From Prosapia bicincta (Eukaryota; Arthropoda; Insecta; Hemiptera; Cercopidae): DNA of 64,000 nt. The notes under the pieces were generated by a model. That model saw nothing but the letters and a program-made list of their open reading frames with translations, had not been told where the DNA came from and ran no database searches. Location: assembly GCA_036971475.1 (NCBI GenBank), contig JBAIZL010000003.1:54915842-54979841 (forward strand), given 5' to 3'. The position numbers and the translations under genes were made by a program. Below, piece by piece: positions 1-64,000 of this stretch (position 1 is its first letter; each line of letters starts with the position of its first letter).

Positions 1-330
1 CCTAGAGCATTATTTATAATATTGTGTGGTAACCATGGCAACAATTTAAGGTTGCGCAATGGATGTTTCGACGACAACCAGATAAAGGGAAAAATAAATT
101 TATATACTACTTTGAGAAGTACATTTTTAGATTTGAGAAAGTTGGCTCAGTGCCAAAGCGCTAGATTTCGAAAACGAAGATATTTATTTCGAATCTGACC
201 TAGACCCCAATTTTTTTATAATTTTAATTATTAAATAAATATTTGTTTTAAACTGTATAAACATAAATTTTTATTCACTATACGTTAAAAAATGTATTTG
301 AACTTGATTTGATGATTTATTAATCCAAGT
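1..330 (-). repeat. Partial copy of the short-TIR repeat, tRNA-like class
   Basis: This segment is the reverse complement of about 1720-1925 and also matches 60100-60310. It runs off the left edge of the window. It contains a tRNA-like module: an A-box-like stretch GTTGGCTCAGTGCCA at 141-155 and a decayed B-box (TTTCGAATCTGACC) near 187-200. A palindromic X-box sequence (GTAACCATGGCAAC, 29-42) lies near the visible end. The sequence around 289-325 matches the outer flank of the full-length copies. No coding potential is visible. Together with the copy at 1529-2250 it forms a large inverted pair. Confidence 0.75.
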
Positions 331-1239
331 GATTGTTTACTACTACTTAGTGACACTTTAGTAGTAACCAACAAAACACAGAAGTTAACCTATAAATTGT
401 TAGTTGCAATGCGTCCTTCACCCGGCGAATACTATTTGGTAGGCGTCTCTAATCAGATCACGTAGGCCCATTCTGTCCAGATTGGGCGGTATTTGTGCAT
501 CCATTCATTGGACTCCACTGTTTTACCATAAATGTAAACATTGTTTATTCAGATGGCAGTGAAAGCATGTAAGATGCGATACGAATGCCTTTGTAATTTC
601 ACGCAATATACCGTATCCGTATCCGAACTATCATGAAGGCATTACTGACGTAATAACAGACATACCTGAAGCAAACTGCATACTGAAAGTCGTTGTAATG
701 GTGAATATATACGAAATCTTTGATTGCCTGTATCCAATATTGCCTGATATGCGTGCGTACGTGTCAACATCGGTTGGGCAAGTGATTTTAAAATACTTTG
801 TGCATATAGATAGTACACACAGATTAGCGTTTTTAAAGGAAGGAAGTACAATAAAGGAATCCCCTATTGGAAGAGTTAGTGGGAGGATGTTGCATAGGTC
901 AAATTAGGTAAGGGGCCATAGTACGACGCTCATGTAGGGGAAGGAACAAAATCTGAGGCTTTGATGTAGACAGGATGGTATTATCCCGACGTAAACTCAC
1001 TCTCTGAGGTAATAGAAGAGATTGCTAGTCAGTACCTTTTAAACGATAAAACAACCTTTTATAAATAGAGGGTATAGAAAGAATCTGGAGTTGCCTGAGC
1101 ATGGTAACTTACCTGAAATTAACCTCTTCTCTACCGGGGTTATAAACCATTACAGCCCTTCGCAAGAAGGATGAGGAAGGGCAGGAACGATTAGACATAT
1201 ATTTATGGCCCCGATAGGTAGAATGTCTGCTCTTGGTAC
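331..1239. other. Unassigned spacer between inverted repeat copies
   Basis: This stretch is somewhat less AT-rich than its surroundings but holds no ORF I can recognise. The longest reading frames (698-907 on plus and 642-851 on minus) overlap each other and show no motif. It may be an eroded mobile element. Confidence 0.4.
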
Positions 1240-1528
1240 ATGAAAGCCAACTTGAATGTGTCATGCCTTCATTGCACTCTCCTGGAATTCATCCGCTCTC
1301 TCTCTCTCTCTCTCAGCTAAGCTTTACCTGCACATTCGGGATCTCAGCGATTTCTCTTGACCTCCCACTTTTTAGAGCCCTCTATAAAGTCCTATTAGAG
1401 ACCCTCTATAAAGTCCTTCCATAAATTCCTCCCGCCTTCAAGATTTGCTTCCTTTTCTCTGTTCCTGACAAGTTTTAAACTAAGATAAATTAGTTATAGG
1501 ACAATTTGTGTTTTAACAAAGGTTAATT
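1240..1528. other. Short (TC)n tract and unassigned AT-rich sequence
   Basis: A pyrimidine (CT)n run lies at about 1301-1315. A short imperfect duplication containing CTCTATAAAGTCCT occurs around 1380-1420. No gene is seen. Confidence 0.5.
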
Positions 1529-2250
1529 AAATTCCTTCCATTAGCTCACACTCTCCTGATAGGCCTATATATCTTGTACACATTTTCAATCGTTAATAAA
1601 ATACGTTTTTATTCATCCAGTCACGTTCAAATGCGTGTTTTAACCTATAAGGGATGACAGTTGATGTTAATACAGTTTCTTTTTAATATCTATTCAATAA
1701 ATAAGTTATAAAAATTTGGAGTGTTTAGGTCGGATTCGAACTGAGTATCCTCATGTTCGAAGTCTTGCGTTTTGGCACTGAGCCAACTTTCCCATATCTA
1801 GAAATGTACTTCTCAAAGGTGTGTATGAATTTTTTTTGCCCCCTTCCGTTTGTCGTTGCAACGTCCATTGCACAACCTTGAATTGTTGCCATGGTTACCA
1901 CACAATATCATAAATAATGCCCTAGCAATGCAAAGCATAAAATAAACGAAATGGATTAAATGTAACAAAACTTGCAACACAAACGGACAATGCGAAAGGA
2001 AAGCGAAAAGAAACTACAACACAATGCCAGCGACGATAAAAAAAACATATAAATAGTAACAAACAAAAATAATAGTACAAAACCATGCATAGAAAGGAAA
2101 ATTGAAATATGCAAGGAAATTTGCTTTCTATGTTGCCACTTAATATTGTTTTTCTGTCATATGTATATACATATTTATATTAGTTTTTATTTATTTAATG
2201 AAAAGTAAATAAAACAAAATTTTTCTTTGTTGATTCAAGTAGGAAATGAC
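1529..2250 (+). repeat. Full-length short-TIR repeat with tRNA-like core (copy M1)
   Basis: This is a non-coding element of about 720 bp. The left end reads AATTCCTTCCATTAGCTCAC; the right end, read in reverse, gives a similar CATTTCCTACTTGAATCAAC, so the ends form a short imperfect terminal inverted repeat. The centre, on the minus strand, carries a tRNA-like module with a B-box (GTTCGAATCC, complement of 1732-1741) and an A-box-like TGGCTCAGTGCCA (complement of 1773-1785). An X-box palindrome lies near 1885-1900. The same layout recurs at 59920-60650. It is either a MITE carrying a tRNA-derived SINE or a single composite family; the sequence alone does not decide. Confidence 0.75.
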
Positions 2251-3280
2251 TTTTAAAAAAATATATATAACTCGTTTTTAATTAGTCCTAAGTGAATTGG
2301 GATTCGTTTTAAAGTTAATTTAGTCACGTGGTTTTAAGCGTATTTCTTGTAAAGTTGAGAAACAAATAAGAAGAGGAAAGAAAAAACCAGTGAGTCAGTT
2401 CTTTAGTATTACACTTTTTAAATGTATTAAATAAAAAGAAAAAAGTCAGTTCAGCCACAGTTTAGATTAATCAACCCCCAGTTTTTATCTTTTATCTGTG
2501 TATTACTAAGCGGAAAGCCCTCTTTTTGCCAGTCAAATATCAATAGCACTGATCCAGTATCCAAAATGAAGTTAGTGTCAAGGAATACAAGCTCTGCAAA
2601 ATCCTTGTGATCACCAACCACCTAAACAAAAACAGTACAGTACCCAGCACTGTACCATCTGAGTCACCTTTTTCTTTTAAGTGAAAACCCCTATCCTATT
2701 TACCAGACATAAAAACCACCAGCCCGGATCCAGTATATTAAATACATATTGTGTTAAAGAAGACAAGACAAAGCAAAAACCATGAGGTCACCAAACACTT
2801 TGTTCTTTGACTAACTATTGATTGGATCTTATATCCTCTACCACGGAGTTTTATCCCCCTTTCTCAATGCCACCTACATCTACATTCGTAGGCGATATGA
2901 TCATAATGGCCGGCCGCCTTTATTACTACAAATAATCGAAAAACAAACAAGTGGAACAAGTAGGTTAGGCTGCACTAGATTTGTTTCCTTTAATAACAAG
3001 CGTCCGCCGCTATAAATTCACGGCCTTGCAAAATCAGGAAAGTTAAATCGTTGCGGAACGGGCGATTTTAGTGAAAGGTAGATGAAATCATAAGTAAAAG
3101 TGCTTTCGTTATTTAAAATTATGTTTTACCGAGCGTTAAACTTATCCTTCACAGTGACCCGAGCAGGGAGACAGAAAGGTGATTAAAGGGTCGAGTCCTG
3201 CAGTCACGCTTCTAGGCAAAGGATTGCATTTCCCGTTACATATTTAGGGTCGGTTTTATAATCTAAGTGGAAAGGAGCGT
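2251..3280. other. AT-rich sequence, no feature recognised
   Basis: A 65-codon frame at 2818-3015 shows no domain or codon signal. The stretch around 3010-3260 is moderately GC-rich but does not resemble any family I know. Confidence 0.4.
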
Positions 3281-4400
3281 TACTAGGAATACACGAAAGA
3301 TGCGTACACCAGGAATATTGCGAAAGATGCGTACAGGATCAAGTTTTGACAGATGACGTCAGAACATTGTAACAGGCGAAAAATGCATACTTTTAGGCCA
3401 ACACGGATCTTTTAAAATCATTGAGCTACATAAATGAGTTTACCTCTGAGCTAAACATAGGCGTCTCTTAGTTTCTCGAGATTGGAGATCTTTTAAAACT
3501 TTATCTACATATTAAACCTGATTTCCATCACACTTTTCCAGGCTCAGGACTGGGAAAATGATAGTTATATCTTGCACTTTCATTTTGACGTGTTTAAAGT
3601 GAGCTTGTGCCTCGGTAATTTTGTTGTTTTATATTTACAATTAAAAATATTTTTGTTTCATTTTACACAATTTTTTAAATTTTAATCTATATTCCAACTT
3701 GACCAATTTATGACTATCCGAACTTTAAATTTAGTAAATTTGTTAAAACTTATTGAGACAGGACGTTTTCGATCGCTATGTGCCGATCTTCATCAGTAAG
3801 TTTTAACAAATTTACTAAATTTAAAGCTCGGATAGTCATAAACTATTGTTTAAGTGATTAATAAGATTCACCGAACGTAATGGACTGCAAAATTCAAGAA
3901 TTGACCAATTTATTTGATTTTACCATCTGATTTCTTGGGTCTAATCTAATCCATTGTTTTTTATTTAGGAAAGAGATCTTAAACAAGACATTAGTCTCCA
4001 ATTTCTAGGTATTTTCGTAGTTTTTTCTAATTTTTTGTCCGATTTAATATATTTTGTTTGTCTTCTCTTTCCTCCAGTCTCATATGCATAGGAGTCGAAG
4101 TTTCAGCCTCTTTTGATAAGTCTCTTTCGATTAAATCGAACTTGTCACCTCGACAGTTAAAAGCAAAGTTACCACTGACAATGTGGTAACCCTTTTTTGA
4201 CACGTTTTGACTGAGAGAATCCAAAACCTTGAAAGTTATCAGCAAATAGTTTAGTGGTAGATGACCTGGGTTGACTACTAGAGTTTGGTTTGTACGCTTT
4301 TTTCGCCTGACAAATTTACGACTCATCCTCAATTGCTGTTGTTTCCTCTTGTACGCATATTTCGTTGTACGCATCTTATGCTGTACGCATTTTTCGTGCC
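3281..4400. repeat. Possible foldback-like region with repeated GCGAAARATGCGTAC motif
   Basis: The left end (3290-3385) repeats a motif close to GCGAAAGATGCGTAC three times. The right end (4285-4400) has the inverted form, GTACGCATNTTTCGC, four times, with AGGCGAAAAATGCATAC facing GTACGCTTTTTTCGCCT. The two arms are about 1 kb apart, which suggests a non-autonomous foldback-type element. The PLE palindrome at 3709-3840 and a 115-codon minus-strand frame (4027-4374) of no recognisable family lie between them. Confidence 0.4.
3709..3900. repeat. Head-to-head pair of PLE 3' tails with hammerhead-like core
   Basis: Arms 3709-3752 and 3797-3840 are near-perfect reverse complements. The 44-base loop on the minus strand reads CTGATGA, A, a stem GATCG/CGATC, then GAAA. 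The right arm continues as a PLE tail to about 3890. The same tail occurs at 57590-57720, where it directly follows a minus-strand PLE GIY-YIG coding fragment, so the assignment to PLEs rests on sequence in this window. The base run after GAA is AACGTC, one change from the palindrome AACGTT seen at 57690. Confidence 0.7.
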
Positions 4401-4925
4401 ACCTTTACCAGTTTGACTTAATTTCAATATGGCGCCTGATTCATCCAGTCTATTTACGTTGTTAAAATATTTATAATCAGAACTCTTGGCGAATAACACC
4501 AACTGAATAACTGCTTAGTTTGTCTAGTGTTATTTGTTAATACACAAGACTTGAGTTTCATTTTGCTGTTATATAGCTTTCAAAAACTTTTACATCTTGA
4601 GCCTTATAATTGCCATCTGTGCTGTTAATAAGGGAAATATATGGCATCGCGTGGTGGGGTCGCTTACCCGAAGCGTCCAGCTCTCCACTGAGGTGGGAAA
4701 GGTGCCGCCTCCCAGTCTAAAATAAAAATCAGCTGATATAAGAATATTTTAATTGTATCTAAAAAAAAAAAAAACAATATATGGTTTGTTTTCATTTAAA
4801 TGTCTTTTCATTGTTAATTATTTTCCCCAACATACAACATCATACTGATTTACATTGCAGTAGCTTAAATTCTTTAATCTAATACGTTTTGTAAATTAAA
4901 TATTAAAAAGCGGGTAAGACTCTTA
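4401..4925. other. AT-rich spacer with a GC-rich segment and A-tract
   Basis: A GC-rich block at about 4645-4725 is followed by a (A)14 tract at 4760-4773. This could be a retroposed 3' end. One plus-strand frame stays open through the block but has no start codon and matches no family I know. Confidence 0.3.
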
Positions 4926-5186
4926 CTGTGGCGTAGCCAGAGGGGGCATAGGGGGGCACGTGCTCCCCCCCCCAAACCAATAAATTTCAGCAAAAAATAT
5001 TAACGTATAAAACAGCGTTAGTTTTTTTAGCGTCCTAACGACCCAACAATTGTGTAATTTTATTTTTATGCCAAAATAGCATAAATATAACTTCTAGATA
5101 CAAATTTTCAAAATTTTCCCAGGGGGGTTCCTCTTTCTGACCCCCGTAATCATCGTCCCCCAACCATCGTCCTGGCTACGCCTCTG
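4926..5186. mobile_element. Non-autonomous hAT-like MITE
   Basis: The ends are inverted repeats: CTGTGGCGTAGCCAGAGG at 4926-4943 and its counterpart CTGGCTACGCCTCTG at 5172-5186. Terminal GGCGTAGCCAG followed by a poly-G/poly-C subterminal run is common in short hAT-type elements. The interior (about 260 bp) is AT-rich and non-coding. Both flanks contain GGGTAAG, but I cannot place a clean 8-bp target duplication, so the superfamily is an inference. Confidence 0.55.
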
Positions 5187-5638
5187 GGTAAGGGTTTCTG
5201 GAGATTTTAAAATGGGGATATAAAATGGAGCAAATGCCAGCCTAAATGCACACCAAAGCGTGCCTATGTTTTACATTATAAATTTTACCAATTGGTAAGG
5301 TTAGGGTAGTTAGCAAAGTGGGTATCGTCTACTGTGGCGAGGTTCGCTAAGTAAAAATACACACCCCCCTGTTGCATTAGCAGCCCTAATAAATAAGCTA
5401 AGGTTTCTAGCCCCAAAGTTTTGTCTGCCGAGCTTGTTTCTTCCAGATCCGAGATTTCTATTTAAAGAGTAACGTAAACATACGTTAAAGGGGACGGGAA
5501 ACGGTTGGTTCACAGCGAGGCTTGAGAATATCACCAACCGGTCAGGAAGAAGAGCTTCTAACGAGAATTTAAAACAAATGTAGTGCATCTTATAGGCTCT
5601 TACTTTTGCAAATATAAGAAACATATACAGTTCGCTTA
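5187..5638. other. Unassigned sequence before the 47-bp array
   Basis: No gene is recognised. A minus-strand frame of 112 codons (5310-5648) runs partly through here into the first tandem repeat and has no recognisable motif. Confidence 0.4.
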
Positions 5639-7522
5639 TAAATGTCACTCTGCCAACAAGGATGGGTGTAAGTAACCGTATTGCTTAAATGTCACTCTGC
5701 CAACAAGGATGGGTGTAAGTAACCGTATTGCTTAAATGTCACTCTGCCAACAAGGATGGGTGTAAGTAACCGTATTGCTTAAATGTCACTCTGCCAACAA
5801 GGATGGGTGTAAGTAACCGTATTGCTTAAATGTCACTCTGCCAACAAGGATGGGTGTAAGTAACCGTATTGCTTAAATGTCACTCTGCCAACAAGGATGG
5901 GCGTAAGTAACCGTATTGCTTAAATGTCACTCTGCCAACAAGGATGGGCGTAAGTAACCGTATTGCTTAAATGTCACTCTGCCAACAAGGATGGGTGTAA
6001 GTAACCGTATTGCTTAAATGTCACTCTGCCAACAAGGATGGGCGTAAGTAACCGTATTGCTTAAATGTCACTCTGCCAACAAGGATGGGCGTAAGTAACC
6101 GTATTGCTTAAATGTCACTCTGCCAACAAGGATGGGCGTAAGTAACCGTATTGCTTAAATGTCACTCTGCCAACAAGGATGGGTGTAAGTAACCGTATTG
6201 CTTAAATGTCACTCTGCCAACAAGGATGGGCGTAAGTAACCGTATTGCTTAAATGTCACTCTGCCAACAAGGATGGGTGTAAGTAACCGTATTGCTTAAA
6301 TGTCACTCTGCCAACAAGGATGGGTGTAAGTAACCGTATTGCTTAAATGTCACTCTGCCAACAAGGATGGGTGTAAGTAACCGTATTGCTTAAATGTCAC
6401 TCTGCCAACAAGGATGGGTGTAAGTAACCGTATTGCTTAAATGTCACTCTGCCAACAAGGATGGGTGTAAGTAACCGTATTGCTTAAATGTCACTCTGCC
6501 AACAAGGATGGGCGTAAGTAACCGTATTGCTTAAATGTCACTCTGCCAACAAGGATGGGCGTAAGTAACCGTATTGCTTAAATGTCACTCTGCCAACAAG
6601 GATGGGTGTAAGTAACCGTATTGCTTAAATGTCACTCTGCCAACAAGGATGGGTGTAAGTAACCGTATTGCTTAAATGTCACTCTGCCAACAAGGATGGG
6701 TGTAAGTAACCGTATTGCTTAAATGTCACTCTGCCAACAAGGATGGGTGTAAGTAACCGTATTGCTTAAATGTCACTCTGCCAACAAGGATGGGTGTAAG
6801 TAACCGTATTGCTTAAATGTCACTCTGCCAACAAGGATGGGTGTAAGTAACCGTATTGCTTAAATGTCACTCTGCCAACAAGGATGGGTGTAAGTAACCG
6901 TATTGCTTAAATGTCACTCTGCCAACAAGGATGGGCGTAAGTAACCGTATTGCTTAAATGTCACTCTGCCAACAAGGATGGGCGTAAGTAACCGTATTGC
7001 TTAAATGTCACTCTGCCAACAAGGATGGGTGTAAGTAACCGTATTGCTTAAATGTCACTCTGCCAACAAGGATGGGTGTACGTAACCGTATTGCTTAAAT
7101 GTCACTCTGCCAACAAGGATGGGTGTAAGTAACCGTATTGCTTAAATGTCACTCTGCCAACAAGGGATGGGTGTAAGTAACCGTATTGCTTAAATGTCAC
7201 TCTGCCAACAAGGATGGGTGTAAGTAACCGTATTGCTTAAATGTCACTCTGCCAACAAGGATGGGTGTACGTAACCGTATTGCTTAAATGTCACTCTGCC
7301 AACAAGGATGGGTGTACGTAACCGTATTGCTTAAATGTCACTCTGCCAACAAGGATGGGTGTAAGTAACCGTATTGCTTAAATGTCACTCTGCCAACAAG
7401 GATGGGTGTAAGTAACCGTATTGCTTAAATGTCACTCTGCCAACAAGGGATGGGTGTAAGTAACCGTATTGCTTAAATGTCACTCTGCCAACAAGGGATG
7501 GGTGTAAGTAACCGTATTGCTT
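5639..7522 (+). repeat. 47-bp minisatellite, about 40 units
   Basis: The array has about 40 head-to-tail copies of a 47-bp unit that starts AAATGTCACTCTGCC and includes GGATGGGYGTAAGTAACC. Homogenisation is very high. The main variants are T/C in GGGYGT, C for A in GTAMGT (for example near 7080, 7270 and 7315), and an extra G giving 48-bp units near 7165, 7448 and 7495. The C variants occur in runs in the first half, while the ACGT and +G variants cluster near the right end, as expected for unequal exchange. Each unit carries a consensus-like 5' splice site, GTAAGT. It is not a CRISPR array because it has no spacers. Confidence 0.97.
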
Positions 7523-7956
7523 GAGTGGTCGTGTATTGAAGCATTGCGTATTGGGCATGGTATGGAATGGTGGCGTACGAATGTCCTTACCTATATGCAT
7601 ATGTTAATGTTTAAGAAGAGCCTGGTTAATACTACTCCATAACCAATACGACCAAATCTTTGTCACAATGTCTTCGGTTTCTCCATGTTTTAAAACTGCT
7701 AAAAATTTGATTTTTCTGTTTTAAATAATTTTCACTTAATACATCATTAATCCTTTTTATGCTTCTATACAAAATTATAGCCATGAAAATGCTAACATTT
7801 TTATATTTTTATCGACCCTGTGGCCCATTTGTTTACCGAGATTAGTTTTTTTTTAATTTTTACTTAATAGGATTTTTTTTCATTTCCTTATATATGCTCA
7901 TTTACTTCCCACATTTAATAGCAACCATGTGAAAAAGGCACCTAGTGTACAGGTAA
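7523..7956. other. AT-rich spacer
   Basis: No gene or repeat is recognised beyond homopolymer T tracts. Confidence 0.5.
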
Positions 7957-8236
7957 GTATACATGTAGTACAAGTCTTCACTATTTATTAGGAATATACT
8001 GTGGTTGAATTTAATAATAAATACACAAAAACCTCTTAACCACAAACTTTCTTTATTTTACCCTTATGTACATTTCAATTACAAAGTAACCATCCTCAGA
8101 GGGATGTTCTTTACAGTACAGTCTTTGTATGTTATCCCTTTGAGGATGGTTACTTTGTAATTGAAATGTACATAAGGGTAAAATAAAGAAAGTTTGTGGT
8201 TAAGAGGTTTTTGTGTATACATGTAGTACAAGTCTT
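7957..8236. mobile_element. Palindromic PLE-like insertion with 22-bp direct repeats
   Basis: A long palindrome (about 8021-8104 with 8134-8218) is bracketed by a 22-bp direct repeat containing ACATGTAGTACAAGTCTT at 7957-7978 and 8215-8236, which looks like a target-site duplication. Each arm encodes, on its own sense strand, a hammerhead-like layout: CTGAGGA (the left arm read on the minus strand), T, stem GGTTAC/GTAATT, GAA, palindrome ATGTACAT, then A. Bases CCCT just before the core can pair with AGGG after the cleavage position. A single eroded copy of the same family lies at 47405-47500. Confidence 0.7.
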
Positions 8237-8549
8237 GTATCAATGGTTTCATAAATTTACTTAAACAAGTAAACTTACTGTCAGTAAGGTATAACAAATT
8301 GTAGTAAATTTGTTTGCTTACTTGCAACAACAAATTAATTGTTAACTTGTAATAAATTTATAAGTAACAAAACTATGACAAGCTGTTAAGTTTATAATAA
8401 TTGAAGTTGCTTGATGTAATCATCTTGAATTCACTGATTAAACTAATTTTAAAAATACTTAACTAAGTGAATACGTAATTGCTTACTTGTTGATGCGTTT
8501 CAAAACATTCGTTCCTTTTACGAAGCTAACCCTCTACGAGTATACAATA
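8237..8549. other. AT-rich spacer
   Basis: Nothing recognised. The 84-codon minus-strand frame at 8079-8333 is mostly a reading through the palindrome arm. Confidence 0.5.
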
Positions 8550-8790
8550 CAAGCGATGAAAAAAAGAAAGAGTATAAATAGTAATACATAAAAATAATAG
8601 TCCAACACTATACATAGAAATGAAAATGGAAAATGGGAAATTTCAAAGATATTCGCTTTCTACTTTGCCACTTAATATTTTTATTCTGACATATGTGTAG
8701 GCCTATACATACTTATAATAATTGTAATTATCAAATAAAAAGATACTCATAATAAATTTTTCTTTGCTGATTGAATTAGGAATTGACTTT
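8550..8790 (+). repeat. Truncated short-TIR repeat (copy M2)
   Basis: This copy matches the right third of the elements at 1529-2250 and 59920-60650, including CTTTGCCACTTAATATT and the terminal AGGAATTGACTTT. The left two thirds, including the tRNA-like module, are missing. Confidence 0.7.
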
Positions 8791-9500
8791 AAAAAAAAAA
8801 CTATATTACTTGTTCTAATTATATTTACTAATGTACGTGATAAATAGTGATGAAACACTACCATATTGTCTCGTGCAGCGGTGTAAAAACACCAAAATGG
8901 AGGTCATTCACTTGTCAACCAGTTAGCCTCTTAAGCAGACTTTTCTTTTGGTTTTTATAACCAAATCTATTCAAAATAGACACTTAGTAGTTATATTCTA
9001 ATATAGTGCAAAGTTTTATAAAAAAGTAAGATATTTATTTCCCTTTCCCGCGTAATCGGGTTTAGCAACAACATTACACTGGGCGGTTCAAAAAGTTGTA
9101 AGGAATACGAAAATATGATAAAAACTTCCGTTCACGCCCCAAACATTAAATATTGTGGAAAATAACAATCCCCCCATCACGTCTCACGTAAAACGTTTAA
9201 ATTCAACTTTCTAGATTAATTTTTTTTACTTAGAAATTTGAAAAACGGCTGAAAATTTAATTAAACTTGCTACTGACTCTCAAAAAATACAAATTTAACT
9301 GTTCAATTTAACGCTGCTCAATGCCGTAGGTTCTATCCTTTTGGAGCGTGGTGCTAATAATGCTTTGTTCGTAATAAAACTTGTTGGGAGCCAACAGCAA
9401 GTTAGAGACATTTTGCGAGTTACTACTTCAAAAGAGTGAAGCCAAAACGTTGAACTTGTACGTTTTAAGTGTGCCGTAGAGAGGGGGGTTGCTACTTTCT
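8791..9500. repeat. Fragments of two dispersed repeats in AT-rich sequence
   Basis: 8890-8945 shares AAAATGGAGG and CACTTGTCAACCAG with 46268-46325, which marks an unnamed dispersed repeat. 9040-9140 resembles the terminal arm of the MITE at 10028-10708. No coding sequence is recognised. Confidence 0.45.
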
Positions 9501-9523
9501 GAAATTCTCAATTTTCGTGGCAT

Positions 9524-9598
9524 ATATATATATATATATCTTGTTTTTGAAATATTTTTAATTTATTATATATATATATATATACATATATAAATATA

Positions 9599-9677
<79 letters not shown>
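9524..9677. repeat. (TA)n microsatellite tracts
   Basis: These are interrupted TA dinucleotide runs. They abut the palindrome that starts at 9678. ORFs called through here (Ile-Tyr repeats) are artefacts. Confidence 0.95.
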
Positions 9678-9680
<3 letters not shown>

Positions 9681-9896
9681 TTTCACTTATGTACTTAAAC
9701 AAGAATCTTACTTGGTATTTATGCGAGTACTTTCAGAGACTAGTAAGTGCCTCCATCTTCCAGCATACTGAACGTATTTTGGATTTAGTTCCAAAATACG
9801 TTCAGTATGCCGGAAGATGGAGACACTTACTAGTCTCTGAAAGTACTCGCATAAATACCAAGTAAGATTCTTGTTTAAGTACATAAGTGAAAGTGA
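9678..9896. repeat. 219-bp near-perfect palindrome of PLE-terminus type
   Basis: The left half (9678-9786) is almost the exact reverse complement of the right half (9787-9896). Each arm carries the layout CGGAAGA or TGGAAGA, T, stem GGAGAC/GTCTCT, GAA, palindrome AGTACT, then C. The TATGC just before the core can pair with GCATA after the predicted cleavage base. The outer 40 bp, containing GTACTTAAACAAGAA, match the outer arms of 38031-38426. Both flanks are (TA)n. Confidence 0.75.
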
Positions 9897-9930
9897 TAAG
9901 TGTATACAAGAAAACAGTGTTGCATAATCT

Positions 9931-9933
<3 letters not shown>

Positions 9934-9992
<59 letters not shown>
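9934..9992. repeat. (TA)n microsatellite
   Basis: This TA run lies to the right of the palindrome at 9678-9896, mirroring the tract on the left. Confidence 0.95.
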
Positions 9993-9993
<1 letters not shown>

Positions 9994-10027
9994 TATATAG
10001 ATAGATAGATATGGGTATATATAGGTA

Positions 10028-10708
10028 TCGAATTTAGCGAAAAACATTATACCGGCCGACGTAGAAAGTCATCAGGGATACGAAAAAAATAACTAAAACT
10101 CTCGCTCAGGGAAATAAATACTAATATTTTATCAGATTAAAGTTTGGTAAAAAATTCAGTGCGGTATAGCCCGAAGTAGGCCTACTATGTTACGTATCAA
10201 CAGCGCGCGGTACAACATACACGTATACTTAAATATAGCTATAAAGTCTCCAGTTAGGATAGATTTGGTTGTAATTTTATAAAACATTACCGGTTAGACG
10301 TCTACTTCTGCGGAGTAATACTTTAGTAGGGTGACGTCACGTGATCTCTAATCTAGCCGCAAATGTGTACATTTGGTTAAACGTATAAAATTATTACCAA
10401 ATCTATCCTGACTGGATACTTCATAGGTATATAAAATTAACCTTCCGTGGCAATAACAAACAATAATGATCAATATAGCTTCAGGACATGTTTTTTATTC
10501 ATTTAATATGCATTGTATTGGAGCTGGGCATTGTATTGGAGGTGGGCAATACGTATTTTTACCAGCACCAATAAGACCACATTTGGGGGGAATTACAATT
10601 TTCCAAAACTGTAAATTTTTGGGGCGTGAGCGAGAGTTGTAATAATTTTTTTCGTATCCCTGATGACTTTCTGCGTCGAGCGGTATAATTTTTTCGCTAA
10701 AATCGTAC
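10028..10708. mobile_element. MITE with about 100-bp inverted arms and nested hairpin
   Basis: The left arm, containing TTTAGCGAAAAACATTATAC, CATCAGGGATACGAAAAAAA and ACTCTCGCTC, is inverted at 10620-10708. An inner inverted pair, containing CCAGTTAGGATAGATTTGGT, lies at 10249-10290 and 10375-10425. The interior does not code. Partial relatives lie at about 9040-9140 and 10905-10945. The superfamily cannot be decided from the ends. Confidence 0.6.
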
Positions 10709-10832
10709 ACGTGGGCACGGTAAATAAATACCAAAATGAATAATATAATAATGCAAGATATAAGACATATGTTGAATTAGAAATAGCATTGTTGCCAATT
10801 TTATACAAATTTTAAGTTTATTATACAAGAAA

Positions 10833-10839
<7 letters not shown>

Positions 10840-10895
<56 letters not shown>
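10840..10895. repeat. (TA)n microsatellite
   Basis: A pure TA dinucleotide tract of about 50 bp. Confidence 0.95.
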
Positions 10896-10898
<3 letters not shown>

Positions 10899-11650
10899 TT
10901 TTTTTTGCTATAATCGATTACGTGGGAACGGGAAATAAATAAATATTTTTGACTTTTTTAAAAATATTATGCTTCATCACCGGTTTTTATTATTTCTTTC
11001 GTGTTCTTCAATAAGCGTAAGTAATTAGGTTATCTTAAAAAAAACCATACAAATATAAAATATATCGTTATAGTAAGAGAAGAGACTAATTTTTAACGCC
11101 ACGTTATAAATCAGACAGAAATAGTTGGATAAAAACAATCAATGAATGGTGCCACAAGTGTGAGAGAAGAAGAGACTAAAAGAGAAAATTCTGGAGGACA
11201 AAATGGATGACGAGACTGAGAAAAATGGATGATTAGGAATGCAACGAAATCATTGGTCAAAGGAAGGCAACGATCGTCAGCTGTAGAGCATTAAACATAA
11301 CAATTACTCAATACGTATAATTTATAGAAGTAAAGCAATGAGTGAATAAATAAAAACCCACCAATCACAATATAAGAATAGTATTTCTGAAGATGATTAC
11401 CATGTATTCGAAACTTACATGAAATAAGTGTAGTCAAACAAAAGGTTTTTATAATGTGGTTAGTGGGTTTTTATTTAGTTAGTTAAAATCAGGCCACAGA
11501 AATGTATTAATTAAGTAGGATACAATTGTATTCTAGTATAATAATAAAATACTTACGTGTAATGTAATGTGAAAAAGACACTATTAATTATAACATTTCC
11601 AGAATTTAAATATAAATTAGTCTATAAGGTAAAAAATAATTAGTAGATTT
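10896..11650. other. AT-rich sequence, probable intron of the minus-strand exon at 11664-11830
   Basis: No ORF is recognised. If the exon at 11664-11830 is real, this is the start of its first intron. Confidence 0.35.
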
Positions 11651-11663
11651 AGGTTTTTCTTAC

Positions 11664-11830
11664 TTTTTTGGCGTTTCCGTCTTCGTCTCACTGAGAACTA
11701 TCGAAACAGCGCTTGCTGGAGGAGGAGGCAAATCGTCCATAGTAGATGCTGTGTCCTCGGGAGATTTATCAAATTCCGCCATAGGGGCCAATTCCGTAAG
11801 CGGAGCTCCTGAATTCGCCCTGGAATCCAT
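11664..11830 (-). CDS. Candidate first coding exon, unknown protein
   Basis: On the minus strand an ATG at 11830 in good context (CGCATGG) opens a frame of about 56 codons. The peptide is acidic and low in complexity: it starts MDSRANSGAP, has a PPPPAS stretch in the middle and ends ETKTETPKK. At 11663 the frame runs straight into GTAAGA, a good splice donor, and the first in-frame stop overlaps that donor. It lies in a locally GC-rich 300-bp island, and the sequence upstream (11900-12080) looks like a 5' UTR or promoter. I do not recognise the protein. The alternatives are a short secreted or disordered microprotein that ends at the stop, or chance. An upstream in-frame ATG at 11899 seems less likely as the start. 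Confidence 0.45.
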
Positions 11831-11834
11831 GCGT

Positions 11835-12090
11835 TGGCAACACTGAACGTTCAAATTAAAGTTTCCAACACGCACTCTACAATTAAAAACACTAATCACA
11901 TTTGTTTACAAAATATCGCACTTTAAGGTTATGTCAGACCGTGTATCCTGCCGCTGCAACGTTGTTTCGACAACTAAGCTTCGGGCGCTTAGATTTCAAA
12001 CTGTTGAGTTGGTACGATTGCAAGGATTCGACCAATAAGCGTGAAGCATTCTCTTCTTATCGCCTAGCAACCTGCATCCATAACTGCCAA
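11835..12090 (-). promoter_or_regulatory. Putative promoter / 5' UTR of the 11.8 kb exon
   Basis: This is a relatively GC-rich block in an AT-rich region, immediately upstream of the candidate first exon. An imperfect X-box-like sequence (TCGCCTAGCAAC) occurs at about 12059-12070, with one good RGYAAC half site. No TATA box is obvious. Confidence 0.3.
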
Positions 12091-12317
12091 CAGAGACACA
12101 TTATTGTCAATATAATTGAGCTATTTCGTTTTCATGTTTCATAAATTTTGAGTTTCTAAATAAAAATATAATCTATTTTTAGCTAATAACATCTGTTACT
12201 TGGGTGACAGCCGTTGTCTAATTGCTTTCATTTGTTTAAGTAACAGCTTGACACAGACAGTTGTAATTTTATTTGTTTATTTGAAACAAGTAGGTAATAT
12301 AAAATAATTTTTTTTAA

Positions 12318-12756
12318 AGTCAGTTCTTATTCAGGTCAACAGAGATCAGATTTTAATTTAGTTACTTTTTATTAAAGAACTACAACAATTATAAATAAAG
12401 TAACATAACCTATCCGTTGAAACAGCTGTTCTACCACATAATCTACAACTTAAAATCAGCTGTTTTATGAAATCATACGTTGTCAGTCATTTTAAACCAA
12501 ATGGGACGAAATAACTATGTTGCACACCTTGCCAATTTTGTGAAAAGTTTTTTTTCTAAAATTAAAGGTAATTCAATAAATTTAATTAATGAGTTAATAT
12601 TTGAAAATCTTTATTAACATCCATTTCCACTCCTACAAGTTAAAAAAAATGTATTTGAACTTGAGTGGATGAATAAAAAGTATTTTATTAACGATTAAAA
12701 ATTTGAACAAGATATATAGGCCTATAGGGAGAGTGTGAACTAACAGAAGGAATTGA
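12318..12756 (-). repeat. Short-TIR repeat, AACAGCTGTT class (copy M3)
   Basis: This copy is 439 bp with ends GTCAGTTCTTATTCAGGTCA and, in reverse, TTCAATTCCTTCTGTTAGTT. It shares both ends with the 730-bp class but has a different interior, marked by AAACAGCTGTTCTACCACAT, CAGCTGTTTTATGAAATCAT and CCAAATGGGACGAAATAACT. No coding sequence. Confidence 0.75.
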
Positions 12757-13555
12757 AAAAGATATTTTTACATTGTATCAACACTATTTACATATGAAAA
12801 CACAAATCTATAACTATTATAATATTTTATGGTTAGTTTTAAGAACAACCAAAATGTTTATTTGTTTTTCAGATCAATAAATTGACAAGCTTTAACATGT
12901 GAATTCAAACAACAAGAATAAAGACAAGTTTTCTAAACGAGAAAAAGTATTAAAAAGAGTAATTCTAAGTGTATTTCATTGCATCTCATTAAAAGGGAAA
13001 AACAATCTGAACTTACAAATAAATTGATATAAATACTAAAATGTGAACGATACTTCACATTTTAAAACTAAAATTTAATTAATTTGAATCATATCTACTT
13101 TTAATAGTTCGAGGTGTAGATTATTAGTTAGGCTATGTTGTTTCTATTTTCGTAATTATTGACTTAAAAACACATCAGAGATGGCTTTGTTTAGTTATAT
13201 AGAATCTGATATAGGCTCTAACATTGATTTTAAAAACATTTAATTTAAATAATAAATAGGCCTACTACAAGTTGACTGCATGAGCGCCTACATGAAAGTT
13301 TGTAAGGGGGGACTGGACTTGAAAGCATTGCTTACTAAAATATTTTTAAGTTTTAACCTTGTTTAACCAATTAAAGCTTTTAAAGTAAGCCACAGTACTT
13401 AATGTATAAGAAAAATACACACTTTCATCTAATTACTCGTATTTCTTATTAAAACAACAATAATATGTAGGTATTTAGAGAAAGCACATATTTTTTATAT
13501 AAATATTTTAATCCCAAGTCAAGTTCTACAATTTACCAATTTTTAAAATTCATTG
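12757..13555. other. AT-rich sequence
   Basis: No gene, RNA gene or repeat family is recognised. Confidence 0.5.
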
Positions 13556-13875
13556 GTCTACAAATAACGTCTGGATATTTATTTTGTTTCTAAAATCTGG
13601 GGGTGACTAGGGACTCCCCACTTGCCTCCGGGTATGGTTCCCCATGGTTGTTTGTAAGTTTAAGAGCAGGCAGTAAAACCTTTTCCTCTTTTTTCTTCAA
13701 TTTCTCGGCCATTCTCACAAGACCTTTACATTACATTTTATTTACACGTGCTTCTAGGATTCCGTAACCTTCCATTGTGATGACGTTTTCCTGAGAATCT
13801 TCTAACCCTATTATAGAGGCTTCCTCCTTGAATAAATTTCCAACACAATCTCCTTCGACTTGAAGGTTTGTTCGG
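13556..13875 (-). pseudogene. Broken coding-like fragment, family unknown
   Basis: On the minus strand, frames with one stop or frameshift between them read LQVEGDCVGNLFKEEASIIG, later ENVITMEGYGILEARVNKM, and finally PPDFRNKINIQTLFVDQ. The last part is clearly related to the minus-strand frame at 63589-63795, which reads NLPPDLRNKINIQ. Two degenerate copies of a protein-like sequence indicate a repeated coding element, but I do not recognise the family. Confidence 0.45.
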
Positions 13876-14149
13876 AGATAATTAAAAGTTTTTTTTATCT
13901 CTCTTCAATTATATTAACAGTCTTGTTTTCCATAAGCATTTTTTTATTGTTAACTGAGAAAACTATATTCCTGACAAAAATCGCTTCAGAGATTTTAATT
14001 AATTAGAGACGTACATAATTATCGTCCTACTCTGAGAGTAAAAGTTAATCGAGAGTGGATTAAGGTCCGATTGCACTACCAGGAGCGAACCAGTCGGTGC
14101 TTACGGAAATTTAGGTCATTTGGAAGGTTCTACTTCTTTCTTGCTGTCA

Positions 14150-17100
14150 CCTGGGTAGCCCTACACGAAATTTGGGTCACCTGGGTAAATCAATAAAATG
14201 TCTTGCTGTCACTAATCAGACGAGGTGTATTGGGGTACGTAGACTTGGCCGTTTGGAGGTTCTACTCGTAGTAATTCTGGAAAACTCGGTGAATCGTTGT
14301 CACTGGTTGGAGTTCGTCTCGTCCCAGTGGCGAGCCTGTGTCCAGTCTAGGCCTTACAGCAAGGTCGAAATACTCTTACATACCGATACCACGGGTTGAG
14401 ATGGACGGGCTTCACGTGGTTTGAGGTTGGAGTCGTAGGAGCATAGGTTTAAAAAGTTAGTAGGAAGTCCCGCAAAGTTCTTTGTGTGGGGTCGGTTGAG
14501 AGATGAAATGAACCACAACAACCAGTTCTTCTAAGTTGCAAGACACACGAATTACGTTTCTGTCACCTGGGTAGACCACACGAAATCTTACTGCCAAGAT
14601 ACACGAACTACGTTTCTGTCTCCTGGGTAGGCGACACAAAATCTTACTGTCAAGACACACGAATTACGTTTCTGTCACGTGGGTAGACCGACACGAAATG
14701 TTGCTGTCAAGACACACGAAGTACATTTCCGTCACCAGGGTAGACCAACACAAAATGTTGCTGTCACTTGGGTAGGCTACACAAAATCTTACTGTCAAGA
14801 CACACGAATTGTTTCTGCCACCTGGGTAGACCACACAAAATCTTCCTGTCAAGACACACGAATTACGTTTCTGTCACCTGGGTAGACCAACACAAAATGT
14901 TGCTGTCACCTGGGTAGGCTAGACAAAAACTTACTGTCAAGACATACGAATTACGTTTCTGTCACCTGAGTAGCCTACACAAAATGTTGCTGTCACCTGG
15001 GTAGGCTAGACAAAATCTTACTGTCAAGACACACGAATTGTTTCTGCCACCTGGGTAGACCACACAAAATCTTCCTGTCAAGACACACGAATTACGTTTC
15101 TGTCACCTGGGTAGACCAACACAAAATGTTGCTGTCACCTGGGTAGGCTAGACAAAATCATACTGTCGCGACACACGAATTACGTTTCTGTCACCTGGGT
15201 AGACCATACAAAATCTTACTGTCAAGACACACGAATTACGTTTCTGTCACCTGGGTAGGCTACACAAAATCTTACTGTCAAGACACACGAATTACGTTTC
15301 TGTCCCCTGGGTAGACCACACAAAATCTTCCTGTCAAGACACACGAATTACGTTTCCGTCACCTGGGTAGACCAACACAAAATGTTGCTGTCACCTGGGT
15401 AGGCTACACAAAATCTTACTGTCAAGACATACGAATTACGTTTCTGTCACCTGGGTAGCCTACACAAAATCATACTGTCGCGACACACGAATTACGTTTC
15501 TGTCACCTGGGTAGACCATACAAAATCTTACTGTCAAGAGACACGAATTACGTTTCTGTCACCTGGGTAGGCTACACAAAATCTTACTGTCAAGACACAC
15601 GAATTAAGTTTCTGCCACCTGGGTAGACCATACAAAATCTTACTGTCAAGACACACGAATTACGTTTCTGTCACCTGGGTAGACCGACACGAAATCTTAC
15701 TGTCAAGACACACGATTAACGTTTCTGTCACCTGGGTAGACCAACACAAAATGTTGCTGTCACTTGGGTAGACCGACACGAAATCTTACTGTCAAGACAC
15801 ACGAATTACGTTTCTGTCACCTGGGTAGACCAACACAAAATGTTTCTGTCACCTGGGTAGACCGACACGAAATGTTGCTGTCACCTGAGTAGACCGACAA
15901 AAAATCTTACTGTCAAGCGACACGAATTACGTTTCTGTCACCTGGGTAGACCAACACAAAATGTTTCTGTCACCTGGGTAGACCGACACGAAATCTTACT
16001 GTCAAGACACACGAATTACGTTTCTGTCACCTGGGTAGACCGACACGAAATGTTGCTGTCACCTGGGTAGACCAACACAAAATGTTTCTGTCACCTGGGT
16101 AGACCGACACGAAATGTTGCTGTCACCTGGGTAGACCAACACAAAATGTTTCTGTCACCTGGGTAGACCGACACGAAATGTTGCTGTCACCTGGGTAGAC
16201 CAACACAAAATGTTTCTGTCACCTGGGTAGACCGACACGAAATCTTACTGTCAAGACACACGAATTACGTTTCTGTCACCTGGGTAGACCGACACGAAAT
16301 GTTGCTGTCACCTGGGTAGACCAACACAAAATGTTTCTGTCACCTGGGTAGACCGACACGAAATGTTGCTGTCACCTGGGTAGACCAACACAAAATGTTT
16401 CTGTCACCTGGGTAGACCGACACGAAATGTTGCTGTCACATGGGTAGACCAACACAAAATGTTTCTGTCACCTGGGTAGACCGACACGAAATGTTGCTGT
16501 CACCTGGGTAGACCAACACAAAATGTTTCTGTCACCTGGGTAGACCGACACGAAATCTTACTGTCAAGACACACGAATTACGTTTCTGTCACCTGGGTAG
16601 ACCGACACGAAATGTTGCTGTCACCTGGGTAGACCAACACAAAATGTTTCTGTCACCTGGGTAGACCGACACGAAATGTTGCTGTCACCTGGGTAGACCA
16701 ACACAAAATGTTTCTGTCACCTGGGTAGACCGACACAAAATGTTGCTGTCACCTGGGTAGACCAACACAAAATGTTTCTGTCACCTGGGTAGACCGACAC
16801 GAAATCTTACTGTCAAGACACACGAATTACGTTTCTGTCACCTGGGTAGACCACACAAAATGTTTCTGTCACCTGGGTAGACCGACACGAAATCTTACTG
16901 TCAAGACACACGATTAACGTTTCTGTCACCTGGGTAGACCAACACAAAATGTTGCTGTCACTTGGGTAGACCGACACGAAATCTTACTGTCAAGACACAC
17001 GAATTACGTTTCTGTCACCTGGGTAGACCAACACAAAATGTTTCTGTCACCTGGGTAGACCGACACGAAATGTTGCTGTCACCTGAGTAGACCGACAAAA

Positions 17101-19195
17101 AATCTTACTGTCAAGCGACACGAATTACGTTTCTGTCACCTGGGTAGACCAACACAAAATGTTTCTGTCACCTGGGTAGACCGACACGAAATCTTACTGT
17201 CAAGACACACGAATTACGTTTCTGTCACCTGGGTAGACCGACACGAAATGTTGCTGTCACCTGGGTAGACCAACACAAAATATTTCTGTCACCTGGGTAG
17301 ACCGACACGAAATGTTGCTGTCACCTGGGTAGACCAACACAAAATGTTTCTGTCACCTGGGTAGACCGACACGAAATGTTGCTGTCACCTGGGTAGACCA
17401 ACACAAAATGTTTCTGTCACCTGGGTAGACCGACACAAAATGTTGCTGTCACCTGGGTAGACCAACACAAAATGTTTCTGTCACCTGGGTAGACCGACAC
17501 GAAATCTTACTGTCAAGACACACGAATTACGTTTCTGTCACCTGGGTAGACCACACAAAATGTTTCTGTCACCTGGGTAGACCGACACGAAATCTTACTG
17601 TCAAGACACACGATTAACGTTTCTGTCACCTGGGTAGACCAACACAAAATGTTGCTGTCACTTGGGTAGACCGACACGAAATCTTACTGTCAAGACACAC
17701 GAATTACGTTTCTGTCACCTGGGTAGACCAACACAAAATGTTTCTGTCACCTGGGTAGACCGACACGAAATGTTGCTGTCACCTGAGTAGACCGACAAAA
17801 AATCTTACTGTCAAGCGACACGAATTACGTTTCTGTCACCTGGGTAGACCAACACAAAATGTTTCTGTCACCTGGGTAGACCGACACGAAATCTTACTGT
17901 CAAGACACACGAATTACGTTTCTGTCACCTGGGTAGACCGACACGAAATGTTGCTGTCACCTGGGTAGACCAACACAAAATGTTTCTGTCACCTGGGTAG
18001 ACCGACACGAAATGTTGCTGTCACCTGGGTAGACCAACACAAAATGTTTCTGTCACCTGGGTAGACCGACACGAAATGTTGCTGTCACCTGGGTAGACCA
18101 ACACAAAATGTTTCTGTCACCTGGGTAGACCGACACGAAATCTTACTGTCAAGACACACGAATTACGTTTCTGTCACCTGGGTAGGCCGACACGAAATGT
18201 TGCTGTCACCTGGGTAGACCAACACAAAATGTTTCTGTCACCTGGGTAGACCGACACGAAATGTTGCTGTCACCTGGGTAGACCAACACAAAATGTTTCT
18301 GTCACCTGGGTAGACCGACACGAAATGTTGCTGTCACCTGGGTAGACCAACACAAAATGTTTCTGTCACCTGGGTAGACCGACACGAAATGTTGCTGTCA
18401 CCTGGGTAGACCAACACAAAATGTTTCTGTCACCTGGGTAGACCGACACGAAATCTTACTGTCAAGACACACGAATTACGTTTCTGTCACCTGGGTAGAC
18501 CGACACGAAATGTTGCTGTCACCTGGGTAGACCAACACAAAATGTTTCTGTCACCTGGGTAGACCGACACGAAATGTTGCTGTCACCTGGGTAGACCAAC
18601 ACAAAATGTTTCTGTCACCTGGGTAGACCGACACGAAATGTTGCTGTCACCTGGGTAGACCAACACAAAATGTTTCTGTCACCTGGGTAGACCGACACGA
18701 AATCTTACTGTCAAGACACACGAATTACGTTTCTGTCACCTGGGTAGACCACACAAAATGTTTCTGTCACCTGGGTAGACCGACACGAAATCTTACTGTC
18801 AAGACACACGAATTACGTTTCTGTCACCTGGGTAGACCAACACAAAATGTTTCTGTCACCTGGGTAGACCGACACGAAATCTTACTGTCAAGACACACGA
18901 ATTACGTTTCTGTCACCTGGGTAGACCGACACGAAATGTTGCTGTCACCTGGGTAGACCGATAAAAAATCTTACTGTCAAGCGACACGAATTACGTTTCT
19001 GTCACCTGGGTAGACCAACACAAAATGTTTCTGTCACCTGGGTAGACCGACACGAAATCTTACTGTCAAGACACACGAATTACGTTTCTGTCACCAAGAT
19101 AGACTAACACAAAATGTTGCTGTCACCTGGGCGAACCAACATAAAATTTTGTTGTCACCTGGGTAAATCAACACGTGGCCATGATGACACCTGGG
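14150..19195 (+). repeat. 5-kb satellite built from 32-bp and 57-bp subunits
   Basis: The basic unit is 32 bp (TGTTGCTGTCACCTGGGTAG plus ACCAACACAAAA). Two versions alternate: CAACACAAAA and CGACACGAAA. A longer 57-bp version inserts CTTACTGTCAAGACACACG followed by AATTACGTTT. The 14150-14540 edge and the 19080-19195 edge are degenerate; the centre is very homogeneous. Marker variants (CGATTAACG at 16911 and 17611; GAGTAGACCGACAAAAAATC near 17090 and 17790) give a 700-bp higher-order period, with an earlier copy 1198 bp upstream. Every subunit begins CTGTCA, and most contain CACCTG. Frames through the array are not genes. Confidence 0.96.
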
Positions 19196-19745
19196 TAAAG
19201 GGATGAAGGTTGAAAAATGACTTTGTCATGTGAAAGGATATCTAAAGGGACTCAATTTTGTTACTCAAAACGATGGACAAGATCGGAACGTGGATCTGAA
19301 AAATCTTCATGGCGAACAGAGTGAAAATAAAGAATCGGGAGTTCCAGAAATATTTATATGATTACGCCATGCAAAGGAAATGCGCCAGGCGCCCAAGTAA
19401 TCTTAATAGCAATACGGTATTTTTCTTCCTCCCCATTCTGGTGTATCATTCAGTTCACTAGTGTTCTACAGATTGGTGTATTACCCAACTTTATCAGGTG
19501 TATTTGAATGTCCTTATCAGTTATGTTTAGATATCTGACAGAAGGTCAATGACCCATAAATATCTTTTTTTAATTACGCTCTAAGCTTCGACAGTCGATA
19601 AATATCCCTCAGAAAGCACAATTGTTTAGTCTTGTGCGTGACATAAAAAAAATAAACTCTCTTGAAGTAAACAAATCAAACAATGACGACACTCAAGATT
19701 AGCTTGACTGGTCTTTATTCCCGCTATTTATAAATCCGGATCGGA
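19196..19745. other. Unassigned sequence right of the satellite
   Basis: No ORF or repeat is recognised. Confidence 0.45.
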
Positions 19746-19885
19746 CTGTTCGTCACATTGATCTGGATATGAGGGATTTTACTGTATTAGGGTTCATTAG
19801 AAGTCCTATTTTTTCTAATGTACAGGAGCTTATTTCCGTGTAATCCGAGGGGTCTCGGTCCCATTCACCTCGAATTATCGAGACT
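19746..19885 (-). mobile_element. Terminal fragment of a pogo/Tigger element
   Basis: The sequence ends CTCGAATTATCGAGACTCTA at 19871-19890, the Tigger-type terminal inverted repeat. It is an inverted relative of 41018-41150, sharing GGTCTCGGTCCCAT-like sequence and an AGGGTTCATTAGAA block. Only one end is present, with no transposase coding. Confidence 0.65.
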
Positions 19886-20484
19886 CTACTATACTCATTT
19901 CTATTAAATTGGAAAACCGAAACAAAATTTTATACAATTTGTATAAATGAAAGCGGCTTCTTTAAATTAAATCAGCGTGATTAACGACCGCCCAACCATT
20001 CCGGAATTCACTTACCCCCAACTGATTGCCATGCATGACAGCTTCCTACTATTTGTTACTAACCGTGAAAATCTTCAACACTGGCCGCGTGATTTCCGGT
20101 CCGTCTTGCGGAAGTAGTGAAAGTTAGACCCGTGGTCAAGGTGCGATTGGCCACGCATCATTGTCGTCTGTCGGCTTAATTGGCCGACAATTACAGACAT
20201 CCAACATTGCGGAAAGAAAAGCCTAAACAATTTGAGTATTGTGTAGAAAGTGTCCAAGACACAATATTGGAAAGGCGTTTGAGTGGCGGAGTTTAGAAAC
20301 GTTCGTTCGCAATATGATTGCTGATAATTTTTAAACAAGTTACAAACCTTGTAGCTGGCATCATACTTTTACTTCTCAAGGTCTAACGGGATAGGTTTAG
20401 ACGCAAGACCATGTCTCTAGTCTGAGGTTATGGCCCTTAGATAAGGCCAACAGAGAGTAGGTCTAAATCCTCCCTACATCTTCT
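19886..20484. other. Unassigned sequence with a short palindrome
   Basis: GTCGGCTTAATTGGCCGAC at 20170-20188 is a perfect-looking inverted repeat. The 87-codon minus-strand frame (20075-20338) has no recognisable domain. Confidence 0.4.
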
Positions 20485-21110
20485 GCTAGGGCATGGGTTT
20501 CCAAACTGGGGGACGTGAAGGTAAGTCAGGGGGGAGTGAGAACAATTGGAAAATAATAAGATTTCTCATTTAGTTAAAATGTAAGTACACATTTTACCAA
20601 GAGTTGAAACTAAATTTACACCTCAGATTTTTTTACATACGTAATTTTAGTGACCAAGATGTTCAGAAAATTAAAATGATATATATGCATTTACAAGTAT
20701 AAAAGATGTATAAGTAAAGGTTGTGGAAATTTTGTAAAAATCCACAAGACAGGTTGAAAAGAATAATAGTACAAAAATGTCGCGAAACGAATGTTTGCCG
20801 TTCAATGTGGCAACAGCGCCACAATGGACAAATATTCATTTTGGATAAAACACTTAAAAGTGTATCACAGGCAGCTCTTCGATTATACTTCCCATTTTGA
20901 AGCCCCTGATTGTGCGAAAAACATTTTCAGCACTTGTTGCAATAAAAACAAAATATAAGAATAAACCTGATGTTGCTAATGACTTGCTTTGTGACTTTAC
21001 TAAAATACAACCTCAAATAGGTATGCTATGCAAGCTCATCCATCTCACTAACAGATTTCCTCTTTATCAGTTGAAATTTACCTAGCGAATTAGATCTTGA
21101 AATGTTGAAC
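20485..21110 (+). mobile_element. Internally deleted hAT element with transposase C-terminus
   Basis: The left end at about 20490 has the hAT-like sequence GGGTTTCCAAACTGGGGGAC. The reading frame at 20897-21085 encodes the end of a hAT transposase of the SCAND3/ZBED/FAM200 group: FSALVAIKTKYKNKPDVAND is the conserved dimerisation-domain segment (family pattern FS.L..IK.KYRN.L.V.NDLR), followed by a KIQPQIGMLC stretch. BED finger and DDE regions are absent. No second terminal repeat is clear. This is dead, non-autonomous DNA. Confidence 0.7.
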
Positions 21111-21917
21111 GCCTGTACTAGGAAGTTGTACATCCCAACTCTAATCCTACCTACACAATCCCTTTCTATCCTACAGGTGTCGTCATCCCAACGTTTGATA
21201 GATTAACTGACATTTGTTGACCATTTATCAACCGTTAAGTGCCCGTCACAACATCAATGACATTCTATTATTCCAAAGTAAAATGCTGGTATTCAGTTAC
21301 TTTGCAAGTTTTGCAAATCGTGTGTCATAATTTATAACACTGCTTGCTACTATACGACTCTACTTTGTTTTTATCTAATGATAAGTTTTACTTCTGTTTG
21401 TATTAGTGTTGATAGTGGACATCAGAATCCACCAATCACTATCAAGTCTCTAAAATAATTTCGCTAGAAGAGAAAATATATTACTTTAACGATCGGACGG
21501 TCGACAGCAAAATGAGTCGTGGCGAACTGTCAAAAGCACCGCCTCCGAGTGTGGTGTCGAATTATCGCCTTTCTTATATCAAGGACTTTTAAATTTAAGC
21601 CTCTGGTACGGAACGAGTATGAAGATCATTTAAAATGCACATCTTACCATAGGCTCACTAATCAATTAATAATACCATCAAGATATCATTGTTTATGTTA
21701 TAACTTGAACGGGATTTGTAGCTATTGTATCTAAAATTTATTTTGGAAGAAAAACGTTTTAAGGCGAATCATATAAAAACGTTTGCATTGGAGTAAATCG
21801 GTAGAGCGTGACGTCATCACATTGGAGTTTATACAGGAATGCATAAAAATTCTGAGATCAATGAATTGTCCTGAAAATTTCCGACATCAAAATATGCATT
21901 ATGTCAAAACTGAATTT
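21111..21917. other. Unassigned sequence
   Basis: Frames at 21519-21734 and 21783-21986 show no family motifs. The second runs into the 101-bp tandem repeat. Confidence 0.4.
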
Positions 21918-22262
21918 CGTCTTTACTTAAAGGTTATGTTTAATTTCTTTTCAAACGCAATCTCTCTGTATCAAAATATGCAATAGATTTACGCTAATAG
22001 GTGCTTTAGTTTTCACTTAGAGGTTATTTGGAGGTTTTGTTTAAGTTTTTTTTAAACGCAATCTCTCTGTATCAAAATTTTCAATAGATTTACTCTAATA
22101 GGTGCTTTATTTTTCACTTAGAGGTTATTTGGAGGCTAAGTTTAGGTTCTTTTCAAACGCAATCTCTCTGTACCAAAATATGCAATAGATTTACTATAAT
22201 AGGTGCTTTATTTTTCACTTTAAGGTTATTTGGAGGGTATGTTTAACCAATTACAAGTGCAG
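21918..22262 (+). repeat. 101-bp tandem repeat, about 3.3 copies
   Basis: The anchor CGCAATCTCTCTGTATCAAA starts at 21956, 22057 and 22158 (a period of 101 bp). A weaker fourth copy begins near 22258. The units share ATAGGTGCTTTA and GAGGTTATTTGGAGG. Confidence 0.9.
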
Positions 22263-23483
22263 TCTCTCAGTTTACAAAATACACTGTTCATACTGACTGA
22301 TTAACGAGTAATCGAAACTATTAAAGCTAAAAATTAAAAATTTTCATTGTATACCATTTCATAGCTAACATACGCGCTTAGAGAGAATTTAACAAAATAT
22401 TACACATGGCCTTGTTGCCTGTTTGAGCCTGCAGTGCATATATAAATGTTCAGTCAAGTTTTTAGATTAAATACTTATAAGTAATAGTGAATACTTAGAG
22501 CAAATTAATATGTATTAATTATATAGGAGAACCTAACTAAAACAAATAAAAATTACTCACTTGTTATTATTATTATTATTATTGTACCTTAAGGCCAATA
22601 ACCAGTGTGATTATTATCTTCTACGGAGGAAAGCAAAGGATTGTAACCGCCTGTTTGGTATGATGCATAATGTGAGCATGCTTTAGTGTTTGATGTAAAC
22701 TTACTCTACATAAAGACCTGTCTACCCGCTGCAACACTTTAAAAAAAAGTAACATAAAGTAAATAAATTGAAGTATATGGGGAACATACGCATTGTTCGG
22801 TTACTGCCCTGAATCGGGGCGTAAAATGGTTCCGTCTCAATGTATATGTTTTGTTGTACAGCCCCTTATTTTAAAATGTCTAGTTGTAAAGAACGTAAGT
22901 TTAAAAATGTTTTATTAAAATTTTAAAAATGTGCTACATTTAAATTATGAAAATAAAAAAATCTTGCAAATATTTTGTTTAAAATAATTTTTTAGGTAGG
23001 ATAATGTCAGCAATCAATGCAACTTTGCTTTTTAATTTAAATTAATATATACCTTATTTATGACCCCAAAGTACTGTTTCAAAAGACGTCGTCTGGACCA
23101 ATTCCAAGTCAGAATTAGATAATACGAGGCTACGTTTATTTGGTGCATTTTTCTCAGTTAGAGTAGTAATACGAAATTGTTTAGTCAGGGGGAACGGCGC
23201 GGAAGAGTGCGGGGATTCCCGTGGGATTAGTTGAGAGAAATATTGTAGGAGAGGGTAGGAAATTAGATCCGGCGAAGCGGTTGTGGGAGATATCGCTCTA
23301 GGCTATGTTTTCGTGCTGGTGAAACAAAATACGATACAGTAAATTCTGCTCTTTTAACAACAAAGAAATTGCAATGTAAAATTCCTTTCCCTTTGTAAAG
23401 CCTCTCTGAATTTATTTGATGAACGTTTTCATAAATTTAAAGTCAAAACAAGTAAAATTAAAACAAAAACTTTTTAAACACTT
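22263..23483. other. AT-rich spacer with (ATT)n and a GC-rich patch
   Basis: (TTA)n lies at about 22564-22583. A GC-richer patch at 23185-23300 (GGGGGAACGGCGCGGAAGAG at its start) stands out but has no recognisable coding frame or RNA fold. Nothing else is seen. Confidence 0.4.
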
Positions 23484-23900
23484 AGGTCAAAAAAAATTTA
23501 TTTGAGTTACTTTAAATTAAATATTTACAATTAATATAAATAAAGTAATATAACTTATGAGTTTAAACAGCTGTTCTAGCACATAACCTATAAAATAAGG
23601 TCAGCTGTTTTATTAAATTATATGTTATCACTTATTTTAAACCAAATGGGACGAAATACCTATGTTGCATACCTTGCTCCTTTTGTAAAATGTTTTCTTC
23701 CACATAAAACTAAAATTAATTCATTAAATTGCACTAATGAATTAATATTTGAAAGAACCGTAATAACATCAAGTGTCATCTACTACGAGTTTTAAAAAAT
23801 GTATTTGAATTTGAGTGGATAAATAAAATGTGTTCTATCAACGATTGAAATTTTGAACAAGAAATATATAAGGACAGTGTAAACTAACAGAAGGAATTGA
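23484..23900 (-). repeat. Short-TIR repeat, AACAGCTGTT class (copy M4)
   Basis: Collinear with 12318-12756: it has AAACAGCTGTTCTAGCACAT, CCAAATGGGACGAAATACCT and the end CTAACAGAAGGAATTGA. The first terminus is eroded. Confidence 0.75.
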
Positions 23901-25887
23901 ATGCAAATGGAACTGAACAAATGTTTATTACTCTTCAGAAGCATTTCTATGTTGACATATTTTACATAAATTATAAACAACATTGCTTCGTAATGCTCTT
24001 ATTATATTCATGAAATCGCACAGAGTTTTGCTATGCCTTTCTCTAAGCTTTCTTTAAAGCGATTAAAAATCAATTTATAACTATTATAAACATTTTATTA
24101 TGATCTAGAAAAATATATTCATCAAAATAGTGAATTACTTAGGTTTGAAAATATTCAAGTACAACTAAGGTGATTGCAACTATTAAACAATAAATTATCT
24201 TTCCCATACATAGTACTAATAAATACATACTAATAATTTTGTTGTTTTTTTTACTGTAGACCTCTATCGCGGTTCCAATCATTTTTTTTATGGGGTAAAA
24301 ACTGTGATTTCAAAAGTTATGCTGAAAATTCATAAACTTCAGATTTGATCAGCTGGTTTTTGCAATTACGTAACATATGATTTCATTTAACAGCTGTTTT
24401 TTTCTTCATTTTAAGGTTATGGTATGTTTATAATCTTATTTAATTTTTCTTTATTAATTAATCTTTCATATTACGTAAAATATTATTTCACTGCAGGAAG
24501 TAGACTTGAGCAGAAATTTATTAACTGTACTATTTTTTTTAATTTAATACATTTTCAATTTAAAATTCAAGTATGATAATAAATAATTATTTATTTCTTT
24601 TAAAGGTTTGTAGGGTTTGAATTTTAAAGAACAGATTATTAATAGTCTTATTTTCATAAAATACTATAATAGTAATTTTACTATCAGCAGTAATTAAAAT
24701 ATAATAAATATTTCTTACAAAATTTCCTTCTGTTGAACACAATTTTGAAATATTATTTTTCCATTTGCTTTTTTATTGGTGTTGTTTTTATTTAACATTA
24801 TCGTGAGTTGAATAAGAAATTTCAGTAAATTGTAAGAATAAATGCCGCTACTATTCTTTTATTCAACTAAAAATAACAAAGACTTTTGTTTCAAATATAA
24901 AGTTTTCACTTAGGCCTACATTTAAACATTTATGTCTTTAGATAGATTTTTAAGACTTAACGCCAATTTCATTTTAAGTCCGGAAAATGTAATAGCGTAG
25001 ACGATAAAAATTTGTAATGATAAAATTCACCGTAAGTGATAAAAATGGAGGATGAAAAAAGTTTTTTTATCTAAGAGGACTAGAAAGAAAGAGGGCAGAA
25101 CGGGTTGTATATATTTAGAAAGATTGAGTGATCTCAAATAAAAAAGTCTTGAACTGGGTCCAGGTAAAAAGATCTGGAAATGGATCCATGTGGAAAGATA
25201 AACATAAATGTAGATCTCTTTTGAGCTCCCTTCAAAGTAAAACAACTCAAAGAGACAGAACGTGTGTGACAAGAACAAAAAAAGTAAAACATGGTAACAG
25301 GCATTCATTTGGGGATCACACAAACAACAGGAGCATGCGCTTAGTTGTGAAGATACGAGTAAAAATAAGAAAGCGTTTATAGAAAAGGAATAACAAATTT
25401 TCTTTTTACGAGATAGTCAAACTATATTTTTAGGTCATGCTAAGGTAGGCTTCGATACTAATTAAACTCATTAAACATTTTAAAATTTAATTTGTTTTTT
25501 TTAACTGAAATTTACCTTAAAAATATAGCTGTGGTAGAATTCAACGATAATAAACTCGTAGCTAAGTGGGTGGCGAGGAAGCCGTAACTTTGTCAATAGG
25601 CCAATAAATGCTCAACAGTTTCAAACAAATTAAACCGATAGGGAACGAAAGTTAATTAAAACTGAGTTTTATTACAACAATACAAAACAAATTAGGACTA
25701 AAAAGTCCTTAACAAAACCTTTTAGAATATTGGTAAACATATTATATTGTTCATAGGCTATATACCCATAACCTATAAATCTTCAACTGTCAATTGGGTT
25801 ATACTAAAGTTCTAAATGTTTTGGCACCACTGTCAATTGGGCTATAGGCCTACTAAAATTATTTTTTTTATTAACTTTTCTGTTATT
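23901..25887. other. AT-rich sequence, nothing assigned
   Basis: A stretch around 24350-24425 (CATATGATTTCATTTAACAG followed by CTG) resembles the interior of the AACAGCTGTT repeat class. Overlapping frames on both strands at 25027-25382 have no motifs. Confidence 0.4.
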
Positions 25888-26420
25888 CAATTCCTTCTAT
25901 TACCTCACACTCTCCTTATATACCTATATCTTATTAAAAATTTCAATCGATAATAACATTACATTTTATTCGTCCACTACAGACCATATACATTTTTTTA
26001 AACTCGTAGTGGACGACACTTGATTTTACTACATTTTTTTCAAATGTAAATTCATGTATTATGTTTAATGAATTATTTTTAGTTTTATATGGAAGAAAAA
26101 CTTTTCACAAAAGGGGCATGGTATGTAATATAATTATTTCGCCTCACTGATTAATTTAATTTAATAATGAGTTAATTTTAGTTTTATATGCGAAACATCT
26201 TTTCACAAAAGGGCCAAGGTATGCAATATGGTTATTTCGTCCTATTCGACTTAAAATAAGTGATAACATATGATTTCATAAAACAGCTGATTTTATGTTA
26301 TAGGTTATGTGGTAGAACAGCTGTTTTAACGCTAAAGTTATGTTACTTTATTATATTTATCGTAATTACTTAATAAAAAGCGACTAAAATAAAATTTTTC
26401 TTTATTAATTTAAGTACCAT
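25888..26420 (+). repeat. Short-TIR repeat, AACAGCTGTT class, internally duplicated (copy M5)
   Basis: Starts CAATTCCTTCTATTACCTCA. It is opposite in orientation to M3 and M4. About 75 bp containing TTTTAGTTTTATATG and CTTTTCACAAAAGGG is present twice (about 26068-26146 and 26168-26243), which explains its extra length. Confidence 0.75.
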
Positions 26421-26889
26421 TTAAATTCTTGATTTATATTATTTGTTTTTACTTGAAATAAATACTTGCACAAAAGCTTTTCAATAACCCTAACAGCTCT
26501 AACGTTTACAAAATTAATGTAGGCCTGTAACTCGATGAAATTTTAAACCGGAAACTATTAAATCGTGACTCTAAACTGCCTGTAAGAAAAGATTCTGAGT
26601 TACCTGTAATAAAGATTATTATAATTGAGGCTACTACTCGGAATAACTGTATTGGCAGTAACAAAATGCAATATATCACCTAATTAGAAAGAAAAGTTTG
26701 GTAATTGTATACAATATATGACTTCACCTCCAATTATTTTCAGGTTTACATTGGGGAAAATTAATTTTTTGTAAATGTAGCAATCTAAAAGTAGAGATCA
26801 AAATTTGAATAAATATACGTAAGTATTAACACAAATCACAAAACCATCTTACATCATTAATAAATAGCTCTTCACAAATTCACAATTAT
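26421..26889. other. AT-rich sequence
   Basis: No feature is recognised. Confidence 0.5.
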
Positions 26890-27091
26890 AAATACTTTAT
26901 TTTCTAACGCGTTTCAATGACTTATATGATCATCATCAGAGGAACTATATAATTACAACAATATCTACTACATAATCACAACAATCTCACTACTGCTACT
27001 ACATAATCACAACATACATTTGATGATGTAAGTACTACATCTGATGATAATTATATAAGTCATTGAAACGCGTATGAGATTAAAGTATTTA
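26890..27091. repeat. Inverted pair with hammerhead-like cores
   Basis: Arm 26890-26939 faces arm 27041-27091, with about 100 bp between them. Each arm reads CTGATGA, T, a weak stem ending GTCATT, GAA, palindrome ACGCGT, then T or A. It follows the same layout as the other PLE-type termini but has poor stem II pairing. The spacer contains a short direct repeat, CTACATAATCACAACA. Confidence 0.6.
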
Positions 27092-28347
27092 TTTAATTTA
27101 TCACCTTTACTCACAATCCAGCTCAAATATAAGAACTATGAGTTTGTGTACAGTTATTTATTAATCAAATCAACTTACAAACCAGCTCAAATATTGTTTC
27201 CAGGTTAAATCAGGTTATGGGTAAGTAATTTTTATACAATAGGTCTATAGCTATTACAATCACGTACAAAATATTCGGTTAAAATGTATTTATTTAAAAA
27301 GAAATAATAAAGAAATTAAATTTTTAGCTTAAGCTAACCAAATTGTTGGCATGAAAGAGTGGCCTATTTTCGCCGCCAGTATAAGGCAGAGAAGTGTCCG
27401 GCTATCGTCAGGAAACCCAATAATCTTCTGAAATAATACTTTATTTATATAGCCTATTGTAAAATAACTGTAGGCCTATAGTAATTAATTGTAAAATAGT
27501 ATAAAATTAAACAAATCTTGTTTTATAAAGAAGCAATGAGTTTGTAAAGTTTCATATAAATTTTCATTAATTTTAGGCCATGTTTGTATTTTTTTTTAAG
27601 TTTTAACAACTATTTCTGGTTCCTCCCCTATTTACGTTATTACAATGTACTTTTAAGTACATATGTTGAATCTAAAAAAAACTCAAGTTCTCGCTTAGTA
27701 TTGTATACAAACGCTAACCTTATTTGTTGATTTATTGTTTTTTTAATGCGTTGAATATTTTTTTTCAAAAACTGTCGCTGAAATGATTTATTGCGATATT
27801 TTTTTAATAATTGAAAGTATACAAATACCTGAAAATAGTTACAAACTGTCGAACTGTTTCTTATGGAACTTCAAGTGCATATTTCATTAAATATGACCTA
27901 TATAGAGTGCCTTCATTTTCACCGTAGAAATGAGGGTGTTTACTATACAGTTTTTTTTTTGACAAATAAAATTTCCCCAACCCTTTGAAACTTAAAAAAA
28001 CGCCTACCAAGTAAACATTACATAGTTGCATTCCGAAATTCCCCTGGCATTCTAGATCAAACCAGACAGAATTAGAAGCTGTAAAAGATAGGGCTCAATT
28101 AAAACCGGAAGCCTCCATAAACACAGTTTCCGGTACAAACACTTCCAATTGTCGCGCAATGACATAACACTTCCTCGTTATATTCCCAGAAGACTAAATT
28201 ATTAGAAATTATTTCGAAAAAAACTCAAAGCGGTAAATAACCCAGATTTTCAGATTTTTTTTCTAGCTTTTGAGACCTATTTTATTCAAAGACGAGAGCT
28301 TGCTTTTTTGTTAAACTTTAAAAATGTGTACGAAACTTGGGATTTTT
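27092..28347. other. AT-rich sequence
   Basis: No gene or repeat is recognised. 27350-27430 is locally GC-richer, without a readable frame. Confidence 0.45.
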
Positions 28348-28755
28348 CAATTCCTGCTATTAGTTCACACTCTCCTTACATATATTTTCTTCAAATTTTT
28401 AATTAATTTTTAACTCAAGGTCAAACACATTTTTCTAAACTTGTAGTGAACGACACTTGATGTTGACACAGATTTTTTATATCAATTGATTAATTTAATT
28501 TAATAATGAGTTAATTTTAGTTTTATATGCGCAACATCTTTTCACAAAAGGGCCAAGGTATGCAATATGGTTATTTCGTCCTATTCGACTTAAAATAAGT
28601 GATAACATATGATTTCATAAAACATCTGATTTTATGTTATAGGTTATGTGGTAGAACAGCTGTTTTAACTTTTATTATGTTATTTTGATTTTATTAATTG
28701 TAATTATTTATTAAAAAGTAACTAATATAGTTTTTTTTTTATAAGTAGGAAGTTA
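28348..28755 (+). repeat. Short-TIR repeat, AACAGCTGTT class (copy M6)
   Basis: Starts CAATTCCTGCTATTAGTTCA. It shares a long, nearly identical stretch with M5 (from AACATCTTTTCACAAAAGGG to AACAGCTGTTTTAAC), then diverges at the right end. Confidence 0.75.
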
Positions 28756-29031
28756 ATTTGCAATTTTTTAAAATATTATTTGTTTAAATTTATTAGAAAA
28801 ATAAATATACACTTTTCGGAAGATTTTTTTGTGATGATAAGATTCACGGAGTGAATTCTCAGATACTTAGGCAAAGGGTTGACGCGTGTTGACCAGATCA
28901 AGACAACATGGTGCTAATGTTTTTATCCACGTAATGCTAACTTAATCCAATTATTCTTATCACAAGTCATCATTGCTCATTCCTGGATATGAATAAAATA
29001 CTAGTAATTGATAAAATAAAAACTACAAGAT

Positions 29032-29085
29032 AGTGAAATAATACTGTGTATATATATATATATATATATACAGTATTATTTCAAA
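29032..29085. repeat. TA-centred palindrome
   Basis: TGAAATAATACTGTG is followed by (TA)n and then its inverted copy, a perfect cruciform-type sequence of about 54 bp. Confidence 0.85.
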
Positions 29086-29124
29086 GTCCTTATTACACAA
29101 AGGACTAGTCATAACTAGTCCTCT

Positions 29125-29340
29125 GTCATGACTAGTTTTTTCCAGAGGACAATTACACTTTTAGTTGGTTATTGAATACGTTAACCCCAGGGGAGCAGAG
29201 AGAAGGGGATTGGAGATACCTCCCCCCCCCTTAAGAAGAATAATAGTCTTAAGTGGAGGTTCTCAAACTGTGATATGCAAACCTTTTTAGGGGATACGCG
29301 GGGCAGGTTAATGAAAAATTAAACCATTTTTATTTCTTTC
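29125..29340 (+). repeat. Detached partial unit of the 340-bp satellite with truncated hAT
   Basis: It contains CCCCAGGGGAGCAGAGAGAA and then the hAT left terminus GTGGAGGTTCTCAAACTGTG, as in the array at 32.28-36.0 kb about 3 kb away. The hAT copy stops at about 29340, where the palindrome region begins. Confidence 0.75.
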
Positions 29341-29371
29341 TGTTTATATATAAGTCTATATAAATATATAT

Positions 29372-29606
29372 ATGTATTTTAAAACAACATAGGTTATTCA
29401 AATACAAGAATATTATTTATTTATATTCAAAGCTTTTCGTTGGTAAACAGTACCAACATCATCAGGAATGAAAAATAAAATAACCATTGCAATACAATAA
29501 TTATTGTAATTTTAATTCCTGATCATGTTGGTACTGTTTGCCAACGAAAAGCTTTGAATATAAATTAATAAATATTCTAGTATTTGAATAACCTATGTTG
29601 TTTTAA

Positions 29607-29611
<5 letters not shown>
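29372..29611. repeat. 240-bp palindrome with two hammerhead-like cores
   Basis: The outer arms are reverse complements (ATAGGTTATTCAAATAC and its inverse). Cores: 29433-29465 on the minus strand (CTGATGA, T, stem GTTGGTA/TACCAAC, GAA, palindrome AAGCTT, T), and 29519-29552 on the plus strand (CTGATCA, same stem with one change). ATTC before the plus core can pair with GAAT after the cleavage base. It is followed by (TA)n at 29610-29655. Confidence 0.75.
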
Positions 29612-29659
<48 letters not shown>

Positions 29660-29691
29660 TAAATATGGTGATATATTTTCTTGTAGTATAG

Positions 29692-29939
29692 TTAATAAAT
29701 TAAAAATATTTCATAAACAAGAATACTTTTAATGAATATATTTATTCAAAGCTTTTCGCCGATAAAATAGTATCAGCATCTTCAGGAAAATTATTATCTA
29801 ATAAAATTTATTATTTAATCTAAGATTTTATTAGATAATTATTTTCCTGAAGATGCTGATACTATTTTATCGGCGAAAAGCTTTGAATAAATATATTCAT
29901 AAAAAGTATTCTTGTTTATGAAATATTTTAAATTTATTA
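29692..29939. repeat. 248-bp palindrome with two hammerhead-like cores
   Basis: Arms 29692-29790 and 29842-29939 are near-perfect inverse copies. Each carries CTGAAGA, T, stem GCTGATA/TATCGGC, GAA, palindrome AAGCTT, T (29752-29785 on minus, 29847-29880 on plus). It is related to, but clearly different from, 29372-29611, so it is a separate subfamily. Confidence 0.75.
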
Positions 29940-30594
29940 TATATATACTCGACTCGCAAATCAAACGATTTTCTTAATTTACATTAATCGAAATAGATTC
30001 ATGTTATACTGATTGAATATTGATCATGTTAATATGCACTTAAGACTGGAAAAAACTACCTAATTTTTTAAATTTAATCTTCTTTAGGCACGAATAACAC
30101 TTTTTCTAACAGAAGTAAAATCCCAGAAATAAAACGTCATAAGGAGGTCATCTTAAAGACCTTTTCCCGTCAAATCGAAGATGCTCGGATTATCCCGAAA
30201 TTTTTCAAAAGTTTAACGAAACATTATTTTACAAATAATAGCTGATTTTGTTTATACTAGAGGATATTTAAAGGTTATGTTTAAAACACAGTTAAACGAA
30301 ATTTATTATTTTATCAGCAATATCGTGTATTTGATTAATTTAAGTGGTAACTAATGATTTTAGTTTTTATTATTCATAGGTTATGTTAATTATTGTTTTG
30401 TATATTAACAGCAAGTTGAAATGTATGATAATTGTAAAGTTAATAACCTCGAAAGAATCCAAATAAAAATACAATTTATAAACGAAACTAAGAAATACCC
30501 ATGATAAATATGCTACATGATTCAATAAGCAAGTCGAAATAATTAGTAATCACAACATGTAAGTCAGTAAAATGCAACATTTTACTTCTAAAGT
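29940..30594. other. AT-rich sequence
   Basis: Nothing recognised. Confidence 0.5.
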
Positions 30595-30645
30595 GTCATT
30601 ACTGATGATGATAAAGTCAACGCTGAAACACGTTTGATGTAAAAA
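30595..30645 (+). repeat. Single eroded hammerhead-like terminus
   Basis: CTGATGATGATAAAGTC is followed by GCTGAAACACGTTTGATG. The core box and GAAA are present, but the palindrome after GAA is imperfect (ACACGT) and no inverted partner is seen. Confidence 0.35.
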
Positions 30646-30732
30646 AAAGATTCATCGGTAGTCTATTCTAGTTTTATTATTAAATAAATTACCTTGGCTC
30701 ACATGTCAAGCTCGTACCTTATTTATAAAACC

Positions 30733-31180
<448 letters not shown>

Positions 31181-31890
31181 TATACGGCCTTAATAATTAA
31201 GTTATGGTTGTGTAATCACACAGATCTCACTTTTACAACCCAAAGACTATTTCAGAAACATTTTGAAAGCGAATATATCGTTACTATTAAATTTAAACAA
31301 ATAAAAAATTTGAAACAATTTAAATTTTCTCGAGAATTAGCTTTGAAGAAATTTTTCTCTATTAGGAAATTTCTTAAACAAAAACCCTAAACACATAGAT
31401 AATTTTAAATAACCTAATTTTACATTTGAAAAGATATTTCAAATCTATTAGAACCCCCTCGACTAAACAATGTTCTTTACGAACTGGCTTTTTTACATAT
31501 GATTCTGAAATTTGGGGCAAACAATAGGCTTACTGAAATCGTTATTTTGAGGAGGGGGAGGGAGCTCGTTCTGATGAAAGGTCTTGTAAAATCTTTCAAG
31601 AAAAGACTTACAACCTTTAAAATTCGTTTGTAATCATTTGAAAAATGAATATTTATATTTTAAACAAAATATGCAACGAACAATAAACTTAAGGATCTAC
31701 AAAAATATTTAGAAACTTGTAAATACTTTAATCCTTCCTTATACTTAAACAAAGCTTTATATACTTAAACGAAGTGTCTGTAAATAAAACTACAAACTTT
31801 TTATAAAAATAAAGTTTAAAAAAGCTGGCAATTTAATAAGTAAACAAATGCTATTTTCTCACCTCCCCTCGAAGTTGATGTTATAGGATG
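31181..31890. other. AT-rich sequence
   Basis: No gene is recognised. Confidence 0.5.
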
Positions 31891-31990
31891 ATATTACGGC
31901 CTGAGACTAGCAACATCCGACCCGCCCTGCCCTGGTTGCCCTAGCAACTCCCGCCACCCCGCGAGCTCCCGGGTTTCCCGCGCTTTAATA
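31858..31990 (-). promoter_or_regulatory. GC-rich island with X-box, probable promoter / 5' UTR exon
   Basis: About 100 bp is strongly GC-rich (31895-31985), unlike the surroundings. A perfect palindromic RFX/X-box, GTTGCCCTAGCAAC (pattern GTNRCC N2 RGYAAC), lies at 31935-31948. On the minus strand, the sequence leaving the island ends GGGGAG followed by GTGAGA at about 31871-31866, a plausible splice donor for a non-coding first exon. The downstream gene is not identifiable here. Confidence 0.4.
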
Positions 31991-32279
31991 AAAATCTAAA
32001 CAATTTCCCTTTGTCCCTGCACAAATACTGCGACCCTGTATCTCATGACAAGAGTTTTTAATATATCCGAAAACATTTACAAGGTAAATAACGTTGATTA
32101 GTTTTTAAAAAAATGCTTCTTTGTGATCTGTTACGAGAATTCTACTCAAATTTCGAAAACATTTAATATATAATAAACCACTCTATTAAAATGTTCAGTT
32201 TTTATATATTAGATATTTTGGAACACTAGTATTTGTAGAACATTAATTTTTTATATAAAATCTGATACTCAGAATCTAT
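31991..32279. other. AT-rich spacer
   Basis: Nothing recognised. Confidence 0.5.
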
Positions 32280-33084
32280 GGTTTCTTATTTTACCCAGTC
32301 TGCGACTAGGTTTTTCCAGAGGACAATGACGCTTTTAGTTGGTTGTGAGTACGTTGACCCCAGGGGAGCAGTGGGAAGAGAGGTATTGGAGTTAATTCAG
32401 AGAATAATAGTTCATAACGTCATTTTAATGTATTATGGGCTAAAAACTAACTTTACATTGAAATGTTGTGGAACAAATTAATTTCATCTCACTCTCACAA
32501 GTAAATTCAAATACCCCTTTATAATTTAAAGTTAGGTTTGATTCAAAATGAGTTAATGGTGATCTTAGAGCTGTTAATAAATGTGAGTCTGAAGAGAGCT
32601 TCAATGTATGAGAGTCAAGGTCCCTTATTACCTGATTTTACCAAGACTGGGAGTGGATCTATGACATCTTAGGACTATGAAGCTTTCAGTTGGTCGACCC
32701 CAGGGGAGCAGTGAGAAGGGGATTGGAGTTAATCCAGAGAATAATAGTCCATAGCACCATTTTAATGTATTATGGTAAAAAAATACTTTACATTATACAG
32801 TTGTGCAACAGATTAATTTTATTTCACTCACAAAGGTATTTAAATACGCCTTTATAATTTAAAGATAGGTTTGATTCAAAAGAAGTTAATAGTAATCTTA
32901 GAGCTGTTAATAAATATGTATAAACAAAGCCTGCAGAAAGCTTCAATGTGTGTGAGTCAAGGTCCCTTATTTCCTGAGTGGATCTATCTGAGAACTATGA
33001 CGCTTTCAGGTGAATGACCCCAGGGGAGCAGAGAGAAGGGGATTGGAGTTACCCCCTCCCCTTAAGAAGAATGATAGTTCATAG

Positions 33085-33795
33085 TGGTGGTTCTCAAACT
33101 GTGGTATGCAAAACTTTTTAGGGGTTACGCAGGCAGGTTAATGAAAAACTAAGCCATCTTTATTTATTTCTGTTTCATAATCACAAGGTTTAATTTAATA
33201 CAGGAACCTAATTGAATACTTGTGTGGTCGAGCTACATAGAACCAACACTGAAGACCAGTATAAGAGAATACTTTCCACCTGCAGACAAAATGTTGTGCT
33301 GGGTCTGTGACCACTTTTCCTTTGGTGCTATTAAAACTTTGAGCACCCTGACATTATTCCAGAAGAAACAACTGATTAAACTATCTTGTGATCCAAATTT
33401 TTAAAAAAATTTAGTGCTACATTGTTTGATTTTTGGATCGATGTTGGAAAGGAGCACCAGGAACTTTCAAATACAGGTATAAAGATTCTTATTGGGTTTT
33501 CAACTACATACCTATGTGAAAGAGGGTTTTCGAGCTTAACATATCTAAAAGGTAAGTACAGAACAAGCTTAATGTTGAGGACGATTTAAGGTTGTACTTA
33601 ACAAAACTTGAGCCGAACATTGAGGAACCATATAAAAAGAAGCAAGCTTGTCTCTCTCATTCATTTTATTAAATGCTTTTCAAATATGTTATGTTTTTTA
33701 TGTAAAAAAGTGTTTTTAATTTAATGCCCCCAGTTATGCCAAATTTTAATTTTTCATAAAGGAGGACCATCTTTGAAAATGATTGACAACCCCTG
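33085..33795 (+). mobile_element. Internally deleted hAT element inside satellite unit 3
   Basis: Ends: TGGTGGTTCTCAAACTGTGG on the left, and GACAACCCCTGA on the right (inverse TCAGGGGTTGTC), typical hAT terminal repeats. Flanks 33077-33084 (GTTCATAG) and 33796-33803 (ATCTATGG) are a decayed 8-bp duplication. The plus strand keeps transposase pieces: YIEPTLKTSIREYFPPADK (33228-33290), then, after a frame change, YLCERGFSSLTYLKGKYR and NKLNVEDDLRLYLTKLEPNI (about 33505-33640). The CERGFS..T..K.KYR..L motif is the hAT C-terminal dimerisation domain of the SCAND3/ZBED5-like group. The catalytic domain is missing. Confidence 0.85.
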
Positions 33796-34494
33796 ATCTA
33801 TGGTATTATTTTAAGTTATTATGAACTAAAAACTTGCGTTACATTGGACCGTTGTACAACATATTCATTTTATTTCACTCTCACAAAGAAATTTAATACC
33901 CCTTTATAATTTAAAGATAGGTTTGATTCAAAACGAGTCAATAGTAATCTTAGAGCTGTTAATAAATGTGTGTAAACAAAGCCTGCAGGAAGCTTCAATG
34001 TATGAGAGTCAGGGTCTGTTATTACCTGATTTTACCCAGACTGGGAGTGGATACATTTGAGGACTATGATGCTTTCAGTTGGTTGACCCCAGGGAAGCAG
34101 AGAGAAGGGGATTGGAGTTATTTCAGAGAATAATAGTTCGCAGAGCTATTTTAATGTATTATTTGCAAAAATACTTTACATTGGACAGTTGTGAAACAAA
34201 TTAATTTTATCTCACTCTCTCAAAAAAATTCAAATAGACTTTTATAATTTAAAGATAAGTTTGATTCAAAACGAGTTAATAGTAACCTTAGACCTGATAA
34301 TAAATGTGTGTAAACAAAGCCTGCAGAAAGCTTCAATGTATGCGAGTCAAGATCCCTTATTACCTGACTTTACCAAGACTGGAAGTGGATCTATCTGAGA
34401 ACAATGGTTTCAGTTGGTTATTGAATACAGTGACCCCAGGGGAGCAGAGAGAAGGGGATTGGAGCCCCCCCTTAAGAAAAATGATTGTCTATAG

Positions 34495-35172
34495 CGGAGG
34501 TTCTCAAACTGTGGTATGCAATACTTTTCAGGGGGTGCCCGGGCAGGTTAATGAAAAATTAACATCTTTATTTATTCCTGTTTCCTAATCACAAGGTTAT
34601 AATTTAATACAGGAACCTAATTGAATACTTGTGTGGTCGAGCTACATTGAACCAACACTGAAGACCAGTATAAGAGAATACTTCCCACCCACAGACGAAA
34701 TGTTGTCCTGGATCGGTAACCGTTTTCCTTTTGATGTTATTGAAACTTTGTGCACCCTGACATTATTCCAGAAGGAATAACTGATAAAACTATCTTGTGA
34801 TCCAAATTTTAAAAACAATTTAGTGCTACATTGTTAGATTTTTGGATCGATGTTGGAAAGGAGCACCAGGAACTTTCAAATACTGGTGTAAAGATTATTA
34901 TTGGGGTATTCCACTACATACCTATGTGAAAGAGGGTAGAAACAAGCTTAATGTTGAGGACGATTTAAGGTTGTACGTATCAAAACGTTAGACGAACATT
35001 GAGGAACCATATAAAAAGGAGCAAGTTTGTCCCTCTTATTCATTTTATTAAATGCTTTTCAAATATGTTATGTATTTTATGTAAAAGGTTTTTTAATATA
35101 ATGCCCCCAGTTACGCAAAATTTTAATTTTTCATTAAGGAGGACCGTCTTTGAAAATGATTGACATCCCTTG
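34495..35172 (+). mobile_element. Second copy of the hAT element, satellite unit 5
   Basis: Same element as 33085-33795. Left end CGGAGGTTCTCAAACTGTGG, flanks GTCTATAG (34487-34494) and ATCTATGG (35173-35180). It lacks about 25 bp that the other copy has in the CERGFS region and has further stops. Because the insertion point in the unit is identical, it derives from unit duplication and not from a new insertion. Confidence 0.85.
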
Positions 35173-35430
35173 ATCTATGGTATTATGGACTAAAAAACTT
35201 ACATTACATTTTATTTCACCCACAAAGAAATTTAAATACCCCTTTATAATTTAAAGATAGGTTTCCGTCAAAATGAATTAATAGTAATCTTAGAGCTGTG
35301 AATAAATGTATGTAAACAAAGCCTGAAGAAAGCTTCAATGTATGTGAATGTGAGGACAATGCTTTTAGTTGGTTGACCCCAGGAGAGCTGAGAGGAGATT
35401 GGAGTTCCCCTCCTTAAGAATAATGTTAGT

Positions 35431-35677
35431 CTATAAATGAAAAATTAAACCATCTTTACTTCTTTCTGTTTTATAATCACAAGGTTGTAAGTAAATAATG
35501 GTATCTAATTGAATACTTGTGTGGCCAAGCTACATGGAACCAACACTGAAGACCAGTATAAGGGAATACTTCCCACCCACAGACAAGAAGTTGTGCTGGA
35601 TCCGAGACTTTCCGTTTGGTGGTATTGAAACCTTTGAGCACCCTGACGACATTCCAGAAGGAGCAACTGATTGAACT
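35431..35677 (+). mobile_element. Third, truncated hAT copy, satellite unit 6
   Basis: Only the left-central part of the same hAT is left, with remnants of the EPTLKTSIREYF-type coding segment. The left terminal repeat and the whole right half are deleted, with satellite sequence resuming at about 35680. Confidence 0.75.
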
Positions 35678-36109
35678 AGGGAGTCAAGACTGGGAGTGGA
35701 TCTATCTGAGAACAATGACGTTTTCAGTTGGTTATTGAGTATATCAACCCCAGGGGAGCAGAAAGAAGGGGATTTTGGAGTTAACCAAGAGAATAATAAT
35801 TAACAGTATCATTTTAATGTATTATGAGCTAAAAAAATACTTTACATTGTACAGTTGAGCAACAAATTCATTTTAACTCTCACAAGAAAATTCAAATACC
35901 GTACATTTCTATAATTTAAAGATAGGTTTCCTTCAAAACGAGTTGATAGTAATCTTAGAGCTGTTAATAAATATGTGTAAACCAAATCTGCAGAAGGCTT
36001 CAATGTACTTGATTTCGTTTGAGAGAGGTTACATATTTAAAGAAACTTCTGACAAAGCCCCAAATAGCCTAACTACAGTTTATATTTATGAGAAATCCTT
36101 TGTAACATA

Positions 36110-37390
36110 TAGAATAAAGTTTACAATGTATAGTAAACTTCCTCCAATCCAGGATCGTATTGTCCGGCATGACATTTGTGTGAAATAAGGATATTGTTAG
36201 TTTATGGGAGGGGAACAGTTGTGTAATGAGGTATGTATTACGTTGTAATATTAAATAGAATAAATGGTAAAATTTATTTAATTTTAATTGTGTATTCAAT
36301 GTTTGATATAAATGGATGTTTTGAATTCGAAGAACAGGCATAGCTTAAAATGTTTTGATGTCAACTACAATTCTTTGAAATGTGATAAGTACGTATAATG
36401 GGTGAGCTCACTTTTGGCCTCGTTGTAGGTTCGGAAACAGCCCATTCTTTTCTCAGGCTTTGTGTGCCCCACTCTCGCTATCAGTTCCGTTTTCACCATT
36501 GCATTACTGTACCGTGAATCTCAGACTGGTCATTTGTTTGAATGTTGGATGGGCGTAGTTGATTTTAGTTTCGTGTTTTAGTGCTTGTGAGATTCTTATT
36601 GACAGTAACATGAGCCCTAAAGTTAACCCAGGTTCTTCCAAAAGAAAACATCTTACTCTCATTTTACCTCAAAAGCTGGAAATTATGAAGAAACTTGAAA
36701 ATGGCGTATGTAGGCACGTCATAATGAAAGATTACAACATAGGATCATCTACAATTCATGACATTCAAAAAATAATGAAAAGCTGAACAATTTATGAATG
36801 AAATAGAAACTTTAAAAAAATATTTTTGAAAGCAAACATTGAAAAAACCGAACTAGAACAACTTGATTCGGTTCTATACAGTTGGTTCTCAGCAAAACTA
36901 GCACTATGGTTGTTGAAGAAACAAAAACATCACTTGGAATCGAGCAGGTGATGCCTTGAACATTTTCATAGAATTTCCTGAACATTGCAGTTCGTTTAAT
37001 GATGCTGAAATAATAAAACTCCACATCATTAGAAATGACTTCATAAAAAAACGAAGGGAGAAAACTAAAAACCTCTCTGACATTCATGACTTGTTTAAGA
37101 TTGCCAACAAGAACATCCCCACACAGTAGAGCTAGACAAGTTTGTTTTGCTTTTATTATTCATATGCAATACATATGTACATACAAGATACATGTTTCTG
37201 TTTTGCCTTTATTATTCATATGCAATACATATGTACATACAAGATACATGTTTGAACTGTTTCAAAAATAAAAATTTATTTGTTTATTTTTTCCAATTAT
37301 TCTGATTTCAATTCTATAATCCGAAATATTTCGTAGTCCGGCACCCATCAAGTCCCGAACGTGACGCATTACAGTACTTCCAAAATAATC
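36110..37390 (+). mobile_element. Deleted pogo/Tigger (CENP-B-like) transposon remnant
   Basis: The ORF at 36610-36786 encodes the N-terminus of a Tigger/jerky-type transposase: MSPKVNPGSSKRKHLTLILP, then QKLEIMKKLENGV and YNIGSSTIHDIQK, which is the first CENP-B-type helix-turn-helix. After frame breaks, KKPELEQLDSVLYSWFSAK (about 36840-36896) matches the start of the second DNA-binding domain. 36920-37120 reads a C-terminal-like stretch (RAGDALNIFIEFPEHCSSFN). The DDE catalytic core between them is deleted. The ends are weak: GTATTGTCCGGCATG near 36155, and ATAATCCG with GTAGTCCGGCACC near 37317-37346. Confidence 0.75.
37143..37253 (+). repeat. 56-bp direct duplication
   Basis: Two adjacent copies (37143-37198 and 37199-37253) of a unit containing ATTCATATGCAATACATATG differ at one position, a recent tandem duplication inside the Tigger remnant. 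Confidence 0.95.
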
Positions 37391-38030
37391 ATCTAGACTC
37401 AGTAGTTTTTTGTAGAGCTCTAGATTGTAAAAATGCAACTTAAAGTTTGTTAATAAGACATAGTATAAGTTTGCTATTTCATGCAAGTCTTTAACCTGAT
37501 TTCTTAAATAAATACTAATTGAACAAGCACTTGAATTTAATATCCACTAAGTTATTAATTTTCAAATGTAGGGCCTATAAAGAGAAAAAGTACTTCGGTA
37601 TTATACCAACCTCACACTCACAGGGTAAGTAAGACATTACAAATATAAGACAAAAGGAAATAAGCTTTTTACATGTTTATTGATAAAATAACAATATATA
37701 AATCATAAACAATGAAAAAATATATTTTAAAAACTATATCACATACATTTGCTATAATAATTATAATGTATACAGAATAGTTGAGTACAGTAATGCTAAC
37801 AGTAGGTTATGCTTTGCTTTAAAATAGAATAATAAGGTAGGTTAAAAGTTTGTTTTTTATAAATCTTACTCTTTTTTCCAGTAGATCACAATATTAACGT
37901 GTATGGAAAAATGTCTTTTTTTGCTATAATTCTGCAAAAATCTTTGTTATATTAAATTTATTTTCTTAAATAAATTTTAAACAAATTTATTCTTCAGTTA
38001 TTTAGTATAGAAGAAAACATATTTATATTT
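37391..38030. other. AT-rich sequence
   Basis: No feature is recognised. Minus-strand AATAAA signals are present (for example near 37678), which could end a long minus-strand 3' UTR, but AT content makes this weak. Confidence 0.35.
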
Positions 38031-38426
38031 CACTATATGTACTTAAACAAGAACCTTACTTGGTATTTATGCCAGTTAACTTTCAAAGATTGGTATTATC
38101 TCCATTATCGAGCATCACTGACCGGGGGTTGTAGTAGACTGCAAGCTGTATGTAATTTCTGTTGTCACAAGGTGTGGTGTACCGTTATTGTTCTATTTTC
38201 GGATTCACTACACTGTGGTAGTCTTTTAAGTTTGTCTTGGGGTTAATTTTGTCTATTAGGTTGAATAATTTATCGTTTTTTGATTTTTGTGAAAACGGAA
38301 ATTCCATACAGCTCGCAGTCTACTACATCCCCCAATCAGTGATACTCGATAATGGAGATACTATCAATCTTTGAAAGTTAACTCGCATAAATAAAAAGTA
38401 AGATTCTTGTTTAAGTACATATAGTG
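38031..38426. repeat. Large inverted repeat, relative of 9678-9896
   Basis: Arms 38031-38150 and about 38308-38426 share their outer part (GTACTTAAACAAGAA) with the palindrome at 9678. Each arm carries a decayed core (TCGATAA), T, stem GGAGAT/ATCTTT, GAA, palindrome AGTTAACT, then C. The loop of about 155 bp between the arms is unassigned. Confidence 0.7.
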
Positions 38427-38486
38427 AAAGTGATAAGTGAATACAAGAAAAAGGTGTTGCAAAGTTTAAAAAAAACAATATATATT

Positions 38487-38570
38487 AACTAAGATTATTC
38501 AAATATTAATAAATTTATTTATTAATAAAGAATTATTAATAAATAATTCTTGTATTTGAATAACCTTAGT
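38487..38570. repeat. 84-bp AT-rich palindrome
   Basis: AACTAAGATTATTCAAAT and its inverse at the right end flank AT-rich arms. The outer sequence resembles the outer arms of 29372-29611 but lacks the hammerhead-like core. Confidence 0.65.
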
Positions 38571-38605
38571 TATTTTTTTATTATTAAACAAGAAAACATT
38601 TTGTG

Positions 38606-38637
<32 letters not shown>

Positions 38638-41017
38638 AGTGTATAAGTATATTACTATTCTATTTTCAAAATAGTAATATTTTATTTTTAAAACCCTTTA
38701 CACAATTCTGTAACACTTAAATATATGTCATTCAATATTATAAACAGTAATAGATTATAATTTACAATTACCTTAGTAATAGACATCCAAAATACATTGT
38801 ATTTAAAAGACAAAAGAAATGATTACGTCATTCAACCACAAGAATAAGATATTCTATAATTTAAGCTGTAATATTGAAAAAATGTACCAGTCGTTAGTGA
38901 CTATAGCAAATTTAACAACACATAAGCACTTTACATTAATCATTTTAAATCATAAGAAAAAGACTTGTTACAGAATGTGCACTGGTTAAAATACAACCTA
39001 AAACCAGATTCCCACTGACATAACACTTGTGTAACCTCTTCTGTGAACCCAGTACTGGGTAATACGTTTTTTTAAAATCCATTTTACACTTAATAAATCT
39101 CAATCTTCAAAATATTTACAACAAACATTTTTTTATATTTGCATCTTTAAAAGGAATAATAGCTGTAGTAAAAAAACCAAAAATGATTTACAAAAGAAAC
39201 CAGTTTACCTTAATTAACTGAGGCTTGGGTTGAACTGGTAAATTAAAAATCCAGAGCATGTGGGCAATTAACACAAAAATCTATAATAGAATAATGAGAA
39301 TTCTTATTCCACTTGTTCGATAATCAGATTCACAAAAATTGAGAGATTGGTATTTAATAAAAAAGAGTAAGGCAGGGTAGGAATTTATATCAATGAGATT
39401 TCTCTCTTAGAAATGCAAAGACAGCAAACAGTTAGTAGTTAAACAAGTTATGCGTCAACAACCTGTGCACATAAATTGGCTGTTATACCGAACTTGAAAG
39501 CACAATCAATATTTATAAAAACCAAAACAAGTACTTCAAAGCAATTTTTAAACACAAGATTTTAGAGCTGTTACCACCATATTATTGGTTCATTGTGACT
39601 GTCTGTGAAAGAAGTGCTTATTACAACCTATTTATTAATTTTCTGAACCTGGGGCTGGAGGGTTAAGCTATCTCTATGAAGCCTCAATGCTCCTTTCACA
39701 CCCTTCTCTTGGTGCCATCATTTCAACCAAATTAAAAGGAAGCCAGTTTTATACATTATTCCTATAAACAATCTGACCTTTCTTGAAAGTCATAAATTTT
39801 TCAAAAACTGACTTCCCCGTAAATTCCCTTACACCTCCTTCAGTTGCAAACAAATTCTTTATATTAAAGTTTAGTATTTAATATAATAAAATATTGAACA
39901 TGTAAACTCTGAAAATATTTTATAAAAACTTCCAGTAACGAGTATGCCTTGATTACTACATGTAAAATGATATTGTTTCAATAGAAATCTGGTTTACTCT
40001 GTAATAATTCTAAAACTAGGCCTATAATAATAACAAGCACACTCATAGATGTGCAACATTTTAATAAATGGTATATTCAGATTAGAGTAACAATGTATAA
40101 CAAATTAGTAACAAAGTACTTGCAAACTACATAAAGTAAGGCGTAATTATAATAATCTACTAACCTCTCAATTGAATTGATTTCAAACCTTTAAATATTC
40201 AACACAGTTTCACTCAAAATATGTAAGAAAACAATTTTTAACAAATATTGGTGAATTGCAGCTGCGTAGAAAATTTTTCAATTTAATATCTTTTGTTAAC
40301 CTCTGGCCTGAAAAAGATTATGGCTTTTTCTATTAAAAAATAATAAACATAATACTAAAAAAGATATTTTTTTTATTGATAGAACCAAAACACAGAATTC
40401 AATATTAAAAAATTTGGTATTTCTTGACCATAGATCATATCCAATTTTTTTGTTTTTGTTTTCACATCTTACTAAAAAATACATACTAAACAAAAAAACC
40501 GCATGATTTTTGGAAAACAATAAAATATCATTCTAAAGAATCAGTAAAGATACATTTGATTATTTTTAAAATTAACTTTAAGGATTTAAACAAGATAATT
40601 GAAGTGAAGGAATTGGTTACCATTTGCAGCACAATTGACTTCAAGATGAGGCTATGCAACTAGCATTGTCCTACAATCAAGATAGCAGTGACAAAATTCT
40701 GTACAGTCAAGTTTTACTCTTTATATTTGTTCATATCAATTGCAACAATTTCTGTTATTGTAAAAGATAATTTTACATTTGAACTTTGTATTTTACGTTG
40801 AATAATATAATTATGTCAAAAATCATAAAATTAATCTATTAAAAATTTTACTCAATACACAATTTTATGAAATACTGCAAAAAAATGTAAGAAATTATGT
40901 GTAAACACGGTATACATTTTTTTTATTAAATTTATAACAGCGACAATTATATTACTGTATAGCGTTTTGAAAGCAACAACCAAACTTGATAAAACACATT
41001 CGATATTTATTGTTGTA
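38571..41017. other. Long AT-rich region, possible intron or 3' UTR
   Basis: (AC)n lies at 38612-38636. Otherwise no repeat or coding region is recognised over 2.4 kb. Being free of mobile-element debris is unusual in this window and would fit an intron or long UTR of the minus-strand gene at 44.7-45.1 kb, but nothing proves it. Confidence 0.3.
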
Positions 41018-41471
41018 CAATAGAGTCTCGATAATTTGAGGTAGATGGGACTGAGGCCCCTTTTGATAACAAAAACTCGGATTATGTAGAAATACATTCC
41101 TGTACATTAGAAAAAATATGGGTTCCAATGAACCCTAATACTATAATTAAGAACACACAAAATACGTTTATGCAACTATTGGCATGCCCTCATCCACTGA
41201 TGTACGTCCGTATCATCGACATTTTCACAATCTGAAAAATTCTTGATAAGAGATGTCAAATCTGTCTCTACTTGTGGATCAATGACGCAGTAAACAGTTT
41301 TATGACTCATAGCTTTATTCATGACTTATTTAATATGTCTTCTTTTATTTTGTTCCATGATTTGGCTATACACTACACAACGTATTTGAATGTATTTTCT
41401 TTTTAAAACCCGTCAACGTGTCTTTCTTTACAGTCACTTCTAAGAGAAATTGTAAAATGTAACGTCTATAT

Positions 41472-42486
41472 TAGAGATGGGCCGATTCCTAAAATTTTCG
41501 ATTCCGATTCCGATTCTAAAATTTTCCTTTCGATTCTCGATTCTTTCATGTTATATTAGCTTACATGCTAGGTCTCTAATAATTAATTTAGTTAACATCT
41601 TGGTCATATGGCAAAACCTTTTAAAAGCTCTGTTATAATGTAATAGGCTACAAAAAACCTTCAACCTTGATTTATCAATAGCATAAAAAAGCATAAAAAC
41701 ATGCTTGATTTTTAAAAGCATAAAAACATATCAGATAAAAGTAATGATTTATTTTAGAGTTAAAAATGTGAACTTTACACTATTTTATGAAGTTTGAAAA
41801 AATACCTAAGCCTATTTACATTGTCTCTCAAAACAAAACAAAAATTAAAAACAAACGAGCAACATAAAAAGTACAAAATTAATAAATAGTTTCATTTGCT
41901 ATTACAATCGTGTTTATTTTCTTTTCGCTCCGAAATATATTACATTACCGTGAGAGTAATATCTGTCTATAATATAATCGATTGAGGTTAAGTATTGGAG
42001 GAATAATACAGTGTTTCTGTTATCCGTCTATTCGCTCAACCGTCATGGCCACGGTACCGACGGTGACGGTTAATCGAGTTTTTACTGTACTTTTTTTGTG
42101 TTTTGTTCTGACATCTATGAATCAGTGACAGTAAGACACGTGGGGAGGGGAGAGTGTGTATCGAACCCGCTCTAGTGAGAGAGAGAGAGAGAGAGACGAG
42201 CGATGTCAAACGACCAGAAATGGTTACGATCTTGATTGATGTTGCTTCATAAATAATAATATTTTCGTTTAATTTAATCATTTAATTCATTCAAATCAAC
42301 TAATACATAAATATGATATAGTAGGTAATTAATTATTTTTCCAATAAATTACTCCACACACAGATTTTAATAGTTGACAAAATAAGAATCGGAATTGACA
42401 CTTTTATGAATGAAGAATCGAGTATCGACGATTCCTCGATACCACTAGAATCGACGATTCCTGGAATCGGATTCGGCCCATCCATA
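41472..42486. mobile_element. Non-autonomous hAT with perfect 8-bp target duplication
   Basis: Starts TAGAGATGGGCCGATTCC and ends with the inverse of TATGGATGGGCCGAATCC. It is flanked on both sides by GTCTATAT (41464-41471 and 42487-42494), an exact 8-bp duplication as expected for hAT. Subterminal repeats of the GATTCCGATTC type are present at both ends. The interior shows no transposase. It is 1015 bp long. Confidence 0.92.
42008..42089. mobile_element. 80-bp pogo-type MITE nested in the hAT
   Basis: CAGTGTTTCTGTTATCCGTC on the left and, in reverse, CAGTAAAAACTCGATTAACC on the right, flanked by TA on both sides, as expected for pogo/Tigger. Almost the whole element is terminal repeat. Confidence 0.65.
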
Positions 42487-42738
42487 GTCTATATTTTTTC
42501 ATACATTCTAGAACACCCTGATCTACTGGCTAGATTAGGCTCGTAACATTTGCGGGTAGAAATAAAGCACAGATATCATAGGACCACAATTAATCTTTAT
42601 CGGGATGGGATGATGCATTGTTTAACAGTAAATAATTTGAATTTTGTTTTAAAAAGATAAAATAGCCTAAAATAGAAATAGGCTCAAATTTAACAGAACC
42701 TCAAAAAATCGGGACTCGGATTTTCGAGACTCTACTGA

Positions 42739-43902
42739 ATGTATAAAATCTACTGTAATTAATGGATGGATTGTACATTGAACCAATAAAATAGCTGGGT
42801 AACTGACTGATTTACTTTTCATTACAACCATTTAAAACATTTTATTGGAATATATCATTTTAAATATTTAAAAATAAATACTGTAAAAGAATTCTTGTGT
42901 TAGTTATGCAAATAAAATAGCTTAGTCAAAAAGTTGAATATTTTGAGTTGTAACTATTGTTTTACCTTTTTAATTATTAATCAATGTTTTTAGTTCCCTT
43001 GAGATGTAATAAGTTCTGCTATTACCCATCAACAATGACCAATGATGCCTATAATTTATTGCTGATTCAAATACAATCTGAATTATTAACAATTTTATTA
43101 GGGATATAGATGTAGCCTTAATAAATTATCTAAAATACATTTTTTGAAATTTGTGGATTTTATTGTACTTGATGATCAACAACACTTTTATGTTTGAACT
43201 TACCAAATTAATGATTTGTCGAACTTATAGTTTAAAGTAAATTTATAAAAAACTAACTGAGACACATTTACCTTGCACTAAAAATCATTTGCATCTTCAT
43301 CTATTCTCCAAATTCTTAAATTGTAAATTAGTCAAATTAGATAAGTTTAAACATACATTAAAAAAATATTTAAAGCATTTTTAATGTCATGATAATAATT
43401 CCACTATCTTCGTAATTAAAAGTACAAGCTATAGCTATTGTAATTTTTTATAAATATCTTTTTTTTACAATTTTAAGTCATGATTAAGCCTTAAATGTTA
43501 TTTTGTTAGTTTATGTTACTTGCTGCAATGTTTTTTAAGGGTGATTTACAGATGAACATTTATATGTAACAGAAAAATATATTCCATAAAAAACATTTTC
43601 TAATAAAAATTCTAAAAAAAAAAATCTAAACCAACAATGCCACACAACAGAGCATTTTCAGCCTAACAAAGATTCATAATTTCTCCTACACTATAATGAT
43701 ATCAGTGTCAAGACGATAAAATAATATTATCTAACCACCAATATCTAAATAGCAACTGTTAAACTGTCAACCATAGTTAGAATAATGTATATTTATAATT
43801 TCTAAAATATATAGAAAGATCGAATCCCAAACAAACAAAATTTACTAGATTTTAATATCATCGTCTATATATTGAAGATGTATAAAGTTTTAAACATTAA
43901 AA
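42739..43902. other. AT-rich sequence
   Basis: No gene or repeat is recognised. Confidence 0.45.
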
Positions 43903-44313
43903 TATTTGGAAATTATTAAGATCAGCGACTATCGCTCTGATCGGCAAACATTTTTTCCTGATCAATTTGACTTTGCTGAACACGAATCTGAAGTTTTTTT
44001 AAACTGCAAACACATTTAAAAAAATAATAATAACCCAACCTAACCTGGTTTTCATAGGTTAACATGTGTTTGCCGTCAAAAATAACTTCATATTCGTGTT
44101 CAGCAAGGTCAAATCTATCAAGAAAAACTAATTTTGCTGATCGGAACGTTAGTAAACACCAAAGTCAGGTCAGGTTAGGTTATTTTTTTCAATGTAAATA
44201 TGTGTTTGCAGTAAAAAAAAACTTCAGATTCGTGTTCAACAAGGTCAAATTGATCAGGAAAAAACATTTCGCTGATCGGAACAGTAGTCGCTGATCTTAA
44301 TATTTACCAAATA
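43903..44313. mobile_element. Foldback MITE with three arm copies
   Basis: The termini TATTTGGAAATTATTAAG and, in reverse, TATTTGGTAAATATTAAG open inverted arms of about 150 bp containing AGATCAGCGACTA, CCTGATCAATTTGAC and AACACGAATCTGAA. A third copy of the arm (about 44040-44160) sits next to the right arm in the same orientation, ending at TTAGTAAACACC. No coding sequence beyond a low-complexity frame. A relative is at 48537-49170. Confidence 0.8.
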
Positions 44314-44664
44314 TTTGAATGATTTAAGCAAAAGAATAATTTCAACCAATAAAATTGTTAATTGTTACTGAAAAGCTAGGTGTTAAACGTATATTAAAAA
44401 AAAAAATGAAATGAAGATTTTCAAGAAACTTTAACTTAAGTAACAACAAATTCAAATAATTGATTTTTCTATAGTTTTTACCATAACTATATGCAGCAAG
44501 TAAAGTAAATTATTTGTTTTAACTACACTAACATAGGTGTAAGAAAAAAGTGATCTATTAATCACAGACTCTGAACTTACTTGCTAATAAATATACAAGT
44601 GTATAATTTATAATTGCACTTCACAATATTGTTGACAGGATTGGAACCATGCTCTTACCTCAGG

Positions 44665-45126
44665 TTACTTTGTATGAATCTTGTTAAAAGATATTGACTC
44701 ATGTATGATAATCTTTTCTAATTTAAAATTATAATAATAAATATTACTTTTAAGATCTGACTTAATTCTTTCCAGAACTTGTTTGGCAACTTTTTGATCT
44801 GTGTCTCTGTTAACTCGGTGGGTTTCCAAGTTTGAGGCTAGTCGGAATGGTACTCCATCAATTTGACTGGTTACACTTGTAGATCTTCCGAATGTTTCAG
44901 GGTTTGTTTGTGTTTGATATTGTGAGTGATGAACTCCTTGAGGACTAATTCCATATGGCAGGTTAGTAACAGGCTTCGTTGGATTTTGTGGGTAGATACC
45001 TGGAGAAGTCGCATGCACAATCGAGTATCCTTCTTCACTACCTATCTCATAAACTTCAGTAGCAGTAATCGTTTCATCAGAAGTTTTCCTCTTTAAACTA
45101 CCAAAAAGCCAACTTGTTATGGACAT
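44665..45126 (-). CDS. UMA-domain protein, UMAD1-like
   Basis: This is a 153-codon minus-strand ORF. It begins MSITSWLFGSLKRK, and residues 22-38 (TATEVYEIGSEEGYSIV) resemble the short acidic 'EGYxIV' segment of UMAD1-like proteins. A polar linker rich in Pro, Ser and Gln follows. From about residue 89 it reads IDGVPFRLASNLE and later YYYNFKLEKIIIHES, the VPFxL ... Y.F.LE pattern of the UMA domain, which in UBAP1 and MVB12 contacts ESCRT-I. ESCRT-I membership would put it in endosomal sorting; that is inference. The start codon is immediately preceded by a good splice acceptor (TTGTTGTTATAG), so a 5' UTR exon probably lies upstream. Ten bases after the stop there is a strong donor (GAG|GTAAGA), so an intron in the 3' UTR or an alternative C-terminus is possible. 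It is by far the best host gene in the window. Confidence 0.65.
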   Translation of the reverse strand: MSITSWLFGSLKRKTSDETITATEVYEIGSEEGYSIVHATSPGIYPQNPTKPVTNLPYGISPQGVHHSQYQTQTNPETFGRSTSVTSQIDGVPFRLASNLETHRVNRDTDQKVAKQVLERIKSDLKSNIYYYNFKLEKIIIHESISFNKIHTK

Positions 45127-45490
45127 CTATAACAACAAATTTTAAATTATTAATTAATAGTGACAAATTATTAAGATTTAAATTACTGTCATAAATAACA
45201 TGTGTTTGAAATTAATTCAGTTATGGATGTTAGTTTTAATTTTATAAGAGGAAACAAAAACATAACAAAGTTTAATGCTATCTTTAATAATTATAAGGAA
45301 AAACATTTTTTACACATAAAATATTAATAAAAAAATAAAGTGAAAATGTATAGTAAAGTTATATTTAACGAATTTAACTGTTGATATTTAGTGAAGTAAT
45401 GATGTTTTCACCTGTGGATTATTATTAAATATCTCGTTTATGGTAAATGGACTAAATGGTATTTTCAGTGAATTTATTTTGACTAATCTC
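45127..45490. other. AT-rich sequence, likely 5' intron of the UMAD1-like gene
   Basis: It directly follows the acceptor upstream of the minus-strand start codon. No other feature is seen. Confidence 0.4.
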
Positions 45491-45498
45491 ATTTATAG

Positions 45499-45499
<1 letters not shown>

Positions 45500-45550
<51 letters not shown>
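45500..45550. repeat. (TA)n microsatellite
   Basis: A TA run directly to the left of the palindrome at 45583-45826, with another TA run at 45826-45846 on its right. Confidence 0.95.
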
Positions 45551-45551
<1 letters not shown>

Positions 45552-45582
45552 AAATATCAAATAGGTTTTCCTGTTACAATTA

Positions 45583-45826
45583 TTTTCGAGAGTAAATAAT
45601 ATACACTAATTACAGGAATTAATTTATTGAATAATACACTCAAAGCTTTTCGTTGGTTGACATTACCAACATCCTCAGGAGTTACTAAGAATGACAAAAG
45701 AACTCCAATTCTTTTGTCATTCTTAGTAACTCCTGAGGATGTTGGTAATGTCAACCAACGAAAGCTTTGAGTGTATTATTCAATAAATTAATTCCTGTAA
45801 TTAGTGTATATTATTTATTCTCGAAA
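45583..45826. repeat. 244-bp near-perfect palindrome with two hammerhead-like cores
   Basis: Arms 45583-45700 and 45712-45826 are almost perfect reverse complements around a loop of about 10 bases. Cores: 45647-45678 on minus and 45733-45764 on plus, each CTGAGGA, T, stem GTTGGT/ACCAAC, GAA, an AAGCTT-type palindrome, T. ACTC immediately before the core pairs with GAGT immediately after the predicted cleavage base, giving a short stem I. This is the best-preserved example in the window and is very young judging by arm identity. Confidence 0.8.
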
Positions 45827-45849
45827 ATATATATATATATATATATAAT

Positions 45850-48095
45850 TATTATATTATTTAAAGTTATATATCAATATGGGTCGACCATCAAAACTAT
45901 CATGAGGAAAATTTGTTCATTAAAATCCGATGAAGCTCGTTCTAAGCAGCTTTCTCAAATAAAAAAGTATATTTGTTTTATAATAATTTTTTAATATGTG
46001 GTAGAATACTACATCAAATAAATACTGTGATTGTTTATTTTGATTATAAGTTATTTTATAGTTCATAATCTTTGTTAAAAAAAATTTTCACAACAAAATT
46101 TCTTTTGCTTTGATATTAAAATACTGTATTGCCTCCATATCAATTGGATTGAGATATAACTATAATAGGATCACTGAGAAAGTTTCCCCTCAATTCTTCC
46201 AACATTATCGTAGAACAAACATTTAAAAAATCCAAACCAGAATCTCCACCTTTTTAAAAGTCGGTTGAAAATGGAGGCAACTTCACTTGTCAACCAGGTG
46301 GCTTATCTCAGCAAACTTTGTTTTTTTGTACAGTATTACCTAATCGTCTCATCAAGACACTATGTAGATATATGCAAATGTAGTACAACATAGTGTTTTG
46401 TTATATGAAAACCATGACGTTTTATATATTGTACAGTAAGTTATTTTTGTTTTTTTAACTTTTAGAGTGTGGCAAACAAGTTAAATTTTTTTCAATGCTC
46501 CTGAAACATTTAACATCACCCGGTGTAATTTGTTTTAGCCAATATCCATTGTGTGTAGAATGTAAATACTTACTTTTTTAGCTATATTCTTATGCAGCTA
46601 ATAAAATAATTGTGGTTTTATATAGATTTGTATACAAAAAATCATTTACATTCTGTAATGGCAAAATGTTACAAAAATTTAATTTATTTTTCCCATGCAC
46701 ATTACGGTCACATGTTTTTAAAACATTATTATAATGGAAACAGCTAGAACTTTTACAATCAGGACAGATTTTTAATAATAAATGAAAATTGTCAACATAT
46801 CAAGTAACTGCTTTTACTCGTACCTTTCAAGATATTGTTATCAAAGTTTTTTTTTTTCTTGATATAATGAAACTTATCCTAACCAGATCCTTTGTTGCTT
46901 CATTATAAAATGTGTATATAATTATTTAATGTTCTATAAAAAATGATTTGTATGATAAATAAACTTAGTTTCAGTGTTATTAGTGTGTTTAGGTTTAATT
47001 CATTTTTTTTTTTAAATGAAGCGCTACTTATGAATTTTGTTTTTTCATATAATTTAATTATTTTTCAGAATTCATTCTTTAGTAATATATTTGAAAGGAA
47101 GAATAGTCAGGGTGATATGAAAACAAACTGATGTTTAAAATATTAAAAAGAGGAACATTACCTAAAATATTACTAAGTGGAACAAACAAGTATATTATTA
47201 AGTATAATAACTTATAAAATAATATATAATTAAAAATTTGTTGCAACAAAAATCCTCTCATCTTTAATTGCCATCATTTATGCAGAGCAATATTATATAT
47301 TGCTACAATATTACAGGGGTTCAATAATTATAAAGTCATTTAGGATTAAATAGTTATTTATTATAATTACGTAAAGCAACTATGGCCTGATTTTTCAATT
47401 CAAATAAATAAAACCTCTTAACTACAAATATAACTTCTTATTCAAACCCTTAATACATTTCAATTGTAAAGCAGTTATATTTAGAGGAATTATTACAAAA
47501 ATAACTTACAAAGGATTATTTTTTCAATAATTTCTTTGTCATTAAATGTTTGAATAAAAAATTTGTCTAAAAGGGGTTTGGTTAAAGTTCTTTTAAAAGA
47601 CCTGCATCATATTTTTACAAAACCTTATTATATCGGCTTGCCTTGTACAGTCATTTCTATCTGGTTACTAGAAGGTTCCAACATTTACATTGTGTACTGT
47701 TGTGTTCGCTGCAGCAGAAAAGCACTTACTGAGCCATTTGTCAAAACATTTTATTGTAATGAAAAAATGGGATCTGGTGTAATATGAAACTTGATTTTAT
47801 ATAATGTGTGCGTAAGTAAGTTTAGGTTATGTATAGCTTTATCAAATTTTAAGCACTATTTTTGTTTGGATTCATAAAATCGTTTGCTTAATGTATTTTT
47901 GATAACAAAAAAAAAAAAAAAATTGGATAGGACCTGTATTTGGGTATGTAACAGATAGGCTAACTTAGAAATGTTTTATAAAGAAAACTTGATTTCATAG
48001 TTTTGGTATGAATTAAAAGTGAGGCTACATATGTTTTTTCAAAGATTTTAATTGTTGAGGCATCAGAACCAAGTTTTATTATTTTTTGTTGTTGA
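45850..48095. other. AT-rich region with repeat scraps
   Basis: 46268-46325 matches 8890-8945. 47405-47500 is one eroded arm of the 8021-8218 family (ACATTTCAATTGTAAAGCAG). An (A)n tract lies at 47908-47922. Short frames here have no motifs. Confidence 0.4.
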
Positions 48096-48114
48096 AAATC
48101 TTCATACACACACA

Positions 48115-48206
<92 letters not shown>

Positions 48207-48207
48207 G

Positions 48208-48247
<40 letters not shown>
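48115..48247. repeat. (TA)n followed by (TG)n microsatellite
   Basis: About 95 bp of TA, then about 35 bp of TG. Ile-Tyr and Thr-His frames are artefacts. Confidence 0.97.
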
Positions 48248-48251
<4 letters not shown>

Positions 48252-48536
48252 AACGGCATTATTGCTGTATTTTAATGTTGTAACAGACACTCCTTTTTTT
48301 ATAGAAAAACAATTACTCTATACAGTGTTATATGTGTCATTTCATTTTTAAAAGTGTTAATCACCTCATTTTGTTTTTGAAACACCTATAACGACTTGTT
48401 CCTTATTCATAATGTAATTTTTAATAGCATATGTGAATATTATAAGTTGGAGTTTAGTTTATGAGATTAAATATATAACTAAACACTTCAACATATGTTA
48501 GTATGTTGCACTTGCATATAGTAGCACTTACTTTTT

Positions 48537-49170
48537 GGGGTAATTATTAAGATCAGTCAACACTACCATTCTGATTGGCAAAATTTATTATTTCTGGACT
48601 ATTTGATTATGATGAACACGAATCTGAAATATATTTTTAATGGCAAACATAAATTAACCTAACCTAAACTGACGTAGGTGTTTACTATCGCTCTGATCCC
48701 GTAAAATTTTGTATTCTTATCCAAAAGGCGCAAATCTTAGTGGCAAACCTGAAGTCAAGAGATCTGAAAGATACTTTCTGATTGGCCGAGAGATGGCGCC
48801 TGACTTTAAACCAAAAAATCGTGTATTTGTAAAATTGTGTATGTGTGACAGATCTTACTATAAATTATTTTTTGAAGCCTGTTTGTTCGATGAAAAGCAG
48901 GTTATTGAGGCTTAATGTTCACATGTGCTCCCAATGGAAAGTGTGGGTGGTCAGTTCGTTTTTAGAACGAACCAAAGTGAACATAAACCAAAACAATGCA
49001 ATATCAATTTTGTACCCATCAAAATACCACTAAGGTAAGCACCTAGGTTAGGTTAATTTATTTTTGCCATTAAAAATAATTTCATATTCATGTTCAGCAT
49101 GGTCAAATTGACCAGGAAAAAAAAATTTTGCTGATCAGAGTGGTAGTCGCTGGTTTTAGTAATTTACCCT
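48537..49170. mobile_element. Foldback MITE, relative of 43903-44313, with foreign insert
   Basis: Ends GGGGTAATTATTAAGATCAG and, in reverse, GGGTAAATTACTAAAACCAG. The arms match those at 43903-44313. The second arm copy is cut after GGTGTTTACTATCGCTCTGA and about 335 bp of unrelated sequence (48699-49035) takes its place. Confidence 0.75.
48709..48915 (+). CDS. Unrecognised 68-codon ORF inside a MITE
   Basis: It begins MYSYPKGANLSGKPEVK and ends FDEKQVIEA. It is lysine-rich and not low-complexity, with a GC content higher than the surroundings. It could be a fragment captured from a gene or exon. I do not recognise it, and there is no second copy in the window. Confidence 0.2.
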   Translation: MYSYPKGANLSGKPEVKRSERYFLIGREMAPDFKPKNRVFVKLCMCDRSYYKLFFEACLFDEKQVIEA

Positions 49171-49320
49171 TTCTTGATATTGAGGACGGCCAACTATGGG
49201 ACACATCTCTCGAAATGGCCGTCCTTATTAATAAAAAAGCAAGTGTAACATACTAACATATGTTCAAGTGTTTTCAGTTAAAAGTAGTAGCTCAAGTAGA
49301 TGGAATCAAAAAATAATAAG

Positions 49321-51289
49321 TATATAAGAAATGCTCTCTTGTAAACAGCATAATTTAATCACTGACGAGGGCTCGCTAGTAAACAGTAGTTTTATCACTG
49401 AAGAGGGCAACATGGTTAGGATCAATAAAAATTGTGTTTTTAGAATGGTATTTACAAGTGTTCATTTCTTAAACATATGTGAAAATGAAAAAAATTGAAG
49501 TAAGGTTATAAGTTATCTAGTAGTATGAATTTCCCTAATATTTTAGTTTAGGTAATAAATTCAGAATTTGAAACAGTCTGGAAAAGCATGTGAACGTTTT
49601 TCACTTGTTCATTAATAGGTACATACATGAATACACTCTGATATTCCGAAACTATTATTTGGACTAAACTAAATAGTCTAAAGTAATGATTTATTTACAA
49701 TCACATCTAATCTTGCAAATCCTTGCTTAATTTTACTAAGAAAAATAAAACTAATTGTCTCCTGAAAACAAAGGAAATTGAGACTGTAGTCAGTTTCCAG
49801 AATTTATTACTAATCTAAATTAAAAACAGTTGTATAGAAATAAAATTAAACCTACAAAATCCTAGTAATGTTAAATTTCAGTTTCAAGGTTACCTTGTCA
49901 GTCTGTGTACCATATAACGGTGAACTACTTTCATTTACACTTTATGATTTTGTTTAGTTAAGACGTAGTACGAATTTCAAACTAAATTAGGAAAATCAGA
50001 ATATGACTGAAAAAATCAAATTGTAAATTACATAATATGAAGTTTTTCAAACATCTGACAGCTAACTGGTGATTTGCTTTCAGAGAACACAATTATTTTT
50101 GTAAATAAGACGGTAATCTGTGACTACAGATTATACAAGTAATAAATTTAGATAATGTATACAAAATGTAACAATTTTTGTGAAGATCAAATCTATTGAA
50201 TAATATTAACTTTGATATCATAAATCAATATCAGAAATATTTTAAACTGGGTTTCTCGTAAGAGACAGAATAAATAATTTACTTTACTTTTTATTTATAA
50301 CTTCAACCTGACATAATTTACACTTATCAACTTTATCATAATATAATGAGTGAACACCTATAGTTACACTCACTTTCGTCGAAACGGCTGTTCTCTTTTA
50401 TATAAAAAAAAGAGTTCCTGCTATAGGCAAATTTTCACTTATTATATTATATTAAAATGTATAACATATATTACTCTTAAGAACCCACGTCCAATCTAGT
50501 AAGCTGTATATCTCCATATTTATTAAGCGCCATTTTTACTTTCAGTGTTTTAGTAGTGTTTGGAATAAAGTTTATAAGTTATAAAATGTTTTAGGTATAT
50601 AATTTAATTTATACTGTTGGTAAGTTATAAACATTCTTTTTATATTGTATTTCAATCTGTTGTTTCACTATACAAAATTCTTTACTGGTTTATGGATGAG
50701 GTTATATTTATTTTAAAACTGAAATTGTAAAGTTTGGTTTACAGCTACTTGATACAAAACAATTATTCCAACAACATGCATTTTAACAAAATACTATTTT
50801 ATGTAAAGCTTATATTTACTACTTACTACAATGTTAGTCGTATAATATATTATTGGCTTATTATTTTAGCAAAGAAAACCACTACTTTTATGAGTAAGTG
50901 AAAGACAAGTTTATATTTTATAAATACCTTTAATTTAATGTTTTTTTAGCCTTAAAAGTACTATTTCAGAATTTCACCTGAAAACAGACTAATGATATAT
51001 TTTTGTTTTACTTTTAACTATTTAGGAAGCATTAAAAAATAGTATTCACTTTGATTAAATAAAGGAACAGATATAAATGCTTATATTTATTAACATTACA
51101 ATCTATAATTGCGGATATATTTCTTAATTTAGTGTATAGAAAAATTGTTCAAACAACTGACAACATTTTCTTCTTTTTTTTACAATTACAAATATATACA
51201 TGAAAATTTAAAAAAACTACTTATGTATTAGCTGATGCTACAATTTAATCAAACACTCCTCTTTGAGTACTTTTGGAATTAAGTATTAA
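49321..51289. other. AT-rich region
   Basis: No coding or repeat is recognised apart from a possible PLE tail scrap around 50370-50450 (CTGCTATAGGCAAA). 50500-50545 contains AAGCGCCATTTTTAC; on the minus strand this could be a transcription start region for the UMAD1-like gene, but there is no other support. Confidence 0.35.
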
Positions 51290-51901
51290 AACAGTCCTTG
51301 CTCAAGTGGTTTGGTAGAAATATATGCTACATGATCTCTACTGTTTACTGTCTTATCAATATATTTTCTCTTATTCCAATGACTTTCACTTGGCTTACTG
51401 CATCCGAGATCTGACCTCCCAATCTAGGTAAGTCCATTCGTTGTTGTTTTTCCTTATCCAGAAAGTGGCCCTTCGCCATAGTAAATGTTTTGTGTCTACA
51501 TATTGTGCACTTGTTGGTTTCCAATATCTTTATTTTCTTGGAGTGTTCTATTTACCTCAAACAGCTGAAACGTATACAGTTGTTCGGGCTTACTACAAGG
51601 TTATTCTTTGCCATATTACTGGTGATATTAAGATTTTTCCACCATACGTCAAATGAGGTATTATTTGTTTTATACATATCATTAAGGTCCATTTAGCTCC
51701 TGCCAGTTTCCATAAAGTCCTTGATTTATTTACATTAGATGATACACTTTCAACATGTGCTCTAAATGTAAGCTTACTATACATTCTACTTCTCAAATGT
51801 GTTATCTCTACACATATATGGATAAAATTGTTGTTAATATTATTTGATTCCACGTTCACTTGAGTTACTAGTTTTTCACATATAAAAACATATAAAAGCA
51901 C
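51290..51901 (-). pseudogene. Non-LTR retrotransposon, C-terminal part
   Basis: On the minus strand, 51593-51901 reads LRSRMYSKLTFRAHVESVSS, then LWKLAGAKWTL and IIPHLTYGGKILIS, the post-RT region of Jockey/CR1-like LINE proteins (family pattern KLTF..H...V......L.. LAG..WG ... YK.YVRP.L.YG). Further downstream, 51410-51590 is consistent with the eroded C-terminus. It is the continuation of the LINE at 53150-55000, from which it is separated by inserted PLE copies. Confidence 0.75.
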
Positions 51902-52230
51902 TCTCCATCAATACCCAATCAAACTTTGGTGAACATTTCATGACCACAAACCACAAATACAAAAAAATAACATCAAACCTACTAATTCTCTACAAATAAA
52001 ACAAAAATACCATTGTTACAAAATAAGACAATAAGAACTATACAAACTACACCCAATACACATACTTAACACACAATAACATTATAACTCACATATACTT
52101 TTTGATATTATAACCCCCAATACTCTTTAAAAATATATCAATTGGCCCTATCTTACCCCACCCCTACCCTAACACATCCAAGAGGTCAGTTACGGTCTGA
52201 GTTGAAAACGGCTACTCCCAAAAAGTAAGT
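51902..52230 (+). pseudogene. PLE fragment, end of GIY-YIG domain and 3' tail
   Basis: Eroded frames match the C-terminal part of the PLE endonuclease seen at 52440-52858 (NFGEHFMTTNHKYKKITSN versus NFADHLNYTKHDYIDITSN). It ends in the PLE tail GTCAGTTACGGTCTGAGTTG and AGTAAGTGCTACTATAGGCA. Confidence 0.75.
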
Positions 52231-52407
52231 GCTACTATAGGCAAATGTAACATACTAACATATGTTCATGTCTAAACACTTTTAAGTGTTTATAAACTTG
52301 CCTATAGTAGCACTTACTTATGTTTGTTGAGGACGTCTGTTTCGGGAGATGTGTCCCTTTGTCAACTCAGACCGTAACTGATCTCAAGGTTTACGTAGGT
52401 TAGGAGG
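52205..52407 (-). repeat. Facing PLE tails forming a palindrome
   Basis: The tail AAGTGCTACTATAGGCAAAT at about 52226-52245 faces its inverse at 52293-52312. The minus-strand tail continues to 52407 with the hammerhead-like region (stem GGGA/TCCC, then GAA, then ACAGACGT, a decayed palindrome). Confidence 0.7.
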
Positions 52408-52985
52408 CTACTTCACACACAACACTCTCAATAAACAATTTAAACCCAACAACAAAATTGATGACATTTACAACACCACTGGAGTTTACAAACTAACTTG
52501 CAGTTCGTGCCCCAGTTTTTACATAAGCCAAACAGGGAGGTCCTTCTACATACGTTACCAAGAACATATAAAATCACTAAAAAACAATAACTACCAATCA
52601 AACTTCGCCGATCATCTCAACTACACAAAACATGACTACATAGACATAACATCTAACCTACAAATTCTTCATAAACAACACAGAAATAACCGACCCTACA
52701 CAACCGAACAATACGAAATATACAGACACTTGGAACTACACCCTACACACATACTCAACACACAATTACATTACAACTCACACGCACGTTTTGACATAAC
52801 TCCTAATACTCACAAAATACACCCATACCACCATAATATCCCGCCCAAACCCTAACACCCTAACCTACGTAAACCTTGAGATCAGTTACGGTCTGAGTTG
52901 ACACAGGGACACATCTCCCGAAACGGCCGTCCTCAACAAACATAAGTAAGTGCTACTATAAGCAAGTTTATAAACATTTAAAAGT
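52408..52985 (+). pseudogene. PLE fragment with GIY-YIG endonuclease domain
   Basis: One open frame from about 52450 to 52855 reads DDIYNTTGVYKLTCSSCPSF, then YISQTGRSFYIRYQEH and NFADHLNYTKHDYIDITSN. GVY...YIS is the GIY-YIG pair, with the second Gly changed to Ser; the Arg in YIRYQEH is the conserved catalytic-site Arg of the family. This is the endonuclease that Penelope-like elements carry after the reverse transcriptase. The RT is missing on the 5' side. The tail (52865-52985) includes ACACATCTCCCGAAACGG and the palindrome ACGGCCGT. Confidence 0.85.
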
Positions 52986-53149
52986 GTTTAGTGATAACTA
53001 GTAGCTCACGTGAAGATGGAATCAACAAATATATATGTTCGTGTATTTTTAGTGATTGGTGTTAATCTTCGAACTGTTATCCTTGGTTTGAGTTTTGAGT
53101 GAGAAAAGCTAATAACATGTTTTTTGATTGTTTATAATTATGTTGTTAG

Positions 53150-55000
53150 AATTACTCCATAGTTAGAACTGTATCTCCCATAGCCTCATTTAGTCCATTA
53201 TCTCAAACATTCTCTTATTTTAATTTTCATTCCATATAACTATGTCAACAGCTTACATGCCACAATTAACCGTCTGTGATCTTATTCCCTTCAGAAGGTT
53301 ATTAATATAGATATTAAATAGAATTGGGCTAAATGCCACTCCCTGAGGCAGTTATGCTTAAGTTTGCTTACATGTCAAAGTGTTAGTCTGTCATTTTGTT
53401 CTAACCAACGATGAATCAGAAATGTCTTCAGTCAAGTGAACATATTTCATCCTATCTGCATTCCCAGACGTTTTCTTAAAAGTCTTATTCTCCATACTGT
53501 ATCATAGGCTTCTTTGAAGTTAATAAAACTGCTGTTACAGATTTATTTTCATTAAATAAATATTTAATACTTTACGTTAGTTTTGTAACCAGGTGCATTG
53601 TAGTACAGCCTGACCACAATTTGGTTTAATTTGAGTGAAGCAGTTAGTTCTTCTCAAAGTAGACTGAATTCTTGTTGCTACCATTCTTTTTATAGTTTTA
53701 GCTTCAATTGAAGTTTAAAAAATTGGTATGTAACTTGCTATTTCCATCCCAGACGTTTTAGGCTTTAAATGGCCCAATGTAGATTTCTTCCTACTGTTTC
53801 TGCTTTTACCAGTCTACAACATGTTAAAAATATTTAGCAGCATGCTTTTTGATTTTTGATAAAGTGCTTTATGAATTCAGGATGGACACCTCTACGTGAA
53901 ATCTTATTTCCTTTAAGTTTATAGATTATTGATGGCTTTGTCCAGTTCTACCTGACTTTTATTCCTTGACAAAGTAGTCTGTCCTTGTTCTTCGATTCTG
54001 TCTTCTCACATATTTATCCTCCACCAAATTCAGTTTTTGCTTTCCCTGGAAAGAGTATGGATTTCTTTGTAGTGAGTGTTAATTTTCAGCAATTTCATGA
54101 TCTGAAAAAGACCCTTTGGCCATTGTTTTAGTGGGATTATTAGGGTTTTTCATTACATCTGTTGGTAAGGGAATTAATATGTTTATGAACCTTTGAGCTG
54201 TGTGTTCTATAGTCAAGTCTTGTAATAAACCGTATAAGCACTTGTCTTTTGGCTATCCAACATTTTTTAGTGTAAAATGCATTAGCCTTCCTCCAATCCC
54301 TTACTTTCACAGAATCCTGAGTTTCATCTGGTTGGTTTTTTTCTATTATGCTTTAGTCTCATGATTTTAGGTGCCCAAAAAAGGTTTCTAGTTTCTAAGT
54401 CTTCTTTTGGTATCCACTGCTGTTTGGCTGCTTTACCAATCATAGTACATAATTGCCCTATTCATTCTTTGGTAAGTTAAACATTTCAGTCTACAAATTT
54501 TGTCCTCGATTTGATTCTCAAATTCCTTCCACTTGGCCCTTTAAGAATTCCAAGTTTTACAATCTTGACTATGTCCATACAGTTGTTTGTTTTAACCCAG
54601 TGTGGTACTTATGATTATGGATCTATGGTCCCTGCTTTCATTTGCAATCACATGTTTTTTGGTCCTTTGTGTCATAAAAAAGCTCAAATGTTAGAGAATC
54701 CAGAAAGTTCTTCACTTCTCTTCCTAATGGATTTACATCAGCGCCTTGAATAGGCATTAAAATGCCCTGTTATAATTGTTTTGTCTTGAGTTCCAATGAG
54801 ATCCATAATCAGCCTGGTTTTTTTTTGGTGCACTATAAACTCCATCAATGTTAATTTTTGTTCCTTCGTTCCATACTGTATTTCTTACTATTTTAGAAGG
54901 GCCAGCACTTGCCGTGTCCTTAACAATCTTAAACTCAGATGTAAAATCCTCTCTAATACCCATCAAAATACCACTAGCAACCTGCCTAGATTTATGCAGA
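53150..55000 (-). pseudogene. Non-LTR retrotransposon, endonuclease and RT parts
   Basis: Read on the minus strand from 54966: KIVRNTVWNEGTKINIDGVY (54860-54920), then after a frameshift IIITGHFNAYSRR (about 54740-54785), the GDFNAxH motif of APE endonucleases with Asp changed. RT motifs follow lower down: FINFKEAYDTVWR near 53500-53540 (motif A, F-x-D-x-Y-D eroded) and GVAFSPILFNIYINNLL near 53290-53345 (motif B). Many stops and frameshifts. The order EN-RT and the motifs fit a Jockey/CR1-like LINE. Its C-terminal part lies at 51290-51901, beyond inserted PLEs. Confidence 0.8.
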
Positions 55001-55120
55001 CAATTTTATAGTTCTTCATTTATAATAAGTAATTTTGTTTTCCATTATTACCATAATAGGTTTACTGATGTGGTCAACCAGTTTAAATTCAATTTACAAG
55101 GCTTTCTTGAAGTATTTTGA

Positions 55121-55675
55121 TTCAGTGAAATGTCAAAACAAGTACCATAAAACTAATCGAATGACAATTAAGTAATGAAAATACCGGGAATTTTTACTTA
55201 TAGGTCAAATTTTATAAGCTGGCACTTGACTCTTAGGTAGAAATTGTATATTAGTCATCTATAAAACATCAGCCACTGTCCTCATCCTTTGCCCGTCTAA
55301 TACCCGACCTAACTCTTTGATAATCCTATTAGCACGCTTCCGTGACCACCCTATTTTCATTTATTGTTATTTTTACTATACATTAAAAAGTATTAATAAG
55401 TAACAAAATAACAAGTCAACCCTATGAGTCAGCAAGCACCTCAACCTCATCCAAAAATGACTGGCAAGCACCTCATCCTCTCCTTGTCCTTGGACTCTTG
55501 GCAAGGCCCGCAGCCCCCAAGTGCCAGCTTAGAAAATTTTACCTATACCTGGTACTGAAAATGTTAATACTGCATAAACTTTAATCTGTAGGCTGTATTA
55601 CTTGTAAATAATATTAGCTATTAACACATATATGGACAAATTGGTGTATAGTAAATAATGTTTTTTTTCTTTTTT
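55121..55675. other. Unassigned sequence
   Basis: A poly-T run at 55662-55683. Otherwise no feature is recognised. Confidence 0.45.
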
Positions 55676-55689
55676 TTTTTTTTTAGAGT

Positions 55690-55905
55690 AGTTGAGAAAT
55701 TAAATTGACAACTTCACTACTTCTAATTTTACATCTCTATGAGTAGAACACACATGGTCAAAGATTTGAGTCCGTCTTCGCTCGTACTGTTCCTCAGTTT
55801 TAATCTTTTCAACATACTAAAACGTCTTTCAGGCTTTGATGTTCCAGCTGGTATAGTTCTAGCAATTTTTTTAGCTTTATATGTTTCAAAAAACGTATCT
55901 TAAAA
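55690..55905 (-). pseudogene. hAT transposase C-terminus (zf-MYM/DUF4371 type)
   Basis: The minus strand reads TIPAGTSKPERRFSMLKRLK followed by LRNSTSEDGLKSLTMCVLL, the conserved C-terminal dimerisation segment (family pattern P.S.A..ERSFS.LKRIK...RS...E.L..L). It is probably the 3' end of the element whose middle is at 56790-57450. Confidence 0.7.
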
Positions 55906-56284
55906 AACAATGTTCAACAAAAAATGTCAAAGTTCACCAACAAAACAATACTCTTAAATGAATCATTTTAATAAAGTACAATCAGTTAATTGATCAACTT
56001 TTCCACTATAATAAATGCGTTGTAATATGGAGAAAATGTGTTGACTGGAGCAACTAAATATTTCTCCATGAAAAGAAACATTTTTGGGTTAACAACTGAA
56101 TAACTATGTAATATTTTAGAATTTCAAAATCGATTATATCATTTGATTCACAATAATATCATACTTATTTTTCAGTAGCGCGCAAATTCTGTTTACATCT
56201 ATTATTTAGGGGATGGAAGCTCTTATTTCACTAGCTTTAGTAGTTTGTTATTTTTGTTTGCAAATTATTAATAGATATTATTGT

Positions 56285-56690
56285 TAGATTAGTGCCCCAG
56301 TTTTTACATAGGCCAGACAAGAGGTCCTTCTACAAACGTTATCAAGAACATATAAAAGCACTAACAAACAATAACTACCAATCAAACTTCGCTGATCATC
56401 TTATCTCCACAAAACATGACTACATAGACATAACATCTTACAACTCACACAGACATTTTGACAATATAACTCCTAATAATCCCAAAATACACCCACACCA
56501 CCATAATATCCCACCCCACCCTAACACCTTAACCTACGTAAATTTTGAGATCAGTTACGGTCTGAGTTGACAATGAGACACATCTCCAGAAACGGCCGTC
56601 CTCAACAAATATAAGTGCTACTATAGGCAAGTTTATTAATATTTACAAGTGTTAGTGAGAACTAGTAGCTCACATGAAGATGGAATCAAC
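56285..56690 (+). pseudogene. PLE fragment inserted in the hAT
   Basis: The frame 56292-56570 reads KRSFYKRYQEHIKALTNNNY and FADHLISTKHDYIDITS, the GIY-YIG domain truncated at both ends and with an internal deletion. The PLE tail follows (AACGGCCGTCCTCAACAAAT, GTGCTACTATAGGCAAGTTT). Confidence 0.8.
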
Positions 56691-56789
56691 AAATATATTG
56701 ATAGATGTTACCAATAAATTGTTAGCTCCGTGCATTTGGATAGTGTAACTCAAACTATAAATGTGTTTTGTTATATCACGGAGAACCAT

Positions 56790-57450
56790 TTTTAAAAATG
56801 TAAGAACTGATCATTTTAAAGTAAACTTTTCAGCCCAAAAGCGTTCCTTGCAGTAGTATCATCTCAGAGGTCTTTATTTTCGGTTTTCTCAAAATACATG
56901 ATCAATTCGCTTTTTAAATCCCTAATGTTGCTAACAAATTGAATCTAGAAGCTACTTAGTGTTTGAGAAGCAGCAGTCATTAGTCTTTTATTTCAAATTG
57001 AATATAGCAAGTACATCAATTCATTTCAGGTATGAGAAAAATAATCAAACCCCACTAATGTTGGGATAAAACAATCACACCGATATTATGGTTTTCAGTC
57101 AAGCATTCTTAATATCTAAATATATGATCAGTATAACAACATGCATATTTTGCATTTTGAATTTAAATTTCAACAAAGGCAGGGCTCCTCCCTGTTGACC
57201 ATTTGTTACAGCAGCACTATCGAATGCCAAAGGAATAAATTTCTGATTGAATTTAAAAGTGTCGCAAATCAGCTTTTATAATTTCAGAAAGTCTATTAGC
57301 TTTTCATTGTGGACTTCTACAAATGTAACAAATCTTTCAAATGGTGAACAACCTTTAAAAATACACAAAATAGTTATAAATTGTCTTACTCAAGATAAAT
57401 CAGTAGTTTCAAATTTTTGAACAGAAACCAAATCTGTATTATTTATACAA
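56790..57450 (-). pseudogene. hAT transposase middle part (DUF4371-like)
   Basis: On the minus strand: CSPFERFVTFVEVHNEKLID, then FNQKFIPLAFDSAAVTNGQQ and GGALPLLKFKFKMQNMHVV. This matches the 'FVEVHN ... AYDGAAVMSG' region of ZMYM1/ZNF862-like hAT transposases. Scattered stops. The C-terminus is displaced to 55690-55905 by a PLE insertion. Confidence 0.7.
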
Positions 57451-57452
57451 TT

Positions 57453-57585
57453 TCAATTTCTTCTATTTGTTTACACTTGCCTTATAGGCCTATATATCTT
57501 GTCCAAATTTTTAATTGTTAATAAAATACTTTTTATTCATCCATTTAAGTTCAAGTACATTTTTTTAAATTCTTGAATTTTGTAG
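57453..57585 (+). repeat. Truncated short-TIR repeat (copy M7)
   Basis: Starts CAATTTCTTCTATTTGTTTA and includes TATAGGCCTATATATCTTGT; cut off at about 57585 by a PLE tail. Confidence 0.7.
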
Positions 57586-57985
57586 TACATTACGTTCGGT
57601 GAATCTTAATTAAGCACTTAAACAATAGTTTATGACTATTTTGAACTTTAAATTTTGTAAATTTGTTAAAACTTACTGAGATAGAACGTTTTCGATTACT
57701 ATGTGGCGATCTTCATCATTGTCTTCTGCTTGGAGATGTCGGGTCAAGCGGTGACAGTTTTAAAGGCAGGTTTTCGATAGTATCAAAGAGCATGTGTGAT
57801 TTGTATTGTGTTTGTTCGTTTAATATGTTTGAACTTTGTGTTTTGTGTGTCTGTAAATTTCATGTTCTTCTAGTGTGTTGGGATGTTGTCCTTTTTTGTT
57901 GATGTGTAGGATATCTTGGTTATGGTAAATGTCTGTGTATTTATGTCTTGTTACTTTTATGTGATTGTAAAATTTTGAGTTGGGC
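57586..57985 (-). pseudogene. PLE fragment: end of GIY-YIG domain plus hammerhead-bearing tail
   Basis: On the minus strand FYNHIKVTRHKYTDIYHNQD, EEHEIYRHTKHKVQTY and, after a stop, NKHNTNHTCSL are the C-terminal half of a GIY-YIG endonuclease of a different PLE subfamily. Directly downstream comes TGATGA, A, stem GATCG/TAATC, GAA, palindrome AACGTT, C, and then the same tail as in 3797-3890 (TAAGTTTTAACAAATTTAC). This fragment physically links the hammerhead-like motif to a PLE coding end. Confidence 0.8.
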
Positions 57986-58115
57986 ATTGGACAAACAGGT
58001 CGCAGCTTTAAACATAGGGTCGAGGAACACAAACAGAACACCAACTCAACATTTTACAATCACATAAAAAAAACAGGACCCAAATACACACACATGTATC
58101 ATGTTACATTTTTTA
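57986..58115 (+). pseudogene. Inverted PLE GIY-YIG fragment
   Basis: The plus strand reads GQTGRSFKHRVEEHKQNTNS followed by TFYNHIKKTGPKYTHMYHV. It is an inverted copy of part of the neighbouring minus-strand fragment (TTTTACAATCACATAAAA on both arms), so the two form a head-to-head pair in coding sequence. Confidence 0.75.
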
Positions 58116-58164
58116 TTTTGTCTATTAGATTTAGGCTATTTTTTATGCTACAATGATTATTAAA

Positions 58165-59350
58165 TTTCACCATAGCTAGCATCTTAGCAGAAATATTCAT
58201 ACACCATATTGAACAAAACCACATTTTACACAACAATAAATACTCAGATAACATAATTTACTGGTACAGATACGTCGACATTATAACATTATATAAAGGC
58301 AACACACGCAGAGCACACATATTTCTAAAACACCTTAATTCCATACACCCAAACTAACATACACCATCGAAACAGAACAACAAAGCTCCCTCAACTTCTT
58401 AGACCTTACAATTAAACGAACAGACAAACAAAACACATAAATTCAACATATACCGAAAACCCACTAATACTAATACGACCATACACAGTTCCTCAAACCA
58501 CCCACACCAACATAAACTAGCTGCTTACAACACCATGATATATTGCCTGCTTAAAACACCGTTAGACAAAGATGAATACTACCAGGAGTTAAACACCATA
58601 AAATATGTAGCACAAACGAACGGATACAACCCAACAATGATTGATAAATTATACAACCGCCTAAAAAATAAACATAATAACCCAAATACAAACACACAAG
58701 ATGACAATTCCATAAAATACTTATCAATACCATACAGATCATCCAAAACTCACAATCTAACTAACACTACGAAAATACAACTACAAAATAGCTTACTCCA
58801 CACACAACACTCTCAACAAACAATTTAAACCCAACAACAATATCAACGACATTTACAATACCACTGGAGTTTACAAACTAACTTGCAGTTCATGCCCCAG
58901 TTTTTACATAGGTGAGACAGGGAGGTCATTCTACACACGTTACCAAGAACTTATAAAAGCACTAAAATACAATAACTACCAATCAAACTTCGCCGATCAT
59001 CTCAACTCCACAAAACATGACTACATAGACATAACATCTAACCTACAAATTCTTCATAAACAACACAGAAATAACCAACGCTGTACAACCGAACAATACC
59101 AAATATACAGGCACTTCAAACTACACCCTACAGGCATACTCAATACACAATTACATTACAACTCACACACACTTTTTGACATAACTCCTAATACACACAA
59201 AATACACCCACATCACCAAAATATCCCACCCCCACCCTAAACTATGTAAACCTTGAGATCAGTTACGGTCTGAGTTGACAATGAGACACATCTCTCGAAA
59301 CGGCCGTCCTCAACAAGCAAAGTAAGTGCTACTATAGGCAAGTTTAAAAC
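58165..59350 (+). pseudogene. Longest PLE copy: RT, GIY-YIG, 3' tail
   Basis: The RT part (58170-58830) reads NIIYWYRYVDIITLYKG, the YVDD catalytic box with one Asp lost, then FNIYRKPTNTNTTIHSSSNH, the PLE post-catalytic region, and LDKDEYYQELNTIKYVAQTN. After a frame change GIY-YIG follows (58850-59200): NTTGVYKLTCSSCPSFYIGE, TRYQELIKAL and FADHLNSTKHDYIDITSN. The order RT then GIY-YIG is diagnostic for Penelope-like elements. The tail (59240-59350) has stem GAGA/TCTC, GAA, palindrome ACGGCCGT, C, with TGAG before the core able to pair with CTCA after it. Several stops and frameshifts make it dead. Confidence 0.88.
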
Positions 59351-59919
59351 ATTTAAAATTGTTTAGTGAGTATAAACTGGGAAATAGTTTTATATTTACA
59401 TGTGTAAATAATTATCAGCGTGGTATCATATTTATTTCAACTAAAGTCATTCAAAACTCGTTAGACTTAGAGAATTATTTTGTTGACTGAAAGAAGCATA
59501 TGTTTATCCAAAGGTTATCTTCGATAAAAAATATTCAATACATTTGGACATCGCATCGATAGATATATGTACTTTTTTGCATCCTGGTATCCATTCCAAT
59601 ACTTTGACACTTTTCGCCTTTCTACAAGCACATCTGTAACACATAAAGAATAAGTTGAAAGGATAAGATTGTAGAAAATATACCTTAAAGGGGATTGGTG
59701 TTGGTTAGATATAAAATTATAGAATTGTGGAAATGACAGTGTGCAAATCAAAAGGTGTTGGTTAACACAATATGACGATACTTTATACTGATATCTATGT
59801 TGATTTATGTAGGATTCGAGAAGTCATTAAACATTCTCTGGTGGTTTTTGTTTTTTAAAAATGAGATTTGTTAAATAATTCAAGAATAGTTTATTGCTGA
59901 ATAAGACATGTTTCTTTTA
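59351..59919. other. Unassigned sequence with a possible minus-strand exon
   Basis: On the minus strand, a splice-acceptor-like TTTATGTGTTACAG at about 59640 opens an exon-like frame reading CRKAKSVKVLEWIPGCKKVH and ISIDAMSKCIEYFLSKITFG before a stop near 59510. No family is recognised. Confidence 0.25.
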
Positions 59920-60650
59920 CAATTCCTTCTATTAGCTCACTTTCCTGATATATATCTTGTACAAATTTTCAATCATTAATGAAATACGTTTTTATTCATC
60001 CAATCAAGTTTAAATGCATTTTGTTTAACCTATAGTGGTGGCAATTGATGACAATATTGTATTTTCAAATATTTATTCATTAGTTTAGTTATAAAAATTA
60101 GGGAGGTCTAGGTTGGATTCATACTGGGTATCTTCATGTTCGAAGTCTAGCACTTTGGCACTGAGCCAACATTCCCATAGCTATAAATGTATTATTCAAA
60201 GATGTATATGAATATTTCTTTTGCTACCATCTGTTTGACATCGAAACCTCCATTGTACAACCTCAATAGTTGTCATGGCTAACACACAATATTGTAAATA
60301 ATGCTCTAGGATTAAAAATGAATGAATAGAATAAAGTCAACAAACAAACAGGATTAACAGTATTGAAACTGCTTAAAAAACGGACAATGCAAAAGGAAAG
60401 CAAAAAAAACTACAATACAATGCAAGCAACAAAAAAAAAAGAAAATGTATAAATAGTAACAAACAAAAATAATAGTATAACACCATACTTAGAAAGAAAA
60501 TGGAAAATTGCAAGGAAATTCACTTTCTATTTTGCCACTTAATATTGTTATTCTGACATATGTATAGGTATACATATTTTTAATAATTGTTATAAAATAA
60601 AAAGAAACTAAAATAACATTTTTCTTTGTTGTCTTAAGTAGGAATTGACT
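59920..60650 (+). repeat. Full-length short-TIR repeat with tRNA-like core (copy M8)
   Basis: Collinear with 1529-2250. Ends CAATTCCTTCTATTAGCTCA and, in reverse, GTCAATTCCTACTTAAGAC. The tRNA-like module on the minus strand is decayed (B-box GTATGAATCC). The X-box is decayed too (complement of GTTGTCATGGCTAAC). Confidence 0.8.
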
Positions 60651-60779
60651 TTAAAATATTTTTCTACTAGTCTTCAGATTAGTTGTTAATTTTTAAAGCT
60701 TTAATTTAATATTATTTTTTACATTTTCACTAGAACTACTAGTTTTTAACTAAAAACACTAAAAAAGGCATGTTTATGT

Positions 60780-61130
60780 GTTACACTTGGCTATAGTAGC
60801 ACTTACTTTTTTGTTTATTCAGGAGGGATGTTTAGGGAGATGGGTCTCATGGTCATCTCAGATCGTAATGACCTCTTGGTTATTTTAGGTTAGGGTGGGG
60901 TGGGATATTACAGTAGGGATCTATGTATATTTTTATTGAGTATTGGGGTTATAATGTCAAAATGTGTATGCAAGTAAAACTCACAATCTGAGCTCATAAT
61001 GGGACAAATCTTCTGAAACGGTCGTTCTCAATAATTAAATACTAAGTACTATTATAGGGAACCTACTATAGGTATTAGTATTTGCCTATAGGTATTACTA
61101 TAGTTAACATACTAACATAGCTAAGTCCAA
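60780..61130 (-). mobile_element. Facing PLE 3' tails
   Basis: 60785-60990 is a minus-strand tail (AGTAGCACTTACTT, GGAGATGGGTCTCATGGTCA, GTAATGACCTCTTGG). 60990-61075 is a plus-strand tail with ATCTTCTGAAACGGTCGTTC. Both are eroded. Confidence 0.65.
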
Positions 61131-61618
61131 GTGTTTTTAATTTAATTTAATTTACCTGTTGTTTATGAAATATTCGAACATCTTTCCATCCAAGTGCCCA
61201 TCCACAAGGGTGATATCTTTTACAAATCTTGGTTTCATTATATAGTCAACTTAGACTCTGCTGATTCTGGGCTTGTTATTGATTCTGGCGAATCTTCGGT
61301 GTTTGTGTTTACTGTTAGAATCAACTCCTGAATCTGAAAATATATGATTAATGGTGTCGTTGATTATCTAATATTTATAACAACCTTACAATATGTCTAG
61401 TAAATTTTGGGCCAAGGTAGAGCAAACTATTTGTTTGGAAAAAAGGTGGCACCTCAGTATGGATTCTGAATAGTGAGCATGAATACTTTAGGATCATAAT
61501 TTTTTTTTTTGACAGCAGGAATTTTTCATGTTTCTACACTAAAATCTATTTTATCAATCTCAATAAATTATTATTTACAATTTAAAAAACGATTAATATA
61601 AAAATTGTTTAAAAAATT
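61131..61618. other. Unassigned sequence
   Basis: A minus-strand stretch at about 61180-61330 has basic protein-like reading (NSKHKHRRFARINNKPRISR), possibly PLE-derived, but no motif is decisive. Confidence 0.3.
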
Positions 61619-62221
61619 CAATTCTTACTGAGGTTAACAAAGAAAGATTTCATTTTAGTTATCTGGTACTTTTTATTTTATAATTACAATTAATATAAAT
61701 ATGTATAAGGATATATATGACAGAATCACAAGATTGAATGGCATAATAGAAAGCAAATTTCCATTTTTTTCATTATAAGGTATATCTTGTTGGACTATTA
61801 TTTTTGTTTGTTACTATTTATTTACTTTCTTTTTATTTATTTCCAATTTATAAAACTGATCTGGTGGTCTATAATTTTTTCATTCTATCCACCTCTTATA
61901 ATGCTTCATTATTGCAAGGAACCTTTCTCTTATAATTTTATATACATCTTTAAGTTATAGATATATAACGATAGGAAAGTTGGCTTAGTGTAGTAGTTGA
62001 TTTAAAAATAGTAGTCATTCAGTTAGAATCCAACTAAAACATGAACTTTTTAAAATGTAATTAATGAATAAATATTTGAAAAGTGTATTAACCTCAACTG
62101 TCATCCACTACAAGTTTAAAACAAGTTATTTGAAGTTAAATGGATGAGTAATAAGTATTTTATTAGGCATTGAAAGTTTTTACAAGATAATAAGGACAGT
62201 GTGAAGTAACAGAAGGCATTA
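61619..62221 (-). repeat. Short-TIR repeat, third variant (copy M9)
   Basis: Ends CAATTCTTACTGAGGTTAAC and, in reverse, AATGCCTTCTGTTACTTCAC. It is 603 bp. It contains a tRNA-like stretch (GTTGGCTTAGTGTAGTAGTT ... TTAGAATCCAACT) at 61978-62035 in the expected place. Confidence 0.65.
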
Positions 62222-62339
62222 AATGAATAATATCGCTATTGTATAAAAACTGTTAAGTTTTTACACTTGTTTGTATTATCTTGGCAAAAAAACACTATTT
62301 ACTGATTTATTCAGCAGACGCTAGGTCAGTGCTTTTTCA

Positions 62340-63165
62340 ATGTTGTGAATTACTGACAAGACTGTTGCTCAGGTGTGTTGTGTTTTTGTGAGTCGGTGGT
62401 GTATTTCTGTTCTGTGGTGTGTTATTGTTCATAGAGTAGTTGTTAATTATGTGCTCAAATATAGTGTTTAATTGTGAGTGAGTTTTGTCATTTAGAATGT
62501 GTTGTGGATAGTATTTATGGTGTTTATATATCTCATAGTTTTCTACTGAGTTAGTTTTTTGCTCTAATTGATGTAATGTAGGATTTTTAGAGTTGTGTCT
62601 ATGTCAGTCTGTGAGTGTAGTGGGTTTTGTTTGTGTATGGCAAAATTTGTTGTGACTTTCTTATCTGTTTTATGTGTTCTTCCTATCTTGTGGTAAATGT
62701 TCTCCCTGGTTGTCCTATGTAAAAAGTAGGACAGTTGTTGCATGTAATCTCGTATACTGTCGTGTTTATCCTAGTGTGTTTTTGAACTGTGTAGGTGTTT
62801 TTTAATTGTGATGGATGTTATGAATGCTACTTTGTATTTAAGTTTGCGGAATATGGAAGCTATTTTTTTTTTGATGTGTTGTCGTGATATGTAAGTGCTA
62901 TTTATTTTTGTGTTTGTGTGTTACTGTTTTTTGTTGCTATGTGTGCGTTGTTTTTTGCGCATTATGTTGTCTATCAAGGTGGGTAGACCTTTTGGGTCCG
63001 TTTTTATGGGTTATGTGTTTAATTTAGTCTTCATTGCTCATGGGTATGTTGATTAATTTGTGTATCATAGAATGGAAGGCAGCATGTTTGTGTTGTGTGG
63101 GGTGATTGGACATGTTGTGTATAACTCTGTCAGTGGTGGTGGGTTTCCTATATATTTTGAATGTA
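62340..63165 (-). pseudogene. PLE fragment, RT end plus GIY-YIG domain
   Basis: On the minus strand from 63165: KPYRKPTTTDRVIHNMSNHP and HKHAAFHSMIHKLINIPMS, the same post-catalytic RT region as at 58460-58560. Then VYEITCNNCPTFYIGQPGR (62690-62750) is a well-preserved GIY-YIG start. Multiple frameshifts. It belongs to a PLE subfamily distinct from the plus-strand copies. Confidence 0.82.
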
Positions 63166-63588
63166 AAGTATAAAGTTTTATTATTAAATTATGCATCAAA
63201 TGCAGTAGAAGAATTATATTTTTAAAAACTCAATTAATTCAATTTTTAATACCATATTATAACCTTACTTGAAACAAAATTACAACCACTGCCTCAGACT
63301 TGTATTATATTTTACAAAATAGTTACCATGAGAGTATTTTCCCATGATTTTAACACTAAATATAATAAAATAATGTATTTATTAATAGATTAACCAGAGA
63401 CCAGACTTCAACATAAACTTTAACTTCTTCATCCCTATACGGAAAATAATTAAATTGCTGCTGGCACACCAAAACTAAAAAAAATCCTCACTTTACAACA
63501 CTGAATAAACATCGATCAATATACACTAGTATTAGTAAATGCCGTAAAAACAAGAAAGTTCAACTTTAGGTTTAGTTGTTACTTTTTT
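63166..63588. other. AT-rich sequence
   Basis: No feature is recognised. Confidence 0.5.
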
Positions 63589-63795
63589 CTAATATAAAAT
63601 CCCACAATGCCTTGAAGGAAGTCTGACTAAACACTGGTCTGTATATGACGCTTGGATATTTATTTTGTTTCTTAAATCTGGGGGTAGGTTAGGAAGGGCC
63701 CAGGAGTATGGGTGGCCATAATTTGAATATTCATTAGCTTCCACTACTTTATTTAGCAGGTTATTTGATAACTCTAGTGGAATGTTGTCGGACAT
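63589..63795 (-). pseudogene. Protein-like ORF related to 13556-13700
   Basis: The 68-codon frame begins MSDNIPLELSNNLLNKVVEA and contains NLPPDLRNKINIQ, matching PPDFRNKINIQ at 13.56 kb. Two diverged copies with conserved protein sequence suggest an exon of a mobile element or of a dispersed gene family. The family is unknown. Confidence 0.4.
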
Positions 63796-64000
63796 TTTAT
63801 AATAATTACACAGTAACTATGGGCTTGTAGGGGCAAATGCCCCTATTCATATTGAAACAAATTTTTAACTTTTGTATGATAATTTTTTTTTAATACAAAT
63901 TAATTTAATATAATTAAAATTTTTCATAACAAAATTTCTTATAAATTAATTTTTTTTGTAAATGCGTGTTCAATTTAATTTTTTTGACCAATCATATAAC
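63796..64000. other. AT-rich end of window
   Basis: Nothing recognised. Confidence 0.5.

Follow-up and report, generated by a model that had tools for sequence, protein, structure and literature searches.

Minimal hammerhead ribozymes of Penelope-like elements (PLEs) were reportedly described by Cervera and de la Pena in 2014 and by Lunse, Weinberg and Breaker in 2017. According to the accessible parts of later accounts, they show the type I order with a diminished helix III, reside in the pseudo-LTRs (pLTRs) of PLEs, and have been proposed or reported to cleave as dimers (PMC7761336, PMC7229834). The same parts of a 2020 review call their role a mystery and place most copies dispersed in non-coding DNA (PMC7761336). 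Perreault et al. 2011, as far as the available text goes, described natural U3-A8 in place of C3-G8, and palindromes of stem III or loop III that could pair two ribozymes (PMC3088659). In the Poseidon PLE PAc of Anolis carolinensis, the hammerhead lies at the pLTR-ORF junction, an optional tail occurs, and the enzyme cuts and extends both strands, with reverse transcription starting in a stem-loop (PMC11167929). Penelope of Adineta vaga carries head-to-head inverted pLTRs, junction palindromes, an optional 31-bp tail at one end and target duplications; the word 'hammerhead' was not found in the accessible part of that paper (PMC3846280).

Hammerheads in PLEs have been published before, as have a palindromic stem III, U3-A8 variants and tails placed head to head, and the elements described here are a new, very abundant representative of this known kind. 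In the window, i.e., the whole 64-kb stretch of DNA analysed, we very probably see (probability roughly 0.9) minimal type I hammerheads in pLTR tails of several GIY-YIG PLE families, the back-to-back termini being head-to-head tail insertions (Table 1). Compared with the minimal PLE hammerheads in the accessible parts of the reviews, the type I order, the diminished helix III and the pLTR location are the same, whereas here one base follows A9 in every match of scans permitting 0-2 bases, and many dispersed copies are head-to-head tail pairs. The hammerhead position at the pLTR-ORF junction and the optional tail are common to PAc (PMC11167929); unlike in PAc, every one of the 16 window arms with an ATG frame shows a stop within 3-22 codons. 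Head-to-head tails, palindromes, a one-sided tail and target duplications are shared with A. vaga Penelope in the accessible text, from which the window differs in that nine of its 13 loci are tail pairs with no ORF seen in them (PMC3846280). Unlike the variants in the available text of Perreault et al. (PMC3088659), U3-A8 appears to be fixed within one PLE family, as it was found in 9/9 exact genomic matches of family F, the window's own counted in.

Table 1. Features of the window. Family palindromes: A, AACGTT; B, ATGTACAT; C, AGTACT, also AGTTAACT at 38031; D, ACGCGT; E, AAGCTT; F, ACGGCCGT.
Family	Feature	Position (strand)	Details
A	PLE tail pair	3699..3910	element 3709-3900; 10-bp target duplication TTGACCAATT, 3699-3708 and 3901-3910
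A	hammerhead	3757..3800 (-)	CTGATGA, extra A, stem II 5/5, stem I 2/4; stem III AACGTC, broken palindrome; C17
B	head-to-head tail pair	7957..8236	pair proper 8021-8218; 18-22 bp repeat 7957-7978 and 8215-8236; one-sided tail, 42 nt, 7979-8020
B	hammerhead, fully intact	8061..8103 (-)	CTGAGGA, extra T, stem II 6/6, stem I 4/4, A17
B	hammerhead	8136..8178 (+)	box TTGAGGA
C	head-to-head pair	9678..9896	AGTACT; inside (TA)n; right one-sided tail with ACAAGAA
C	hammerhead-like	9721..9766 (-)	box TGGAAGA
C	hammerhead-like	9807..9852 (+)	CGGAAGA; stem I 4/4, stem II 6/6
B	asymmetric tail pair	11347..11477	short arm 11347-11378, long arm to 11477; absent from the original prediction
B	hammerhead	11383..11425 (+)	CTGAAGA, stem I 4/4, stem III broken, G17
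D	head-to-head pair	26884..27098	
D	hammerhead	26902..26943 (-)	CTGATGA, stem II 5/6, stem I 3/4
D	hammerhead	27037..27078 (+)	CTGATGA, stem I 0/4
E	head-to-head pair	29372..29611	inside (TA)n
E	hammerhead, intact	29425..29469 (-)	
E	hammerhead	29515..29559 (+)	CTGATCA, position 8 altered
E	head-to-head pair	29687..29945	near-perfect hairpin; left one-sided tail
E	hammerhead, intact	29744..29789 (-)	CTGAAGA
E	hammerhead, intact	29843..29888 (+)	CTGAAGA
C	head-to-head pair	38028..38429	palindrome AGTTAACT; right one-sided tail
C	hammerhead-like	38069..38115 (-)	TCGATAA (U3-A8), G17
C	hammerhead-like	38342..38388 (+)	TCGATAA (U3-A8), C17
E	head-to-head pair	45583..45826	(TA)n; near-perfect hairpin; left one-sided tail
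E	hammerhead, intact	45638..45682 (-)	CTGAGGA
E	hammerhead	45729..45772 (+)	stem III shorter by one base
B	hammerhead, decayed	47447..47488 (-)	E 0.004, family B model; absent from the original prediction
F	5'-truncated PLE	52272..52991	inverted ends 133 nt, 96% alike
F	GIY-YIG-like ORF of truncated PLE	52382-52855 (+)	
F	hammerhead-like	52328..52369 (-)	TTGACAA (U3-A8), palindrome broken
F	hammerhead-like	52894..52935 (+)	TTGACAC, stem II GGGA/TCCC
F	hammerhead-like	56563..56604 (+)	TTGACAA, stem II decayed 2/4
A	hammerhead-like	57680..57723 (-)	box ATGATGA, palindrome AACGTT
	frame resembling GIY-YIG ORF end	upstream of 57680..57723	inverted relative to second fragment, GIGQTGRSFKHRVEEHKQ (+)
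A	inverted arms, 57.6-kb locus	57922-57983 / 58041-58102	
F	GIY-YIG-like ORF	58761..59240 (+)	YIGETGRSF; stops ~30 nt upstream of hammerhead
F	hammerhead-like	59271..59312 (+)	TTGACAA (U3-A8), stem II GAGA/TCTC, stem I 4/4, C17

The ribozyme unit would run from stem I and the C3-U-G-A-N-G8-A9 core through an inserted base, stem II and GAA to a stem III that is self-complementary and lacks a loop, and then H17. The original prediction had proposed one shared order (box, one base, stem-loop, GAA, palindrome) in at least eight unrelated repeat termini. All of the termini it listed can be read so, giving 21 arms at 13 loci in the window with the arm at 11383 included. Nevertheless, arm-against-arm scores give about six families, and the 11383 arm falls into the family at 8021. 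The predicted CTGANGA-like box appeared exactly in 10 of the 21 arms, belonging to families A, B, D and E, while it does not describe the element at 9678 (CGGAAGA and TGGAAGA), both arms at 38031 (TCGATAA) or the GIY-YIG tails (TTGACAA and TTGACAC). Window copies of families C and F thus lack an intact box and deviate from the core at positions 3, 4 and 8; the pair between positions 3 and 8 is CG in 11, UA in six and other in four of the 21 arms. The seven palindromes named beforehand are all present in the window, albeit the palindrome is broken in four arms (3757, 11383, 45729 and 52328), and the claim that the following base is never G was overstated, as 19/21 arms carry a non-G base, and G stands in the arm at 38069, part of an element listed in that prediction, and in the one at 11383. 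The retention of A15.1 and U16.1 held in 21/21 and 20/21 arms, respectively. All features are kept by six of the 21 arms: the box is exact, stem II has no more than one mismatch, stem I forms at least 3/4 pairs, the palindrome is perfect and the following base is not G.

The exact box followed by a 6- or 8-base palindrome was matched seven times in the window by a scan permitting 0-2 bases after the box; permuted boxes gave no match in 178 of 179 cases and one match in the remaining case, and the reversed window gave none. With palindromes of 4-8 bases, we found eight matches for the exact box, 12 with at most one box mismatch and 15 with at most two, against means of 0.03, 0.5 and 3.6 and maxima of 1, 2 and 11, respectively, in 30 dinucleotide shuffles. 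The two-mismatch matches, a family F tail among them, are unconvincing from this looser scan alone, because shuffles reached 11. The single base after the box, as predicted, was found in 7/7 matches of the first scan, and a single base between A9 and stem II in 10/10 of a further scan and 13/13 in evenly spaced genome stretches, all permitting 0-2 bases. In none of these matches did stem II directly follow A9, as the canonical form would have it. An extra core nucleotide was reportedly described in a viroid hammerhead by de la Pena and Flores in 2001. Position 17 was also non-G in all 13 matches from the evenly spaced stretches, with G permitted in the pattern.

Outside the core, we found an additional pairing absent from the original prediction, stem I, which pairs and covaries. 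Among the window arms, 47 of 52 cells were paired in stem I (20.9 after row shuffling, p 0.0002) and likewise in stem II (47/52 against 30.0, p 0.0002); with one arm per family, 21/24 and 23/24 were paired, respectively (p 0.003). Stem I fails in the arm at 27037, which pairs 0/4. In family B alone, 59/60 cells were paired, the covariation score lay above all 500 shuffles, and alignments slid out of register gave at most 48% pairing. Both sides had changed in five of its ten pairs, a number that 17 of 500 shuffles also reached, and stem I was 100% paired with 3/4 pairs altered on both sides; further pair types showed no excess (8 against 8.3 in shuffles). Stem II of the family B matches listed genome-wide had 270/294 cells paired (shuffle mean 238, maximum 254), the 100 matches listed having been reduced to 49 after removal of seven of other lengths and merging of duplicates. 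Two alignments that misplaced families (A2 and A5) are left out of all counts. The check for covariation in stems I and II therefore turned out positive, with pairing above shuffles both across the window arms and in family B. One refuting test named beforehand went against the prediction: no Rfam hammerhead covariance model fits at the gathering threshold or when E up to 10 is allowed, two 66-nt pieces included. Strong-looking Rfam matches were to microRNA models, below gathering scores and on long hairpins, and we read them as foldback artefacts.

Models trained on the families themselves connected some of them. In evenly spaced stretches, the family E model picked up B (E 0.006-0.017) and D (E 0.07). 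In the window, it found family C at E 0.013, ranked chance stretches alongside family D and, even with E up to 10 allowed, detected neither the copies at 8021 nor any of families A and F. The family B model found D at E 0.0002 and E weakly, and with E up to 1 it gave no match to A, C or F.

Where ORFs are attached, they are reverse transcriptase (RT) and/or GIY-YIG frames of PLEs. L003 holds an RT (PF00078, E 1e-10) and the GIY-YIG motif LYVGQTKKK, followed by a family E hammerhead, and L017 holds a GIY-YIG part (E 0.0015; Pfam 19.2 bits against a cut-off of 22.6). The motif was also seen at 58905 and 57981 of the window and in L039, L044 and L046. Such linkage was observed for families A, E and F; no ORF was found for families B, C and D, which we infer to be PLE members as well. 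None of the window ORFs, the one at 58761..59240 (+) included, has a Pfam domain above the cut-off, and no homologue of the family F ORF or of the MVB12-like exon was recovered by protein searches. These frames bear on whether the elements are instead MITE-like foldback DNA transposons, whose sub-terminal palindromes bind protein and whose hammerhead likeness arises incidentally from nested palindromes. Seven elements are indeed inverted repeats, and of these several form near-perfect hairpins and several lie in (TA)n. Nevertheless, the unpaired core letters are specific, as the permuted boxes indicate, one-sided tails are a PLE trait, and in L003 and L017 single copies are found 3' of RT/GIY-YIG frames. 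For family E, with its single-orientation copies joined to PLE ORFs, the transposon explanation is largely refuted, and overall we consider it scarcely credible.

In the 2.2-Gb host genome, four family patterns gave 71,745 exact matches (E, 42,042; B, 21,049; D, 4,378; A, 4,276), while the same patterns reversed gave two (one each for E and D, none for B and A). The predicted link between type I hammerheads and Penelope is supported by these matches together with the covariation of stems I and II and the upstream RT/GIY-YIG frames. The ribozymes, which the original prediction took to be active or recently active, may nevertheless be fossils, their architecture inherited with the PLEs and the present families not cleaving, or cleaving only with the PLE protein. 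The lizard PLE hammerhead remained uncleaved in the absence of protein, and insertion in vitro did not require cleavage (PMC11167929); the altered boxes in window copies of families C and F point the same way. Against this, families A, B, D and E fit box, GAA and palindrome at tens of thousands of places, and compensatory changes separate family B subfamilies. We regard fossil ribozymes as possible, albeit the less probable state.

Head-to-head insertion of PLE tails accounts for many of the repeat termini. Among the first 100 matches listed per pattern, close pairs were head to head in 13/18 cases for family E, 17/25 for B and 9/11 for D; an 18-copy array (17 same-strand pairs) was subtracted for family E and nothing was removed for B and D. 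That array, running head to tail with a spacing of 189-247 bp (G000:C4:442952-446715), and smaller same-strand clusters in families A and B resemble non-LTR retrozymes, i.e., small elements with circular RNA whose canonical type I hammerheads lie in tandem repeats running head to tail. We find this origin very unlikely, as close pairs among the matches listed are mostly head to head, stem III has no loop, and the array unit holds an inverted short arm and (TA)n, resembling an amplified tail pair. One scan of viral contigs for the family E core gave no match.

The preferred reading, tail insertions of PLEs, agrees with the inverted or direct pLTRs and the optional tail, present on one side only in several elements. 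Neither this tail nor the target duplications, clear in two of nine elements (10 bp and 18-22 bp), figured in the original prediction; the other seven elements have no duplication, or AT-rich matches inseparable from chance. What mainly supports a tail stem-loop is that it recurs in families A, B, C, E and F with different letters. The 14 rows aligned to show it were picked by eye, a set that leaves out more copies bearing the same intact stem as well as tailed copies with damaged stems (e.g., L007, L015, L018, L038, L043, two family E copies in L037 and the window at 57.6 kb). By shuffling alone, the combined p of the stem-loop was 0.02 (0.009 without family A). Per copy, only that at 52.3 kb fell below 0.05, and the helix there formed with another tail copy.

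From this anatomy, the target duplications and the published biochemistry of the lizard PLE, an insertion route may be proposed. The PLE enzyme would nick both target strands, reverse transcription would be primed on each strand from the tail stem-loop, and the two short cDNAs would then be joined. As the arms found run through the cleavage site, their templates were uncut there. It is attractive to speculate, albeit we consider it unlikely, that the palindromic stem III serves dimerisation and keeps two uncut template RNAs together in a single PLE particle, with both nicked strands primed at once from the tail stem-loops and the joined cDNAs yielding head-to-head pairs. If this is the case, the hammerhead serves insertion as a docking device, cleavage provides release or quality control, and many of the minimal hammerheads dispersed in animal genomes are footprints of paired insertions. 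Many dispersed hammerheads examined here are PLE tails, which often form head-to-head pairs, and ready-made compensatory variants are available in natural subfamilies; thus, the coupling of RNA dimerisation, cleavage and two-strand insertion becomes directly testable. The kind is already known, and the pairing makes the role of the ribozyme easier to test.

Cleavage would most likely proceed in dimers, because with a loopless stem III one RNA forms a stub and two RNAs form the full 6-8 bp. In transcripts of whole pairs, the arms are predicted to fold as one hairpin (-66 to -214 kcal/mol), which would hide the ribozyme. The lowest-energy predicted dimer is a double hammerhead in two of the 21 arms, and in 12 the predicted dimers join the two strands through the stem III palindromes.

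The hammerhead motifs of the window are real, known in kind and very abundant. The original prediction claimed one hammerhead-like order in at least eight unrelated repeat termini, in which a CTGANGA-like box (C3...G8-A9), an inserted base, stem II, GAA and a palindromic stem III are followed by a base (position 17) that is never G. Both strands of the window were scanned for CTGANGA, zero to two bases, stem II, GAA, a perfect palindrome beginning with A and a non-G base. Seven matches had an exact box and a 6- or 8-base palindrome, and in all seven a single base separated the box from stem II. No match came from the reversed window, nor from 178 of the 179 other boxes of the same letters; the remaining box gave a single match. 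A looser scan admitting palindromes of 4–8 bases yielded 8, 12 and 15 matches with an exact box, at most one and at most two box mismatches, respectively, against means of 0.03, 0.5 and 3.6 (maxima 1, 2 and 11) in 30 dinucleotide shuffles. The weaker boxes, those of families C and F, therefore need other support. We also set out by hand 21 arms from 13 loci, an arm being one hammerhead-bearing half of a tail pair or a single tail. The layout was kept less strictly here than had been claimed: on a recount, the box was exact in only 10 of the 21 arms, the palindrome perfect in 17, U16.1 present in 20 and every feature retained in six. The core is changed in the copy at 29515–29559. Position 17 was non-G in 19 arms and G in two, one being the copy at 11383–11425, and the word "never" has to be dropped. 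The inserted base was T in 17 arms and A in four. A9, the inserted base and G10.1 read ATG in 16/21 arms, in all of which the frame from this ATG meets a stop after 3–22 codons. An extra core nucleotide has reportedly been found in a viroid hammerhead as well.

Stem I, which was absent from the original prediction, is formed by the letters directly 5′ of the box pairing with those directly 3′ of position 17. With the better arm of each of the 13 loci, 47 of 52 cells were paired in stem I and the same number in stem II, as compared with 20.9 and 30.0 after row shuffling (P = 0.0002 for each); with one arm per family, 21/24 and 23/24 cells were paired (P ~ 0.003), all these counts being somewhat favoured by the choice of the better arm and of a stem II length per family. 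Covariation in both stems, proposed earlier as a check, found support in family B. Among six family B cores from the window and the genome, 59 of 60 cells were paired, and at most 48% were paired at any offset when the partner was slid along. Five of the ten pairs had changed on both sides (reached in 17 of 500 shuffles) and the covariation score was reached by none of the 500 shuffles; further pair types were no more numerous than in shuffles. Among the matches listed, 49 distinct family B cores had 270 of 294 stem II cells paired (shuffle mean 238, maximum 254) and 40 doubly changed cells (mean 14, maximum 28). The two family C elements differ in stem II, GGAGAC/GTCTCT against GGAGAT/ATCTTT, and in the palindrome, AGTACT against AGTTAACT, self-complementarity being retained despite altered letters and length.

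Arm-against-arm scores, judged against a null obtained by shuffling (99% at 25, maximum 29), divided the termini into six groups rather than eight or more unrelated ones. A few scores between families C and E (27–32) were at or just above this null because a TTCTTGT stretch is common to both. The Rfam hammerhead models, expected to detect the motifs, scored no hit, whether with the gathering threshold or up to E = 10, either in the whole window or in two 66-nt pieces; the conjectured reason is that a stem III closed by a loop, and a core lacking the inserted base, are built into these models. A covariance model built from family E only matched, in the window, family C (E = 0.013, 0.18, 1.4 and 1.7), family D (0.37) and the copy at 11383 (0.1), which the original prediction did not include, with unrelated stretches scoring beside hammerhead copies; it left families A and F, and likewise the copies at 8021, unmatched at E ≤ 10. 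In 200 kb of evenly spaced sequence from one contig, the same model matched family B (0.006, 0.017, 0.017 and 0.64) and a member of family D (0.07). A model built from family B matched family D in the same 200 kb (0.0002 and 0.017) and in the window (0.17), family E in the window at no better than 0.06–0.13 and a decayed further copy in the window (0.004), and gave no match to family A, C or F at E ≤ 1.

Table. Hammerhead families, related copies and other features (window positions, unless a locus, L, or a contig, G000:C4 or G000:C8, of the same genome is named)
Feature	Position	Remark
Family A	3709; 57.69 kb	Grouped by arm scores
Family B	8021; 11383	Arm scores; 11383 by separate comparison
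Family C	9678; 38031	Arm scores
Family D	26890	Arm scores
Family E	29372; 29692; 45583	Arm scores
Family F	52.3–52.9, 56.6 and 59.3 kb	Arm scores
Additional family F copy	52182–52250	Direct orientation; hammerhead core mostly deleted
Decayed further copy	47447	Matched by family B model
Seventh family	L050:5829–5873 (-)	CTGATGA, extra A, GGCAAC/GTTGCT, GAA, ACATGT, T
Family E array	G000:C4:442952–446715 (L020–L030)	18 hammerheads head to tail, spacing 189–247 bp
Family A cluster	G000:C8:39791225–39796184	Same strand; probably a further array
Family B clusters	G000:C4:1730932–1731362; 1745398–1745700	Same strand; probably further arrays
Tandem repeat	5498 to ~7580	47 bp, ~39 copies, middle ones nearly identical
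Complex array	~14430–19030	Units of 32, 56/57 and 229 bp
Exon-like ORF	44665–45126 (-)	Borderline multivesicular body subunit 12 match (PF10240, 22.5 bits vs cut-off 22)
Long hairpins	29429–29555; 45652–45760; 9721–9852	Match microRNA precursor models

The genome (2.207 Gb, 361 contigs) contained 42,042, 21,049, 4,378 and 4,276 exact matches to the patterns of families E, B, D and A, respectively, and the reversed patterns gave 1, 0, 1 and 0; these are matches, not insertions, pairs being counted twice and arrays many times, and the E, B and D patterns include the inserted T without demanding stem II. The complete family F core was found nine times (reversed pattern, 0), including the window's 59.3-kb copy, and all nine carry U3-A8 though the pattern admitted C3 with G8. 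Twenty evenly spaced 10-kb stretches, with at most one box mismatch and G17 admitted, gave 13 matches; all had one inserted base, none had G at position 17, and one, with ACATGT, is the L050 copy.

Open reading frames, anatomy and arrangement all point to Penelope-like elements (PLEs) as the putative carriers. At locus L003, a family E hammerhead follows a 414-aa frame that carries a GIY-YIG motif as well as reverse transcriptase (PF00078, E = 1e-10), and at L017 the hammerhead lies ~90 nt beyond the end of a GIY-YIG part, whose Pfam match (E = 0.0015) stays below cut-off. A GIY-YIG-like ORF ends ~30 nt before the hammerhead in family F, and a GIY-YIG-like frame lies upstream in family A (57.7–58.0 kb). 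No ORF was found for families B, C and D, which are probably PLEs as judged from the shared anatomy. The inverted arrangement, with the tails of a pair facing outward, is found in seven elements, several of which are extended on one side. Clear target duplications were found in two of nine elements (10 bp, 3699/3901; 18–22 bp, 7957/8215), the other seven having none or AT-rich matches inseparable from chance. Close pairs (within 400 bp), tallied among the first 100 listed places per pattern, were head to head in 13/18 cases for family E (array dropped), 17/25 for family B and 9/11 for family D, where random orientation expects a quarter. In the 18-copy family E array, the unit resembles a PLE tail pair that has been amplified, and its (TA)n varies in length.

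The enzyme of a lizard PLE cuts and extends both strands (PMC11167929), and the head-to-head pairs described here fit two such cDNAs, one per extended target strand, that would have been joined. Alternatively, the pairs may arise by self-priming, as suggested in 2013 for head-to-head inverted terminal repeats (pLTRs; PMC3846280). The lizard hammerhead requires protein for cleavage, and insertion does not need cleavage (PMC11167929). All 21 arms extend through the cleavage site and their templates were therefore uncut there, with the proviso that arms were located via hammerheads and those ending at the site would have escaped. In the asymmetric pairs 3709 and 11383, the short arm ends ~5 and ~25 nt past the site, not at it. 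Extension-bearing copies could form a 6–7 bp stem, the loop of which (mostly 31–42 nt) contains the end point of extension-less copies. These tail stems (TTCTTGT/ACAAGAA, TTCCTGT/ACAGGAA, TGTGGTT/AACCACA, GCTACTA/TAGTAGC and GTTCGG/CCGAAC) differ between families and covary in part; their rows were picked by eye, copies with a damaged stem occur, and the combined P against shuffling alone is a weak 0.02. The structure resembles the lizard stem-loop, within which reverse transcription begins at two sites, the tail being the stretch between (PMC11167929).

Whole-pair transcripts of seven elements were predicted to fold into a single hairpin (-66 to -214 kcal/mol). Being thus locked, the pairs are more likely to be products than working sources, if the folding is a guide. 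In two-strand folding, the double hammerhead was the best structure for two of 21 arms, and stem III was intermolecular for 12. Minimal type I hammerheads of PLEs are described as lacking helix III and possibly acting as dimers (PMC7761336, PMC7229834), and a palindromic stem III and natural U3-A8 are already in print (PMC3088659). Our search of open-licence literature brought up nothing on head-to-head tail pairs that bear hammerheads. We consider it likely, at odds of about three to one, that at least one family would cleave in vitro in conditions in which dimers form. What makes the system interesting is a possible coupling of RNA dimerisation with paired insertion, which the natural subfamilies make testable.

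The long hairpins in the table match several microRNA precursor models with E down to 1e-8, far below gathering scores, and such matches are likely a trap for automatic annotation.
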